This document shows positions 1 through 64,000 of a stretch of 64,000 bases of DNA, piece by piece. Source of the DNA: Meghimatium bilineatum (taxonomy: Eukaryota > Mollusca > Gastropoda > Stylommatophora > Philomycidae). Position 1 is the stretch's first letter; every line of letters starts with the position of its first letter. The stretch covers positions 24,067,467 through 24,131,466 of the forward strand of contig CM067311.1 in NCBI GenBank assembly GCA_034231615.1, read 5' to 3'. The notes below the pieces were generated by a model, which had not been told where the DNA came from, made no database searches, and worked only from the letters and a program-made list of their open reading frames with translations. Made by a program: the position numbers and the translations under genes.

Positions 1-320
1 TTTTCACTGTAGAGAGAACAAGATAGAAAGCTTACTGCGTATGAAATTATATCTCTAAGAAAAGCAGTGTAAAGAAATGGCAAACTACTGTATGTAACTA
101 CCAAGAAATCACAGCCTAGAAAAAAAACCATAATGGAAGACGTGATGTCACGGAGACGAACAAGAGGCAGACCAAGAAGATGACTGACGCAAGAAATCAA
201 ACACCACATGAACATGACAGTAACAGAAGGAAGACTGGCTCAAGATGGACAGAAGTTTCGAAAGGCTGTGATGACTGTTACATCCTGTTCAGGAAATGCT
301 ACCTGATGATGAAGAAACGC
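1..320 (+). mobile_element. RTE-type LINE, 3' end fragment
   Basis: The plus strand encodes the RTE/BovB-like reverse-transcriptase C-terminus: RRRTRGRPRR, a stop where Trp is expected, LTQEIKHHMNMTVTE, then GQKFRKAVMTVTSCSGNAT and a stop near 310. The GRPRR ... I ... R-x-x-F/W signature is typical of RTE LINE tails. The 3' end (ctacatcctgttcagg type) resembles the ends of the SINE at 1096-1312 and of the fragment at 29920-30105. The copy is decayed and cut by the window edge. Confidence 0.65.
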
Positions 321-524
321 AGCAATCATAAGAAGAGATAGTGGGAGAAATGAAATGATTACAAACACTGTTGGAACAACATCTTTGGTCAAATATATTG
401 AAAAAAACAGAGATTGAAATAGTTCAGCCACTTCATGGGGATGAATTGGTCAACAACAAGCATACAACGTGAGAACGTAAACAGAAAGTGACGCAGGAAG
501 ACCAAGAAGGTGATTTGAAGGATC

Positions 525-1092
525 TACCAACTCTCTGAGACCGAGTGACCAACGCTCTGAGACGGAGTGACCAACGCTCTGAGACGGAGTGACCAACGCT
601 CTGAGACGGAGTGACCAACGCTCTGAGACGGAGTTACCAACGCTCTGAAAAGGAGTTACCAACGCTCTGAAAAGGAGTTACCAAAGCTCTGAGAAGGAGT
701 TACCAACGCTCTGAGACGGAGTTACCAACGCTCTGAGACGGAGTTACCAACGCTCTGAAAAGGAGCTACCAACGCTCTGAGACATATTTACCAACGCTCT
801 TAGACATAGTTACCAACGCTCTGAAAAGGAGTTACCAACGCTCTAAGATGGAGTTACCAACGCTCTGAAACGGAGTTACCAAGCTCTAAGATAGAGTTAC
901 CAACGCTCTAAGATGGAGTTACCAACGCTCTTAAAAGGAGTTACCAACGCTCTAAGATGGAGTTACCAACGCTCTGAAACGGAGTTACCAAGCTCTAAGA
1001 TAGAGTTACCAACGCTCTAAGATGGAGTTACCAACGCTCTGAGATGGAGTTACCAACGCTCTGAGACGGAGCTACCAACGCTCTGAGACGCC
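525..1092. repeat. Minisatellite, 22-bp unit, about 25 copies
   Basis: Tandem units of the type ccaacgctctgagacggagt(g/t)a, 22 bp, diverging to gagacggagt, gaaaaggagt and taagatggagt variants. A higher-order block (gaaacgg, then an aagctctaagatag unit lacking two bases) is repeated at about 880 and 990. Confidence 0.93.
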
Positions 1093-1095
1093 ATG

Positions 1096-1312
1096 ATATT
1101 AAGAGATCGCCCGGCTCAGTGACGACGTGGTACAGTGCGTGTCTGTAGTGGCCAAGGTACAGGGCTCAAATCCCGCCGCATTGTGCATCCGGACCGTTTA
1201 GAAAGCAACGGCAAACTACTGAACATCATATTTATATTGTCTAGAAATAACTAAAGCCAAAAGAAATGCTAGGTTGATGGCTACGTTCTGAATAGGATAT
1301 GCTATCAAAAAA
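1096..1312 (+). mobile_element. tRNA-derived SINE (family A)
   Basis: A degenerate tRNA-like head (gacgacgtggtacagtgcg as box A region, gggctcaaatcccgcc as box B) is followed by a body with catccggaccgtttagaaag and ggcaaactactgaac. The tail has tctagaaataac and gatggctacgttctgaat. A second copy lies at 12575-12790 on the minus strand. No flanking duplication was found. Confidence 0.75.
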
Positions 1313-2559
1313 GCGATCATCATGTCAAACCCGAAAACCGGCGACCATTTAATCTTCCAACATTAACAGCAAAAGCAGAGAAATGTCAATAGATAGGTAG
1401 AAGGATGATTCCTAATTAACCCAAAGGACTGTATAATTGACGAGACACAACATCGACCATTAAAACAAAGGAGAACGAAGTTCGGATAACTCTTCCTCAA
1501 TGACCTCTGAGGTTGAGTTCTTCGAATATCATGAGGCTGGTACGCCCAAAATCGAGCCAAATGTGGCAGAGGACTTGCTAATTGTTTCTTTCGAATTCAC
1601 GTTAGTTTTTCTGACTTCATTTCTAGGAAGTGCTGACAACAAATAGACAACAGTCAACCAAACTGTGACCACGACATTAACAAAACTGAACTGCTGTTGG
1701 CTCCAGGGAAATAGTACCCATAAATGATGAAACCCAATTGTACACATCTCCGTTTGCCTCCCCTTTCACATGACATCAATATAGATATGTCATACTGACG
1801 CCTTCAATATTCGCACTCCTGACTTTCGTGTTCATTTCTATCCAACCAATTGTGTTTATTTTAAAATGAGATTGTCCCTATATCACATAATCGTGAGTCA
1901 TTAACCGATGCGTTTCAGTAAAATATTATCTAACATCGATTTTTAAACAATGTAAATTATCATTATACTTGAAAGAAAAAGGGAAACGCATTAAAATGAA
2001 GAATAACTGGTCTTAATTATATATATATATTTAACAAAACAACAACCAACAAATAAGTAGGCGTCTGTGATCACGTGGATAACGGAACGGTCTAGACAGC
2101 GGCAAAATAACGTCACACATCGCAGATCGTGTTGAGAAAGGTGAACTAGGCCTGCGCACAGTACGAGAATGCTGTTAAACATGTTGCAACGCACGGATAG
2201 TAGTACTAGTGATAAGGATACATACGCCCACAGTTCAGAAGAATTGGTGAAATCACTGAACGTATTAGAAACTACGGCTGAAGTTCAAATGTATCAGATC
2301 ATTTAACACCAATAAAACAGGGACACCCTGGGGGAAGGGGAAGTGGGGGCTACCGACCCCTACCACACTCGTTCACAAGTGGTTCACTCGTTCACAAACG
2401 GCCTCCAGATATGGAGTGCTAGCTGCGAATAAGCAGCCTAGGACCAAATCGGTGTTACTACCTACCAAGACGAGGTGGAATATCAGGCAGCGCTGATATC
2501 TCTACAGAAACACCCCATGTTGAGAATGAACGCTGAAGAAGAAGAACTCGCATATGCAT
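1313..2559. other. Intron; decayed repeat (family C) at about 1325-1430, otherwise nothing recognised
   Basis: 1325-1430 resembles 3555-3640 (accg-x-cgaccattt, acagcaaaagcagag, gtcaatagat). A more GC-rich part at 2310-2560 may be an old transposon, but no protein similarity was readable. Confidence 0.4.
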
Positions 2560-3085
2560 TGATATTACTCAACTGCATAGAATGTTTCATTTTTTGAAAT
2601 GTTGATGTGTCCTGTGCTATCCTTCTGAATCTTATTGGAGCACCTGCCATCTGATGTTAAAATGGTGCCAATATACTTGACTTTATCCGCTTGATTTAAT
2701 TGTGTATCATTGATAATGATCATCATTTTGGTGGTGTGTATTTCTTTGAAACAACCATTACCTCTGTTTTCTTCATGTTTAGGATGAGGTCTTTGTTTTC
2801 TTGTACTACCATTCTAACACGACTTGAAGTTCTTGTTCGCTCCCTTCAATCGGCACTGTATCGTATCTTAGGTTATTCAGATTGTAACTTCCAACTGCTA
2901 TTCCTGGCATACTTTCTATGTTTCGCATACTATCTTCTGTATACAGGGCAAAAAGATCTGGTGACATTACACATCCTTGTCTGACTCCCATCTCTATCTT
3001 TTGAAATTCTACATTACTGTCAACTCTCAACTCAGCTGTTTGTTTCCAATACATAATTCTTACTATATTTAGATCTTTCATATCA
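2560..3085 (-). mobile_element. RTE-type LINE, reverse-transcriptase fragment
   Basis: Minus-strand translation gives MGVRQGCVMSPDLFALYTED, then SMRNIE, then YNLNNLRYDTV. This matches RTE RT motifs GVRQGC-x-LSP and INNLRYADDT, but Ala-Asp of the catalytic YADD is missing. Downstream frames hold pieces such as DKVKYIGTILTSDGRCS. Several frameshifts make it a dead fragment. Confidence 0.75.
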
Positions 3086-3221
3086 TTCTATTTTGCTAAC
3101 TTGATGGTATGTTTGCAACTCTCGATCGGAATGTGATCTGTATTGTTTTGAAATATGACTATAGGCACGTTACTCTTGTAATTAACAATTGCTTTCTGAT
3201 GGGAATCTGTTTATCAAATAT

Positions 3222-3325
3222 CACACAAATACAATAGTACACAAAGACAATAGTACACAAAGACAATAGTACACAAAGACAATATCACACAAATACAATA
3301 TCACACAAAGACAATAGCACACATT
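3222..3325. repeat. Minisatellite, 16-17-bp unit (acaatagtacacaaag)
   Basis: Six imperfect units alternate acaatagtacacaaag and acaatatcacacaaat, ending before a T-rich stretch at 3335. Confidence 0.85.
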
Positions 3326-3554
3326 AATTTTCTATGCCTTTTTTTTCCAAAAGCAAAAACATTATAAAACTAGTATGTGTAATATAAATGATTAAGAACA
3401 AGGAGTCAGTATATTCAAAAGTGTGTTCAGAATGTAGGTATACCTGTATTTTAGGTATATGCCAAAACTATAATCAAACACAACAAGTCCTATAATAAAC
3501 ATTCTCAGATGACAATATTACTGTAAGCCCTATATCAAGCGACCAAACAGTGCT

Positions 3555-3790
3555 ATAGCCCAAAAACCGATCATCATTCAATCCTGCAACGCCTTACAGT
3601 AAAAACAGAGAAAAGACAATAGATTGAAAAGAAGGTTGAAAAGTCACAGAGGATTGACTTTAATGTACTCTGTTTCCCATATGTACTCCGTCACTCACAA
3701 CGAAGTGGTATGCCGCCTGTCGATAGTACCACACATAGCACGTAACTCTGTAGCTTCAAAGACAACAGATACAGATAATGAAATTTTTCT
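3555..3790 (+). repeat. Interspersed repeat (family C)
   Basis: Contains gaaggttgaaaag, agaggattgacttta, tgtactctgtttccc and acgtaactctgtagcttcaa. The same blocks in the same order recur at 13935-14055 and 26640-26790, and partly at 1325-1430. There is no coding capacity. Probably an old SINE or MITE; class unknown. Confidence 0.6.
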
Positions 3791-4061
3791 AATCATTGGA
3801 AACACACAGGAGAACACACAGGAAAACACACACAAATCCACATTTTTACCAGAATGCCATTATCAAGAGCACAACACATGACGAGCAAAGTTGGTACTTC
3901 CTTTGATAACATCACAAAGTTAATGGGAACACACAACAATACTTCTAACGATTAGCAAAACATCATTGCCATGTTTACAATCTTTCACTACAGTACTACT
4001 ATATTGAATAAGGCAGACTCTACATGGACAGAATTGAAACAATGCAATAGGAAGTGTAGAT

Positions 4062-5501
<1,440 letters not shown>

Positions 5502-5534
<33 letters not shown>

Positions 5535-5914
5535 AGCTTATATATAAGTGTAGATATACGTATATATACACATACACATATATACATACATACCTACCTA
5601 CCCAAACCCACCCACCTGAAAGAGCTGACAAATTAGCTTCAAAGGTACAAGTGTCAAGACAGATGACAATGGGGAGTTCCCTATGTATGTGTCTTTAGGA
5701 CAAGGACACCATTGTGGAGGAAAAAAACTAGATAGTTGTTAAACTTGTTAGTTTATAACAAAAATAAGTACAATCTTTAAAAAATCAATCAACACTCATC
5801 CATAAATAGAAATAGAACCACACTGAATTCTTTGAGTATAACTGATTGTTGTGAAGATATTGTATGATTGCTTTGAGACAGTGGTAATAGGGCTCCAACA
5901 TGACATGCACTTAC
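5502..5914. other. Right (TA)n tract and intron after the exon 55 equivalent
   Basis: 5502-5530 is TA repeat, followed by imperfect tatac/cata and accta repeats to about 5620. The remainder is AT-rich intron with the donor of the exon 55 equivalent at 5913-5914. Confidence 0.8.
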
Positions 5915-6104
5915 CCGATATTGCTCTAAGAACTCTTCTGCCAGCTCTTGATTGTTATGTAAGTCTTGATTAGCTGTTTGATCAGCCAATGATTTGAAAG
6001 ATGTTTCAGCTCCTTCTAGCCAGGTCAAGAAATCTTGTAAAGAAGGTTCAAACTGAAGTCCACTGTCTCTAGTAGTTTGTAGCGCCTTCCAGTGACCTGT
6101 CAAT
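5915..6104 (-). CDS. DMD: Dystrophin orthologue, exon equivalent to human exon 55 (start of R22)
   Basis: One shared base then 63 codons: LTGHWKALQTTRDSGLQF, then EPSLQDFLTWLEGAETSFKS, then LADQTANQDLHNNQELAEEF, ending LEQYR. Helix-A core LQDFLTWLEGAETS aligns with human LEKFLAWLTEAETT. Acceptor CTCAG/A; donor CGG/GTAAGT. The 190 nt and phases 2 in, 0 out equal human exon 55. It is the last recognisable exon of the gene in the window; the exon 56 equivalent must lie beyond position 1. Confidence 0.94.
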
Positions 6105-6619
6105 CTGAGGAGATGCATATGACAGTCAGCTGTGCATGTAATCACTCTGCAGTCAGTGCGTTTATGTTATACGACTATGGTCACAACCAACTAGAGATAA
6201 AAGACCTTTAAACTGTTCATTTCAATTGGCTGATCCAAGCTTTCATTGGTCACTTTGTGTATATTTCTGTCATAGGTCAATTAATATGTGGTTCAGTCAA
6301 CTGGAGTGACCATTTTGAAGGCCTTATATCTAGTCAGTTGTGCTACCGATTGCATGGATCCACTGATAATACAAACTATACCACTCTTATTTTGATGGAT
6401 TGTATTTGATATTTATAACAGATTTAAAAGTCCTTGAGGACCCACACTCTCCCTGTGTTTATACACCTTAGGGTGCATAGACCACAGACAAGGATTTTCC
6501 ATTTCTCTTTATCCTTGGGTACACCCTCAGCCTTATTCTTTGCTTAAAGGATTTAGTGATTTAAAAGTCAATTAAAATTTATCTGAGGTAAATAATTTTG
6601 GAGTTAAAAAGACACTTAC
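6105..6619 (-). other. Intron between exon 55 and 54 equivalents (515 bp)
   Basis: Ordinary AT-rich sequence; no repeat or gene seen. Confidence 0.8.
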
Positions 6620-6774
6620 CTGGTAAGAAGAATTGACCATCTGTTATTAAGCCTCTCCAATTGTTTCTTCATTTGGTGAGTGTCATCGTTGGAGTGGTCT
6701 GTGATCAACACCTCTGCTTTCCACTTGAGACTATCCACTGTTTCTTTGTGTTTATTGACATCTTCCTGGAGTTT
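6620..6774 (-). CDS. DMD: Dystrophin orthologue, exon equivalent to human exon 54 (R21 helices B-C)
   Basis: Fifty-one codons plus two bases: KLQEDVNKHKETVDSLKWKA, then EVLITDHSNDDTHQMKKQLE, then RLNNRWSILLTR across the junction. Human has LAKDLRQWQTNVDVANDLAL, LLRDYSADDTRKVHMITENI and NASWRSIHKR; the DDT motif and the helix-C Trp are conserved. Acceptor CAACAG/AAA; donor ACCAG/GTAAGT. The 155 nt and phases 0 in, 2 out equal human exon 54. Confidence 0.94.
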
Positions 6775-6830
6775 CTGTTGAAGATATGCTTTCAAAGTTA
6801 CACTAATGGACAATAAATAATTACCATCTT

Positions 6831-7094
6831 GATTCTTGATTAGAAGCTGGCCTCACAGCACGTGGGGCGTACCCATAAGTGCTCTGCCCTCTGTTCCAGC
6901 AGCCATCTAACTCGATGGTGTTTTGAGTCTAATGCTGCCAAAACAGACGTCGACATCAGGGCACAACTTTGGCCCCTGCGACAGATGTCTTTTGTTCCGC
7001 CCACCCACGCTGTGCCCGTAACTAGTTCAAGCACAATGTCGGCCTGTCGGAACAACATGGTAACTGTTATCGAAGGTTACGACTACAGGAATGC
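6831..7094 (-). mobile_element. 264-bp GC-rich retro-insertion flanked by a 14-bp target-site duplication
   Basis: The direct repeat ataattaccatctt occurs at 6817-6830 and 7095-7108, exactly bounding a segment visibly more GC-rich than the intron. On the minus strand the insert ends in a short repeat tail (aatcaagaatcaag), as expected for a SINE or 5'-truncated LINE. A 72-codon minus frame (from MLFRQADIVLELV) ends within it at 6840. I do not recognise the family. Confidence 0.7.
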
Positions 7095-7273
7095 ATAATT
7101 ACCATCTTTATAGTTATAATTTATTCAGATCATCTCAACAAATGTAGTGTTTGCTGAAATCAATATCCAACACTATCTCTCTCTCTCGTTTGATGGTATA
7201 CTTTCAGATTTCTGGTAAAATTATGCAGAATAACAGTTGTGTTTTTTTTGCTTGTCACACAGGCTAAGTTTTG

Positions 7274-7560
7274 GATTAACAAACTTTCTTATACCTTATG
7301 TTTAGTAGTCATTGCATTAATAAACTTTCATATACCTTATGTTTAGTAGTCATTGCATTAATAAACTTTCATATACCTTATGTTTAGTAGTCATTGCATT
7401 AATAAACTTTTATATACCTTATGTTTAGTAGTCATTGCATTAATAAACTTTCATATACCTTATGTTTAGTAGTCATTGCATTAATAAACTTTTATATACA
7501 GTATGTTTAGTAGTCATTGCATTAATAAACTTTCATACCTCATGTTTAGTCACTGCATCA
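7274..7560. repeat. 41-bp minisatellite made of copies of the exon 53 donor junction, 7 units
   Basis: Units of 41 bp start at about 7275, 7316, 7357, 7398, 7439, 7480 and 7521. The last one is the real exon-intron junction (exon end at 7539). In gene orientation each intronic unit reads aatgactactaaacataag then gtatatgaaag, versus the true gtgactaaacatgag then gtatgaaag. Most units therefore keep a GT after AAG; the unit nearest the exon has changed to CTGTATAT. Confidence 0.93.
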
Positions 7561-7738
7561 CTTCCTTCCCGATGAGATTCTAGAGAATCCAGCTCAACTT
7601 CTTTCTCAGAAAGCCACCGTTCAAACTGTGCATATGACTGATCAAATGCTTGACATTCCTCAAGCATCTTGTCTAGTTCTGTCTTACGTTGAGTAACATG
7701 ACTAATAGTTTGATCCCAGTCGACCTTCAGTCTCTCCG
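7539..7738 (-). CDS. DMD: Dystrophin orthologue, exon equivalent to human exon 53 (end of R20, start of R21)
   Basis: Two shared bases then 66 codons: ERLKVDWDQTISHVTQRKTE, then LDKMLEECQAFDQSYAQFER and WLSEKEVELDSLES, ending DAVTKHE. It aligns with human ERIQNQWDEVQEHLQNRRQQ and LNEMLKDSTQWLEAKEEAEQ. Acceptor TTCACAG/CG; donor CATGAG/GTATGA. At 200 nt against 212 it is four codons shorter, with the same phases (1 in, 0 out). The last exon codons and the donor are the first unit of a 41-bp minisatellite, so decoy copies of this donor follow in the intron. Confidence 0.93.
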
Positions 7739-7849
7739 CTGTGAACAATCACAACATAATGCATTTTTAGTCTTTATGTAATTAGCTAGAGGGCAGCACA
7801 TATTAAATTACAACAACCAAATTTTATATGTGTGCTAAGGTGACAAAAA

Positions 7850-8170
7850 AACACATTTAGTGATACACACAATCAGAAAACTATACAGAAGACATATAGA
7901 AAGTTAAACACACAACCAGAAAACTATACAAGTGACACATAGAAAGCTGGTTGAATGCAGAATCAGAAAACGATACAGGTTTATATAGAAAGCTGGTTAA
8001 ACACACAACCAGAAAACTATACAGGTTACACATAGAAAGCTGGTTAAACACACAACCAGAAAACTATACAAGTGACACGTAGAAAGCTGGTTAAACACAA
8101 AAGCAGAAAATCATACAGGTGATACATAGAAAATGAGTTAAACACACATTCAGAAAATTACACACATAAC
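7850..8170. repeat. Minisatellite, about 47-bp unit (cagaaaactatacagg...)
   Basis: Imperfect units contain cagaaaactataca, agtgacacatagaaagctgg and ttaaacacacaac, about seven copies, degrading towards 8170. Confidence 0.88.
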
Positions 8171-8279
8171 TTTAAACATTAATAAATCACACATTGTGCT
8201 GCATATTCAAAACATCACACAGGCATACATAATGCTACCTACATGCAGGAAATCACAGGACACTACACATTCAGGGAAT

Positions 8280-8790
8280 TACACATCCACAGTACTACAG
8301 ATATTCAGAATAGAACACAATGTCACACATACTCAGAATAGAACACAATGCCACACACACTCAGGATAGAACACAATGCCACACACACTCAGAATAGAAC
8401 ACAATGCCACACACACTCAGAATAGAGCACAATGCCACACACACTCAGAACAAAACACACTGCGACACACATTCAGAATAGAACACAATGCCACACACAC
8501 TCAGAATAGAACACAATGCCACACACATCCAAAATGAAATACACTGCGACACATATTCAGAATCGAGTACAATGACACATAAAAGCAGAATATAACACAA
8601 TGTCACACACATTCAGAATAGAACACAATGCCACACACATTCAGAATAGAACACAATGCCACACACATTCAGAATAGAACACAATGCCACACACATTCAG
8701 AATGGAACACAATGCCACACACATTCAGAATAGAACACAATGCCACACACATTCAGAATAGAACACAATGCCACACATTAAGAAATTCAT
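8280..8790. repeat. Minisatellite, 28-bp unit (cacacattcagaatagaacacaat type)
   Basis: About 18 units in two sub-blocks; those from 8600 to 8775 are nearly identical, while 8280-8600 is more divergent. 8170-8280 is a transition with similar aca-rich words. Confidence 0.9.
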
Positions 8791-8934
8791 ACAGTTTTAC
8801 AACATTCATAAAATGTTAGGAGACATATGTTTGGATTGTTAGGAGCAGAACAACCCTATCATCTTCTAGTGATATTCATGTTGTATAAGAGAGTCAAGGT
8901 TATGTCTCTTCTGAAGTAGAAGACTGCACAGCTG

Positions 8935-9136
8935 ATGATCAAATCAATGATCAAATGCTAATGATAAAATCAAAGATAAAATGCTAATGATCAAATCAAT
9001 GATAAATGCTAATGATCAAATGCTAATTATCAAATCAATGATCAAATGCTAATGATCAAATCAATGATCAAATGTTAATGATCAAATGCTAATGATCAAA
9101 TCAATGATAAATGCTAATTATCAAATCAATGATCAT
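8935..9136. repeat. AT-rich minisatellite (aatgatcaaatc / aatgataaatgct)
   Basis: Alternating words aatgatcaaatgct and aatgatcaaatc, with irregular period. It ends about 55 bp from the donor of the exon 52 equivalent. Confidence 0.88.
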
Positions 9137-9190
9137 AATATTATACAGGCACTCAATGTTGAACTTGTGCAGTCTTAGTAATCAACTTAC

Positions 9191-9308
9191 TTTTTTCCTT
9201 GACCACTTGTCTGTCTCCCAAATTCTCTATAGTATTCTGTAGCCTGGCTGATGCTGACAACACATGATCCAACTGCGACCTTTTACTATCCATATCACTG
9301 AGATGTGT
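9191..9308 (-). CDS. DMD: Dystrophin orthologue, exon equivalent to human exon 52 (R20 helix B)
   Basis: Thirty-nine codons plus one base: THLSDMDSKRSQLDHVL, then SASARLQNTIENLGDR, then QVVKEK. It aligns with human ATMQDLEQRRPQLEELI and TAAQNLKNKTSNQEAR. Acceptor TTGCAG/ACA; donor AAAAA/GTAAGT. The length of 118 nt and phases 0 in, 1 out are identical to human exon 52. It is separated from the exon 51 equivalent by about 16.3 kb, the largest complete interval of the gene in this window. Confidence 0.93.
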
Positions 9309-9454
9309 CTGCAAGAGTAACAAATACATAGGGAATAAAACAATATGCTATACAGAATACACTTCATGTACACTATTGCTATTGAAAGTGTATTAACTAT
9401 AGACATACACAATGAGAAATATGAAGATGGATACTTGAATGGACTATCACTTGT

Positions 9455-9725
9455 GTGTTGAAGGGGCCAAATAGGGGAGCAAAGATAAGCAACAATGTTT
9501 ACCTTTTACACATTTCATAAAAGGCAACTAAGGAGGTTATGGGGTGAAGTTGGTTGTCCTATACCATATAGGATCATAGGGACCCTGAAGTTATGCTAAA
9601 GTCGGATGTGTCAGTCTGAAAATAGCAGATTTTGTAGAAAATTTATCAACCATGACACAGCGCATTTCATTCTCCAGACTACATCCTGTTAATTTGAGAA
9701 TGACACAGAAGAGTGGATTATATTA
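9455..9725 (+). mobile_element. Interspersed SINE-like repeat (family B)
   Basis: Diagnostic blocks in order: ggggagcaaagat-agcaac, tttaccttt, cataaaaggcaactaagg, ggttatgggg, gctaaagtcggatgtgtcag, catgacacagcgcattt, ccagactacatcctg. The same order occurs at 10190-10420, 27130-27345, 49850-50105 and 53785-53985. No clear tRNA boxes were seen. The word ggcgactaag also occurs in mollusc repeats I remember. Confidence 0.75.
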
Positions 9726-9885
9726 ATCTGTTATTCTGTTTACATAATATGAGATTCAGCTGAAAAGTAACCATCCTCATCAGGTGACATATTCTTTCTA
9801 GAATGTAGTCTTCCTTGTAGATCTATTGAATTCTCCACGGTCTTGAGAAAGTGACATGCACATTAACAGTAATGCACAACTAAAT

Positions 9886-10037
9886 TAAACACACACAGAT
9901 AGAATTAAACACACACAGATTAAATTAAACACACACAGATTAAATTAAACACACACAGATTAAATTAAACACACACAGATTAAATTAAACACACACAGAT
10001 TAAATTAAACACACACAGATTAAATTAAACACACACA
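9886..10037. repeat. Minisatellite, 20-bp unit (acacacagattaaattaaac)
   Basis: Eight nearly perfect 20-bp units. Confidence 0.95.
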
Positions 10038-10189
10038 GAGCTGTAGCTTTTATCTTTTAGATACATTTCCCACTAAAAAATGCCAAATCTCATTGAATAT
10101 CTTTTGCACATTAAGTCCGTCAGTATTCACTGTCATGGAGTCTAGTGTGTATGCTATTTCGGTGCAGATAAAGACCGCATGTTGCTGTG

Positions 10190-10420
10190 GCCTGAAAAAG
10201 GATTTTAAAAATAGCAACATAGTGACTGGTCATGTGTGTTGTAAGGACGTTTCGGGGTTAAGTTGATTGTCTCACACTATAGGTCAAATAACCCAAACAA
10301 TATGCTAAGTTAGATCTATGAGGCCATATGGATGTGGATATTGCCAAAAAGAACAGTAAACCATACATTCCTTTGTCTGCATACAATCTGTTAATCAGAA
10401 AGAGTTTAAGAATGAACACA
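10190..10420 (+). mobile_element. Family B repeat, degenerate copy
   Basis: Keeps agcaacatag, gggttaagttgattgtc, gctaagttagat-tatg and tacaatctgttaatc in family B order, but with many substitutions. Confidence 0.55.
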
Positions 10421-11119
10421 AAAGTAAAAGTGTATTTAAAAACAATGTAGTCATTGAATTTTAAACAGACATAGAAAATTGAATGACAATGATATTGATC
10501 AGACATTATTTATGGTGACGAAAATCTTAATCCAACTACTGTGAATAAGTAGGCAAAATTTGTAAATCAGAAGCTAACGAAGTCCAGTCTCATGTGATTT
10601 CATTAAAATTTGTATATTAAAAATAAAAATAATAAAAAATTCCACATACATAAAAATGTTTATAATACATTAAAAAAAACATTATTATGGCTTCTCAAGC
10701 TGTCACAAATTACATTGAGACAAGACTTTTTGTATGTGCTAATATACACATTTTAATACTTTTGCTTTCAATTAACCATTTTCGTTGTGTGCCCTACTGT
10801 ACTCTCTTGTCATCTAATAACCATTCCAAGATTTGACACTTCTTGTCACCTCTTATTTGTTGTTTTCTAGACCTGTATACTGTATATTATAACATTGATT
10901 TAGTGCTGTACATAGTCTCCATTTGATTTTGTGGTTCCATTCTGAGTTTGTTCACTGCTGTCTTGATACAGACCTTTTGGTTGAAACATTTATCCTGTGT
11001 ATTGTTGGTCAATGTAAAACTGATATTCAATAATTTTTATCACCAAGCTAGTAAAGGGAATATTGAGGATGAACCTAGATAACATAACCTTGACAAGTTT
11101 CTGTGACTGGAGAAAAGCC
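10421..11119. other. Intron, no gene or repeat recognised
   Basis: AT-rich unique-looking sequence, with poly-A/T runs near 10620-10680. Confidence 0.6.
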
Positions 11120-11492
11120 TCATGAGAAGTTTGATAACATAATACGAAGTAACTATTGAATCACTCAACTACACATCGTCACACAGCTAGACATTCATTA
11201 AGTTTGATAACATAATACGAAGTAACTATTGAATCACTCAACTACACATCGTCAACACAGCTAGACATTCATTAAGTTTGATAACATAATACGAAGTAAC
11301 TATTGAATCACTCAACTACACACCGTCACACAGTTAGACATTCATTAAGTTTGATAACATAACACGAAGTAACTATTGAATCACTCAACTACACATCGTC
11401 ACACAGCTAGACATTCATTAAGTTTGATAACATAAAACGAAGTAACTATTGAATCAACTACACATCATCACACAGCTAGACATTCATTAAGT
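11120..11492. repeat. Tandem repeat, 73-74-bp unit, five copies
   Basis: The unit begins aagtttgataacataatac and runs through actattgaatcactcaac, acacatcgtcacacagc and tagacattcatt. Copies start near 11128, 11199, 11273, 11346 and 11419. Confidence 0.93.
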
Positions 11493-11579
11493 GTCATCTC
11501 CACAAGAAAGACACTGAAATAAAAAAGTAGAGCTCCTTATCAAGGAATTGGGTTATATCAAAATTAGTTCAAAGTGAGT

Positions 11580-11730
11580 GGCATTCACACTTGACTGCAC
11601 ACATTCACACTTGACTGCACACATTAACACTTGACTGCACACATTCACACTTGACTGCACACATTCACACTCGACTGCACAAATTCACACTTGGCTGCAC
11701 ACATTCACACTTGACTGCATACATTATCCC
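11580..11730. repeat. Minisatellite, 20-bp unit (cacacttgactgcacacatt)
   Basis: Seven units with few changes. Confidence 0.93.
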
Positions 11731-12574
11731 TTAGATAAGAGGATGGGGATTCATACCCCCATTGGACATCAGAACATAACAATTAGCACTAGGGAGCAAG
11801 CCAATAAGAGGGAGGAGGGTAATACACCCCCTCCCCCAATTGTTCATTTTTAAACTCATTTATTTTTTTGAGAGGCCAATTAGTGGTCTCCCGCCAAAAT
11901 AAATGTCACTAAAATTCAGCAAAAAGAGGAAATGCCATTCCTTACCAAACATGTGGTTACAGCTTTGCAACATACAGCGGAGACATTTCTGAATACAAAA
12001 TTAAAACCTATTCCAAACATCAATCCCCCACCTCTATACTCACAAAATTTGGTGCCCTGGAAGTGTTTTTGCCTACTTATTGACTGTAGCTCAATGAACA
12101 GTTCCATCACTGTAAACGACTTCTAAACAATGATTAATGTCTGTATGGTTCTGTTTTTTTATTACCTTCTGTATTTAAAGTGGAAGGTATTCATGTCACC
12201 ATGGATGAGGTGAAGGATGCTATGAATACAGGAAATACTATCAGAATTCTTCATGATGGGATGAGAAAACTGATTCACATTGGATTGATTTGAAAAAGTG
12301 ATAATCCATATGCGGATTATTAGTGAATGTACATTATTTATCAACTGATCCTCATAATTTATTTCTAATTTGACAAACAAAAATGTATATTCTTTATGTA
12401 AATGAACATCAGTATCATAACCAGCTTAAAAACAACTAAACATACTACCAAGAACTATATCATATCTATCAACATCTAGAAGATCATTTATTTTGTATTT
12501 CAGCTCAAAATACCCTAAAAATTTTGTGCTTTTAGTTCAATTCTGCAGTTTCTTCACTAAATCTAAATAAATTG
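11731..12574. other. Intron; nothing recognised
   Basis: AT-rich, with a C-rich patch at 11825-11840. No coding or repeat similarity seen. Confidence 0.6.
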
Positions 12575-12790
12575 GTAACATATCCTATCCAGGACGTAGC
12601 TATCAACCCAGCATTTGTTGGCTGTGGTGATTTTCTAGGCAATATAAATACGTTCAGTAGGTTGCCATTGCTTTCTGAACGGTCCGGATGCACAATTGCC
12701 TGTGGTGAGGATCGAACTCGGTACCTTTGCCATCACAGACGCGCTCTGTACCACTTCGCCACAGAGCCGGACCAATCTAAATACTAAAGG
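12575..12790 (-). mobile_element. tRNA-derived SINE (family A), best copy
   Basis: Reading the minus strand, a tRNA-like head has box A tggcgaagtgg and box B gagttcgatcc. It is followed by the body catccggaccgttcagaaag, ggcaacctactgaacg and the tail tgatagctacgtcctgg. These blocks match the plus-strand copy at 1096-1312. The A and B boxes fit the internal RNA polymerase III promoter consensus. Confidence 0.85.
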
Positions 12791-13934
12791 TAAATATGAA
12801 CATATTCTATGAAACATGAATTTTTAAATATTTTTTTAATATAGAATACAGATAATTTGTATTAGTTGGCATATATGAACTGTATAGTAAAGAACTAGAC
12901 AACATCTGTACAAGGTAACCACACAGTGAAGATCTAGAAGATGTGTATTGTAAACAAGGTAAAAATTCAGATAACACATGTACATGGTAACTAAAACTAG
13001 CAGAGGTACTACATCAATGCACTCATAAATAACAATTAAAAGTACATATTTGTTGATTTGATATTAACAGCTCTTGAAAATATTACAACAAAAGCAAATT
13101 ATTAAATTATATAATCTGTTACATAAGTGGTGATAGGACATCAGAAAGATCTGAAATTGTTCCACAAAAATGGGATAAAAATTGAAAAGCGCACACAAAA
13201 CTCAAACATGATTTTTTCCATTAGGCACCAACCTTGGTCAATGACATACAAACTGTTTTTTTCTTTAACTCAGCCAGTGATATTGCTGACAATTTGTGAT
13301 TTATGGACACATCAGGTTCAAGTCTTGTGTGTAAGTCCTTTGATTTGTATTGTTATTCCTCAAATCCACTTACTTACTATTTATTCACAAAATTGTCTAA
13401 CTTTGTGCTTGCTAGAGTTTACATGATTACCATTCTAGGCAGAGAGATCATCATGATAATGTGTATGATCTACTTATGAAATCTGCAGTGAATAATTATA
13501 TATATTGGTGATATATACGTATTATATGATTTGTATTCTATTTGTTTGTCTACAGTATTCGTGCTTCATTCTTGGGAGTCTTTGTCTGGTAATATTTCAT
13601 GATTCATAATACCATACAAATTGACAACATTCTAAGAAGGAGTATGATTTTGTAAACATAAAAACAGGAATCTGTGTGCCCAGTTAACAGAAAAGTACCA
13701 ATTCAACAATAGCTGGATAGTATACAAGCTATTGTTAAATTATTTTATTATTATTAATCAACATCACCAATTGTTAAGCAGCTATCAAAGTTTGTACAGA
13801 ACAAAAAATAAGAGGATACACAAATATTTTTACAGAAACAATTGTAGAATGTATCAAGATAATTCTAGGAAACATGCAAAAAATAATCTGAAAACAAAAC
13901 GAAGCATAGAAATAAAACTGCATGCATTCAATCA
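12791..13934. other. Intron; nothing recognised
   Basis: Very AT-rich. Short open frames on both strands show no motif. Family C starts at about 13935. Confidence 0.55.
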
Positions 13935-14055
13935 CTGAAAAATCAAATATGGTTGAAAAGACATAAAGGATTGACTTAATTGTACTTGGGTTACCTTCTG
14001 AACGAAGTAGCATGGCACCCGATTACTTATAAGCATATAACTCTGCTCGTTATCT
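13935..14055 (+). repeat. Interspersed repeat (family C), partial
   Basis: Contains ggttgaaaagacataaagga, ttgactta-ttgtactt and gcatataactctgctcg, homologous to 3620-3745. Confidence 0.6.
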
Positions 14056-14059
14056 TGTG

Positions 14060-14770
14060 AAATGTTGCCTTTACCTGGGAAATTCTACATTTGACCTCTT
14101 CAATACATCTTCCATCTAATATTATTAATGCACCCAAATATTTGAATATGTTGACTTGCTTCAGACTGATTCCTATCTACTTTAATGCTGCATTCTGGAG
14201 AACATTTACTCTTTGATATTACCATTACTTCAGTTTTTCTGCTATTCAGACTAAGCCCTTTATTATGACTTTCTTTTGAAATGATATTCATCCTATCTTG
14301 TAACTGTGTTTCATTTTCTGCAATAAAAATTGTATCATAAGCATATGGTAGGTTGCTTATATTATGCCCTGAAACTGATATTTCTGACATATCTTGTATG
14401 GATCTCATTATTATTTCATTGTACACATTGAATAGATTTGATGGCAGCACACAATCTTGTTTAACCCCCTGTTTAATGTGTTGAAATACCATCACTTGGC
14501 TATCGATTCTTATGGCTGCTCTTTTTTTGTCAATATATATTCCTTATTATTTAGATCATTACCATCAATGTCTAAATTCTCCAACATTCTAATTATTTCT
14601 TCATGTTTTACCTTATCAAATGCCTTAGTGTAGCCAATAAAGTAAAAATGCTAATCTCTGTTTACTTCCATCATTCTTTATATTAATTTTCTCAAAATGT
14701 ATATGGTGTTTGTCTCTCTGACTTCTACAAGTCTATAACGTTGCTCATTTCCACTGTTTTGATTTTACTT
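14060..14770 (-). mobile_element. RTE-type LINE, reverse-transcriptase fragment
   Basis: Minus-strand translation shows KQGVKQDCVLPSNLFNVYNE, IIMRSIQDMSE, NISNLPYAYDTIFIAENETQ and LSLNSRKTEVMVISKSKC. These are RTE RT motifs B to D, with YADD changed to YAYD. Upstream pieces (AFDKVKHEE-like) extend to about 14640. Frameshifted and dead. Confidence 0.75.
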
Positions 14771-15554
14771 CTTATTCTTGTCATTACACTTTGCATCATT
14801 GTTTTTGTCACATGACTCGTGCTCAGAGAATAGAAACATAATTGCTACAAATGAGATGCTGTGAAGCTTCAAAAAGTGGAAAAACCTCACTATTTAAGGA
14901 TGTCATCTATTACTGATTTGCTACTGCATGGTGCTTGATCTGGTGGTTCACTGAAAAGACCTTCAGATCTTTTGCACAAGAATGATTATACAGAACTTGT
15001 ATCCAACTAGTGCCTACCAATGCTTACAATTATTATAGATTTTAAATAACTGTCAGATTGTATTTTAAAAATATTTTATGTGAAAATGGCTGCAGTATCA
15101 ATGTTAAAAGTCATTACTTCGGATATGGAACTAGAGATTTGCACACAACGCACTGGCTGTCAATCCCCCACTCAGTGTCCAGCGTGCATATCCAGTGGTC
15201 AGGAGCTCTCATTGTGTAATGTCATCCCTAACCTCAACCCCTCCTAAACTCTAGAATAATCCAGTCTACTAATATTCTGCGGTGTTGCATCATGGTGCAT
15301 TTAATTCAACCTACTATAACATTAGCTATTAAAAAATGTATAGCAAAATGATCTGCACATAATGTAATATCATTGACCATGTGAAAACTATGCGCATCGT
15401 AACACAGTTGCAATGAACTTGTGTTTGATATTTAAGTTCGTACACATTCCGCTTCTAAATGAAATATAAGGTACGCACTAATTGGACACCACAAGTCCGA
15501 TTATGCATAAAAACATTATAACTACTCTTTAGTATACTGCTGACAAAAGGAGAG
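14771..15554. other. Intron; nothing recognised
   Basis: No coding or repeat signal readable by eye. Confidence 0.5.
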
Positions 15555-15655
15555 GGCAACATGTCTAATCTATTGGTGTTGACATCAGGAAAGAATAACA
15601 TGTCTAATCTAATGGTGCTGACATCTGGGGAGAATAACACGTCTAATCTAGTGTA
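15555..15655. repeat. Short tandem repeat, about 47-bp unit, 2-3 copies
   Basis: Words acatgtctaatcta, tggtg-tgacatc and gaataac recur at about 15558, 15598 and 15637. Confidence 0.7.
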
Positions 15656-16029
15656 GAATTATCTGTGGTTATTCTTATATTTTTCTGGATTGTAAACTCA
15701 CATCTTTGGCTACCAGTTACAGAAAAACTACCAAATACCAATCCAGTCAAAATAAATGTGGCATGCAAACTTAATATAAAATGACAGAAGCTGCAAAGAC
15801 AAATGATATAAAATTTAAAAAATAATATTGACATAGAACAGGTAGATGAAACCCATCCCCATTCCTTATCTTGTATACAGGATGGAGGGTGCTTCAAATG
15901 AACTCTAAAAATGTGATAGAGATTACCATGGTATTGTCTTGTCACCTGTCAATATTGTTGTTAATGATGTGAAAGAGTAGTGCTGGTTCAGTATTTTTCT
16001 GCATCTGCCATCTTGGTGCAAATTAACAA

Positions 16030-16800
16030 CATCATCATAATCATCAAGTGCCGTCTCCGCAACGAAGGTTGGCTGCAACGTATCTCCAACATCTCCTGTC
16101 TCTTGTCTTGGTGGTGCATTCTGCTAGACTGTAACCTGTCCATCCTGTAATGTTACTCTCCCACTTGTATCTCTGCCTACCTCTTGCTCGCTTCCCTTTG
16201 ACTTTACCCTCAAGTAAGGTCTTCAATAGGGTGTCATGTCTTTTAATGTGTCCAAAGTATTTTATTTGCCTGATCTTTATTTCTCTTAGTAGTTCTTTCT
16301 TCATATTAAGTGTCTTTAGCACCTCTTTATTTGTTTTCTTCTCTTTCCATGATGTTCTCCCTATTCTTCTATATACCCACATCTCAAAGGCATCAATTTT
16401 GTCTTCTAATTGTTTATTTAGTGTCCATGTTTCTGAGCCATACATTAATATGGAATAGATGTAGCATTTTATAATTCTCATTTTTAACTTGTTTGTAATT
16501 TGTTTAGATATTAATAATTTCCTCATGTCATTGAAGGTACTTTTAGCCATTCATATTCTCCTTTTAACTTCTGTTTCACATCTGCCATCATTTGTGACTA
16601 TGTGTCCAAGATATTGATACTGTTTTACTTGTTGTAGTTTCTCTCCCTGTATGTTTATGTTTACCTCCTGTTCTTCTGTGTCTTTGCTGATTATCATGGT
16701 TTTTGTTTTTTGAATGTTTATATCCAGTCCATATTCATTACTTGATTTATTGACTTGATCTATTAGTCTTTGTAGTTCATGTTCACTTTCAAATTAACAA
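16030..16800 (-). mobile_element. RTE-type LINE, 5'-truncated (RT thumb and C-terminus)
   Basis: Minus strand reads DINIQKTKTMIISK and QYQYLGHIVTNDGRCETEVK, then an in-frame TGA at about 16551. It continues SKQITNKLKMRIIKCYIYSI, LMYGSETWTLNKQLEDKIDA, FEMWVYRRIGRTSWKEK, RQIKYFGHIKRH and GRQRYKWESNITGWTGYSL, ending GDGT and stop at 16044. The tail is a gat/tgatgatgat-like repeat, as in RTE. The plus-strand copy at 53986-54735 is the same family. Confidence 0.9.
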
Positions 16801-16949
16801 CATGACATCATAATGTCTATTTAAAGATGACAGGCTCACTATTGACATGCACCAAAGAGGAGAAACATTCCATTATCAAATTGCTTCTCTTCAGACTATA
16901 GAATGAATGTGCAGAATCATGATAATAATAATCATTATTATTGTCATGA

Positions 16950-17560
16950 TAAAACATGTAACTCGGTAGTAGGGGTGCCACATAGGAAACATCTGCACAC
17001 AAAGACTTCCAAACATTCCCATCTTTGGCCGTACAGATGAGTGTGGAAAGATTACACCCTGATCATTACATATTATCATGCTAGCATTTTCTTTGTGCAC
17101 CTGTTCTATTTCCACCCTCAACTGTTCCCTGCTCAACCATAATTGAAAGTGAATCTTGTCTCATTACATTTCCAACCCATTCAAGCTTATTTCATCTCTG
17201 CCAACAGTGGTTCCTATCATTGCATGTCCAAACCATGCAAGCTTGTTCAGATTGTTGTATCACTGCCAACAGTGGTTCCTATCGACTTGAAAGTTTGGTT
17301 ATTCTGTCTCGGACAAATATATTTGTTTTATGTTCTCTTAAATAAATTTATAACACATGTGTGCAGCATTTATAGTAAAACACATGCATCCTTCTTTCTG
17401 TATCTGCAGTGAGTGTCCAGCTTTAGCAACCATACAATATAATAGATAGAACCAGTGATTTATATAGATTAATCTTGACTAAGGTACTGATTTACTTTTC
17501 CATACTACATTCAACCTTGCCATGACAGTGATAGCCATTTCCAGTATTTTCTTGATTTCG
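16950..17560 (-). mobile_element. RTE-type LINE, second family (same as 20994-21559), decayed
   Basis: The order of words on the plus strand (gcagtgagtgtccagcttta, gcaaccatacaatataatag, agccatttccagtatt) parallels 21414-21560. The minus strand gives pieces like TVEGG and KSLCADVSYVAPLLP, the known RTE tail. Between 17150 and 17290 a block containing gccaacagtggttcctatc is duplicated in tandem. Confidence 0.75.
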
Positions 17561-17689
17561 ACACGAATTGACATCATTGCATATGAGATTCCAAGTATGT
17601 AAAAATAGACACCAAATATGTGATAATTGAGTCAGAAGACTGTAATGGTGATGTATGCCTGTTAATCCAGCGAATGTATGAATGGAACA

Positions 17690-17965
17690 TTCATTCATTT
17701 TCCTTTTGCACTGAAGTTAGCGCATAGGGCAGAGGTCAGATCTCTCCAATTCTGTCTGTTCAAAGCTATTCTGTGCAGTTCTTGAATAGTATGAATATTG
17801 GTTGTTTTACTTTCTCTAAGTATTGTTCTTCTGAGTGTTTCTTTTGGTCTACCCCTGGCTATGAATGGAACAGGAAGTTTCAAAATGGTGTGAACTCTGT
17901 GACAGTGTTCACATCCAGTGTTCCTGACACAATTTTTGAAATTTCCTACTTCACTCATACACTTT
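17690..17965 (-). mobile_element. RTE-type LINE, 3' end
   Basis: Minus strand: PFIARGRPKETLRRTILRES, then IQELHRIALNRQNWRDLTSA, then LCANFSAKGK and stop. This RGRPKETLRRT type belongs with the fragments at 27370-28260 and 30848-31265. Confidence 0.8.
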
Positions 17966-18747
17966 TAAATGCCAGTATGGCATGACATTTTTCATGTATA
18001 CCAAGATGGCAAGTGTGTAGGATGCTCCTATCCTGAACAACAATATTGACAGATTATCAGGCCATGTCATGGTTATTATAATTTCTATCATAATTTTCAG
18101 GTTTTTATTTGAAGCACCTTTGCACATGTCTAGAATGTAAGACAAATTTGATTGGTAGATTGAATTATTGAAATTTATAAAATCTAAAGATTTCATTTCA
18201 TATTTATGCTCTAGAGCAGTGGTTCTCAAAGTTGGATGCAGGAAGAATGTAACTATTTAGACAATAAGATTTAAATTGATAAAATGTAAAAAGTCTTGGT
18301 AATCTGCAAAGACTTTAGATAGGTTAAAAAATTTTTCTGTGCGCACGATTTGGGGAGGGGGTGTGTGAGTGGGGGGGGGGGAAGGAGAGAGAGGAGAAGA
18401 CTGCAAATTTTGCTCAAAGAGGATGCCTCCAAAAATTGAGAATCAGAGCTGTATAGCACCAATCTATTGAATCAGAGCTCTAGAGCACATATCTATCATA
18501 AGATATTTTAATTTATGATTTTTCTTTATATTCAGAGATTCTTCTGTTTTCATAAAGACTGGAGTTCAACACTTTGTTGCTTCTTGATTGATTTCAGTCA
18601 ATTAAAACCAGATGCCCTGGAATTCTTATAAAGTATAGAACTATATTTGTCTTATATTCCATGGGGCCTGGAAATTGTGACTCTTGGTACAAAACATTGC
18701 AACAAAACACCTGGATAATGTTAACATGCATATACTCATACACACAC
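17966..18747. other. Intron; poly-G tract, no gene
   Basis: A run of ten G with flanking G-rich sequence lies at about 18355-18385. Otherwise nothing recognised up to the donor of the candidate exon at 18746-18747. Confidence 0.6.
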
Positions 18748-18945
18748 CTCAAGAAGTTTGAGGTAGCTGTTAATGTCTGCTACTTGGGCCTGTAATATGC
18801 TTAGATCATGCTCAGACAGAGATAGCAAAGAGTCTTCATCTTTATGCAAGGGTGAGCTGAGGTCAAAGATTTGAGAGTTGCTGAGCTGGAGTGAATCAAC
18901 CAGTTGTGAGTCGGTTGGAGAAGCAATAACTGAATCTGATTCTCG
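18748..18945 (-). CDS. Candidate extra (cassette) exon of the dystrophin orthologue, no human counterpart
   Basis: A 198-nt open stretch (66 codons, phase 0/0) bounded by acceptor ATTACAG/CGA and donor GAG/GTGTGT on the dystrophin strand. It lies between the exon 51 and 52 equivalents, whose junction in human is direct. It reads RESDSVIASPTDSQ at the start, is rich in Ser, Leu, Asp and Glu (LSSPLHKDEDSLLSLSEHD), and ends in a helix-like SILQAQVADINSYLKLLE. It contains no Met, so it cannot start translation. Inclusion would add 66 residues to the loop between helices A and B of R20 without shifting frame. The gene lies on both sides and the splice sites and frame agree, but I know no homologue. 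It could also be a chance open frame. Confidence 0.5.
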
Positions 18946-19429
18946 CTGTAATAAATTGGGTCAGATGCATTATCAACCTCAGTGCTGTTATTTGTTAAAT
19001 ATATAGGCAAAAAGAAAATTAATTTATGTGCATGTTTTGAAGCAGCGATAAGGTATAATATAAGTTAGCATGAAGGATATTGAGGAATAAATAAGGTTGC
19101 ATGTTCAGTAAATAATTATTGTGGAAGGAAAGAATGAAGGTATACAATTTTATAAAAAATAAAACAGACCACAGTAGTAGTGAAGTTAAAGTATAATTCT
19201 AATGAAAGAAATAAATGTAATCTAAACTATGATCAATGAGCATGCATGAAAATGATAGTAAACATGAGAATGGATGAGTGGTTGCAGTAAAGAATGAGAA
19301 AACATTTCAGATCAAAAATCTATGGCAAGGGGAAGATAAACAGAAAGATAAAGTTATAAATATTGAGAAGATATTTTGTTTATAGAGGCAACATATGGTT
19401 GTGAGACATGGACATTTTCAGCTTTCATT

Positions 19430-19810
19430 TTTAAACTTCAACAGGGTCTTTATTGTAACTGAACTCGAGGGGATCGAGCGGACGGACCAGAGTTTCACGT
19501 TCCAACTGGGAACAGGCCACGCCCCAGTTGATAAGCACCTGATCAGAGTAAACCCATTGCACAGACCAAGTTGCAGACACTGTCGCACAAGAGGAGACTG
19601 TTGTACACCTACTGCTGCAGTGCCCAAGGCTAACAGACATCCGACGAGAGCTGTTGCCACCACTTCCAGCTGTACACAGCACACTCTGCACCACGGCTGG
19701 GGAGGGCCTGTGCAATCGCCAGAAGGGCTATGGGCTGTCAAGAGCTTCCTGCTCACAGCGAAAGGAATTGAATCATTATCATCATCATGATTGCAACTGG
19801 ACAATGTTCC
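19430..19810 (+). mobile_element. LINE C-terminal fragment of an RNase H-bearing (Jockey/I group) type
   Basis: Plus strand reads FQLGTGHAPVDKHLIRVN, then PSCRHC, shifts frame, then ETVVHLLLQCPRLTDIRREL. The C-x2-C ... H-x4-C pattern is the zinc-knuckle-like end found after RNase H in such LINEs; compare the element at 43860-47760. It is more GC-rich than its surroundings and ends in tcatcatcatga. No certain target duplication was seen. Confidence 0.7.
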
Positions 19811-19939
19811 TCATAGATTTCCAGCAGGATGAACCATGTAGTTCAGAGAATGGAGAGACTTGAGAACTGACACACGCAATCGAAAAGAAAATATGAGAAT
19901 TTGATATGAAATGCTGTACGAAGGTCCTAAGAATATCAT

Positions 19940-20369
19940 TAGTACTTACATAAAGCACAAAATTGATTATCTTTACAATAAATGCAAAGCCTATCTGACT
20001 ATAGGGAAAGTGGGTATGAAAAAATGCAAATAATATTATACATGACAATTTCAACCTTAAGATATTTTCAAGAAAATGTAATACAAACAGTAAAAATAAT
20101 GGCACTATCACAAAAGCATTAGATGGCAGATACTATTTTCTGCTGTCTAATGCCTTTGTGATAGTGATATTAATTTTACCGTGTTTACTGTATGTCTTGT
20201 ATTTTTTTGGGGAAAAAAACCCTTACGATTGAAACTGTCTTGCACCCTGTTATTTGTATTTTGTTCATACCCATACCCTACAATCGGATAATCTTTGCAT
20301 TTATTGTAAAACTGATCAACATTGTGTTTTACACAAGTACTATTGTCATACATTTTTACAGTAGTCTCA
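19940..20369. mobile_element. Palindromic retroelement end, 430 bp, with a 14-bp target-site duplication
   Basis: Two arms in inverted orientation meet at about 20136 (actatcacaaaagcattaga ... tctaatgcctttgtgatagt). Both arms contain acaataaatgcaaag, gtatgaa-aaat and gttt/gaaactgtc-type words over about 200 bp. Direct repeats cctaagaatatcat at 19926-19939 and 20370-20383 bound it. The plus-oriented arm is homologous to 29762-29912, downstream of the Penelope-like GIY-YIG fragment. Confidence 0.7.
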
Positions 20370-20506
20370 CCTAAGAATATCATGGACAGAAAGATGATAC
20401 AACATAGATGTCAACAAAGACCTGAATATAGAAGAAGACTTGTCTTCTCCTAACTATCAAAGCTGCAAGCTGACATATTTTGAACATGTGAAAAGACACA
20501 CTGGGT

Positions 20507-20697
20507 CATGTGACGTATTCCTTCCAGAACGTTGTCTTCCCAATGAACTCTCTGAACATCTCTCTGTCTTGGGCGATGTGGCTTGCATTTTCTAGCGATG
20601 TATTCATGTTATCTTTAATGTCGTCAGTCCATCGTCTTCTTGGTCTGCCCTTTCTCCTCCTCCCAGGTACTCTTCCCTCCATTATTTGTCTTTCTAA
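20507..20697 (-). mobile_element. 5'-truncated LINE, 191 bp, with an 11-bp target-site duplication
   Basis: Direct repeats acacactgggt at 20496-20506 and 20698-20708 bound it. Minus strand: LERQIMEGRVPGRRRKGRPR, RRWTDDIKDNMNTSLENA, QDREMFREFIGKTTFWKEYV. A second copy of the same family, with the same 3' end, is at 52115-52450. Confidence 0.85.
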
Positions 20698-20919
20698 ACA
20701 CACTGGGTTAGAGAGATTAATCATGGAGGAAAATGTTCAGGGAAGGATAACACGAGGCAGGTCAAGATGTCAATAGACACCGAATATTGAAGACCTTCCG
20801 TACATGATACTGGAAGAAGCAGGACAACTTGCACAGAGCAGAGACATTTTTAGAATGGTTGTTAGGACAAAATTCTTCAATAGACATATCACACAGAAGA
20901 AAATGGAATGAAAAAAAAC

Positions 20920-21650
20920 TTGGAAGTGTAGAAGGGCTATCATACGTGTGTCTGAATCTTCTCAATCACTGGGAAGTGTAGGTTGGCTATCATCAATTAA
21001 ATCAATCAATAAACCCATAACCCTTCAGGGTCGTAGGGGTACCACATTGGATGCTTCAGCACACAGAGTCCTCCAGCGAATTCTATCCTCAGCGATGCGG
21101 ATGAGTGTGGAAATATCTAGCCCTGTCCATTCCTTGATGTTGTCTGTCCATGTCTTTATTTGTCCTCCTCTGCTTCTTCCACCCTCGACAGTTCCCTGCA
21201 GTATTGTTTTTGACAAGGAATCGTGCCTGCATACATGTCAGAACCATGCTAGTTTTCATCATTTCACTATTGAAAGCAATGGTTCCTGAACACCTGCACA
21301 CATCTCTACTTTATTTCTTACGTACACATTGGTCTTATGTTCCCTATAGGAGATTCGTAGAATTCTTCTGTAGCATTTATACTCGAAAGCCTGTAATCTT
21401 CTCTCCATCTCCGCAGTGAGTGTCCAACTCTCACAACCATACAACACAACAGAAAGCACCAGCGACTTATACAGTTTGATTTTCACTCCAACACTGATGT
21501 TGCTTTTCCAAATCACAGTTAGCCTTGACAAGGACGCTAAAGCCATCTCCAGCCGTATTAGGTTGGCTATCATACGTGTGTCTGAATCGTCTCAATCACT
21601 GGGAAGTGTAGAAGGGCTATCATACGTGTGTCTGAATCTTCTCTTTATCA
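20920..21650. repeat. 50-bp tandem repeat split by a LINE insertion
   Basis: Units carry tgtctgaatcttctcaatca, ctgggaagtg, tagaagggctatcatacgtg. Copies lie at about 20930-20993 and 21560-21645, separated by the LINE at 20994-21559. Confidence 0.8.
20994..21559 (-). mobile_element. 5'-truncated RTE LINE, 566 bp, with a 14-bp target-site duplication
   Basis: Direct repeats aggttggctatcat at 20980-20993 and 21560-21573 bound it exactly. Minus strand: MALASLSRLTVIWKSNISV, YKSLVLSVVLYGCESWTLT, AFEYKCYRRILRISYREHKT, VEMCAGVQEPLLSIVK, then in another frame TVEGGRSRGGQIKTWTDNIK and RIAEDRIRWRTLCAEASNVV. The 3' tail is an aattgatttgattgat repeat. One frameshift only; a young copy. Confidence 0.92.
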
Positions 21651-21979
21651 TAGAAAGTGTCTTCTTCTCCTCAATCACAGTTTAACATGTTTACACAGAA
21701 AGTCCAGTTTTCTTGATTAATGCAGCTGTATTTGAAAGCTCTTCAGTGCTCTTGTACAGCTATCTGTGGATGTTTGTCTCTGTGGGTCAGTTCCTCTCTG
21801 TTAATTGGTTTAGTGTAACACAGCCTTGCAGGATATGTTCCTCAGTCTATGCTGCCTTTCCACAGAGATGTGGAAAAAGTCAGTCTAAGTGACGTCTGTT
21901 CTGTCCTCATGCGGAAGACGATAACTTGCTCAGCCCTGTCAAGATATTGGCGATCATACTTATAGTGAGGTAGTGGCAG

Positions 21980-22180
21980 GGAGAATTAAGTGGCATAGTG
22001 GCTACACCATTTGCTTCATATTCAAGAGGTCGCAGAGTCTAATCCAGCCATTGACATCTTGTTTACAAATGTAATTTTTTTCAGAAATCCTTGGGGATTA
22101 TAATTTGAATCCACAGTTTCAAGTTATGTGCGGTAATCTTGGCAGGTGATGTGACTCTTTGCTGTGAGGGATTGAGTATA
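21980..22180 (+). mobile_element. Probable tRNA-derived SINE
   Basis: A tRNA-like head has gtggcatagtggctacacc (box A type) and gagtctaatcc about 30 bp further (box B type). A tail with ttgtttacaaatgtaa and a T run follows. The boxes are imperfect and only one copy was seen, so this is tentative. 21700-21980 shows nothing recognisable. Confidence 0.5.
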
Positions 22181-23920
22181 TATCATAGGCGTCAACTAGT
22201 ACGGATTTTCTGTATTGATACAGATTTCTGACCCAGAAAAAATTAAAAACCAAAATTTTTAATTTCTAAAATAGGTTATTTTGGTGTTAAATTTTAGCAA
22301 TTATTACTAATGTGGGCATTTTATCTCACATGCATGTATTGAGGGTATTGATGGGCAATAAAAGGGGAGTATTTTGGTGCTAAATACTGAAGTTTTAATT
22401 GAAATACAGAAATAAATTGTTAAGAATTACGGATTTATGAAAACATAAGTTGACTGCTATGATATATGAGGGAACCTGAGTGCAATAAAAGCAATCCTCT
22501 ACACCTTTTGAGTGTTTTGACAACCTTATGGATTCTCATTCCGTACAGAATGACAGAACAATTGGGCTCTTGGGATTTGTTAAACAATTTTATGAAATGC
22601 TTTGCTATATCCATGTACAAACCATTCAGAAGAATCAAGGAGCTTTCAGCAAATATGCCGTGATATTACACATATTCAGGAGTGGCAGAATACCTACCAG
22701 GTTTGTCATATGTCTATGGAGAGAGTACCGCAAACTGTTAGGTCCTTTAATGAGCTAAAAATGATGAGGTAATGAATGTCATTGATCAAGTGAGGACTTT
22801 GTTCATAACACCATCTGAGAACTTGCTGATGATGTGGGGACAAACATTGGTACACTTTTGATGGAAGATGTGGTCCCACAGAGAAGTCCCTACTGGAAAT
22901 TGGAAACTTCCTCATGATAATGCACCCAACCATTTCTGGCATCTGATACAAAAATTTCTCACTAAACACAAAATTGATATAGTTTTTTCCAGCTCTATAT
23001 TCTTCTTTAATGATATTTGACTGTTCCCAAAGCTCAAAATTCAGATTAAAAAATGTATTTGTATTGGCCAAAAGTTAGATACTTTTTAAACATACTTCAT
23101 AATTACAGCAAAGATGGAAAGAAGATACAGTACAGAAGGAAAGCTAGTTACAGCAAAAACAGGAAAATTGTACTTTAGAAGGAAGAATAATTGGAATATA
23201 TATAATATTAGTTGTAATAAGCAATATTTTCATGCCTCTAATGTTATAAGTTGCACTAGTCAGAGCTTCCTTTGTTTCAATGACGGGAAATTTCACAAAA
23301 ATGGAATCGCCAAGCACAGCATATAAAGATAGAACTTTATGCTACACACTTTTTTAATACAAGAACTCAGCTATAAACTATAATCACTTAAACATATGTC
23401 GTGATCATGAGAGACAAACAGATATGGATGAACTTTTATTGCCTACCAAAATGGTACATAAGTCACGGTGAAATCTACTGGCAAAGAGGCGGTGATAGCA
23501 GCCACCACTTGGCTCCTCAAACACAACCATGAATACAAACAATAATTCTATCAGATTTACAGAGCATGTTGCACAAATGTGAAGGTGCATGATAAGAAGA
23601 GAGTTCTTGAGTTTGTTAGTTAGTTCCATATACATATGTACTGTAGTGATTTCTTTCCGTGTTAATTACCTCATTGCAAGTTGCTTTAGTTCTTGTGTAT
23701 TGTATTATATCCCATATTGAGCTTTCTCTGTTAATTGTTCTGTGTAGAGTTCTTTAGGGCAAACATAATTTTTTTTAGCCCTTTGCCTTCACATGAAAGT
23801 TTATTTAAGAAGTCTGTTCTCATTTTACATACATAGCTGACGCAAAAAGGAAGTGGGTTATCCTTTTTTTGGCAATGCTCATGCACAAAGTATTATACGG
23901 ATCTGTTGTCCAGGTCATGA
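22181..23920. other. Intron; nothing recognised
   Basis: Several open frames of 60-121 codons (for example minus 23071-22706) show no motif I recognise, no splice context matching dystrophin, and low-complexity composition. The reader should treat this as non-coding. Confidence 0.5.
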
Positions 23921-24010
23921 GGGAGTTAGAGGTAATGTAAGAGCTGGTGCACTGGCAGAAAAACTATAGCAAATAGCACGAGCTGGTGCACTGGCAGAAA
24001 AACTATAGCG
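23921..24010. repeat. 39-bp direct duplication
   Basis: The block gagctggtgcactggcagaa plus aaactatagc occurs at about 23940 and 23979 with two changes. Confidence 0.85.
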
Positions 24011-24119
24011 AATAACATGATGATTATCTTCTTTCTTGTTCCACATTTACTCTCATTTAACCAGAACAAGTTTTTGGGTTTGTGCCAGAGAGCTTGAATA
24101 ATAGAAATAATAATAAGAT

Positions 24120-24335
24120 CCATATCCTATTAGGATCATAAGGGTGCCACATCAGCATAAAACACTCTCTAAATAACTTTATCCCCAGCCATTTGGAGGT
24201 TTGTAGAAAAATCACTCACACCATTCCTTGATATTATCAATACAGAATTTTATCTGTGATCCTCTCCTCCTTTTACCCTCAACATTTCCTTGCAAAATAA
24301 TGTTAAAAAGTGAGTTTTATCTTGTGAGTTTATAT
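24120..24335 (-). mobile_element. RTE-type LINE, decayed 3' end
   Basis: On the plus strand cctattaggatcataagggt, gccacatcagcataaaacac and ccattccttgatattatc follow the same order as 21015-21140 of the RTE copy with intact duplications. Many indels. Confidence 0.65.
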
Positions 24336-24467
24336 ACTCTTAGATGGTCGATGAGCTAAACATTTATGGACAGTGCCATGACGTTGGTTTATAATCAAGA
24401 AGCAGTTATGGAAATATCATGAGTACCAATGAGCTGTTGAATAAGTGTTCCCAAATTTGTTAGGTTA

Positions 24468-24965
24468 TTCTTTGTAACAAATGTTCTGCCCAGCAATTAT
24501 TTGCATACTTTGTAACAAATGTTCTGCCCAGCAATTGTTTGCATACTTTGTAACAAATGTTCTGCCCAGCAATTGTTTGCATTCTTTGTAACAAATGTTC
24601 TGCCCAGCAATTGTTTGCATACTTTGTAACAAATGTTCTGCCCAGCAATTGTTTGCATTCTTTGTAACAAATGTTCTGCCCAGCAATTGTTTGCATTCTT
24701 TGTAACAAATGTTCTGCCTAGCAATTGTTTGCATACTTTGTAACAAATGTTCTGCCCAGCAATTGTTTGCATACTTTGTAACAAATGTTCTGCCCAGCAA
24801 TTGTTTGCATACTTTGTAACAAATGTTCTGCCCAGCAATTGTTTGCATACTTTGTAACAAATGTTCTGCCCAGCAATTGTTTGCATACTTTGTAACAAAT
24901 GTTCTGCCCAGCAATTGTTTGCATACTTTGTAACAAATGTTCTGCCCAGCAATTGTTTGCATCTC
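24468..24965. repeat. Minisatellite, 38-bp unit, 13 copies
   Basis: The unit contains tgtaacaaatgttctgccca then gcaattgtttgcatactt, 38 bp, almost invariant (atactt/attctt variants). Because 38 is not a multiple of 3 and the unit lacks minus-strand stops, long meaningless frames appear on that strand. The flank at 24966-25120 keeps degenerate aattgtt/caattgtt words. Confidence 0.97.
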
Positions 24966-25660
24966 ACAATTATCAATATCTAGCAAATGTGATTTTAAAA
25001 CAATTTCTGTATGTGGCAATTGTTTTACCTAACATGTTCTATCTAGTAATTGTTCTATTTCACAACTTTCTATGTAATAATTTTTCAATCTAGTTTTCTA
25101 ACAATTGTTCCAATAAACAATTGTTCATACTCAATAAATGTATAGTCAGTAAAGAATTGATTGTCAACACAAGACAGTGTTATGAAAATCCATGATTACC
25201 GATGCCAGCAGGTGTAGAACACGAAAAGTTAAGGAGATATAGAAATACCTTGATTTTATTGGGATGTGAACCTTGACTCTTAGAACAGACTGGTATATTA
25301 ACTGCTCAACTTTAAAATCACCTTAAATGAACTTTGATTTATAAGGCACTACCTCATTTAGTTTTTAGCAATCTTAATTTTCAATGGCCACATAATGTGG
25401 CTTTTCATTGGTCTCTCAGAAGTAGCAAGTAAAATGTGACGTTAACCTATGTATAGGCTTCTTTAGAGTTAATCATAATGCAGTAAAACATGTCAATCAG
25501 TGTGGTTATAATCTTTGCACAGAATTAATTCTAAATTAGAATTCCAAACAAAAAAACAAGAAAGATATATTCCTATTGTTAGCGATGTTACAGGAAACTA
25601 GCATTCATTAGTGTATATATGCAAGCAAATATGGAAGTCATTCAAATGTTAAATGATAAC

Positions 25661-25845
25661 CTTTTGTTTCTGTATCATGTGTTCAATGTCCTTGACATCA
25701 CCAACAGTGACCTTCTGTGATCTCAGCATGTGCTCCAACAGTGTCAGCCAATCACGTAGCTCACTTATTGACCTGTCCAGCTCCACCCAAGAAGTTGTAG
25801 AAGTGGTTTGCACTTTAGCTTCGGCATAGACTTGAGCTTGCCTGG
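25661..25845 (-). CDS. DMD: Dystrophin orthologue, exon equivalent to human exon 51 (hinge-3-like linker and R20 helix A)
   Basis: Two shared bases, then 61 codons: RQAQVYAEAKVQTTSTTSW, a helix A with ELRDWLTLLEHMLRSQKVTV, and GDVKDIEHMIQKQK. This is the best match in the window: human has ELTDWLSLLDQVIKSQRVMV followed by GDLEDINEMIIKQK. Acceptor TTACAG/CC; donor AAAAG/GTTATC. The phases (1 in, 0 out) equal human exon 51. At 185 nt against 233 it is 16 codons shorter, and the missing part is the hinge 3 segment, so the hinge is largely reduced. Downstream lies the candidate extra exon 6.7 kb away. Confidence 0.95.
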
Positions 25846-27129
25846 CTGTAATTGGTTAAGATATTAACATTAAAATAACATGAGAGTTATTATCTTCTGG
25901 TGTGAATCAAACGGTTTTTTCTGTCAAAAAATGACATTGGCTATAATCTTCTGCGCGAGTACGACATGTATTACAGTACAGATGACAGGTATATCAACAT
26001 TTCTGGTATATCAACCTGTTTGGGAAAAAGGAGATAGGAGAATTTATCTCAATATTTTCATCTCAATATGACTCCACTACTAAGCACCCCCAAGATAAAA
26101 AAAATTTTTTCGCACATTATGTTGAGCGTGACAGTTTATTTAAAAATATATGTGTATTAAATTAAATTATCTTTGATATAGGTTTATGCAAGACTTTATT
26201 TTTCTGCTGACCTGGCAAGTCTGAGTGTGATATGATAAATAGTATGAAAGAAAATGAATTTTTAATATCATCATATCAATAATTTGGAGGAGTTATGCCC
26301 CTTGTCTAGTGATCGTGGATTGACAATATGGAAATCACAAAGTGGTGAAAGGGTTAATTTTGTTGCTTAGAAAGAGTGTGTAAAAATGTTTACTTCACAT
26401 ATACTACGAATTAATGAATAATGAGCGCAATTATATGTTATCATCAAGCACCAGACATATCCATAGGTGCTTCAATCCCCACCTCAATAAATAAATAAGA
26501 GTGGAGTAATTCATAGTTCTAGTTCTGTGTTGATTTATCAGCCACTACGTGTTATCTATTATGTGATTCTTTCGGTGACATTCTAATCTCAAATCTGCCA
26601 GTTTTGAGAGAGACCATGATTCAAAATCATGAAAATGTTGTAAGAAGGTTGAAAAGGCATAGAGGATTGACTTTATTGTACTCAGTTTCCCTATATGTAC
26701 TCTATCCATCTCAAAGAAGCGACACACAGGCTTCCGAGAGAGTCACTCACAGTATGTAACTCTGGAGCTTCAAACAATAATCCCCAGTGATTTCCAAAAA
26801 TCTCCACTTTGTAAACAAGAAGTCATTTGCTTTTGCTAAAGAGGTTACTGGTTAGAAACTGAAAATTTTCGGAACAGATAAAGTTTCTCAGTGCATTGAC
26901 TATGTCAGAGTGATCCATTCAGGTACAGTGTGACATTGCAACCAGACTATCCAGCTTATTAGCTCACTCATTATCCTCAACATCCACATGTCCAAGCACA
27001 CAAATTTAGGTAATCTTTCTGCTTGTAGATTGCATCACAACTCCATTCATTGCCAGCAGACAACACTCAGTAGCGCATGTTCATTAAGATATTTAAAATG
27101 TATGAGTGAGAATAGTGCTGTGACACCCG
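25846..27129. other. Intron, with a family C repeat at 26640-26790
   Basis: 26640-26790 carries aggttgaaaaggcatagagg, ttgactttattgtactc, ccctatatgtactc and atgtaactctggagcttcaa. The rest is AT-rich with nothing recognised. Confidence 0.6.
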
Positions 27130-27345
27130 CAATAATGTAAATTGTATATGTGGTAACTAAGGAAATTTGGGGGTGGATTTGGCTGTTTGATCCCATAGAA
27201 GGTCAAAGTGATCCAGAAGCCAAGCTGAAGTTGGATGTGTCAGGCTGAAAGGTGCAGATATCAGTCAAACTGTAAACCATGGCACAACACATTCCATTTT
27301 TTGAACTACATCCTGGTAACTAGGAAGAGTTGGAAAATGAGTACC
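27130..27345 (+). mobile_element. Family B repeat
   Basis: Blocks ggtaactaagg, gaagttggatgtgtcaggct, gaaaggtgcagatatc, gtaaaccatggcacaacaca and actacatcctggtaac occur in family order. Confidence 0.7.
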
Positions 27346-27369
27346 GAAAAATAGCAATATGAGTAAATG

Positions 27370-28260
27370 AGCAATATGTCAGTCAGTCAGTTCCTCCTTT
27401 GCCAAGTTTGGCACATAGGGCGGGTGTCATAGTTCTCCATGCCTGTCTGTCAGTTGCTAGGGATTGTAGGTCTTGTGCACTTATGCCTGTTGATTTTAAT
27501 TCATTCATAAATGTTCTTCTTAGCATTGTTTTTTATCTTCTCTGTTTTATTTTCCTGTCTGGTATCCACATGAAGGCTTGTCGTGGAATTCTGTCTTCCT
27601 TCATTCTATGTACGTGGCCGATGTATGTCCAGCGGCGTTTTCTGATGATGATCGTCACATATTCTTGTTTTGTCACCTCTCTTAGTATGTCATTTGATTT
27701 GAAGTCTTTCCAATTAGTATTTGTGATTTTTCTGAGGCATCTATTTTCGAAGGCAACTAACTTCTTATCCATTATTGTGGTAGATTTCCCACTTTCACAT
27801 CCATATGTCAATGATGGAATGACACTTGCATTGAATAGTCACAGTTTGATGTGTTTACTTGCAATCTTCGATCTCCAGATGTTTGAGAGTTTGTTAAAGG
27901 CATTGGAGGTGAGAGCAATTTAAGTCTTGATTTCTGAGTTGGTATCCCTGTCTGCTGTTATCTTGCTTACCAAATATATGAAATTTGAAACATTGTCTAG
28001 TATATTATCATCTAGTTTAATTGATTCTGTCAGGCCAGTAAAGTTCATGATTTTCGTTTTATGTGTGTTTATTTGAAGGCCTATCTGTTGTGCAAAAAAT
28101 TTGAGTCTTTCTGTTTTTTCTTGGAGATCTTGGTGTGTTGAACTCAGTAGAGCAATATCATCTGCGAAGGTTAGATCAACCAGGGTCTTGTTGTTTACCC
28201 ATTTGATTCCTAGCTGTTTTTGGTCTGTGCATTTCCTCATCACACAGTCAATTGTATATG
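27370..28260 (-). mobile_element. RTE-type LINE, 5'-truncated RT and C-terminus
   Basis: Minus strand: NNKTLVDLTFADDIALLSST, EKTERLKFFAQQIGLQINTH, KTKIMNFTGLTESIKLDDNI, then in other frames PSLTYGCES, AFENRCLRKITNTNWKDFKS, IRKRRWTYIGHVHRMKEDRI, and a tail ending ALCAKLGKGG. The FADD catalytic motif is intact but at least two frameshifts are present. It lies between dystrophin exons on the same strand. Confidence 0.88.
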
Positions 28261-28351
28261 AGCAATACAAAACATAACAATGACATGACAATGGAGTAAA
28301 GAAATTCAACAATTAGACAAATGTATGTGACAACATACACAGAAAACTTAC

Positions 28352-28562
28352 CTTGTTCTACAACCTCCGTCACTGGTGATTTGGACTGATTCATCAGACT
28401 TTTAGCTAGCTCTTGAAGTTGATCAAACTCTGTGTTCATCTTGGAAATTTTCACCTGCAAGGTGTCTGGTACTTCTTGATTTTGATCCTTGCATGCTTCT
28501 AGCTGCTTCTGATGTGTAGAATTGATCTGTTTCAGTTTGTTCTGCTGGCTATCAATAACATT
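28352..28562 (-). CDS. DMD: Dystrophin orthologue, single exon covering human exons 49+50 (R19 helices B-C, start of hinge)
   Basis: Seventy codons plus one base, from NVIDSQQNKLKQINS to SPVTEVVEQ. ISKMNTEFDQLQELAKSL occupies the position of human KRKLEDLSSEWKAVNRLL, although the helix-C tryptophan is Phe here. Acceptor TTCACAG/AAT; donor CAAG/GTAAGT. The 211 nt equal the sum of human exons 49 (102) and 50 (109) as I recall them, and the phase-1 end matches human exon 50. The human intron 49 position is therefore uninterrupted here. Sequence identity is weaker than in neighbouring exons; position and frame carry the call. Confidence 0.87.
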
Positions 28563-28624
28563 CTGTGAAACATAAATTAAATAATATCAATCATTTGTCT
28601 TGTTGGATAGACATTGTTGATTGA

Positions 28625-28990
28625 CTTCATGTAGTTTGGTGTCATGGGGAGCCAAAGTTTTTTCTTTTGCTAACTGTGATGCCGTTGCTATTGTACAGCA
28701 TTGGTGTTATATCTCTGATGTCATCTATTCATCTTCTTCTTGGTCTTCCCCTGTTTCTCCTTACAGATCTTTTATGGAAGGCTATCAATGCAATGTGATG
28801 TGGTTCCATTCTGATAAGGTGGCTGAACCATTTGATCTTTTGTGTGTCTATGTATTCTTTGCACGATATTGTTTTCATCAGATTTCTTATAGTGCCATTG
28901 TTTATTCTAAATTTCTTTTTGTTACTACTAGTTATGTTCTCAGGCACTTAATTTTGCGTACAGTGAGTTTTTGTTCTAGTTTCTGTTAGG
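28625..28990 (-). mobile_element. RTE-type LINE, 3' end fragment
   Basis: Minus strand: NGTIRNLMKTISCKEYIDTQ, KIKWFSHLIRMEPHHIALIA, RSVRRNRGRPRRR, then WIDDIRDITPML. Only the C-terminal RNA-binding-like tail remains. Confidence 0.7.
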
Positions 28991-29134
28991 GTTCAGGTCT
29001 GGCATTTGTAGCAGAGTGTCGGCATGAACACTGCCTAATCCACACACTGACTTACGCAAAACATAAGGTTGCTCAGTTTTACAATGAACACACAAACTAT
29101 CAGACTATTAGGTACTGATATGAAAAAATACACA

Positions 29135-29530
29135 GTATACATTTTGGCACGGTTCGTTGCAGATGTCGGCGTTGTGACACCTGTGCCTAAGTAGTGCAGA
29201 TCTGCTCCATATCATTTCCTAAGGCCACTTTACTATCGACAATGTCTTTACATGTAAATCCTGTAACATCATTTATGTTATTATTTGTAAACGCCGTGAC
29301 ATGAAATATATTGATGAAACTGGCAAATAACTAAGTAATCTTTTCTGTCAACATCTTCATGCTATTAACCACATATTTTTTACTCCTGTTGCTATGCATT
29401 TCAATAGTGCTGAATATCATGGTGTCCACAACATTCAGTTCACTGCAATAAAACCTTGCTCCACAGGTGATAGAGATAGTTTGGTACCCATAAGATATTT
29501 GGTTTTAACACATATCATTCATTTATTTTT
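29135..29530 (+). mobile_element. Penelope-like element, GIY-YIG endonuclease fragment
   Basis: The plus strand reads GTVRCRCRRCDTCA, shifts frame, then FTCKSCNIIYVIICKRRDMK, YIDETGK, a stop, LSNLFCQHLHAINHIFFTPV, AMHFNSAEYHGVHNIQFTAI. This is the C-rich knuckle followed by the GIY-YIG-type core (IYVIIC ... KYIDETG) typical of Penelope-like elements. Two frame breaks show a dead copy. Confidence 0.75.
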
Positions 29531-29912
29531 ATTTGATTAGTGGGGCATTTGTTGTTTTGTCATTTCATTTGTTTTCAGTCACAGTAATTTTATTTTGCTC
29601 TCATCCTCATATTTTTTAAAGCTTGTCTCGTTGGTAATACTTGTGTGTACATACCTCATTGTTACCGTGGCTGTCTCTGCTGTTAAACGTGTGCTGCTAA
29701 ATGTCTGCATATAATTCTGAGAGTGCCTTTAATTTCACTGTTTGTCTTGTTTTCTTGATAAATACCTTACGATTTAAACTGTCTTGTATACTGTTATCTG
29801 TAATTTTTCATACAGGTACCCAATAGTCTGTTTGCGAGTTTATAGTAAAGCTGAATCATATTGTGTTTTGCAAAAGTACTATTGTTATATAGTTTTAGCT
29901 CAATCTCACTTA
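29531..29912 (+). mobile_element. Probable 3' untranslated end of the Penelope-like element
   Basis: Directly follows the GIY-YIG fragment. 29762-29912 (ccttacgatttaaactgtct ... agtactattgttata) is homologous to the plus-oriented arm of the palindrome at 19940-20369. Confidence 0.5.
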
Positions 29913-29919
29913 TTATCTA

Positions 29920-30110
29920 CACTCTGAATATGTGTGAGAAATCTCTTGGACATTTAATAGCTCTAGCTTTTCTTTGAGCATGTTTTTTGTTGAGAAATAA
30001 CATGTCTGAGGTTCTATGCATCAACCGCAACATCAGTTGAGAGGCATTCAGAAAGGCAATAATGATGGCTACATCCTGTCCAGGATATACTTGCTGATGC
30101 AACTAGATCA
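29920..30110 (+). mobile_element. LINE 3' tail fragment
   Basis: The plus strand ends in AFRKAIMMATSCPGYTC and stop, matching FRKAVMTVTSCSGNAT of the fragment at 1-320. Upstream is unreadable. Confidence 0.55.
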
Positions 30111-30178
30111 CTGCTTTTAAAGGAAGGAATATGTTATGTTCTTACTATAAATACATTTTATAATCTTCAAGCAATTAC

Positions 30179-30370
30179 CATTTGAGCAGTAACAACACTG
30201 GTACTTGTGTCAGACTCTGACCCAGACTTAACTGCTCCCTTCTGCTTCTCCAGAATAGCTCGAGTATCCACAATCCACTTCAACATATTATCCACATCTT
30301 CACTTAAGCTGCGGACTTTCTTGATCTCTTCTTCAATCAATCGGATTCTTTCTGGCACTTCTTTTGTAAC
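30179..30370 (-). CDS. DMD: Dystrophin orthologue, exon equivalent to human exon 48 (start of R19)
   Basis: Sixty-four codons in phase 0/0. VPERIRLIEEEIKKV aligns with human LPEKQGEIEAQIKDL, and VDNMLKWIVDTRAIL with the helix-A core LNHLLLWLSPIRNQL. A Ser/Asp/Thr-rich stretch (KSGSESDTSTSVV) follows, then TAQM. Acceptor ATTTCAG/GTT; donor ATG/GTAATT. The 192 nt compare with 186 in human, a gain of two codons in the loop after helix A. Confidence 0.9.
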
Positions 30371-30604
30371 CTGAAATAAATAGATTAATAGCAATACATG
30401 AAATATTTATACATATATGACTGAAGAAACCTCTTCCGTGTTCTCCAGTCTGTGTCAGATGTTGATATGGATTTCTTCAATGAACTGTACTGTAGTCACC
30501 AGTCCCATAACAGGGCAGTAGAGCTTGTCTATCACAGCTGTTTCAGATGGTCATAGTTTTCCTATTGCTGTGTGGTACAGTGGACAATTCTGTAAAATAG
30601 TTTA

Positions 30605-30838
30605 TGTTTTCTGCAGATTGTCTACAAGGGAACACATCAGTGTTGCAGATTGTCTACAAGCGCATACATCAGTGTTGTGGATTGACTACAAGGGCACACA
30701 TCAGTGTTGCAGATTGTCTACAATGGCACACATCAGTGTTGCAGATTGTCTACAATGGCACACATCAGTGTTGCAGATTGTCTACAAGGGCACACATCAG
30801 TGTTGCAGATTGTCTACAAGGGCACACATCAGTATTGT
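30605..30838. repeat. Minisatellite, 32-bp unit, 7 copies
   Basis: Unit cagtgttgcagattgtctac plus aagggcacacat, with few changes. Confidence 0.95.
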
Positions 30839-31265
30839 TATGTTATGTTATGTTCCTCCAGGGCCATAGGCGGTGCATAGGGCAGAAACCATAGCTTTCC
30901 ATTTCTGTCTTTGTGTTGCCAGGTCTTTCAATTGTTGTGTGTTGTTTAGGTTCATTGACATACCTTCTCTATTAATGGTTCTTCGTAGAGTTTCTCTAGG
31001 TCTCCCTCTTCTTCTTACTCCAGGTGGCACCCAATATAGTGACTGCTGGGGAATTCTTAGGCTGTTCATTCTGAGAACATGGCCGATGTAAGTCCAACGC
31101 CTTTGTCTAATGAAGGAAGATATATAGGTTTGTTTGCTTTCCTCTCTTATAGTAGTGTTAGATTTAAAGTCACTCCACTGGCCTACTAGAAATATAGTTA
31201 CAAATCCTTTAGCTGTGAGCAGGTAGTTCTTGATAGTACAAAACCTTTCTGATAAAAGCATATCC
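30838..31265 (-). mobile_element. RTE-type LINE, 3' end with microsatellite tail
   Basis: Minus strand: QRRWTYIGHVLRMNSLRIPQ, QSLYWVPPGVRRRGRPRETL, RRTINREGMSMNLNN, LATQRQKWKAMVSALCTAYG, PGGT and stop. The tail toward 30838 is (ttatg)n on the plus strand, a usual RTE 3' end. The frame is open over 137 codons, so the copy is young but 5'-truncated. Confidence 0.88.
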
Positions 31266-31484
31266 TCCTTTGTTAAGCAGCAGAGGTGTCACCCAAACTT
31301 TTGCAATATGTTTGTCTTAAAGGCATGGCTGTGTTGGGAGGGATTCATGGATGTATGTTTAGTCCCCAAAGGAAGGCATTTCAGTGTGAGTGCCCCAGGA
31401 TAATAACATCCTTCCAGGAGCATAAATAGACCTCTGACAACCAGTTCATCATTCTTCTGTTAGATTCAATGACTCATCTGAAGT

Positions 31485-31665
31485 GATGTCACATCTAGCA
31501 TTCCCAACCACCTTCACATCTAGCATTCTCAACCACCTTCACATCTAGCATTCTCAACCACCTTCACATCTAGCATTCCCAACCACCTTCACATCTAGCA
31601 TTTCCAACCACCTTCACATCTAGCATTCCTAACCACCTTCACATCTAGCATTCCCAACCACCTAG
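31485..31665. repeat. Minisatellite, 25-bp unit, 7 copies
   Basis: Unit cacatctagcattcccaacc plus acctt; seven copies. Confidence 0.95.
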
Positions 31666-32467
31666 GAGTCAGCTGCAAAAGGACAAAGGTACAACACCAT
31701 TGGTCTAAATCTCTTTGTCATCCATGGGAACCTTTTGACAGGAGACAAAAGTAAGCAATTGAGACAATATGTGCAGTGACAATGATGATTTTTTCACAGA
31801 TGACAAGTTGTCAGGCTATCCCCCAACTTAGTTGTCTCCTACTGCCTGGAAAGAAAACAGTGCCACCCTCCCTATTATTTACTCCCTGAACTGCAGTATG
31901 ATAGTTATAAATGACAATTATTCCAACATGGTAGACTCAGCACTCTAATTTGATATAGTAGGCACTGGCTTTGTCCAATCAGTACAGTCAATATGCATAT
32001 TTGATACGCTACTGTCCTGGTAAATGAATCATCTCAAGTCACTGTACGGTTAGTTGACAACCAACTTTTTTCTGCCGAACTGACATTTATTTTAGTTCTT
32101 TCAGTACAGTTGACAACATAGTTAGCTGTCTAACAATTTACATTTAATATGCAGAATTTGAGGATTAACACAGAAGAAGATGCTAATAATACTATACATC
32201 CTAAAAGCTAAAATATGTTGGACTCTTTTCTCCTTCATGGTACATGAATTATACTTCCCACATGCTAAAAACAATGGTCCCTCAAAGGTGTGAGTGTGCA
32301 TTGCCACCCACATCGTTAGAAGGTAATGCTCATGAAATTCCTGTGCACATAAAGTACTAGCAAAAGACCATATACCCACATGGAAGTATTAATTGCTCAG
32401 ATGACTCAAGATTTGCTAAAAAGTGGAAAATAATTAGTGGGAATATTAGCTATAGAGTGTTCTCTAC
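31666..32467. other. Intron between exon 48 and 47 equivalents; nothing recognised
   Basis: AT-rich, no coding or repeat signal beyond the listed array. Confidence 0.6.
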
Positions 32468-32617
32468 CTTTTTCCATCCAAAATTGAGGTTTTCAACATC
32501 TTTATGAACATTATTCCGATCTTTCTCAGTCAGTTTGGGCGACTGCATTAGCTTTGCTCCACTACTGTTAATATTAAAAAGACTAGCTTGCCTTGGAGCA
32601 ATCTCATCTTCTCTGTC
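32468..32617 (-). CDS. DMD: Dystrophin orthologue, exon equivalent to human exon 47 (R18, helices B-C)
   Basis: Fifty whole codons, beginning DREDEIAPRQASLFNINSS and ending VENLNFGWKK. SGAKLMQSPKLTEKDR aligns with human GGPVLVSAPISPEEQD, and LNFGWKK with TNLQWIKV, keeping the helix-C tryptophan. Acceptor TTCTAG/GAC and donor AAG/GTAGAG. The length of 150 nt and phase 0/0 equal human exon 47. The intron downstream of it in the gene is 2097 bp and carries a 32-bp array and an RTE fragment. Confidence 0.92.
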
Positions 32618-32859
32618 CTAGAACACAAGAAACAACCAGAAAATCAACCAGCAAATTTCCAGTTTATGAAAAATAATGGCAATTATTAAATAATGAAGAG
32701 AAACTTTGTAAAGAAATAACTAAAATATAATAAAACTTCTATATAAAAGGAACACTTTCAGATATATAAACGGTAATGGTATGTATCATGGCAGCAACCT
32801 GTTGGGTATGAAGACAACTCTTTATGTACTAAGACGCAGATACTATTTGGTGCAGTGGC

Positions 32860-33050
32860 CATTTCCCTTCCTTGCTATGTTTACTTTCCCTAACTAGTTA
32901 GTCAGATACTCATTTACAGCAGGGTCGACTGAAGGAATGAGAAATCACGACCTGGATTTTTTGCCCGGATGTTGTTTTGAACCTGGTACACCGCAACTTA
33001 GTAACAGTAAGCAAGCTCACTATTAACTTGGCCACCTTGCTCCTTTACAT
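32860..33050 (-). mobile_element. tRNA-derived SINE (family D) inside the intron before exon 47
   Basis: On the minus strand the head has box A tggccaagttaatagtgagc and box B ggttcaaaaca. The tail has ttcagtcgaccctgctgtaa, atgagtatctgac and agttagggaaagtaaac. A second copy with the same tail (agtcgacccag ... taatccgagaagtaaag) is at 48680-48860. It lies in the same orientation as dystrophin. Confidence 0.8.
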
Positions 33051-33594
33051 TTCACTCCCTTAAAACAAAATGTCAAATACCTTAATGTATTATTGTAACA
33101 TCATTGTAGCGTATTAGAAAATGCTTGTCATCAAAATGCATTTAATATCACAATAACTCACTCTATAAAAATTCTTTGCATGTGATCTCCATGATTTTAT
33201 AATTAAAAGTACTTGAATTATTACTATTTTCTTACATCTGTAGATTTTATAATTCTGAATAAAGTAATGTATAGTAATTTAACTACTGGATGACATTTTA
33301 TGATCTATGGGTAGCCTACATGCACAATTTATGTGAAAATTGGTTCCAAGATTGTATCTTGACTCTCATTGTATCTTGACTCTCATTGTGTGGACTATGT
33401 ATACCTGCATACCATGTGTGGACATGTTTATATGTTAATAAATCTCTATTAAGAAGCACAAGCACATTTGTTTTTACCTTATTATGCAGAAAACACCCAA
33501 TATACCGTGAATCAACTAATATAACTATGGTTTTTATTATTTTATATACAGCAAGTAGGACATATTAAACATATGTTGTTCATTTTTACAAAGA

Positions 33595-33905
33595 ATTTAT
33601 GCACATAAGAACATTATTATTATATCGCACGCACATAAGAACATTATTATTATATCGCACGCACATAAGAACATTATTATTATATCGCACGCACATAAGG
33701 ACATTATTATTATATCGCACGCACATAAGGACATTATTATTATATCGCACGCACATAAGGACATTATTATTATATCGCACGCACATAAGGACATTATTAT
33801 TATATCGCACGCACATAAGGACATTATTATTATATCGCACGCACATAAGGACATTATTATTATATCGCACGCACATAAGGACATTATTATTATATCGCAT
33901 GCACA
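33595..33905. repeat. Minisatellite, 30-bp unit, 10 copies
   Basis: Unit gcacataagaacattattat plus tatatcgcac, almost perfect; the first three units have agaac, the rest aggac. Since 30 is a multiple of 3, frames stay open on both strands; this is not evidence of coding. Confidence 0.97.
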
Positions 33906-33975
33906 TTTTCACAAATTTAAGTTACATTATTGTAGAGCTACAGGTTTTTTATACATCCAGAAACATTTTGAAACT

Positions 33976-34041
33976 ATATAAATATCTTCGGCAATAAAAT
34001 ATCTTCGGCAATAAAATATCTTCGACAATAAAATATCTTCG
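33976..34041. repeat. Short tandem repeat, 17-bp unit (ggcaataaaatatcttc)
   Basis: Four units, one with gacaata. Confidence 0.92.
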
Positions 34042-34346
34042 GGTGTGATTTAACATTCCTGGAAACATAAAATAACCCACATATAGGCCTACTTTCTGAA
34101 GTATTTAACAATAATAGAACTATGAGGAAAATAAATAAACTTTCTGAAGAGCTTTAACAATACTGAAAATAGTTTAGGAAATTATTTTAAAAAATATTCA
34201 AAGATTTCAAAAATGTCAGAAATAATAAGCGTAGATACTGAAAAAAAACCACTATACCTTTCAACTCAGAAGTTAGTTTTAACATAAAACTCCAAGATTG
34301 CTGGGAAATAAATGAACTGAATGATAACAACAAGAAGCAAACTAAC

Positions 34347-34491
34347 CTTGACCTTCTCCAGCAAGGCCTCCAAATAAAGAGTATTTGGCCTAAGGCTGGA
34401 TCCAATAATATTCTCTGTTTCATCAATCCATGAGAAGAGGTCATCCATCTCATTAGTGAACTCTGTTGGTTCGACACTGTGCTCTTTGGTT
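34347..34491 (-). CDS. DMD: Dystrophin orthologue, exon equivalent to human exon 46 (start of R18)
   Basis: After one shared base the frame reads TKEHSVEPTEFTNEM, then DDLFSWIDETENIIGSSLRP, ending LEALLEKVK. The helix-A core FSWIDETENI aligns with human FVLWLEEADNI, and the end aligns with LKEKLEQVK. Acceptor CCACAG/A and donor AAG/GTTAGT are good. The exon is 145 nt (1 nt plus 48 codons), one codon shorter than the 148 nt I recall for human exon 46, with the same phases (2 in, 0 out). The intron to the exon 45 equivalent is 1402 bp, half of it a 26-bp minisatellite. Confidence 0.92.
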
Positions 34492-34544
34492 CTGTGGGAG
34501 TTATGAGGTATTTAGTGGAAACATATTCTACTATTTAAAATGGG

Positions 34545-34725
34545 TAAAAGATGGCAAAAGGAAAAAAAGGAAGACTAAGAGAGACTCTTCGCAGAACAAC
34601 CATCAAAGAGGGAATGAGATTTACCCATACAAGAGTTACACGCAGCAGTATCACATCGCTGGAACTGGAGAGCTCTGGTTTCAGCCCTATGCACCATGTT
34701 CGATGCTGAAGGAACATAGATAGAT
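34545..34725 (+). mobile_element. RTE-type LINE, 3' end fragment
   Basis: The plus strand reads GRLRETLRRTTIKEGMRFTH and ends in the LINE tail ALCTMFDAEGT after a frameshift, related to RPRETLRRTINREG of the copy at 30838-31265. The orientation is opposite to the gene. Confidence 0.7.
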
Positions 34726-35164
34726 ATTCTACTAAAGTCATTTCCTAGCCTATGTCTGGGATACTTTGTTGTATGCTGTATCACAAGTTTTTTTAATATA
34801 AATTTATCTTTCTCAGACTGGTACAAAATGTTGAGTGGGGGGAGGGGAGGTAAGAATTAAGGAAAATAGTCATATAAATTATCCATTGTTATTCTTTATC
34901 TAGTCACATTTTTAGTCTACTTTTTCCCACTTCTTCCCTCCTGTATTTTTGTTATCATTCATTCTCAAACTCTTCTCCAGCCAGCCATATCACTTATCAA
35001 TCCCCATTATCATTTATCCATTACCATCATCCACCAACATAAACACAATATATTTATATACTTTCACCCTAAATTCTACACAAATATTTTACATGCATTC
35101 CATTCAGGTATAAAAACTCATTTAGAATAATCATACACATAAATAAATGTTTGCTCCAAGTCAT
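34726..35164. other. Intron between exon 46 and 45 equivalents; nothing recognised
   Basis: Pyrimidine-rich and AT-rich unique-looking sequence. Confidence 0.6.
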
Positions 35165-35889
35165 TACGACAACAATCAGTAACAAATCTTGAACACAACA
35201 ATCAGTAACAAATCATGAACACAACAATCAGTAACAAATCATGAACACAACAGTCAGTAACAAATCATGAACACAACAGTCAGTAACAAATCTTGAACAC
35301 AACAGTCAGTAGCAAATCATGAACACAACAGTCAGTAACAAATCTTGAACACAACAGTCAGTAGCAAATCATGAACACAACAGTCAGTAACAAATCTTGA
35401 ACACAACAGTCAGTAGCAAATCATGAACACAACAGTCAGTCTCACATCATGAACAAAACAGTCAGTAACAAATCATAAACAACAGTCAGTAACAAATCAT
35501 GAACATAACAATCAGTAACAAATCTTGAACATAACAATCAGTAACAAATCATAAACAACAACAGTCAGTCTCACATCATGAACACAACAGTCAGTCTCAC
35601 ATCATGAACACAACAGTCAGTCTCACATCATGAACAAAACAGTCAGTAACAAATCATAAACAACAACAGTCAGTAACAAATCATGAACATAACAATCAGT
35701 AACAAATCATGAACATAACAATCAGTAACAAATCATGGACACAACAATCAGTAACAAATCATGAACATAACAATCAGTAACAAATCATGAACATAACAAT
35801 CAGTAACAAATCATGGACACAACAGTCAGTAACAAATCATGGACACAACAATCAGTAACAAATCATGGACACAACAATCAGTAACCAAC
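35165..35889. repeat. Minisatellite, 26-bp unit, about 28 copies, abutting the exon 45 donor
   Basis: Unit acaacagtcagtaacaaatc plus atgaac, with variants (aatcag, cttgaac, agtcagtctcac, ataaacaac). It ends about 4 bp from the donor at 35892-35893. Clusters of shared variants at 35440-35660 indicate block duplication. Confidence 0.96.
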
Positions 35890-35893
35890 TGAC

Positions 35894-36069
35894 CTTCTTT
35901 GTCGTGCCAGAACCTCTGAACACAGAACTTTCCATCTTTGGTTGATGACTTCCAGTTTGTTCCGGAGATTTTCTGCATTGATAGCTGCTGCATTATGGAG
36001 AATCTCATCCCCAGCTGAGTTCATTCTGGTCACATTGCTCTGATGTTGTCGTAAACTCACTTCAAGTTC
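35894..36069 (-). CDS. DMD: Dystrophin/utrophin orthologue, exon equivalent to human exon 45 (end of repeat R17)
   Basis: Dystrophin is a long cytoskeletal linker joining cortical actin to the membrane dystroglycan complex; this exon is part of its spectrin-repeat rod. It reads ELEVSLRQHQSN at the start and ends RWKVLCSEVLARQRR. The pattern SAGDEILHNAAAINAENL, a gap, then NQRWKVLC matches the human segment NATGEEIIQQSSKTDASIL then LNLRWQEVC, including the helix-C tryptophan. The acceptor is TTTCAG/GAA and the donor AG/GTCAGT. It starts in phase 0 and leaves 2 nt (58 codons plus AG). The 176-nt length equals human exon 45 as I remember it. The joining codon AG/A gives Arg with the next exon. 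A 41-bp tandem array overlaps the acceptor and a 26-bp array starts a few bases beyond the donor. Confidence 0.93.
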
Positions 36070-36224
36070 CTGAAACAAGTGGAAGAAACATATAAACTCA
36101 TTTCAAGTTCCTGAAACAAGTGGAAGAAACACAAAAACTCAATTTATGTTCCTCTAAAAAGTGGAGAAAATAGACAAACTCAATTCAGTTTTACGAAACA
36201 AATTTAAGAAATACAAAAACTTAA
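36061..36224. repeat. 41-bp tandem array carrying copies of the exon 45 acceptor, 4 units
   Basis: Units begin at 36061, 36102, 36143 and 36184, each 41 bp. The first contains the true junction, in gene orientation cacttgtttcag then gaacttgaa. The second keeps the same cacttgtttcag/gaacttgaa. The third and fourth are degraded (tctaaaaag and ttacgaaac on the plus strand). Confidence 0.9.
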
Positions 36225-36587
36225 TTTAGTAAGAGTAGATATAAATGGACAAGATTGCTTTAATCTACAATTTTTAGTTGATCAAAGTATATATGCACAT
36301 GAAAGAAGGCTTTCCATGGTTTTATTAGAAAGAGATGGACATCACATATATGATTAATCAAACATCTTTGATATAACCAAATTAGACTAATGTCCATGGT
36401 TGAAAAGAGTACCTCAATACCAGAGATAAATTTAACTTAAATGGATGTCCATTAATTATGCCAACAATCAGGAAAGGAGGGGGGGGATGTCTGACCAAAT
36501 GACTTGTTAACAAGGGGGGGGGGAAAGGGGTGCTGGTTTGACAAAAGTTGTTAACAATACTTATATTTATACAATTAAATTGTTTAA
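36225..36587. other. Intron; two poly-G tracts
   Basis: G runs of nine to ten occur at about 36479-36487 and 36515-36524. Otherwise AT-rich. Confidence 0.6.
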
Positions 36588-37653
36588 AACCAAATTTTAT
36601 TGGTACTTTTACTGATAACAAGGAGGAAAAATTCATGATAGAGGAGAAATACTTCTACAGTTCTGTGAGGAGAACAACATGACCATATGTAATGCATTCT
36701 TTGAACATGAAAATAGAAGATTATATACATGGAAGAGTCCTGGAGACAGAAGGAGGAACCAGACATATTTTTATTATGATCAACAACAGATTTAGAAAGC
36801 GTCAAGAACACTAAAACATGTCCAGGAGCTGATATCAACTCTTACCATAATCCAGTGCTGTGCAAAATACATGTTAAACTTTAAAAAGATAGAGCATAGA
36901 AGAAATAAATATCCACAGATAGACACAACACTAAAACAGCAAGATGTACAACAAAATCTCTTGTAGATGTAGGGAATATATATATATGAACATCTAATGA
37001 TAGAATGCATGGAACAATACAGAAGTGAAAATCTAAAAGAGAAAATAGACAGTAAATGGGGCATCCTCAGGAAAAGTATTCAAATATCAAATGAAAATTT
37101 ACCAATAAGAAAAAACAAGAACAAACAAACATGGATGACAGATGAAATATTAGAGAAAATGTAAGAAAGAAAAAAATGCTAAAAATAGCCAAAAATATTT
37201 ATTTATAGACAATGAGATATGAAACATGTGCAGAAAAGTGAAAGAACAATGGCTAGAAACAAAATGTAGAGAAATAAAGGTGTCACTACATCAGAAGACA
37301 AAAGAAATGCATAAGGAGATAAGACATCACAAATAAGAAAAATCCTGAAAATGGGGATGCCTGCGTTACAGATAAAAGTGACAAAATTATATTTGATAAA
37401 ACAGAAGTACTTACATGATGGGCAGATTATGTGACAGAACTGTTTGATGACCAATGGAACAAAAAAACCTACAATACACAACAATGATGGAACAGAAATA
37501 CTGAAAGCAGAAGTAGAAAACGCAATAAAATCAATAAAATGTGAAAAGGATGCAGACTCTGCCAACATAGCAGCAGACATAATAAAAAGACTCATCCAAT
37601 ATAGATGAATTTGATGTGTAAACTATCACAGAACTTTGCAGTGACATACATGA

Positions 37654-37795
37654 GTGAATTCAAGTAGGAAGCAAGAGGATAAATTAAACATTCTTGAGAC
37701 CAATGGGAATTTAACCAGTCCGTTCTAACAGCATAAAATTGCCTGGCAACTAGAGTAAACAGGTTTTTTTTCCGTTTTTAACTAACTGCATCTCC
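37654..37795 (+). mobile_element. 142-bp interspersed element inside the RTE, with a 13-bp target-site duplication
   Basis: Imperfect direct repeats gtgacatacatga (37641-37653) and gtgacatgtatga (37796-37808). Content: attcaagtaggaagca, gggaatttaaccagtccgtt, aaacaggtttttttt. Homologous to 61020-61345. Removing it joins CSDIHE to MYEIGCIPKDL, the expected RTE reading. Confidence 0.78.
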
Positions 37796-38070
37796 GTGAC
37801 ATGTATGAAATAGGCTGCATACCTAAAGACCTGAAATCATCACGATTCACAACACCACCTAAGAAGATGAGGGTTGTGGACTGTACAGAATATAGAACAA
37901 TAAGTTTGATGAGTCACATAACCAAAATACTACTCAAGATAATACATCAAAGACTACTTAAGAAAATACATGAAAGAATTAAAAATAAAGACATTGACAT
38001 CGGTGAAAAGCAATTCGGTTTTAGAAAAAAACAAAGGAACCAGAGAAGCTATGCATAGAACCCGACTATT

Positions 38071-38502
38071 CTTCATCATCAGTTGCCATGCCGGGTGGCG
38101 TAGGTGGTCATGGCTCTCCACAGCTCTCTGTCCACAGTATTATGTATCAAAGTCATTGTTGTTTCCTTGCCATGCCAGGTTGTCAAACTTTCTAATATTT
38201 TCTCACGTTGTCGTCCTCTGTCTCTGGTGCCTTCAATCTTGCCTGTTGTGATTATGATCTCTAAGCCTGCCTGTCTCATGAAGTGGCCAAAAAAAGAAGA
38301 TTGCCGTTTTCTTATATTGTTGATTAAGGTCGGTTTTGCATTTAACTCTTTCAACACCTCTACATTAGTTTTTCTGTCAGTCCATGGTATTCTCAGCATT
38401 CTTCTACACATATCTGTTGCCTCTAATCTGCCACTGTCCAGTTTGTTTATTGTCCAAGACTCGCACCCATATGTTAGCATAGGGGTTATATAGCACTGCA
38501 GT
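38071..38502 (-). mobile_element. 5'-truncated RTE LINE, 432 bp, nested in the plus-strand RTE
   Basis: Direct repeats gactatt at 38064-38070 and 38503-38509. Minus strand: MLTYGCESWTINKLDSGRLE, CRRMLRIPWTDRKTNVEVLK, RQSSFFGHFMRQAGLE, GRQREKILESLTTWHGKE, RELWRAMTTYATRHGN, with a tgatgaag tail. Removing it joins RTRL to LINKYI and then IFICVIDYSKVFD of the host element in frame. Confidence 0.85.
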
Positions 38503-39029
38503 GACTATTGATAAATAAATATATATAGTCCAAAAAAAGTATTTTTATTTGCGTCATAGACTACAGCAAGGTCTTTGACAGCCCAACATGAAAAATAAAT
38601 TGAATGCCTTCAAGAAATAAGCATAGATGGAAAAGACATTAGACTCGTTAGAAATACATATTGGGAACAAGCTGCATCAATAAGGTGTGAAAACAGCTAC
38701 TCTCCATACATAGAAATAAAAAAGGGGTAAGACAAGGATGTATTCTTTAAACATATAGACAGAATGCTAGGACTCAAGATCAGTGGGGAAATAATAAAGA
38801 ATCTGAGATATGCAGATGACATTGTCCTTTTAGCAGAAAGTGAACAGAAATTACAAGACTAATAGATCAAATTGATAAATCAAGTAAAGAATATGGACTG
38901 AATATAGGAGTCTAAACATCCAAAAAGCAAAAACCATGATAATAAGCTAAGTCACTGAATAACAGGTGCTAAACATAAAAATATGTGGAGAGAAACTACA
39001 AAAAGTAGAACATTATCCAAACATTCCGT

Positions 39030-42000
39030 TTGCATTGAGACCAGTTCCACATTGAGACCAGTTCCACATGGTGAGGGACTTTCTATTCCAGAGCCTCCAG
39101 TAGAATATTCTCTTGATTCATTGAGGAGGACAAGGGTGAGTCGACCTGTTCTTCACCTGGTCCGTCAGCAAGCAGTGATCTAGATTTTCAAAGTGGTGCA
39201 TCATCAACCTCACACAGAATAACACAGGAAGAACTAAATGTCGTAGTTTGTGATTTTGACTTATCCAAGAACATGGCAGAATTGCTCAGATCAAGACTCC
39301 AACAATGGAATTCCAAGAACAAGACAATTACATCAGATAGAAAGCTCCACCAGCAGTTGGAGCCTTTCTTCAGAAATGAAAGTAACCTGGTATATTGTTC
39401 CGATATTGAGGGCCTCATGAATGCCTTAAAATAACTCATGACCCACAAGAATGGAGACTACTTCTAGACTCGTCGAAACTGAGTCTTAAGGCTGCGCTTT
39501 TGAACTTTGGAAACCGCCTTCCATCTTTCCAGTAGTGCATGCTGAAGAGACATATGATAACTTAAAACATATACTGAATTACATGGAGTATAACAAGTAC
39601 AACTGTCACCTATGTGGTGATTTGATGGTAGTTGCCCTTTTAATGAGACTGCAGCAGGAATATACAAAATACATGTGCCTTTTATGTGAGTGGATAGCCG
39701 AGCAAGGGGATTGCACTTCTTGGATTTACATGGATGGATTTGAATGGATTACTTGAATGGATTTGCAGACAAAATGTAGTAGTTGGAGAGAAGAATATCC
39801 AGCACCCAGCTTTGATCGAGTCTCACAAATCTTGCTACCGCCCCTTAAAACTAGATTTGATGTAGAATTTCATGAAAGCCATGGACCAGACTTCGCCAGC
39901 TTTCTGATACCTGCATGAAAAATTATCTCAACTTGGTGAAGCAAAGATTAAAGAGAGAGTTTCTGTGGGTCCTCAGATTCGAGAACGCTTAATAGAATGT
40001 TCAACAACTTGCTGAAGGGCGATGCAAAAACAAGCATAGAATGCTTTTTTGCACGGTGTCCACCAACTTTCCCGGTAATGTTAAGGCAGAAAACTACAAG
40101 GAACTAGTAGCAGACATGCTGATGAAGTATCACAGAAAACTACAAGGAACTAGTAGAAGACACGCTGATGAAGTATCACAGAAAACTACAAGGAACTAGT
40201 AGAAGACATGCTGATGAAGTATCACAGAAAACTACAAGGAACTAGTAGAAGACATGCTGATGAAGTATCACAGAAAACTACAAGGAACTAGTAGAAGACA
40301 TGCTGATGAAGTATCACAGAAAACTACAAGGAACTAGTAGAAGACATGCTGATGAAGTATCACACAAAACTACAAGGAACTAGTAGAAGACATGCTGATG
40401 AAGTATCACACAAAACTACAAGGAACTAGTAGAAGACATGCTGATGAAGTATCACAGAAAACTACAAGGAACTAGTAGAAGACACGCTGATGAAGTATCA
40501 CAGAAAACTACAAGGAACTAGTAGAAGACATGCTGATGAAGTATCACAGAAAACTACAAGGAACTAGTAGAAGACATGCTGATGAAGTATCACAGAAACT
40601 ACAAGGAACTAGTAGAAGACATGCTGATGAAGTATCACAGAAAACTACAAGGAACTAGTAGAAGACATGCTGATGAAGTATCACAGAAAACTACAAGGAA
40701 CTAGTAGAAGACATGCTGATGAAGTATCACAGAAAACTACAAGGAACTAGTAGAAGACATGCTGATGAAGTATCACACAAAACTACAAGGAACTAGTAGA
40801 AGACATGCTGATGAAGTATCACACAAAACTACAAGGAACTAGTAGAAGACATGCTGATGAAGTATCACACAAAACTACAAGGAACTAGTAGCAGACATGC
40901 TGATGAAGTATCACACAAAACTACAAGGAACTAGTAGAAGACATGCTGATGAAGTATCACACAAAACTACAAGGAACTAGTAGAAGACATGCTGATGAAG
41001 TATCACAGAAAACTACAAGGAACTAGTAGAAGACATGCTGATGAAGTATCACAGAAAACTACAAGGAACTAGTAGCAGACATGCTGATGAAGTATCACAG
41101 AAAACTACAAGGAACTAGTAGCAGACATGCTGATGAAGTATCACACAAAACTACAAGGAACTAGTAGAAGACATGCTGATGAAGTATCACACAAAACTAC
41201 AAGGAACTAGTAGAAGACATGCTGATGAAGTATCACACAAAACTACAAGGAACTAGTAGAAGACATGCTGATGAAGTATCACAGAAAACTACAAGGAACT
41301 AGTAGAAGACATGCTGATGAAGTATCACAGAAAACTACAAGGAACTAGTAGAAGACATGCTGATGAAGTATCACACAAAACTACAAGGAACTAGTAGAAG
41401 ACATGCTGATGAAGTATCACACAAAACTACAAGGAACTAGTAGAAGACATGCTGATGAAGTATCACAGAAAACTACAAGGAACTAGTAGAAGACATGCTG
41501 ATGAAGTATCACACAAAACTACAAGGAACTAGTAGAAGACATGTTGATGAAGTATCACACAAAACTACAAGGAACTAGTAGAAGACATGCTGATGAAGTA
41601 TCACAGAAAACTACAAGGAACTAGTAGAAGACATGCTGATGAAGTATCACAGAAAACTACAAGGAACTAGTAGAAGACATGCTGATGAAGTATCACAGAA
41701 AACTACAAGGAACTAGCAGAAGACATGCTGATGAAGTATCACAGAAAACTACAAGGAACTAGTAGCAGACATGCTGATGAAGTATCACACAAAACTACAA
41801 GGAACTAGTAGAAGACATGCTGATGAAGTATCACAGAAAACTACAAGGAACTAGTAGAAGACATGCTGATGAAGTATCACATAAAACTACAAGGAACTAG
41901 TAGAAGACATGCTGATGAAGTATCACAGAAAACTACAAGGAACTAGTAGCAGACATGCTGATAAAGTATCACACAAAACTACAAGGAACTAGTAGAAGAC

Positions 42001-42626
42001 ATGCTGATGAAGTATCACACAAAACTACAAGGAACTAGTAGAAGACATGCTGATGAAGTATCACACAAAACTACAAGGAACTAGTAGAAGACATGCTGAT
42101 GAAGTATCACACAAAACTACAAGGAACTAGTAGAAGACATGCTGATGAAGTATCACAGAAAACTACAAGGAACTAGTAGAAGACATGCTGATGAAGTATC
42201 ACAGAAAACTACAAGGAACTAGTAGAAGACATGCTGATGAAGTATCACAGAAAACTACAAGGAACTAGTAGAAGACATGCTGATGAAGTATCACAGAAAA
42301 CTACAAGGAACTAGTAGAAGACATGCTGATGAAGTATCACAGAAAACTACAAGGAACTAGTAGCAGACATGCTGATGAAGTATCAGATATTTGGCTGCAA
42401 TATGTCTCTAAAGATCCACTTCCTTCATTCCCATCTGGATTTCTTTCCTGAGAACTGTGGCAAGGTTAGTGATAAACATGTTGAAGGTTTTCATCAAGAT
42501 ATCGCAACAATAGAACAAAGATACAAGGGAAAATTGTCAACTACAAGGCTGGCTGACTATTGCTGGACACTCCCCAGAGATGCTACCAAACAGTTGCACA
42601 AGAGACAGGCGAAGAAATCTAAGTAG
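39030..42626 (+). pseudogene. Decayed copy of a dispersed invertebrate gene family of unknown function, split by a 46-bp minisatellite
   Basis: Plus-strand pieces in order: ITQEELNVVVCDFDLSKNMA, ELLRSRLQQWNSKNK, FFRNESNLVYCSDIEGLMNA, a stop, DPQEWRLLLDSSKLSLKAAL, YDNLKHILNYMEYNKYNCHL, CGDLMVVALLMRLQQEYTKY, CLLCEW, ILLPPLKTRF, VGPQIRERLIE, then ENYKELVADMLMKY. After the array it resumes ELVADMLMKYQIFGCNMSLK, IHFLHSHLDFFPENCGK, GFHQDIATIEQRYKGK, RLADYCWTLPRDATKQL and stops at 42626. I recognise this as an uncharacterised, many-copy family in invertebrate genomes, probably transposon-associated; the biochemical role is unknown. Stops, frameshifts and the array make it a pseudogene. Confidence 0.75.
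40087..42390. repeat. Minisatellite, 46-bp unit, about 50 copies, grown inside coding sequence
   Basis: Unit aaactacaaggaactagtag plus a/cagacatgctgatgaagtat cacag/c. The first occurrence of gaactag is at 40101 and the last at 42354. Only one single-base deletion (near 40590) disturbs the register. In the coding frame one unit is ENYKELVADMLMKYH plus one base; 46 is not a multiple of 3, so the array itself destroys the reading frame. Variants cagaaaac/cacaaaac and agtagaag/agtagcag are interspersed. Confidence 0.97.
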
Positions 42627-42629
42627 TCT

Positions 42630-43212
42630 ATGACGTGATTTTTGCAGGTATTAATCATTGCATTATCACTACTGGCATGCATTGGTGTGATGTAAACATT
42701 CGTTTTTCCAGGTTACAACAAAACTAGAGCCAATTTTGAAATTTGACTGTCCTATTTGTGCTCAACTCTTCAAAATTGATAAGAAATTACTAATATCATT
42801 TCAGTAGCATAACTTTTGTAAAAATTGTTGACCAGTGTTACAGATACGACACTTTGGCTGGATGGAAAAGAATGACCTTTGAAGAAAAAAACACCAGATT
42901 ACTGTCAAAGCATTATGATGGAACATTTCTTAACACTTCGTGTAGGCCCTATTTATTCTTTACGATTTATTCAAGATTCCTTTATTCAAGATTCCGAGTT
43001 TTAATTAACAACCAGACAAGCATCAGAACAATAATTCCTGACTGAGTGACAAGTCGAGCAAAGTTGGACTTTACAGACACACCCCACTCTATGTTACGTA
43101 ATATCAAATTTAGGAAATTGGTTGTTTGACATCAAGAACTTTAGATTTATGTGTGTTTAATATAATGAGGACACAAACGTGTGTTTAAAACGAAGACATT
43201 GCAGCCAGGCAT
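42630..43212. other. Downstream of the dispersed pseudogene; nothing recognised
   Basis: AT-rich; may include the 3' untranslated part or the far end of the element. No terminal repeat was identified. Confidence 0.5.
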
Positions 43213-43585
43213 ATTCAATTATATGCAGATAGCCAGATACACATGTGTTTTTATATCACAGATTTTGTAGATATTGATGCAGATAGCCAGGATACACACG
43301 TGTTTTATATCACAGATTTTGGAGACATGGATGCAGATAGCCAGGATACACACGTGTTTTACATCACAGATTTTGGAGATATGTATGCAGATAGCCAGGA
43401 AACACACATCACAGATTTTGGAGACATGTATGCAGATAGCCAGGATACACACGTGTTTTATATCACAGATTTCGTAGATATTGATGCCGATAGCCAGGAT
43501 ACACACGTGTTTTATATCAGAGATTTTGGATACATGGATGTGGATAGCCAGATGTGTTTTATATCACAGATTTCGGAGATGTGTA
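43213..43585. repeat. Minisatellite, 54-bp unit, 7 copies, keeping a 123-codon frame open on the plus strand
   Basis: Unit atgcagatagccaggataca plus cacgtgttttatatcacaga plus ttttggagacatgg. On the plus strand (43243-43614) it reads an 18-residue motif DADSQDTHVFYITDFGDM, with variants FVDID, YADSQET and a 3-codon loss in the third unit. On the minus strand it is also open. Without a promoter, homologue or transcript I call it a repeat, not a gene. Confidence 0.9.
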
Positions 43586-43724
43586 TATTCAAAGTAACGT
43601 TGAGACATGGCTAGGTAAGTTTTACTATTTCCCCGACGTTACCTCTCGCTCTCAGTGCCAACGCATTCGATCTAGGCCGATCTCTCTTTCTCTCAACACG
43701 CACACTACAAGCAGTGCCCAAAAA

Positions 43725-43746
43725 CACAAGGGGGGGGGGGGGGGGA
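43725..43746. repeat. Poly-G tract
   Basis: About 17 consecutive G (aagggg... ending gaatga), the longest homopolymer in the window. Confidence 0.95.
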
Positions 43747-43899
43747 ATGAGGAAAGCGAGATTAGACGATAAGAACAAAAATGATTAATGATCGCAAGGC
43801 AACATATTTGTAAGGTGGAATTTTCGAATTGTAATGTTTTTACGTTTGCTTTTAAAATAATATTTTTTTTCTTCTTCTTCTTTCGTTCACTTGAAACAT

Positions 43900-44440
43900 G
43901 TCTATATCTGTAATTCTGTCTCCTTAATAAAACTAAGTGTCTTTTGTAGTTCATACAGTGTCCCGTAGAGTTTTGATTCCAGTGTTGTTTCCTCTGGCCA
44001 ATATGTCTGCCTCAGCGTTTCATGCTCAGAACACTCTTGAAGTATATGTTTGGCACTCTGTGCTGCCTGTCCACATGGCCGTGTTGCCAATCTTGAAATT
44101 TGTATACATGTGACTGCGGAGTCGGTTGTGTCCTGTTCTGAGGCGTAGAATTATAACTTGTTCTGATCTGTTCATACTGTGATAGTCATCTTGTGTTGGC
44201 GTTTGTGGCTTTCTTATTGACTTGATCATCTGTTTTTTCTGATGGTAGGTGATTGATATATCTGGTTGGTCTTCGGCAGCACCTTCCTTAGCCAGTTGGT
44301 CTGCTTTTTCATTTCCTGGAATTCCACAGTGAGAGGGTATCCACTGCATGGTTACTCTATACTGGTAAGACAATTCGCTAAGTAGTTTTGTAAGTCTATT
44401 AGTTTTCCAGACTGGAGAGCTTCAAGCACTGACCTTGCAT
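43900..44440 (-). pseudogene. LINE RNase H second half and terminal knuckle
   Basis: After a frameshift: FLTDARSVLEALQSGKLT, VTMQWIPSHCGIPGNEKADQ, LAKEGAAED, then LRLRTGHNRLRSHMY and PCGQAAQSAKHILQECSE, finishing FIKETELQI and stop. The RNase H Asp residues in TDARS and NEKAD are present. Confidence 0.85.
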
Positions 44441-46760
44441 CTGTCAGGAATACCACAGGCTGTAGGCCAGAGTTGGAGTTCAGCAGTTTTTTTAGCTGCC
44501 ACACTAATTGCCTGGATTTCTGCATCATAATTATTGCAGAATTTTCCTGTCGGTGTTCTTATTGTATCTCTAGGCTTGTGTGGATATTCTATATATACAC
44601 CTGCACCTCCATTCCGCACAGCATTCTGTGCTGACCCATCTGTGTATACTCTGACCCATATATCTTGTGGATATTCCTCATCCAGGAAACTGAGGGTGAC
44701 TGTCATTCGCTGCACACTGTTCTGTTCGTCCTCGCTTTGTATTCCTTTCACATGGGTCTGAATGTATATTGGCATTCCATGGCTTTCACTCCATGGGGTT
44801 TGTTCTGGTACAGACCTTAAGGGGCTGTCAACTTCAGGTAGGTCTGTAAGTTGTCTACGGAGTCGTTTAGCTTGATGGATAAAGCTGCTCCTTTTCAGTC
44901 GCCCCATTGCTAGATTTTGGAATCTTTCCTTCATTGGATGTCTTGGCATAAACTGGAACTTTTCTGCTTGAATTAGTACTTTTGTGTCTCTGCGTTCGCC
45001 AAGTGTTAGCATTCTTCCCATTTTCTGCATCTCTGCTATGGGTGTTGATTTCATTGCTCCCAACATTATTCTAAGAGCCTGGTTTTGCACTTTATCTAGA
45101 TCTTGTAATGTGGTGTTTGATGCAGGACACCACGCAGCTGAACCATATTCCAGGTGTGGTCTTATGCCTTGCTGGTAAACTTTACTGAGTATATTCCCAC
45201 TGGCTCCCCATGTGGTTCCACTTAGTTTTCTCAGGATAGCGAACTTCCTCCTGGCTTTTGTTGTTGCTTTGTTTATGTGCTGCTTCCATGTCAGCTTATC
45301 ATCAAAAGTAACTCCGAGGTATGTGGGTTGTTTGTCTTCTTTCAAGAGCTCTCCATCTATCTTGATATGACCAGCTTTATGTTTTGGTGAGAGGGTAAAG
45401 AGTGTAGTGCTGCACTTATCTGTGTTAATGCTGACGCACCATCTATTTGCCCATAAGGTTAGAGCATCGATAGCTCTTTGTATTTGTTTAGTGGCCACTG
45501 TTGCATGTTCTTCCGTGCACCAGATCACCAGGTCGTTAGCATACATTGCTACTTTGATCCCGTGTGGTAGTTCAGCAACTAGGTCATTGATGTAAACCAA
45601 GAAAAGTGTGGGTGACAGGACTCCTCCCTGGGGGACTCCATGACGCAGTAGAACTTTCTTGCTCTTGCGACCATCTAATTGTACCCTGGCTCTTCTATTA
45701 TGCAGGTATGCTTTTACCCATTTGTACATTCTTGAGCTAACCCTGCAATTTCTTTAGGAGCCCTTCTTTCCAGACCTTATCAAATGCTTTCCTGAGGTCT
45801 ATCCATGCTGCTAGTACCAGTTTCTTTTCTTGGAAGGCATCCTCAATCTCTTGGGAGAGGTAGGTTGCCTGATCTTCAGTAGAGTAGCACTGTCTGAAAC
45901 CTGCTTACTGTGATACCAGAAGGTTTTCACTTTCAAGGTACCACTGCATCCTAAGATTGATAATGCGTTCCATTGTTTTACATAGACAGCTTGTGAGGCT
46001 GATGGGCCTGTAGTTGGAGACTGTGTTTACATCTTTTCCTGATTTGAGGAGTGGTATCATTATTGCTTCTCTCCACGCCTGTGGTACATTACCTGTGGAC
46101 CAGCTTGTGTTAAAGATCTGCAGTAGCTTTGCTCTTGCTGCAATTCCCAGGTTTCTAATCATTTCATTGGACACTCCATCAGCTCCAGGAGACTTTTTCA
46201 TTTTCAATTTGGATATTGCATGCTCCAGTTCTTTCATTGTGATTGTTGCCTCCATGACTTCAGGTATAGGTTCGCCTTGTCCAATGTTTTGCTGGTTCTC
46301 TCGAACCTCCTGTTGTTTGTCTGGGGTGACTTTGACGTTATTGTCTTCTGCAAAGGAATCTGCAAAGTAATCAGCTGCATGTTTACCAGTTAAAATGTTT
46401 CCATCTTTATAAAGTGTGATCCTGGTATTTATCCCTGTACATTCATCATTTAGTTGGTTTACAAGTTTCCATAATTTCCTAGTATCTCTTTCTAGGTTCA
46501 GCGACTCTGTTTTTTCTTTCCAGCTGCTCCGTCTGGCTTGTAACTTGGCTCTTTGAAATTTAGCCTTTGTTTGCTGATATTTGTTGTGATGTTCTTGGCT
46601 AGGTCTGTTCTCAGCCTGCTGTCTAGATGTTTCCATCTCATTTTGCAGCTTTTCCAGTTAATCATTCCAGTAGGGTTTGTAGTTTTTGCGTGCCCCCCCC
46701 CCCCTGGGTATGGTTTTACTAGCAGCATGTAGTATACATCTATTAAATTCAATCACTGCT
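44422..46760 (-). pseudogene. LINE reverse transcriptase and first half of RNase H, catalytic site YAND
   Basis: RT motifs: KLKMKKSPGADGVSNEMIRN, NVPQAWREAIMIPLLKSGKD, NYRPISLTSCLCKTMERIIN, a stop, AGFRQCYSTEDQATYLSQEI, AWIDLRKAFDKVW, a frameshift, GVPQGGVLSPTLFLVYINDL and VAMYANDLVIWCTEEH. The last should be YADD; its first catalytic Asp is Asn. The thumb has PTYLGVTFDDKLTWKQHI. RNase H begins VRVYTDGSAQNAVRNGGAG and NNYDAEIQAISVAAKKT, with catalytic Asp and Glu present. The frame breaks at 44422. Confidence 0.88.
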
Positions 46761-46859
46761 CTATTGATGTCTTTGTCCAAGTTCATGTCCTTAGCTAGAA
46801 CACTGGTTAAATGCTGGTATATTTTCCAGTCTGCCCTTTTATAGTTCCACCTAGTGAGC

Positions 46860-47741
46860 GTGCTGCTGTCCTTGGTAAATTCATTGCGGATTTCCAGAAA
46901 TACTGGTCTGTGGTCACTACATCCAAGCTGCTTTCCAACGACACGTGTGATGTTCCATTCCAAGCCTGGTGAGTGGAATGGTGTCTGGTGTAGAGGTGGT
47001 GTGCCATGCTCTCGAGTAGAAGGTTGGTGAGTCTGCTGGCTGGTTAATAAGGATGAGATTATTTTCATCCTGCCAGCTCTCAAGTTCCTCACCTCTGTTG
47101 TCGATATGATCGTAGCCCCAGCTCTGAGAGTGGCTGTTGAAGTCACCACACACCATAAGTCTCTCTTTGTCTGGAATTGTGTCTAGTGCCAATGGTTTAT
47201 CATTTGGGCAGTAATAGTTCAGGAGATGGAATTCTGCACTGTCTGTTTTTAGGTGGAGCATCTGGTACTCTGCCCCTTCCGTATATACTTCCAGCTGACA
47301 TGCGCTGATATTGTTTTTAACAAGTGTCAGAATTCCACCCTTTCGCCTGTCCTTTCTGTCAGACCGGTAGCACTGGTAGCCTCTGATTTTGAAGGCTATG
47401 TCGCTGCTGAGATGTGTTTCTTGGATACAGCATATACTAACTTGTTCTTCACTGAGGACATTTTCAAGTTCCAATTTTTTGCTGTATCCATCTCTTTTAC
47501 TGTTGACACCCTCAGCATTCCAGTGCATTATTTTTATTGGTCGTTTGTTTGTTTGGCCAGTAGCTCTATTCCCTTGCCTCCTGGCTCCTCGAGGCAATTG
47601 AGAAGGACTTCCAGTAACTGAGGTTGGGCCCTTTCGAGGTATAGGGTCCGGCACCGTCCCTGCCTGAACGTCCGCCACAGGGCAGGCACCATAACTATTT
47701 ATAGATGTAGACATGTTTCCATTGTGTTTTGTGCGTGGCAT
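46860..47741 (-). pseudogene. LINE endonuclease domain
   Basis: Begins MPRTKHNGNMSTSINS. Endonuclease motifs: IKIMHWNAEGVNSKRD, SICCIQETHLSSDIA, LMVCGDFNSHSQSWGYDH, then after a frameshift near 47000 LGCSDHRPVFLEI. The catalytic Glu, Asp-Asn and Asp-His residues are all present. Confidence 0.88.
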
Positions 47742-47760
47742 CCTGATTATCTGTGCGCCT

Positions 47761-48170
47761 TTTGGCTGGATGCCTCCGTCTTCAGCACTCTGCTTACTTG
47801 GGCAGGACTATGGTCCTGCCCGACCAGTCTTAGTTTCCAGCCCCTGATGGCTGAACTAAGCCCCATCACATCTGCACGGTGCTGGTCTCGATGGGGAAAA
47901 ATAATATAAATATGGCTGCACTTGATTGATATGCAAACATCCTCCAGATTACGCCAAGTAAGCGTTTCCTTTGTGGTTATTCTATTTGGTACTACTTTAA
48001 AAAAAAACAAAAAAACCCACATAATTTTAGACAAAGCCAGTAGCACATACATCTAGATTCAAGGTAGGACTAACTGCGGAATTTGCCCACGTCACAGTAA
48101 TAGGCGGTTATAAATAAGCAGTACCGAGATTTCCCTTTAAAGTAAATACCGAATCTTTCGCAAATAATAC
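47761..48170. other. Probable 5' end of the LINE, then unassigned sequence
   Basis: 47761-48060 is more GC-rich and continuous with the LINE; likely its 5' untranslated region. An A-run at 47997-48015 is the only notable word. Confidence 0.4.
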
Positions 48171-48335
48171 AGTCATGTGGACTCATCGAGATTCATCCTT
48201 CAAAATTTGATTTTTTTCCGTTGGTTTCCATTTGGTGTAAATGGAAATACACTAAATATAGAGACCAATAAAAATAATGTCAAATGTCAAATAACGTCAC
48301 TTTTCAAGGATGAGTCTACATGACTGACGAGGGAC
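48170..48335. mobile_element. MITE (foldback), copy 1
   Basis: Inverted arms: cagtcatgtggactcat and attcatccttcaaaa at the left, ttttcaaggatgagtctaca and tgactg at the right. The left end is preceded by ta. A Tc1/mariner-type origin is likely. Copy 2 is at 49268-49455. Confidence 0.65.
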
Positions 48336-48679
48336 TGCAGCTTTGATCAGCAAATCTAAAAAACTAGCAGTATAAAACTGTTAGTAAATGAAACTCCGGC
48401 AATGTTTGTTTACAACCGCCTGCAACTGTGACGCGACAAAGTCAGTTAGGTAGTCTTAGGTAATTTTTTTTCTAGTTATATTGTGTGAGTGTTTATCTAA
48501 GTTGAATGAAGTAGCATGTAGTTTATGTATGGCCTGACAGATACAGGGCATGCCTTAATGGCAAATAATTTTCGCCTGTCTACGCAGTGCCGGTAAAACG
48601 TAAAGTACAGTTAACCAACAGTATTTATTAATGCAGTAGGGGTGTGAGATGTTAGCTATCTCAAATTTAAGTGGCTCTG

Positions 48680-48860
48680 CTATATGAAGACGGTAGCCAT
48701 CTCCTCTCCACCGCGGTCTTTACTTCTCGGATTAATCTGGCACCCAATTAAGGCTGGGTCGACTCGGGGCCGTTGCGATCTCAAAAACATTTCCGCCACG
48801 ACTGGACCACTCATATGCGAAGCCAGTGCGCTGACCACTGCGATACGCGGCCACGGTGTT
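48680..48860 (-). mobile_element. tRNA-derived SINE (family D), copy 2
   Basis: Minus strand: tRNA-like head tggccgcgtatcgcagtggt and cagcgcactggcttcgca, degenerate box B gagtcgaccc, and tail taatccgagaagtaaagac. The tail blocks match the copy at 32860-33050. Confidence 0.75.
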
Positions 48861-48929
48861 GGAAAGGGGATCTAAGAATAACAAAATTGTGACTTCCATT
48901 CATGTTATAAGAGGAGACTAAACATGGCT

Positions 48930-49070
48930 TTACAAGAGAGCGCTTCACCATCGGTATCAGAAACAATGAAGACCTAAAACAAATTGCAATCACACGCCAG
49001 ACATGGAAGTCTATGACATCCGCTCTATGTCTCGTCTTTGGCCGTAGAGGAATAACTAACTAAACAAGGC
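48930..49070 (+). mobile_element. RTE-type LINE, 3' end scrap
   Basis: Plus strand: FTIGIRNNEDLKQIAITRQT, WKSMTSALCLVFGRRG and stop, the usual RTE C-terminal tail. Confidence 0.6.
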
Positions 49071-49267
49071 TTACATCAGGTTAGATACCCAATTATTTGA
49101 GAGATGAAAGCGACAGAAAAAAGAATGCTAGATATGTCCGACCGACAAGCGCATATATCACAGCCATGCTGCAACAAACGTATTATACATTTCCACTTAT
49201 TCCCTGCTAACTGGCCGGAGTATGAGAATGAACGAATAACAAAAGGTTCCCTTCGTTACACAGTCCT

Positions 49268-49455
49268 TCGTCTGTTATACAGTCCTGTGGATTCATCAAT
49301 ATCCATCCTTCAAAAGCAACGCTTTTTTTACGTTTTCAATGATTTTCCTTGGTCGCTTTTTGTGTATTCTTTGTTTTAACAGCCAGTGAAACTCACGAGA
49401 AAAATCAAATAATCGACACTTATGAAGGACGATTCTCGATGAGTCCACAATCAAT
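49268..49455. mobile_element. MITE (foldback), copy 2
   Basis: Left arm acagtcctgtggattcatca, tccatccttcaaaa; right arm atgaaggacgattctcgatg, agtccacaatc. Same arms as 48170-48335 with a different middle. Confidence 0.65.
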
Positions 49456-49792
49456 AAATAACGATGGACTTGGCTACACATTACTTAAAGAAGATACCAA
49501 CGCGTGAACAGAGAACACACGTATACAGTACTTGTTTATATGTAATGTTCATGTCGCGACCCATTTTAGAACACGTTGTAAGCGAATCACCGAATGTAAC
49601 ATTACATCTATCGTATTACAGTTAGTCGCAGTATGATTGCAATATTACATGTAATATACATGTCTTCAGTTAAGTGTGTGTGTGTGTGTGGGGGTTGGGG
49701 GTGTGTTTAAACGCAAAAATAGGACATTTGCCATATTTGATGTGCAATTAGAATCTATATGACAGATGAGAAAAGTTCGCAATCCCCAAAGT

Positions 49793-50215
49793 ATACAGTC
49801 AAATCTCGTTATAGCAACTTAGTCTCTCCGACCGCCCGTGTGTTGCCGGGACCCGGAAGGGGAGCAAAGAATAGCAACATTGTTTACCTTCCACGCATGT
49901 CGTAAAAGGCGACTAAGGAGGTTATGGGATGGAGTTGGCTGTACCATCCCATATAGGGTCAGTGACCCAAAACCATGCTGAAGTCGGATGTGTCAGGCCG
50001 AAAGGCGCAGATATCGCAGCAATGCTGTAAACCATGACACAACGCATTCCGTTCTCCGGACTACATCCTTCTAATCTGCAGGAGTTTGAGAACGAACGAA
50101 GAAGAGTCTGTCCGACCAAAAATGTATGCAATAACGGAAATTCGTCTATATATACAGTACAAATAATAAAGAATATATAACTAGAAAGTTGATGAAATTT
50201 CGGGGAAAGTCGGCA
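49793..50215 (+). mobile_element. pogo/Tigger-like MITE interrupted by a family B repeat
   Basis: The left part starts tacagtcaaatctcgttata, a terminal repeat type I associate with pogo-like elements. The right part has aattcgtctatatatacagt and aataataaagaatatataac. The other copy (51978-52105) runs through without the insert. The insert (about 49833-50112) has tccgacc at both junctions, a possible 7-bp duplication. Confidence 0.6.
49850..50105 (+). mobile_element. Family B repeat, best-preserved copy
   Basis: Blocks: cccggaaggggagcaaagaa, tagcaacattgtttacc, catgtcgtaaaaggcgacta, aggaggttatggga, gctgaagtcggatgtgtcag, gccgaaaggcgcagatatcg, catgacacaacgcattccg, gactacatccttctaatctg. It is GC-richer than the surroundings. 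Confidence 0.8.
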
Positions 50216-51284
50216 ATAATTAAAATCATCACGTATAACGGGTTGTCTTGATTTCGTTGATTGGTGAAAGTTATGATAGAGTGTTTCCTTTACTTGAATC
50301 ACAATCACAGATGAAAAGATATTCAGTTTTTGAAGGATCGTCTAATTAGGCACTTTCAGCAGAACACCCCGTTCAAGTTATACGTACTCTGCCAAATCCC
50401 CATCTTTGCTTACCCCTCCTTGGAGACATTGTGCAGTTCATATATATACTCGTTGTCTGTCAACAGATAGGAAAGTTGTCACAGGCTAAGGAAGATCACC
50501 TGAATGTAAAACATGCTGAAATCAGATGTTCTAGTCCCGCATGGCGCGTATTAAACGGTAACATAAAGTACTTCACCTTGGTGGGAATAACACACAATTC
50601 GTGATGATTATCTGAGAGCGAAGTCAGAAAAAGGTGAAGGATTGACGAGGGACTAACATATCTCTAAAACAATCTACTTCAAACTAGTCGAGCATAAATA
50701 TATAAAAAATAAAGAGTAAAAGATAAATATAGCCAACGGAACATACGATACTTTACATACATTTCAAACAGTAATTACTAGAACACTTTGCAAGGAACAA
50801 TCATGCAACCTGAAAATAATAAGTAAAGTCATGTAATCGAAGTGAAACTGCAGAAAAAGTCCCAGGTACGAAATATAATACAGGTCACAACAAATTTGAG
50901 AACACATGGCTGCGAATTCAAACCGGTATGAGAACGCTGATTATAAATAAACGCGCACATGGATCGTTCAGGATCGTTGAGATTGCCGAACACACGTACA
51001 TTGTGACACACAACTACAACTTATACTGTTGAGTCATGTGTAGGTAAGCCTTATCTTATTCGTGGACAACTGGGCCCCATCCGCAGCTGTTTCGGAATCC
51101 GCCCACAACTGTTACCGGCGCAGGTAGTGAGGGTAATAAACAACACATACCTGTATTTATTTCTGCGCTTATGATTTTTGTGCAGGTCGAGTATTGGTTA
51201 ACAACAAAACCGTGTTCAAAGGGAGTTAAAACCATGTTTGTTGTTCGATATCCTAACCATCATGCATAAACATACAATAACTAG
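50216..51284. other. Intron; partial family B scrap near 50500, otherwise nothing recognised
   Basis: 50495-50560 keeps acatgctgaaatcagatgtt only. The rest shows no coding or repeat signal. Confidence 0.5.
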
Positions 51285-51895
51285 CTTATTCAGACTGATT
51301 AACATAAGTACATACCGATTCTAACTAGTTTATTCAGACTGATTTACATAAGGACATCGATTCTAACTAGTTTATCCAGACTGATTTACATAAGAACATC
51401 GATTCGAACTAGTTATCCAGACTGACTTACGTAAGGACATCGATTCCAACTAGTTATCCAGCCTGATTTACATAAAGACATACCGATTCTAACAAGTTAT
51501 CCAGACTGATTTACATAAGTACATCGAGTTTAGTTATCCAAAATGATTTACTTAAGGACATACCTATTCTAACTAGTTTATGCAGATTGATTGACATAAG
51601 GACATACTGATTATAACTAGTTTATACAGAGTGATTTACATCGATACTTATCAGTTCTAAATAGTTTACCCAGACTGATTTACATAGGGACATATCGATG
51701 CTAACTAGACTATCCAGACTCATTTACATAGGGATATATCGATACTAATTAGCTTATCCAGACTGATCTACATAATGACATAGCCATTCTAACTAATATC
51801 TCCAGACTGATTTACATAGGGTCATATCGATTCTAACTAATATCTCCAGACTGATTTACATAGGGTCATATCGATTCTAAATAATTATCCAGTCC
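51285..51895. repeat. Minisatellite, about 43-bp unit, about 14 copies
   Basis: Words ttctaactagtttatccaga, ctgatttacataaggacata and ccgatt recur with irregular spacing (41-46 bp). More degraded than most arrays here, hence older. Confidence 0.9.
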
Positions 51896-51977
51896 GATCC
51901 AAAGTGACGATGATAACAACTATTGCTGCAGAGTCGTCACATTTCTGCGCTACTTGCTGATGTTCGTAATCCACGAT

Positions 51978-52105
51978 GTACAGTCAAATCCATTGTTATA
52001 ACTTAGTTCGGACGGACGATAATTTAAAAAAAATATATAGAAATTCGTTAAATACAGTATAAACAATAAAGAATAAATATAATTGGGAACTTTGAAAATT
52101 GTTGT
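51978..52105 (+). mobile_element. pogo/Tigger-like MITE, uninterrupted partial copy
   Basis: tacagtcaaatccattgtta, acttagttcggacgg, aattcgttaaatacagtata and aataaagaataaatataa match the two halves of 49793-50215. Confidence 0.55.
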
Positions 52106-52114
52106 TAGATATGT

Positions 52115-52450
52115 GTCATGTGACGTATTCCTTCCAGAACGTTGTCTTCCCAATGAACTCTCTGAACCTCTCTCTGTCCTGGGCGATGTGGCTTGCATTT
52201 TCTAGCGATGCATTATGTTATCTTTAATGTCGTCAGTCCATCATCTTCTTGGTCTGCCCTTTCTCATCTCTCAGGTACTCTTCCCTCCATTATTTGTCTT
52301 TCTAAACAGTTGTGTCTCTTTATATGACCAAACAGGCGTAGTTTTCTTTTTGTTATTGTGTTTAGTAACCAACATGGCTCTGGAATATTCAATGTGTTTA
52401 TAATATCTGAGTTTCTGATTTTATCCTTTCATGATATTCTAAGTGTTAGA
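52115..52450 (-). mobile_element. RTE-type LINE, 5'-truncated
   Basis: Minus strand: ITKRKLRLFGHIKRHNCLER, QIMEGRVPE, then KGRPRR with stops and frameshift, WTDDIKDNI. The 3' end (tcatgtgacgtattcc on the plus strand) is identical to the copy at 20507-20697. Confidence 0.82.
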
Positions 52451-53173
52451 TATTCTAAGTATTAGATATAGAAATGTTTTATAAACGGTTGCGCTATGGA
52501 GACATTCTCAGTTTCTGTTCTGTTCACTATGCCTAACATTGAAGCTACTTTCAGATTTATCATGTGTGTGTGTGTACTGGGTTTTTGCTGCAAATCACGA
52601 CACAACACATCCTAATCTATGTACTACACCATGTTAACCCATACGAGTTGGAGAAAGATTGCAGAAAATGAGGAACCCTACACTGATTACTCAACAGGAA
52701 ACTAGAAGAGACTCATCGTAATATTTCACTTCTGGTCATATCGAGTGCGGACGACAATTCCAGACATGCACATGACTCATTAGCTATAGCCGGACACACG
52801 GCATTCATCATCATCCCAGTTTAGCTAATTGGTCATCCTCGACTCCGAATGAGCGAAAAACAATTCAATGTATAAAACGTAAAGGTCGCTGCCAGCAGCT
52901 TTTACACACAGTTTGTAATGTTGTGACATTTTTTAAAACCCTGAAGTTTGGTGATTTTTTATTTTAAACTATATGGCAACCATGTACTGCAGGCTCGTGT
53001 TCACCAAGAGTGTTTAGTGCACATGTTGTATAGAAGAGCATTCTGACCCAACAATTCATCACTTCGTACACAACAACAGATAATAGCCGGAGATAAGTCT
53101 TGTCCAGAATTCATGCGTCTCCTTGCGACACTACAGCCCTGCTAGTTGAATTAATTAGGAACCAGTTTATTAC
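52451..53173. other. Intron, with a degenerate family B tail at about 52580-52665
   Basis: 52580-52665 has ctgcaaatcacgacacaaca and ccatacgagttggagaaaga, matching the end of family B. The rest is unassigned. Confidence 0.5.
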
Positions 53174-53303
53174 GTGTTTAGATTATTGTTTGTCTTTTAG
53201 TTGGTTACTATTTATATAATTGGAATGACATGCAAAAAAAAGACAAGGCAATTCCAAGTATATAAATAGTAACCAACTAAAAGGCAAACAATAACCTGAA
53301 CAC
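53174..53303. repeat. Near-perfect inverted repeat, 53-bp arms, 24-bp loop
   Basis: Left arm 53174-53226 (gtgtttagattattgtttgt ... aattggaat); right arm 53251-53303 is its reverse complement with four mismatches, three of them transitions. Weaker pairing extends outward by 20-25 bp. Confidence 0.92.
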
Positions 53304-53399
53304 GAAACGAACAGGGTCCAACATAATTTAGCAAACATTTCTAATTGAGCTCGGTCATGATTCAGGTCTGGTCTGTGTCAATCAGTATATCTTAGAGAA

Positions 53400-53500
53400 A
53401 CCACACACACACACACAACCCCACGCACACAACCCCACGCACACAACCCCAAGCACGCCCCCACGCACGCACGCACGCACACACACACACACATACAAAT
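53400..53500. repeat. Simple CA-rich repeat (cacacaaccccacg / cacg / ca)
   Basis: Compound microsatellite: cacaccc-type units, then (cacg)n, then (ca)n. Confidence 0.93.
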
Positions 53501-53784
53501 TGCACACAACACAGTTCATCTTGACGAAAGAAAATAGAGTATAGGCCTACATGTGTGCCAGCAATAGTAGACATTTTACGCAAGGTAAAATATGCATTAT
53601 AGACACATTGCATATCAGATATATGCAGGTGATATTAAACTATATCCCTGATATATATTTCTATCCCCCCCCCCTACCCCCAACAGCACACACTGTACGT
53701 GCACACACAAACACGCCAATTGTATGACATAAAAGACACGAAAAAAATGTAAAAATAGTTTGTAACGTCAGATTTACAATTGTT

Positions 53785-53985
53785 GTCTGAAACCGAAAGG
53801 GGAGAAAAGAAAAGTGACCGTTACATTCCATACACGTCATAAGAGGCGACTAAGGATAATCCTATAGTGGGTCAACTGACCCAGAAGCCATGCTGAAATC
53901 GGATGTGTCAGTTCGAACGGCGCATATATCGCATTCCAGCTCTAACAATGCATTTCACTCTACGCACTACATCTTGTTAGTCTGC
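53785..53985 (+). mobile_element. Family B repeat
   Basis: Blocks ccgaaaggggagaaaagaaa, cgtcataagaggcgactaag, gctgaaatcggatgtgtcag, ttcgaacggcgcatatatcg and actacatcttgttagtctgc. It directly abuts the RTE at 53986. Confidence 0.75.
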
Positions 53986-54735
53986 AACAAGTAAAGAACA
54001 TGGAATGTATATAAATACCAAAAAAACAAAAACCATGATAATCAGCAAAGTCACAGAAGAAAAAGCGATAAACATAAACATACATGGAGATTATTACAAA
54101 TAAAACATTATCAATATCTTGGACACATATTTACAAATGAGGACAAATGTGAAACAGAATTTAAAAAAAGAATAGGAACGACTAAAAGTACTTTCAATGA
54201 CATGAGGAAAATAGTAACATCTAAACAAATTACAAACAAGGTAAATATGAGAATTATAAAAGGCTACACATAATTCTATATTAATGTATGGCTCAGAAAC
54301 ATGGAGACTAAACAAACAATTAGAAGACAGAATTGATACCTATGAGATGTGTATATATTATGAAATATATAAGGACAAAAGAAATCATGAATAAGAACAT
54401 ATATAAGGAGAACATCACGAACATGAAGAAAACAAACGATGATGTTCTAAAAACACTTAATATGAAGAAAGAATTATTAAGAAAAATAAAGATCAGGCAA
54501 ATAAAATATTTTGCACACATTAAAAGACATGAAACCTTATTGAAGACCTTACTTGAGGGTAAAGTCAAAGGGAAGCGAGCAAGAGGTAGGCAGAGATACA
54601 AGTGGGAGAGTAACATCAGAAGATGGACAGGTTACAGTCTAGCAGAATGTACCACCAAGACAAGAGACAGGGGATGTTGGAGATCCGTTGCAGCCAACCT
54701 TCGTTGCGGAGATGGCACTTAATGATGCTGATGAA
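53986..54735 (+). mobile_element. RTE-type LINE, 5'-truncated, same family as 16030-16800
   Basis: Plus strand: KSTFNDMRKIVTSKQITNKV, then DVLKTLNMKKELLRKIKIRQ, IKYFAHIKRHETLLKTLLEG, KVKGKRARGRQRYKWESNIR, RWTGYSLAECTTKTRDRGCW, RSVAANLRCGDGT and stop at 54722. A small AT-rich insertion at about 54347-54395 interrupts the FEM-YRR region. A tgatgctgatga tail follows. The last 290 bases are nearly identical at protein level to the minus-strand copy. Confidence 0.9.
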
Positions 54736-55417
54736 TTCCGGGACCTAATTAAATAAGGTGAATAAATGACATAATTCAGGGACTTGGCTTGTCTAAAACC
54801 TCATCTATATTTTACTAAAATCGCATCTTGGTGGCATCTGGGAGGACCTGGTTCAAATCTCGTTTGATGCGGGATTTTTTATTATTTTATTAATATTTTA
54901 AGAAAATCGTTTAATATTCACACAATTTCATTGGTGTTTAAACAGTATTGTTGATGCCCATTTCTCCTTATCAACAATTACAATTTTTCAGACCCCCTCC
55001 CCTGATTGTTGAAGTAATTTATGGACCTCAGGCAAATGGAAAGAGACAAAAACGAAAAAAATCAGACAGGTTTTTCTCGTCCCACGAGCCTTTCTCATTC
55101 ATGCTGACACTGCAACATGGTTTTCCGATGCCAGATTGGCTTCTCAATTTGTGGACTGACAATCATCGAGCTTAATGAACTTCTTTTTCTTTGCCATATT
55201 CATCTTAGCTTGTGAATGAGGAACATCATTATCATAACAGAGACATTGAAGGAACATGTGCATCGTTCATGTATGTAACCGATTGATTATGACGCGGGTC
55301 TCGCAATATTTAAGCAATAATATTAAACAAGTGTTCCGAAATAATGTGGAAAAATAATATAAAAGTAGCAGACGAGTTTCAAGAAATAGTAAATGGAATC
55401 GAATAATAATTTCGAGA
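54736..55417. other. Intron; nothing certain
   Basis: A lone box-B-like ggttcaaatctcg at about 54852 could be a SINE remnant, but no box A was found. Confidence 0.45.
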
Positions 55418-57785
55418 AATCGTGAGTAGATAGACACAATCATTTCCAGCAATCGTGAGTAGATAGACACAATCATTTCCAGCAATCGTGAGTAGATAGA
55501 CACTCACAATCATTTCCAGCAATCGTGAGTAGATGGACACTCACAATCATTTCCAGCAATCGTGAGTAGATAGACACAATCATTTCCAGCAATCGTGAGT
55601 AGATAGACACTCACAATCATTTCCAGCAATCGTGAGTAGATAGACACTCACAATCATTTCCAGCAAACGTGAGTAGATGGACACAATCATTTCCAGCAAT
55701 CGTGAGTAGATAGACACTCACAATCATTTCCAGCAATCGTGAGTAGATAGACACAATCATTTCCAGCAATCGTGAGTAGATAGACACAATCATTTCCAGC
55801 AATCGTGAGTAGATGGACACTCACAATCATTTCCAGCAATCGTGAGTAGATAGACACAATCATTTCCAGCAATCGTGAGTAGATAGACACTCACAATCAT
55901 TTCCAGCAATCGTGAGTAGATGGACACTCACAATCATTTCCAGCAATCGTGAGTAGATAGACACTCACAATCATTTCCAGCAATCGTGAGTAGATGGACA
56001 CAATCATTTCCAGCAATCGTGAGTAGGTAGACACTCACAATCATTTCCAGCAATCGTGAGTAGATAGACACTCACAATCATTTCCAGCAATCGTGAGTAG
56101 ATAGACACTCACAATCATTTCCAGCAATCGTGAGTAGATAGACAAAATCATTTCCAGCAATCATGAGTAGATGGACACTCACAATCATTTCCAGCAATCG
56201 TGAGTAGATGGACACAATCATTTCCAGCAATCGTGAGTAGGTAGACACTCACAATCATTTCCAGCAATCGTGAGTAGATAGACACAATCATTTCCAGCAA
56301 TCGTGAGTAGATAGACACAATCATTTCCAGCAATCGTGAGTAGATGGACACTCACAATCATTTCCAGCAATCGTGAGTAGATAGACACAATCATTTCCAG
56401 CAATCGTGAGTAGATAGACACAATCATTTCCAGCAATCGTGAGTAGATAGACACTCACAATCATTTCCAGCAATCGTGAGTAGATAGACACAATCATTTC
56501 CAGCAATCGTGAGTAGATAGACAAAATCATGTCCAGCAATCGTGAGTAGATGGACACAATCAATTCCAGCAATCGTGAGTAGATAGACACTCACAATCAT
56601 TTCCAGCAATCGTGAGTAGATAGACACTCACAATCATTTCCAGCAATCGTGAGTAGATAGACACTCACAATCATTTCCAGCAATCGTGAGTAGATAGACA
56701 AAATCATTTCCAGCAATCGTGAGTAGATGGACACAATCAATTCCAGCAATCGTGAGTAGATAGACACTCACAATCATTTCCAGCAATCGTGAGTAGATGG
56801 ACACTCACAATCATTTCCAGCAATCGTGAGTAGATGGACACAATCATTTCCAGCAATCGTGAGTAGGTAGACACTCACAATCATTTCCAGCAATCGTGAG
56901 TAGATAGACACAATCATTTCCAGCAATCGTGAGTAGAAAGACACAATCATTTCCAGCTTTCGTGAGTAGATGGACACTCACAATCATTTCCAGCAATCGT
57001 GAGTAGATAGACACAATCATTTCCAGCAATCGTGAGTAGATAGACACAATCATTTCCAGCAATCGTGAGTAGATAGACACTCACAATCATTTCCAGCAAT
57101 CGTGAGTAGATGGACACTCACAATCATTTCCAGCAATCGTGAGTAGATGGACACTCACAATCATTTCCAGCAATCGTGAGTAGATAGACACAATCATTTC
57201 CAGCAATCGTGAGTAGATGGACACTCACAATCATTTCCAGCAATCGTGAGTAGATGGACACAATCATTTCCAGCAATCGTGAGTAGAAAGACACTCACAA
57301 TCATTTCCAGCAATCGTGAGTAGATGGACACTCACAATCATTTCCAGCAATCGTGAGTAGGTAGACACTCACAATCATTTCCAGCAATCGTGAGTAGATA
57401 GACACAATCATTTCCAGCAATCGTGAGTAGATAGACACAATCATTTCCAGCAATCGTGCGTAGATGGACACTCACAATCATTTCCAGCAATCGTGAGTAG
57501 ATAGACACAATCATTTCCAGCAATCGTGAGTAGATAGACACAATCATTTCCAGCAATCGTGAGTAGATAGACACACTCATTTCCAGCAATCGTGAGTAGA
57601 TGGACACTCACAATCATTTCCAGCAATCGTGAGTAGATAGACACAATCATTTCCAGCAATCGTGAGTAGATGGACACTCACAATCATTTTCAGCAATCGT
57701 GAGTAGATAGACACAATCATTTCCAGCAATCGTGAGTAGATAGACACAATCATTTCCAGCAATTATGAATAAATAGACACTCATA
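55418..57785. repeat. Large minisatellite, mixed 33- and 37-bp units, about 66 copies
   Basis: Unit gtgagtagatagacacaatc plus atttccagcaatc (33 bp) or the same with a 4-bp ctca-type insertion, gacactcacaatc (37 bp). Variants atagac/atggac/aggtagac/aaagac are shared in blocks, giving higher-order repetition (for example 55620-55830 and 56150-56360). Minus-strand frames across it are by-products. Confidence 0.97.
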
Positions 57786-58639
57786 CAAATTTCAAGATAT
57801 CATGAACAGATATAATCATGACGGCTTGAACTGTCAAGAGCTATGGTTTTTTAAGAGTTTGAGTAAATGCTTCTGTGTTTGAGGGGTGTCTTAAAATAAC
57901 ATTTAAAAAAAAAAAAATTTCATGACCTTAGCGCTTAGTACGCACAGTCGGGAGGACTACAAAAGTTACCCCGATATGATTGTATCAGAGATTTATAACT
58001 TTCAGAAAATTCACCTGCAAACGTCCATCCCCCCACCCCCTCCGATACACCAGTATTTTTGGAAGACATATGTCATGAGAATGATGTTGTCAAGTCAATG
58101 AGGTTGAGACCTAACTAAGAAAGCATGGATGCTTTTAATCTTTGACTTTTTGAGGTTCTCCGTGTCAGAGAAACGATTCTTCCGCCGTACAACAAGAAGC
58201 TGTGTTAAACACCGAAGGTGGAATTATTTCAAGCCTAGTACATACATTACAGAGTTCTGCTGCACATACAAACAAAAGCAGAAAGTCTGCACCGTTGATA
58301 TTCAATATGGTTTACAAGCTCAAACCACACGCCACATCAGGACATTTGCATGAACACTCACACAAGCTAATGTAGTGCAATCAATGAGCTAGGTAACGTC
58401 CCAAATTATCGTGGCTTGCGATAGAACACTGCATAAGTATACAAATATGTTTTAAATTTGTAAGTTTTTCCACTTGAACTCTAGGTATAGGATGCGCCAG
58501 ATGTTGGTTGGTGTCACCGCCACTGTATTTGATGTATTGATGGTAGGACCAAAATCACTACAGGCCAAGGTGAAGAGGTATATACTTTTCTGCGTGTCTT
58601 AACTACTAGTCTACTAGCATGTCGTACTTGTATGCCCTA
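57786..58639. other. Intron; inverted partner of the 60.4-kb repeat at 57950-58025
   Basis: 57950-58025 is the reverse complement of parts of 60455-60605 (aaagttataaatctctgata, tcatatcggggtaactttt). A plus frame at 58129-58353 shows no motif. Confidence 0.55.
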
Positions 58640-58950
58640 GAAGTATAGTAAGCTAAATTATGATATTGACTAAAATGAAGAGAAAAAACAACAACTCTGT
58701 ATCAGAAAGGCAGGGCACATTTTTTTGGACATATCATGACACGAGGAAAGATGGGACACATACTGGCAACAAGCAAGTTGAAGATCGTGAAAGAAGATTT
58801 TTAACAGAGTGACATTGTGGCATTGGAGAACATTACTTTTGGAAATGAGTGATATCACATGAAATAGAAGGCTGCGAAGAGACATGATAACTATCACCAC
58901 ACGGCATGGACCATAAGGAGAAGAAAGACGCTAGTTATTACCTTACACTC
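58640..58950 (+). mobile_element. Probable RTE-type LINE 3' end, decayed
   Basis: Plus strand in shifting frames: RKAGHIFLGHIMTRGKMGHI, ATSKLKIVKEDF, RRDMITITTRHGP. It resembles FFGHFMRQ ... TTYATRHGN of the copy at 38071-38502. Confidence 0.55.
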
Positions 58951-60460
58951 ATATTGAGTGTGTGAGAGAAAACATGGCAACTATTGAAACATTGATATTC
59001 ACCTACCTGTATAAGATAGAAACAATACACACACAAAATTACAAGAAAAATATAATCCAAACATTAAAACTCACATTGACTTGAACGATATGACATCAGC
59101 TTAATACAAGACATCCAATGAAATCACCGTATATGAAACCAGCCAATGGATACCATACATACTGCACTACATCTGCTTGACTTGTTGACTACTGGCGAAT
59201 TTAGTAAGTATACACATGGTGTCTATAAAGTCGTTGTGTTCTCATTCACATCGTTGATGCCATTACATCACACGGATTGTGGATATTTGGTGTAGATCTG
59301 TGTGGCGTCATAGATGCAACATCATTTGTGGAAAAATACCATTACTGATTAGGAATGTCAATTCCTAATAAAGTGGCTCGTAACATAACGAAATTATTGT
59401 TTTGTCAGGGAAGAAAAGTTACTCTGCATATAACAGCAGTTTGCTGACTCACGTTGTACTACACTCAACCATGGAAATACACAACTTTCAATGATGTCAT
59501 ATTGAGCACATATATTTCATTTAAAACTAGGTGCACTTCAACTTTATAGACACCTTATATTTATGACTCACTAGTATGCAAATCATGTTGAGCACATGCA
59601 TCAGCCAGCCCTTGTCCTACGTTAACTACATATTGGTTTTTAGTGCATTTTACTATTGATAACTTTCGCTAAGTGCACAATATTATAAAGGATAAACTGA
59701 GCGAAGCAGCATACCCGTTATCTCGCGGTGGATTTCAAATAGTATAAGGATAGTTAACTTGTGTGACGATTGATTAAGAATTCCGAGGACACGTGCGCAT
59801 CTTGCCAGTTGGGAAACTGATACAAGTTGGCTGAAAGTTGAAAGGTCTCTACACAGGAAATGTCCCCGAACCATTTTACAAGAATTTCTATATTAAAAAC
59901 GAAAGACAAATAAAAGGAATTACACAAGGGGCCGTTGCCGGTGCAGCTTTGTTTGTGCTCTACAGATATTTAATCATACTACATATCACATTGGAATTTG
60001 TAACAAGAATGTGTACACAAGGAAATGATACTAAAAGAAGCTCGACTGCACCGTAAAGATTTCATACAAATAACAAACACACGGCACACGATTATTTTAA
60101 AAGCAAAATGAATTTCTTATAGTGAGCGAAGCTTCTTTAAACTACGGACAATAGCTCAATTTGGTTTTACCTGAGCTATACAACCATAGAAATAGTGGGG
60201 GTCGTGGTTCTGGTAATCCAGCCACCAAATTTTCTTACGCCAGCACAACAAAACTGTATATGATATACTTTACGTAATACAATATGAAAATTATAAGTAG
60301 GAACAAGTGAGAGAGTGTTGAGAGAGTATTATCATAGGTATTAAAGAAATAGAATATCCTATTCCAGAGGTCGTGGTGACTGTACTATCGGAATCTGGTC
60401 CTCCAGAATGTTCTGAAAGTTATAAATCTCTATAATATAATCATATAGGATTAACGTTTG
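58951..60460. other. Intron; nothing certain
   Basis: A plus frame at 59838-60056 contains ERQIKGITQGAVAGAALFVL, faintly like RT motif GVxQGxxLGPLLF, but without neighbours. I do not call it. Confidence 0.45.
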
Positions 60461-60605
60461 CAGGTGAATTTTCTGAATTTCCAGAATTTTCTGAATTTCC
60501 AGAATTTTCTGAATTTCCAGAATTTTCTGAATTTCCAGAATTCTCTGAAAGTTATAAATCTCTGATACAGTCATATCGGGGTAACTTTTGTAGTTGATAA
60601 GAGCG
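60461..60605 (+). repeat. Interspersed repeat with an internal 18-bp expansion
   Basis: 60466-60549 is aattttctgaatttccag repeated about 4.5 times. Flanks gtttgcaggtgaattttctg and aaagttataaatctctgata match the unexpanded inverted copy at 57950-58025. Confidence 0.88.
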
Positions 60606-61019
60606 TACCTCGCCATAAGAGGTACACGTTACTTAATCAACCAACTAATAATCATACATCATAGGGAAATGGGTACCACGCCCACAGAAACATGAATATA
60701 CAAGTGTTCCTATTGTTTAAGCATACCTGAACCTATCACATTAGAGATATTCAGTAAAATTGTTTTTATAATGGATAATCATAAATGGTGTAATAGAGGA
60801 TTTGAAGAGAAATATAATGCCACTGTTAGATATACCGTACCTGTTTATAAAAACATGCTCAATTTTAGACAAATATCTTATCCATATTAATGACATATAT
60901 TATATAGACATTTTACAGAAATATACTGTCAATAATATAAAAAAGATGCTTTATAAAATTTAACAAAATACAGTGGGTTGATATGAAAGAAAGATACTGC
61001 CAATAAAAACAAGATGTAT
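60606..61019. other. AT-rich intron, with a diffuse copy of the 61.5-kb repeat
   Basis: 60915-61019 carries aacaaaatacagtgggttga and agatactgccaataaaaaca, related to the array at 61493-61890. Confidence 0.5.
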
Positions 61020-61345
61020 TATCAAAATATTCAAGTATGAAGCATGAGGATAAATGAAAATAATTCTTAAGGCTGTCGGGAATTAAACTAGGTCCGTTCT
61101 AGAGGCACTGAATAGCTTTACGAGAGGCACTGAATAGCTTTACGAGAGGCACTGAATAGCTTTACGAGAGGCACTGAATAGCTTTACGAGAGGCACTGAA
61201 TAGCTTTACGAGAGGCACTGAATAGCTTTACGAGAGGCACTAAATAGCTTTACGAGAGGCACTGAATAGCTTTACGAGAGGCACTAAATAGCTTTACAAC
61301 TCACGTAAATAACAGGTTTTCCGTACTTAGACTAATCTTATCCCC
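61020..61345 (+). repeat. Interspersed element with an internal 22-bp expansion, nine copies
   Basis: Flanks attcaagtatgaagcatgag, gggaattaaactaggtccgt and aataacaggttttccg match the 142-bp element at 37654-37795. Inside, gaggcactgaatagctttac plus ga is repeated nine times (61102-61297); the other copy has a single tgcc/gcactaaatt-like word there. Confidence 0.85.
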
Positions 61346-61492
61346 CACCCCCCCATGCGATTTTGTCAAGACATTAAAATTGTATACTCAAGTCCCTGAG
61401 AACGGGCCAATATAGACAAGGCGTATTACAACATCAACGAACATCTCGTAAAAGCATTGACGAATCTTCAGGAACACACACATATTTTTGTT

Positions 61493-61890
61493 AACAAAAT
61501 AGTGTCGGTCAATATGAAAGATACTGTTAATAAAAACAAGATGTATTATCAAAGTTAACAAAATAGTGTCGGTCGATATGAAAGATACTGTTAATAAAAA
61601 CAAGATGTATTATCAAAGTTAACAAAATAGTGTCGATATGAAAGATACAATAAAAACAATATGTATTATCAAAGTTAACAAAATACTGTCGGTCGATATG
61701 AAAGATACTGTTAATAAAAACAAGATGTATTATCAAAGTTAACAAAATACTGTCGATATGAAAGATACAATAAAAACAAGATGTATTATCAAAGTTAACA
61801 AAATACTGTTGGTCGATATGAAAGATACTGTTAATAAAAACAAGATGTATTATCAAAGTTAACAAAATAGTGTCCATACGAAAGACATAT
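61493..61890. repeat. Tandem repeat, about 58-65-bp unit, six to seven copies
   Basis: Unit: gttaacaaaatagtgtcggt, cgatatgaaagatactgtta, ataaaaacaagatgtattat, caaa. Shorter units lack the cggt and ctgtt words. Related scattered copies lie at 60915-61019 and 63405-63605. Confidence 0.92.
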
Positions 61891-61949
61891 TGCCTATCCC
61901 TAGGTGAATGATGGTTGATCTTATCCACACTTGCTGTTAAGCGTAGCGG

Positions 61950-63130
61950 TGGATGTTTTAAGTTGTCTTTTCAAGGCCAGATGTGTCGCCATGGTTGCAT
62001 TAACCCCATGTTTGTTCAAGGAAATCTTGATGTTTTCAATCTTTCCTTTTTTGTTATCCTACCTTTAGTCTTGTATCTTGATATTCTTTTGTTATATGAT
62101 CTTATTGGTATTTGGTTTTGGCTCATTCTCATTAGGTCACCCACACCATGTTACTTCCTGTCTTTCCATATATATTCATACATGATATTATATCAAAACT
62201 TTTCCTAATTTCTTCATTTCTCATTTTATCTAGTTTAGTAACCATTGCAGCTTTTCTCAGACACTTCACTTCACATATAACAATTTTCCCGAGCTGCGAG
62301 GCTGTTAATGACCATATTTGACATTGGTAGCAGAGTGTTGGTATACAAATTGTAGATATTATCCGTCTTTTTATTTCCATCTTGATCTTTAGTAGAAGTA
62401 ATGGTGAAAGTTGGTAGGTCACTGTGTTTGCTTTAATTTTTGTTTAATTTTCGTGTTGTACGTATTACATGCTAATAGCAATGCATTAATGTGGTATTGC
62501 AAAGTTTCCTCATCTTTGTATATTAGACTTTGATCATCGGCAAATAATAGTTCATTGATTTCATTGTTAAGTTCCTGATCAGGTTTATTTGCAATGTTTT
62601 TCTCTTTGTTGATGTGAGCTTCTTTTATTATTCTGTCCCTGTATATGTAGAAAAGTAGGGGTGAAAGTACGCATCCTTGTCTTACTCCAGATCTTGTTTC
62701 AAAAGGTTCAATCATTCCATCTGTTGTTCTCATTGAATTTGGAATTTTTGATATATTGGTTTTATATTATCTAACAGCTGTCCTCTGATGTTATACATTT
62801 CTAAGGTTTCCCAGAGAATGTTTCTATATGCTCTGTCAAATGCCTTTTCCTGACCTGCAAATATTGTGTTTAGATCTTGATTTCATTCCATTGCTTTTTA
62901 ACGTAGTTGTTTCACTGTAAATAATGTGTCTGTACAGCGTGCCCATCTTCTGACGCTAAATTGAGCGGGACACAGTCTTGTTTCTGCAATGTATCGTATT
63001 ATCTGTTCTATTATTTTTGAATTGATTTTACCTGTATAACTTAAAAAGATGCATCTGTATGATTCACATTCTTTCTTACTACATTTGTTTTTCCATTATG
63101 CTACAATTACTGATGTCTGCTAGTCATCTG
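61950..63130 (-). mobile_element. RTE-type LINE, RT region, decayed
   Basis: Minus strand: AGQEKAFDRAYRNILWETLE, MYNIRGQLLDNI, then EPFETRSGVRQGCVLSPLLF, YIYRDRIIKEAHINK, NNEINELLFADDQSLIYKDE, ETLQYHINALLLACNTYNTK, then STICIPTLCYQCQIWSLTAS and EVKCLRKAAMVTKLDKMRNE. The FADD motif is kept; several frameshifts and no readable 3' tail. Confidence 0.82.
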
Positions 63131-63404
63131 GTACTTTTCTTTATAGTATTGGGCACTTGATATTATCTCAAACACCATTAGAGTGTTTCAATTATAGTAC
63201 TTAATCTATTCTAGTGTGTTATGGTTGAGGATTTCTTAAAGACAAACGGTTCTTATGTTGTGAACGAGATTCATGAAATTAGTACCAGAATAATTATAAT
63301 AAAAGCGACATGCTTGATGCATGACCAACTTCCGAGACACTGTCGTTGTGCAGATATCACTTCCGGCGTGAGTTGGACCTAGTTAAACACAAGCTATTGC
63401 GAAA
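63131..63404. other. Intron; nothing recognised
   Basis: No coding or repeat signal seen. Confidence 0.5.
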
Positions 63405-63605
63405 GAAATACACTGCCAATAAAAAGAAGATGTATTATCAAATTTAACAAAATAATGTCCATATGCAAGCAATATACTGCCAATAAAAGCAAGATGTATT
63501 ATTAAAGTTAACAAAATACGTCGATATGAAGGAATATACTGTCAATAAAAGCAAGTTGTATTATCAAATGTAACAAAATACTGTCGATATGAAAAATATA
63601 CTCAG
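63405..63605. repeat. Degenerate tandem copies of the 61.5-kb repeat
   Basis: Three units with actgccaataaaa, aagatgtattatcaaa and ttaacaaaatactgtcgata. The same words as 61493-61890, more diverged. 63606-64000 shows nothing recognisable. Confidence 0.85.
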
Positions 63606-64000
63606 CTGTCTACGATAATGTTATACGATCCAGAAATGTAGTTAGTGGTCGCTATCGACAACCAGGGACCAATATTAAGCACTTGCCAAGATCACAAGAC
63701 TACTCACATCTGACACAAAAAAACCAGGAACCAGCAGAACAATTGAACTGGCTGGAGCTGATTCGGGAATGCTTTCAATTGCATGGTTAAAAAGGGTGGG
63801 GAATAGTAAAAGAACTACAGGGTAATCAAACAGTGCCCACATCTCAATCCTGTTTAGCAATTACACATTCTCATGTTGCAAGATTGTTGCAGAAACTTGA
63901 AATGAGATGAGGACAAGAAGTAGAATGAAACTGTGATTAAGGAGTGAATGAAAGCGTGGTAGTGTGAGAGTGAGTATAGTGTACGTGGCAGAGTGGGAAC

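What the first reader, a model, noticed from the sequence alone, without database searches (positions are those of the whole stretch)
5915..36069. Dystrophin rod exons with almost the same sizes and phases as human exons 45-55
Ten minus-strand exons measured from splice sites are 176, 145, 150, 192, 211, 185, 118, 200, 155 and 190 nt. The human values I remember for exons 45 to 55 are 176, 148, 150, 186, 102+109, 233, 118, 212, 155 and 190. All junction phases agree and the protein aligns in each. This is the human deletion hot-spot, so an invertebrate copy with the same architecture bears on how old the exon layout is.
Basis: partly seen in the sequence, partly recalled or inferred. Interest (0 to 1): 0.75.

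Follow-up and report, generated by a model that had tools for sequence, protein, structure and literature searches.

The report
Slug dystrophin keeps human-like exon layout
A land slug's dystrophin gene is cut into exons at nearly the same places as the human muscular-dystrophy gene, which suggests that this layout predates the split between our lineage and molluscs; this is an orderly result that general intron conservation would lead one to expect.

Summary
Ten minus-strand exons (window 36069-5915) have the stated lengths, AG/GT borders and phases, and splice to a 574-aa frame that matches dystrophin collinearly (E 5e-65). Contig lengths point to the land slug Meghimatium bilineatum. That genome holds a second dystrophin on chr22 with the same ten-exon order and phases.

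In alignments made without exon information, 7 of 10 human introns of exons 45-55 fall at the same codon and phase in the slug genes. Introns 48/49 and 50/51 keep phase and order but are offset 3-11 residues in gap-rich sequence. Intron 49/50 is absent from both.

One claim fails: the 211-nt exon does not align with human 49+50 (713 of 2000 shuffles do as well) and is 220 nt on chr22, so '102+109' is no evidence.

Best reading: a layout inherited from at least the protostome-deuterostome ancestor. This is expected, not revolutionary. Possible extra: intron 55 is the longest of 13 measured introns in both copies (78 and 52 kb).

The parts
35894..36069 (-). exon equivalent to human DMD exon 45 (176 nt, phase 0>2)
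   Evidence: AG/GT borders; score 101 against human exon 45 vs shuffle mean 23.5, 0 of 2000 shuffles reach it; chr22 copy also 176
34347..34491 (-). exon equivalent to human exon 46 (145 nt vs 148, phase 2>0)
   Evidence: 0 of 2000; chr22 copy 145
32468..32617 (-). exon equivalent to human exon 47 (150 nt, phase 0>0)
   Evidence: 0 of 2000; chr22 copy 150
30179..30370 (-). exon equivalent to human exon 48 (192 nt vs 186, phase 0>0); the intron after it is offset 3-9 aa from human 48/49 in alignments
   Evidence: (0 of 2000); chr22 copy 183
28352..28562 (-). single exon in the place of human exons 49+50 (211 nt, phase 0>1; no intron 49); homology by position and phase only
   Evidence: no significant similarity to human 49+50 (exons 48-50 alone found no dystrophin chain); chr22 copy 220 nt, 40% identical, also undivided
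25661..25845 (-). exon equivalent to human exon 51 (185 nt vs 233, phase 1>0; hinge-3 part short)
   Evidence: 0 of 2000; chr22 copy 191
9191..9308 (-). exon equivalent to human exon 52 (118 nt, phase 0>1)
   Evidence: 0 of 2000; chr22 copy 118
7539..7738 (-). exon equivalent to human exon 53 (200 nt vs 212, phase 1>0)
   Evidence: 0 of 2000; chr22 copy 200
6620..6774 (-). exon equivalent to human exon 54 (155 nt, phase 0>2)
   Evidence: 0 of 2000; chr22 copy 155
5915..6104 (-). exon equivalent to human exon 55 (190 nt, phase 2>0)
   Evidence: 0 of 2000; chr22 copy 190
1..5914 (-). first 5.9 kb of intron 55, about 78.2 kb in all (chr14 24,073,380 down to 23,995,164)
   Evidence: exon 56 match at chr14:23994990-23995163; length computed
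9309..25660 (-). intron 51, 16,352 nt, the longest intron between exons 45 and 55 in this gene
36070..64000 (-). 3' part of intron 44, about 38.8 kb in all; exon 44 match lies outside, at chr14:24142315-24142461
   Evidence: exon 44 queries gave only weak matches in the window

Best explanation
Their introns stand where human DMD introns of exons 45-55 stand because both genes inherited them from a common bilaterian ancestor. Shown here: the predicted exons and their phases, similarity of nine of ten exons to their human counterparts, exact coincidence of seven introns, and the second gene. Inferred: that the exons are spliced as predicted, that coincidence is by descent, and that 48/49 and 50/51 are the same introns blurred by fast-changing protein (repeat 19 and hinge 3). 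Intron 49 was either gained on the vertebrate side or lost on the mollusc side, most simply before the two slug copies parted; this is undecided. The protein presumably works as other dystrophins do, as a spectrin-repeat tether between cortical actin and the membrane complex (established knowledge of the family, not tested here).
For: Ten AG/GT exons, 574-aa open frame. Collinear match to dystrophin 9c3c_D 2147-2731, E 5.3e-65; the only other chain listed at E up to 0.01 is a spectrin at 0.0085. Spectrin Pfam E 1.7e-39. Blind MAFFT (3 modes, three proteins) and HHalign (3 modes, two-slug profile against human) put 7 of 10 human introns at the same codon and phase. The chr22 gene, 52% identical to chr14 over this stretch, repeats order and phases with 176, 145, 150, 183, 220, 191, 118, 200, 155, 190 nt. 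Flanks in chr22: exon 43 is 173 and exon 57 is 157 nt, equal to the recalled human sizes; exon 56 is 170 (human 173) and exon 44 is 142 (human 148). EF-hand/ZZ exons follow on the same strand in both genes. [quoted passage not shown]
Against: No transcript was available. Two introns are not at exactly the same aligned residue (offsets 3-11 aa). Intron 49 is missing. The 211-nt exon has no significant similarity to human 49+50. Exons 48-50 alone found no dystrophin among solved chains at E up to 1. A 154-aa piece (end of exon 53 to exon 55) finds dystrophin best (5.6e-8), but its top stretch is another part of the rod (2114-2241, 23.9 bits), in a near tie with the expected 2591-2731 (23.7 bits). 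For chr22, exons 47 and 54 rank their human counterpart second of ten, and exons 48 and 55 are reached by 4 of 2000 shuffles. The layout is not kept everywhere: human exon 59 seems split in the chr22 copy (two weak matches 2.7 kb apart). No third lineage was examined, so polarity is untested.
Confidence: 0.93

Rival explanations
1. Introns were inserted in parallel at the same sites in vertebrates and molluscs (proto-splice sites), so the shared layout says little about age.
For: Parallel gain at favoured sites is known in principle (recalled). Intron 49 shows that gain or loss does occur in this stretch.
Against: Seven exact position-and-phase coincidences of nine introns, P about 4e-16 under uniform placement and 3e-10 with a 5-nt window; the same set in two slug genes, though these are paralogues and not independent of each other in origin.
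Confidence: 0.02
2. The exons belong to another spectrin-family gene (alpha/beta spectrin or nesprin) that merely resembles dystrophin.
For: A nesprin Pfam model passes its cut-off (43.8 bits against 35) while the dystrophin-1-like model does not (23.8 against 27.6); spectrin chains match exons 45-47.
Against: Dystrophin is the best solved chain over the whole 574 aa, E 5e-65 against 0.0085 for the next. Dystrophin-type EF-hand and ZZ exons follow on the same strand about 141-157 kb beyond exon 55.
Confidence: 0.01
3. The exons are real but the equal sizes are mostly a by-product of spectrin-repeat geometry (repeats of roughly constant length limit exon lengths), not of inherited introns.
For: Repeat lengths are constrained (recalled); 211 = 102+109 turned out to be chance-like.
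Against: Seven introns coincide at single-codon resolution, with phases 2, 0, 0, 0, 1, 0 and 2.
Confidence: 0.03

Closest known systems
Human DMD exons 45-55 (Dp427)
   Same: Exon order, phases of all 9 slug introns, 7 of 10 human intron positions exactly and 2 more approximately; lengths equal in 6 of 10 on chr14, counting 49+50 as one
   Different: No intron 49; exon 51 shorter by 48 nt, exon 53 by 12, exon 46 by 3; exon 48 longer by 6; 27-29% protein identity
Second slug dystrophin, chr22, from 12337799 (exon 43) to 12484597 (last ZZ-region match), plus strand
   Same: Same ten-exon layout and phases, no intron 49, 7 of 10 lengths equal to chr14
   Different: 52% identical in this stretch; exon 48 is 183, 49-50 is 220, 51 is 191 nt; intron 44 only 1.2 kb; exon 44 read with a GC donor
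Teleost dystrophin exon 51 (PMC1790709, passages)
   Same: Short exon 51 lacking much of hinge 3; both slug exons 51 are short too
   Different: Vertebrate gene; exact fish lengths not checked here
Sea urchin SuDp98 and fly Dp205 (PMC1790709, passages)
   Same: That paper says these isoforms arise in the intron orthologous to human intron 55 (Dp116), which is the longest measured intron in both slug genes
   Different: No slug promoter or transcript was tested

Membership tests
dystrophin (DMD/UTRN co-orthologue) | rod of spectrin-type repeats, collinear with vertebrate dystrophin | tested here: met
   exception: the 211-nt exon
dystrophin (DMD/UTRN co-orthologue) | C-terminal EF-hand pair and ZZ module in the same gene | tested here: met
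   matches in order at chr14:23916012-23932271 (-) and chr22:12471795-12484597 (+); joining to this rod inferred from strand and order only
dystrophin (DMD/UTRN co-orthologue) | N-terminal pair of CH domains | tested here: inconclusive
   CH family search: 41 matches at E up to 0.001, the one on chr14 lies at 0.65 Mb, none near this gene; a dystrophin N-terminal query did not complete
dystrophin (DMD/UTRN co-orthologue) | WW domain before the EF-hands | not tested
   no search made
human DMD exon 45-55 layout | the ten introns 45/46 to 54/55 at the same codon and phase | tested here: inconclusive
   7 exact, 2 same phase within 3-11 aa, 1 absent
human DMD exon 45-55 layout | frame consequence of removing any contiguous block of exons | tested here: met
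   55 of 55 blocks agree mod 3 in both slug genes, 49+50 counted as one
human DMD exon 45-55 layout | junctions used in mRNA | not testable with these tools
   needs RNA reads, e.g. SRR25867028 named in PMC10770140 (passage)

The most novel reading that the evidence does not exclude
Intron 55 is a giant, promoter-bearing intron kept since the bilaterian ancestor. It is the longest of 13 introns measured (43 to 56, there being no intron 49) in both slug genes: 78.2 kb on chr14 and 52.1 kb on chr22, the next longest being 38.8 and 8.5 kb; it is also large in human (about 120 kb, recalled). It may hold a slug Dp116-like start that yields a short isoform beginning at exon 56. The slug would then keep not only exon borders but the gene's internal promoter architecture in two diverged copies.
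Probability: 0.3. Interest if true: 0.5.

Novelty: new member of a known kind. Interest (0 to 1): 0.35.

Why it matters
The frame rule that separates severe from mild human deletions rests on exon phases, those of exons 45-55 among them. Both slug genes have the same phases, so that pattern is probably at least as old as the split of molluscs and vertebrates, not a vertebrate quirk. The two slug copies give a natural test of which parts drift (repeat 19, hinge 3, exon 51 length) and which do not. That many animal introns are this old is already accepted, so the result is a clear, useful example and not a surprise.

Tried and rejected
Exact match '211 = 102+109' as evidence: rejected (220 nt in chr22; 713 of 2000 shuffles). 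Conserved non-coding sequence shared by introns of the two copies: only the first 5.9 kb of chr14 intron 55 was at hand; it gave 2 short matches to chr22 intron 55, and intron 51 gave 4 matches, the longest 199 nt at 97%; the same call shows many dispersed repeats common to both regions, so these were not pursued. RNA families: 0 matches in the window. Exon 44 or 56 inside the window: only weak matches, the best to other rod exons; the exons lie outside. Attempt to follow the layout past exon 57 in chr22: weak matches only, suggesting a split exon 59; the first try printed nothing, probably because of an invalid option. Literature: the listings of ten paper searches (not all of them on this question) showed no paper that by title compares mollusc and human dystrophin introns. 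They show 10-20 papers each of up to 189, from an open PMC library only, and older papers on sea urchin and fly dystrophin (Wang 1998, Neuman 2005, seen only in the reference list) were not read. Structure prediction was not used: it would not bear on intron positions.
Full report
What is in the window. The minus strand holds ten exons between 36069 and 5915 with lengths 176, 145, 150, 192, 211, 185, 118, 200, 155 and 190 nt. Each is flanked by AG and GT, and the phases run 0>2>0>0>0>1>0>1>0>2>0. They splice to a 574-residue frame without stops; introns are 1402, 1729, 2097, 1616, 2506, 16352, 1452, 764 and 515 nt. Against all solved structures the protein finds dystrophin 9c3c_D at E 5.3e-65, residues 1-573 against 2147-2731. 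The only other chain at E up to 0.01 is an erythrocyte spectrin at 0.0085. Pfam gives Spectrin at 1.7e-39. The recalled sizes of human exons 1-44 put exon 45 at codon 2147, where the match begins.

Where it comes from. The window is C14:24067467-24131466 of a 1,612,235,226-base genome in 32 contigs. [quoted passage not shown] 25 chromosomes plus 7 scaffolds make 32. The species name rests on this comparison.

A second gene. The same protein finds nine of its ten exons again on chr22:12341353-12381951, plus strand, at 40-67% identity; the tenth, exon 52, was found in the fetched DNA. Reading borders by splice sites and phase gives exons 43-57 as 173, 142, 176, 145, 150, 183, 220, 191, 118, 200, 155, 190, 170 and 157 nt, fourteen exons joined in one open frame. 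The exon-44 donor is GC. Both genes are followed on their own strand by EF-hand and ZZ matches. The breaks between those matches (near query residues 66, 95, 147, 203 and 241) fit the recalled human borders of exons 65-69 (codon ends) if the query begins at residue 3123, a recalled numbering that no call checked. Land snails and slugs underwent an ancestral genome duplication, and this species was among those studied (PMC12328838, abstract and two sections). The pair may date from it, but no tree was made.

Are the introns the same? The three proteins were aligned without exon information in three MAFFT modes, and a two-sequence slug profile was aligned to human in three HHalign modes. In all six, introns 45/46, 46/47, 47/48, 51/52, 52/53, 53/54 and 54/55 fall at the same residue and phase in chr14; the MAFFT runs show the same for chr22. 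Introns 48/49 and 50/51 keep phase and order but are offset: in MAFFT by 9 and 11 (chr14) or 6 and 11 (chr22), in HHalign (chr14) by 3 and 8-9. Intron 49/50 is absent in both. Seven exact coincidences of nine, with ten human introns in 1779 sites placed uniformly, has P about 4e-16, or 3e-10 with a 5-nt window. Identity over the stretch is 28.6% human-chr14, 22.5% human-chr22 and 52.1% chr14-chr22.

What does not fit. Exon by exon, nine of ten chr14 exons beat all of 2000 shuffles, and among ten human exons each of the nine scores best with its counterpart. The 211-nt exon does not (713 of 2000 reach its score; counterpart ranks 5 of 10). For chr22, seven exons beat all shuffles, exons 48 and 55 are reached by 4 of 2000, 49-50 by 587, and exons 47 and 54 rank their counterpart second. 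Exons 48-50 alone found no dystrophin at E up to 1. A piece from the end of exon 53 through exon 55 finds dystrophin best, but its top stretch (2114-2241, 23.9 bits) is elsewhere in the rod, nearly tied with the expected 2591-2731 (23.7 bits). As the chr22 exon is 220 nt, the equality 211 = 102+109 carries no weight. Farther on, human exon 59 appears split in chr22 (E 0.001 and 0.25, 2.7 kb apart), so the layout is not kept everywhere.

How it works and what it means. The simplest account is descent: a dystrophin gene already cut at these places in the common ancestor of molluscs and vertebrates. The phases, and with them the frame effect of removing any block of exons, are the same in human and both slug genes (55 of 55 blocks, 49+50 counted as one). 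Exon 51 is 48 nt (chr14) or 42 nt (chr22) shorter than in human. [quoted passage not shown] Whether intron 49 was gained or lost cannot be told without outgroups.

Intron sizes. From match coordinates, chr14 introns 43, 44 and 55 are about 22.6, 38.8 and 78.2 kb, and intron 56 about 4.5 kb (coordinates). In chr22, introns 43, 44, 55 and 56 are 2.0, 1.2, 52.1 and 1.6 kb. Intron 55 is the longest of the 13 measured in each copy. [quoted passage not shown] A slug promoter there is a conjecture. The hot-spot breakpoints of patients often lie in intron 44 (PMC6162458, passage); its size differs about 30-fold between the slug copies, so size there is not conserved.

Novelty. That animal ancestors were intron-rich and that many human introns are old is an accepted view (PMC3488318, passages). 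No paper listed in the ten searches (named in Tried and rejected) compares mollusc and human dystrophin introns by its title, but the library and the listings are partial. I rate this a new member of a known kind.

Noticed in passing
window 4167-5501: A mariner-type DNA transposon inside intron 55: a 344-aa open frame (Transposase_1 E 1.7e-18, HTH_48) between identical 29-bp inverted ends.
   Followed up: partly
window 44422-47807 (-) and 62422-62766 (-): Pieces of non-LTR retroelements: endonuclease and reverse transcriptase matches. About 4.1 kb covering the first matches two places in the 200 kb of chr22 at 96-97% identity.
   Followed up: no
window 40087-42385; 55405-57783; 35169-35885; 24470-24962: Long minisatellites in introns 44, 44, 45 and 51: 46 bp x 50, about 37/70 bp over 2.4 kb, 26 bp x 28, 38 bp x 13.
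   Followed up: no
G000 chr22:12339965-12340106: Exon 44 of the second dystrophin is read with a GC donor (GCAAGT), the only border of the fourteen exons that is not AG/GT.
   Followed up: no
G000 C10/C24 and C16/C25: Other spectrin-repeat clusters also seem to come in pairs of contigs, as would be expected after a genome duplication; the pairs were not compared.
   Followed up: no
G000 chr22 about 12438355-12441219: Human exon 59 seems to be split into two exons in the second slug dystrophin (weak matches).
   Followed up: partly
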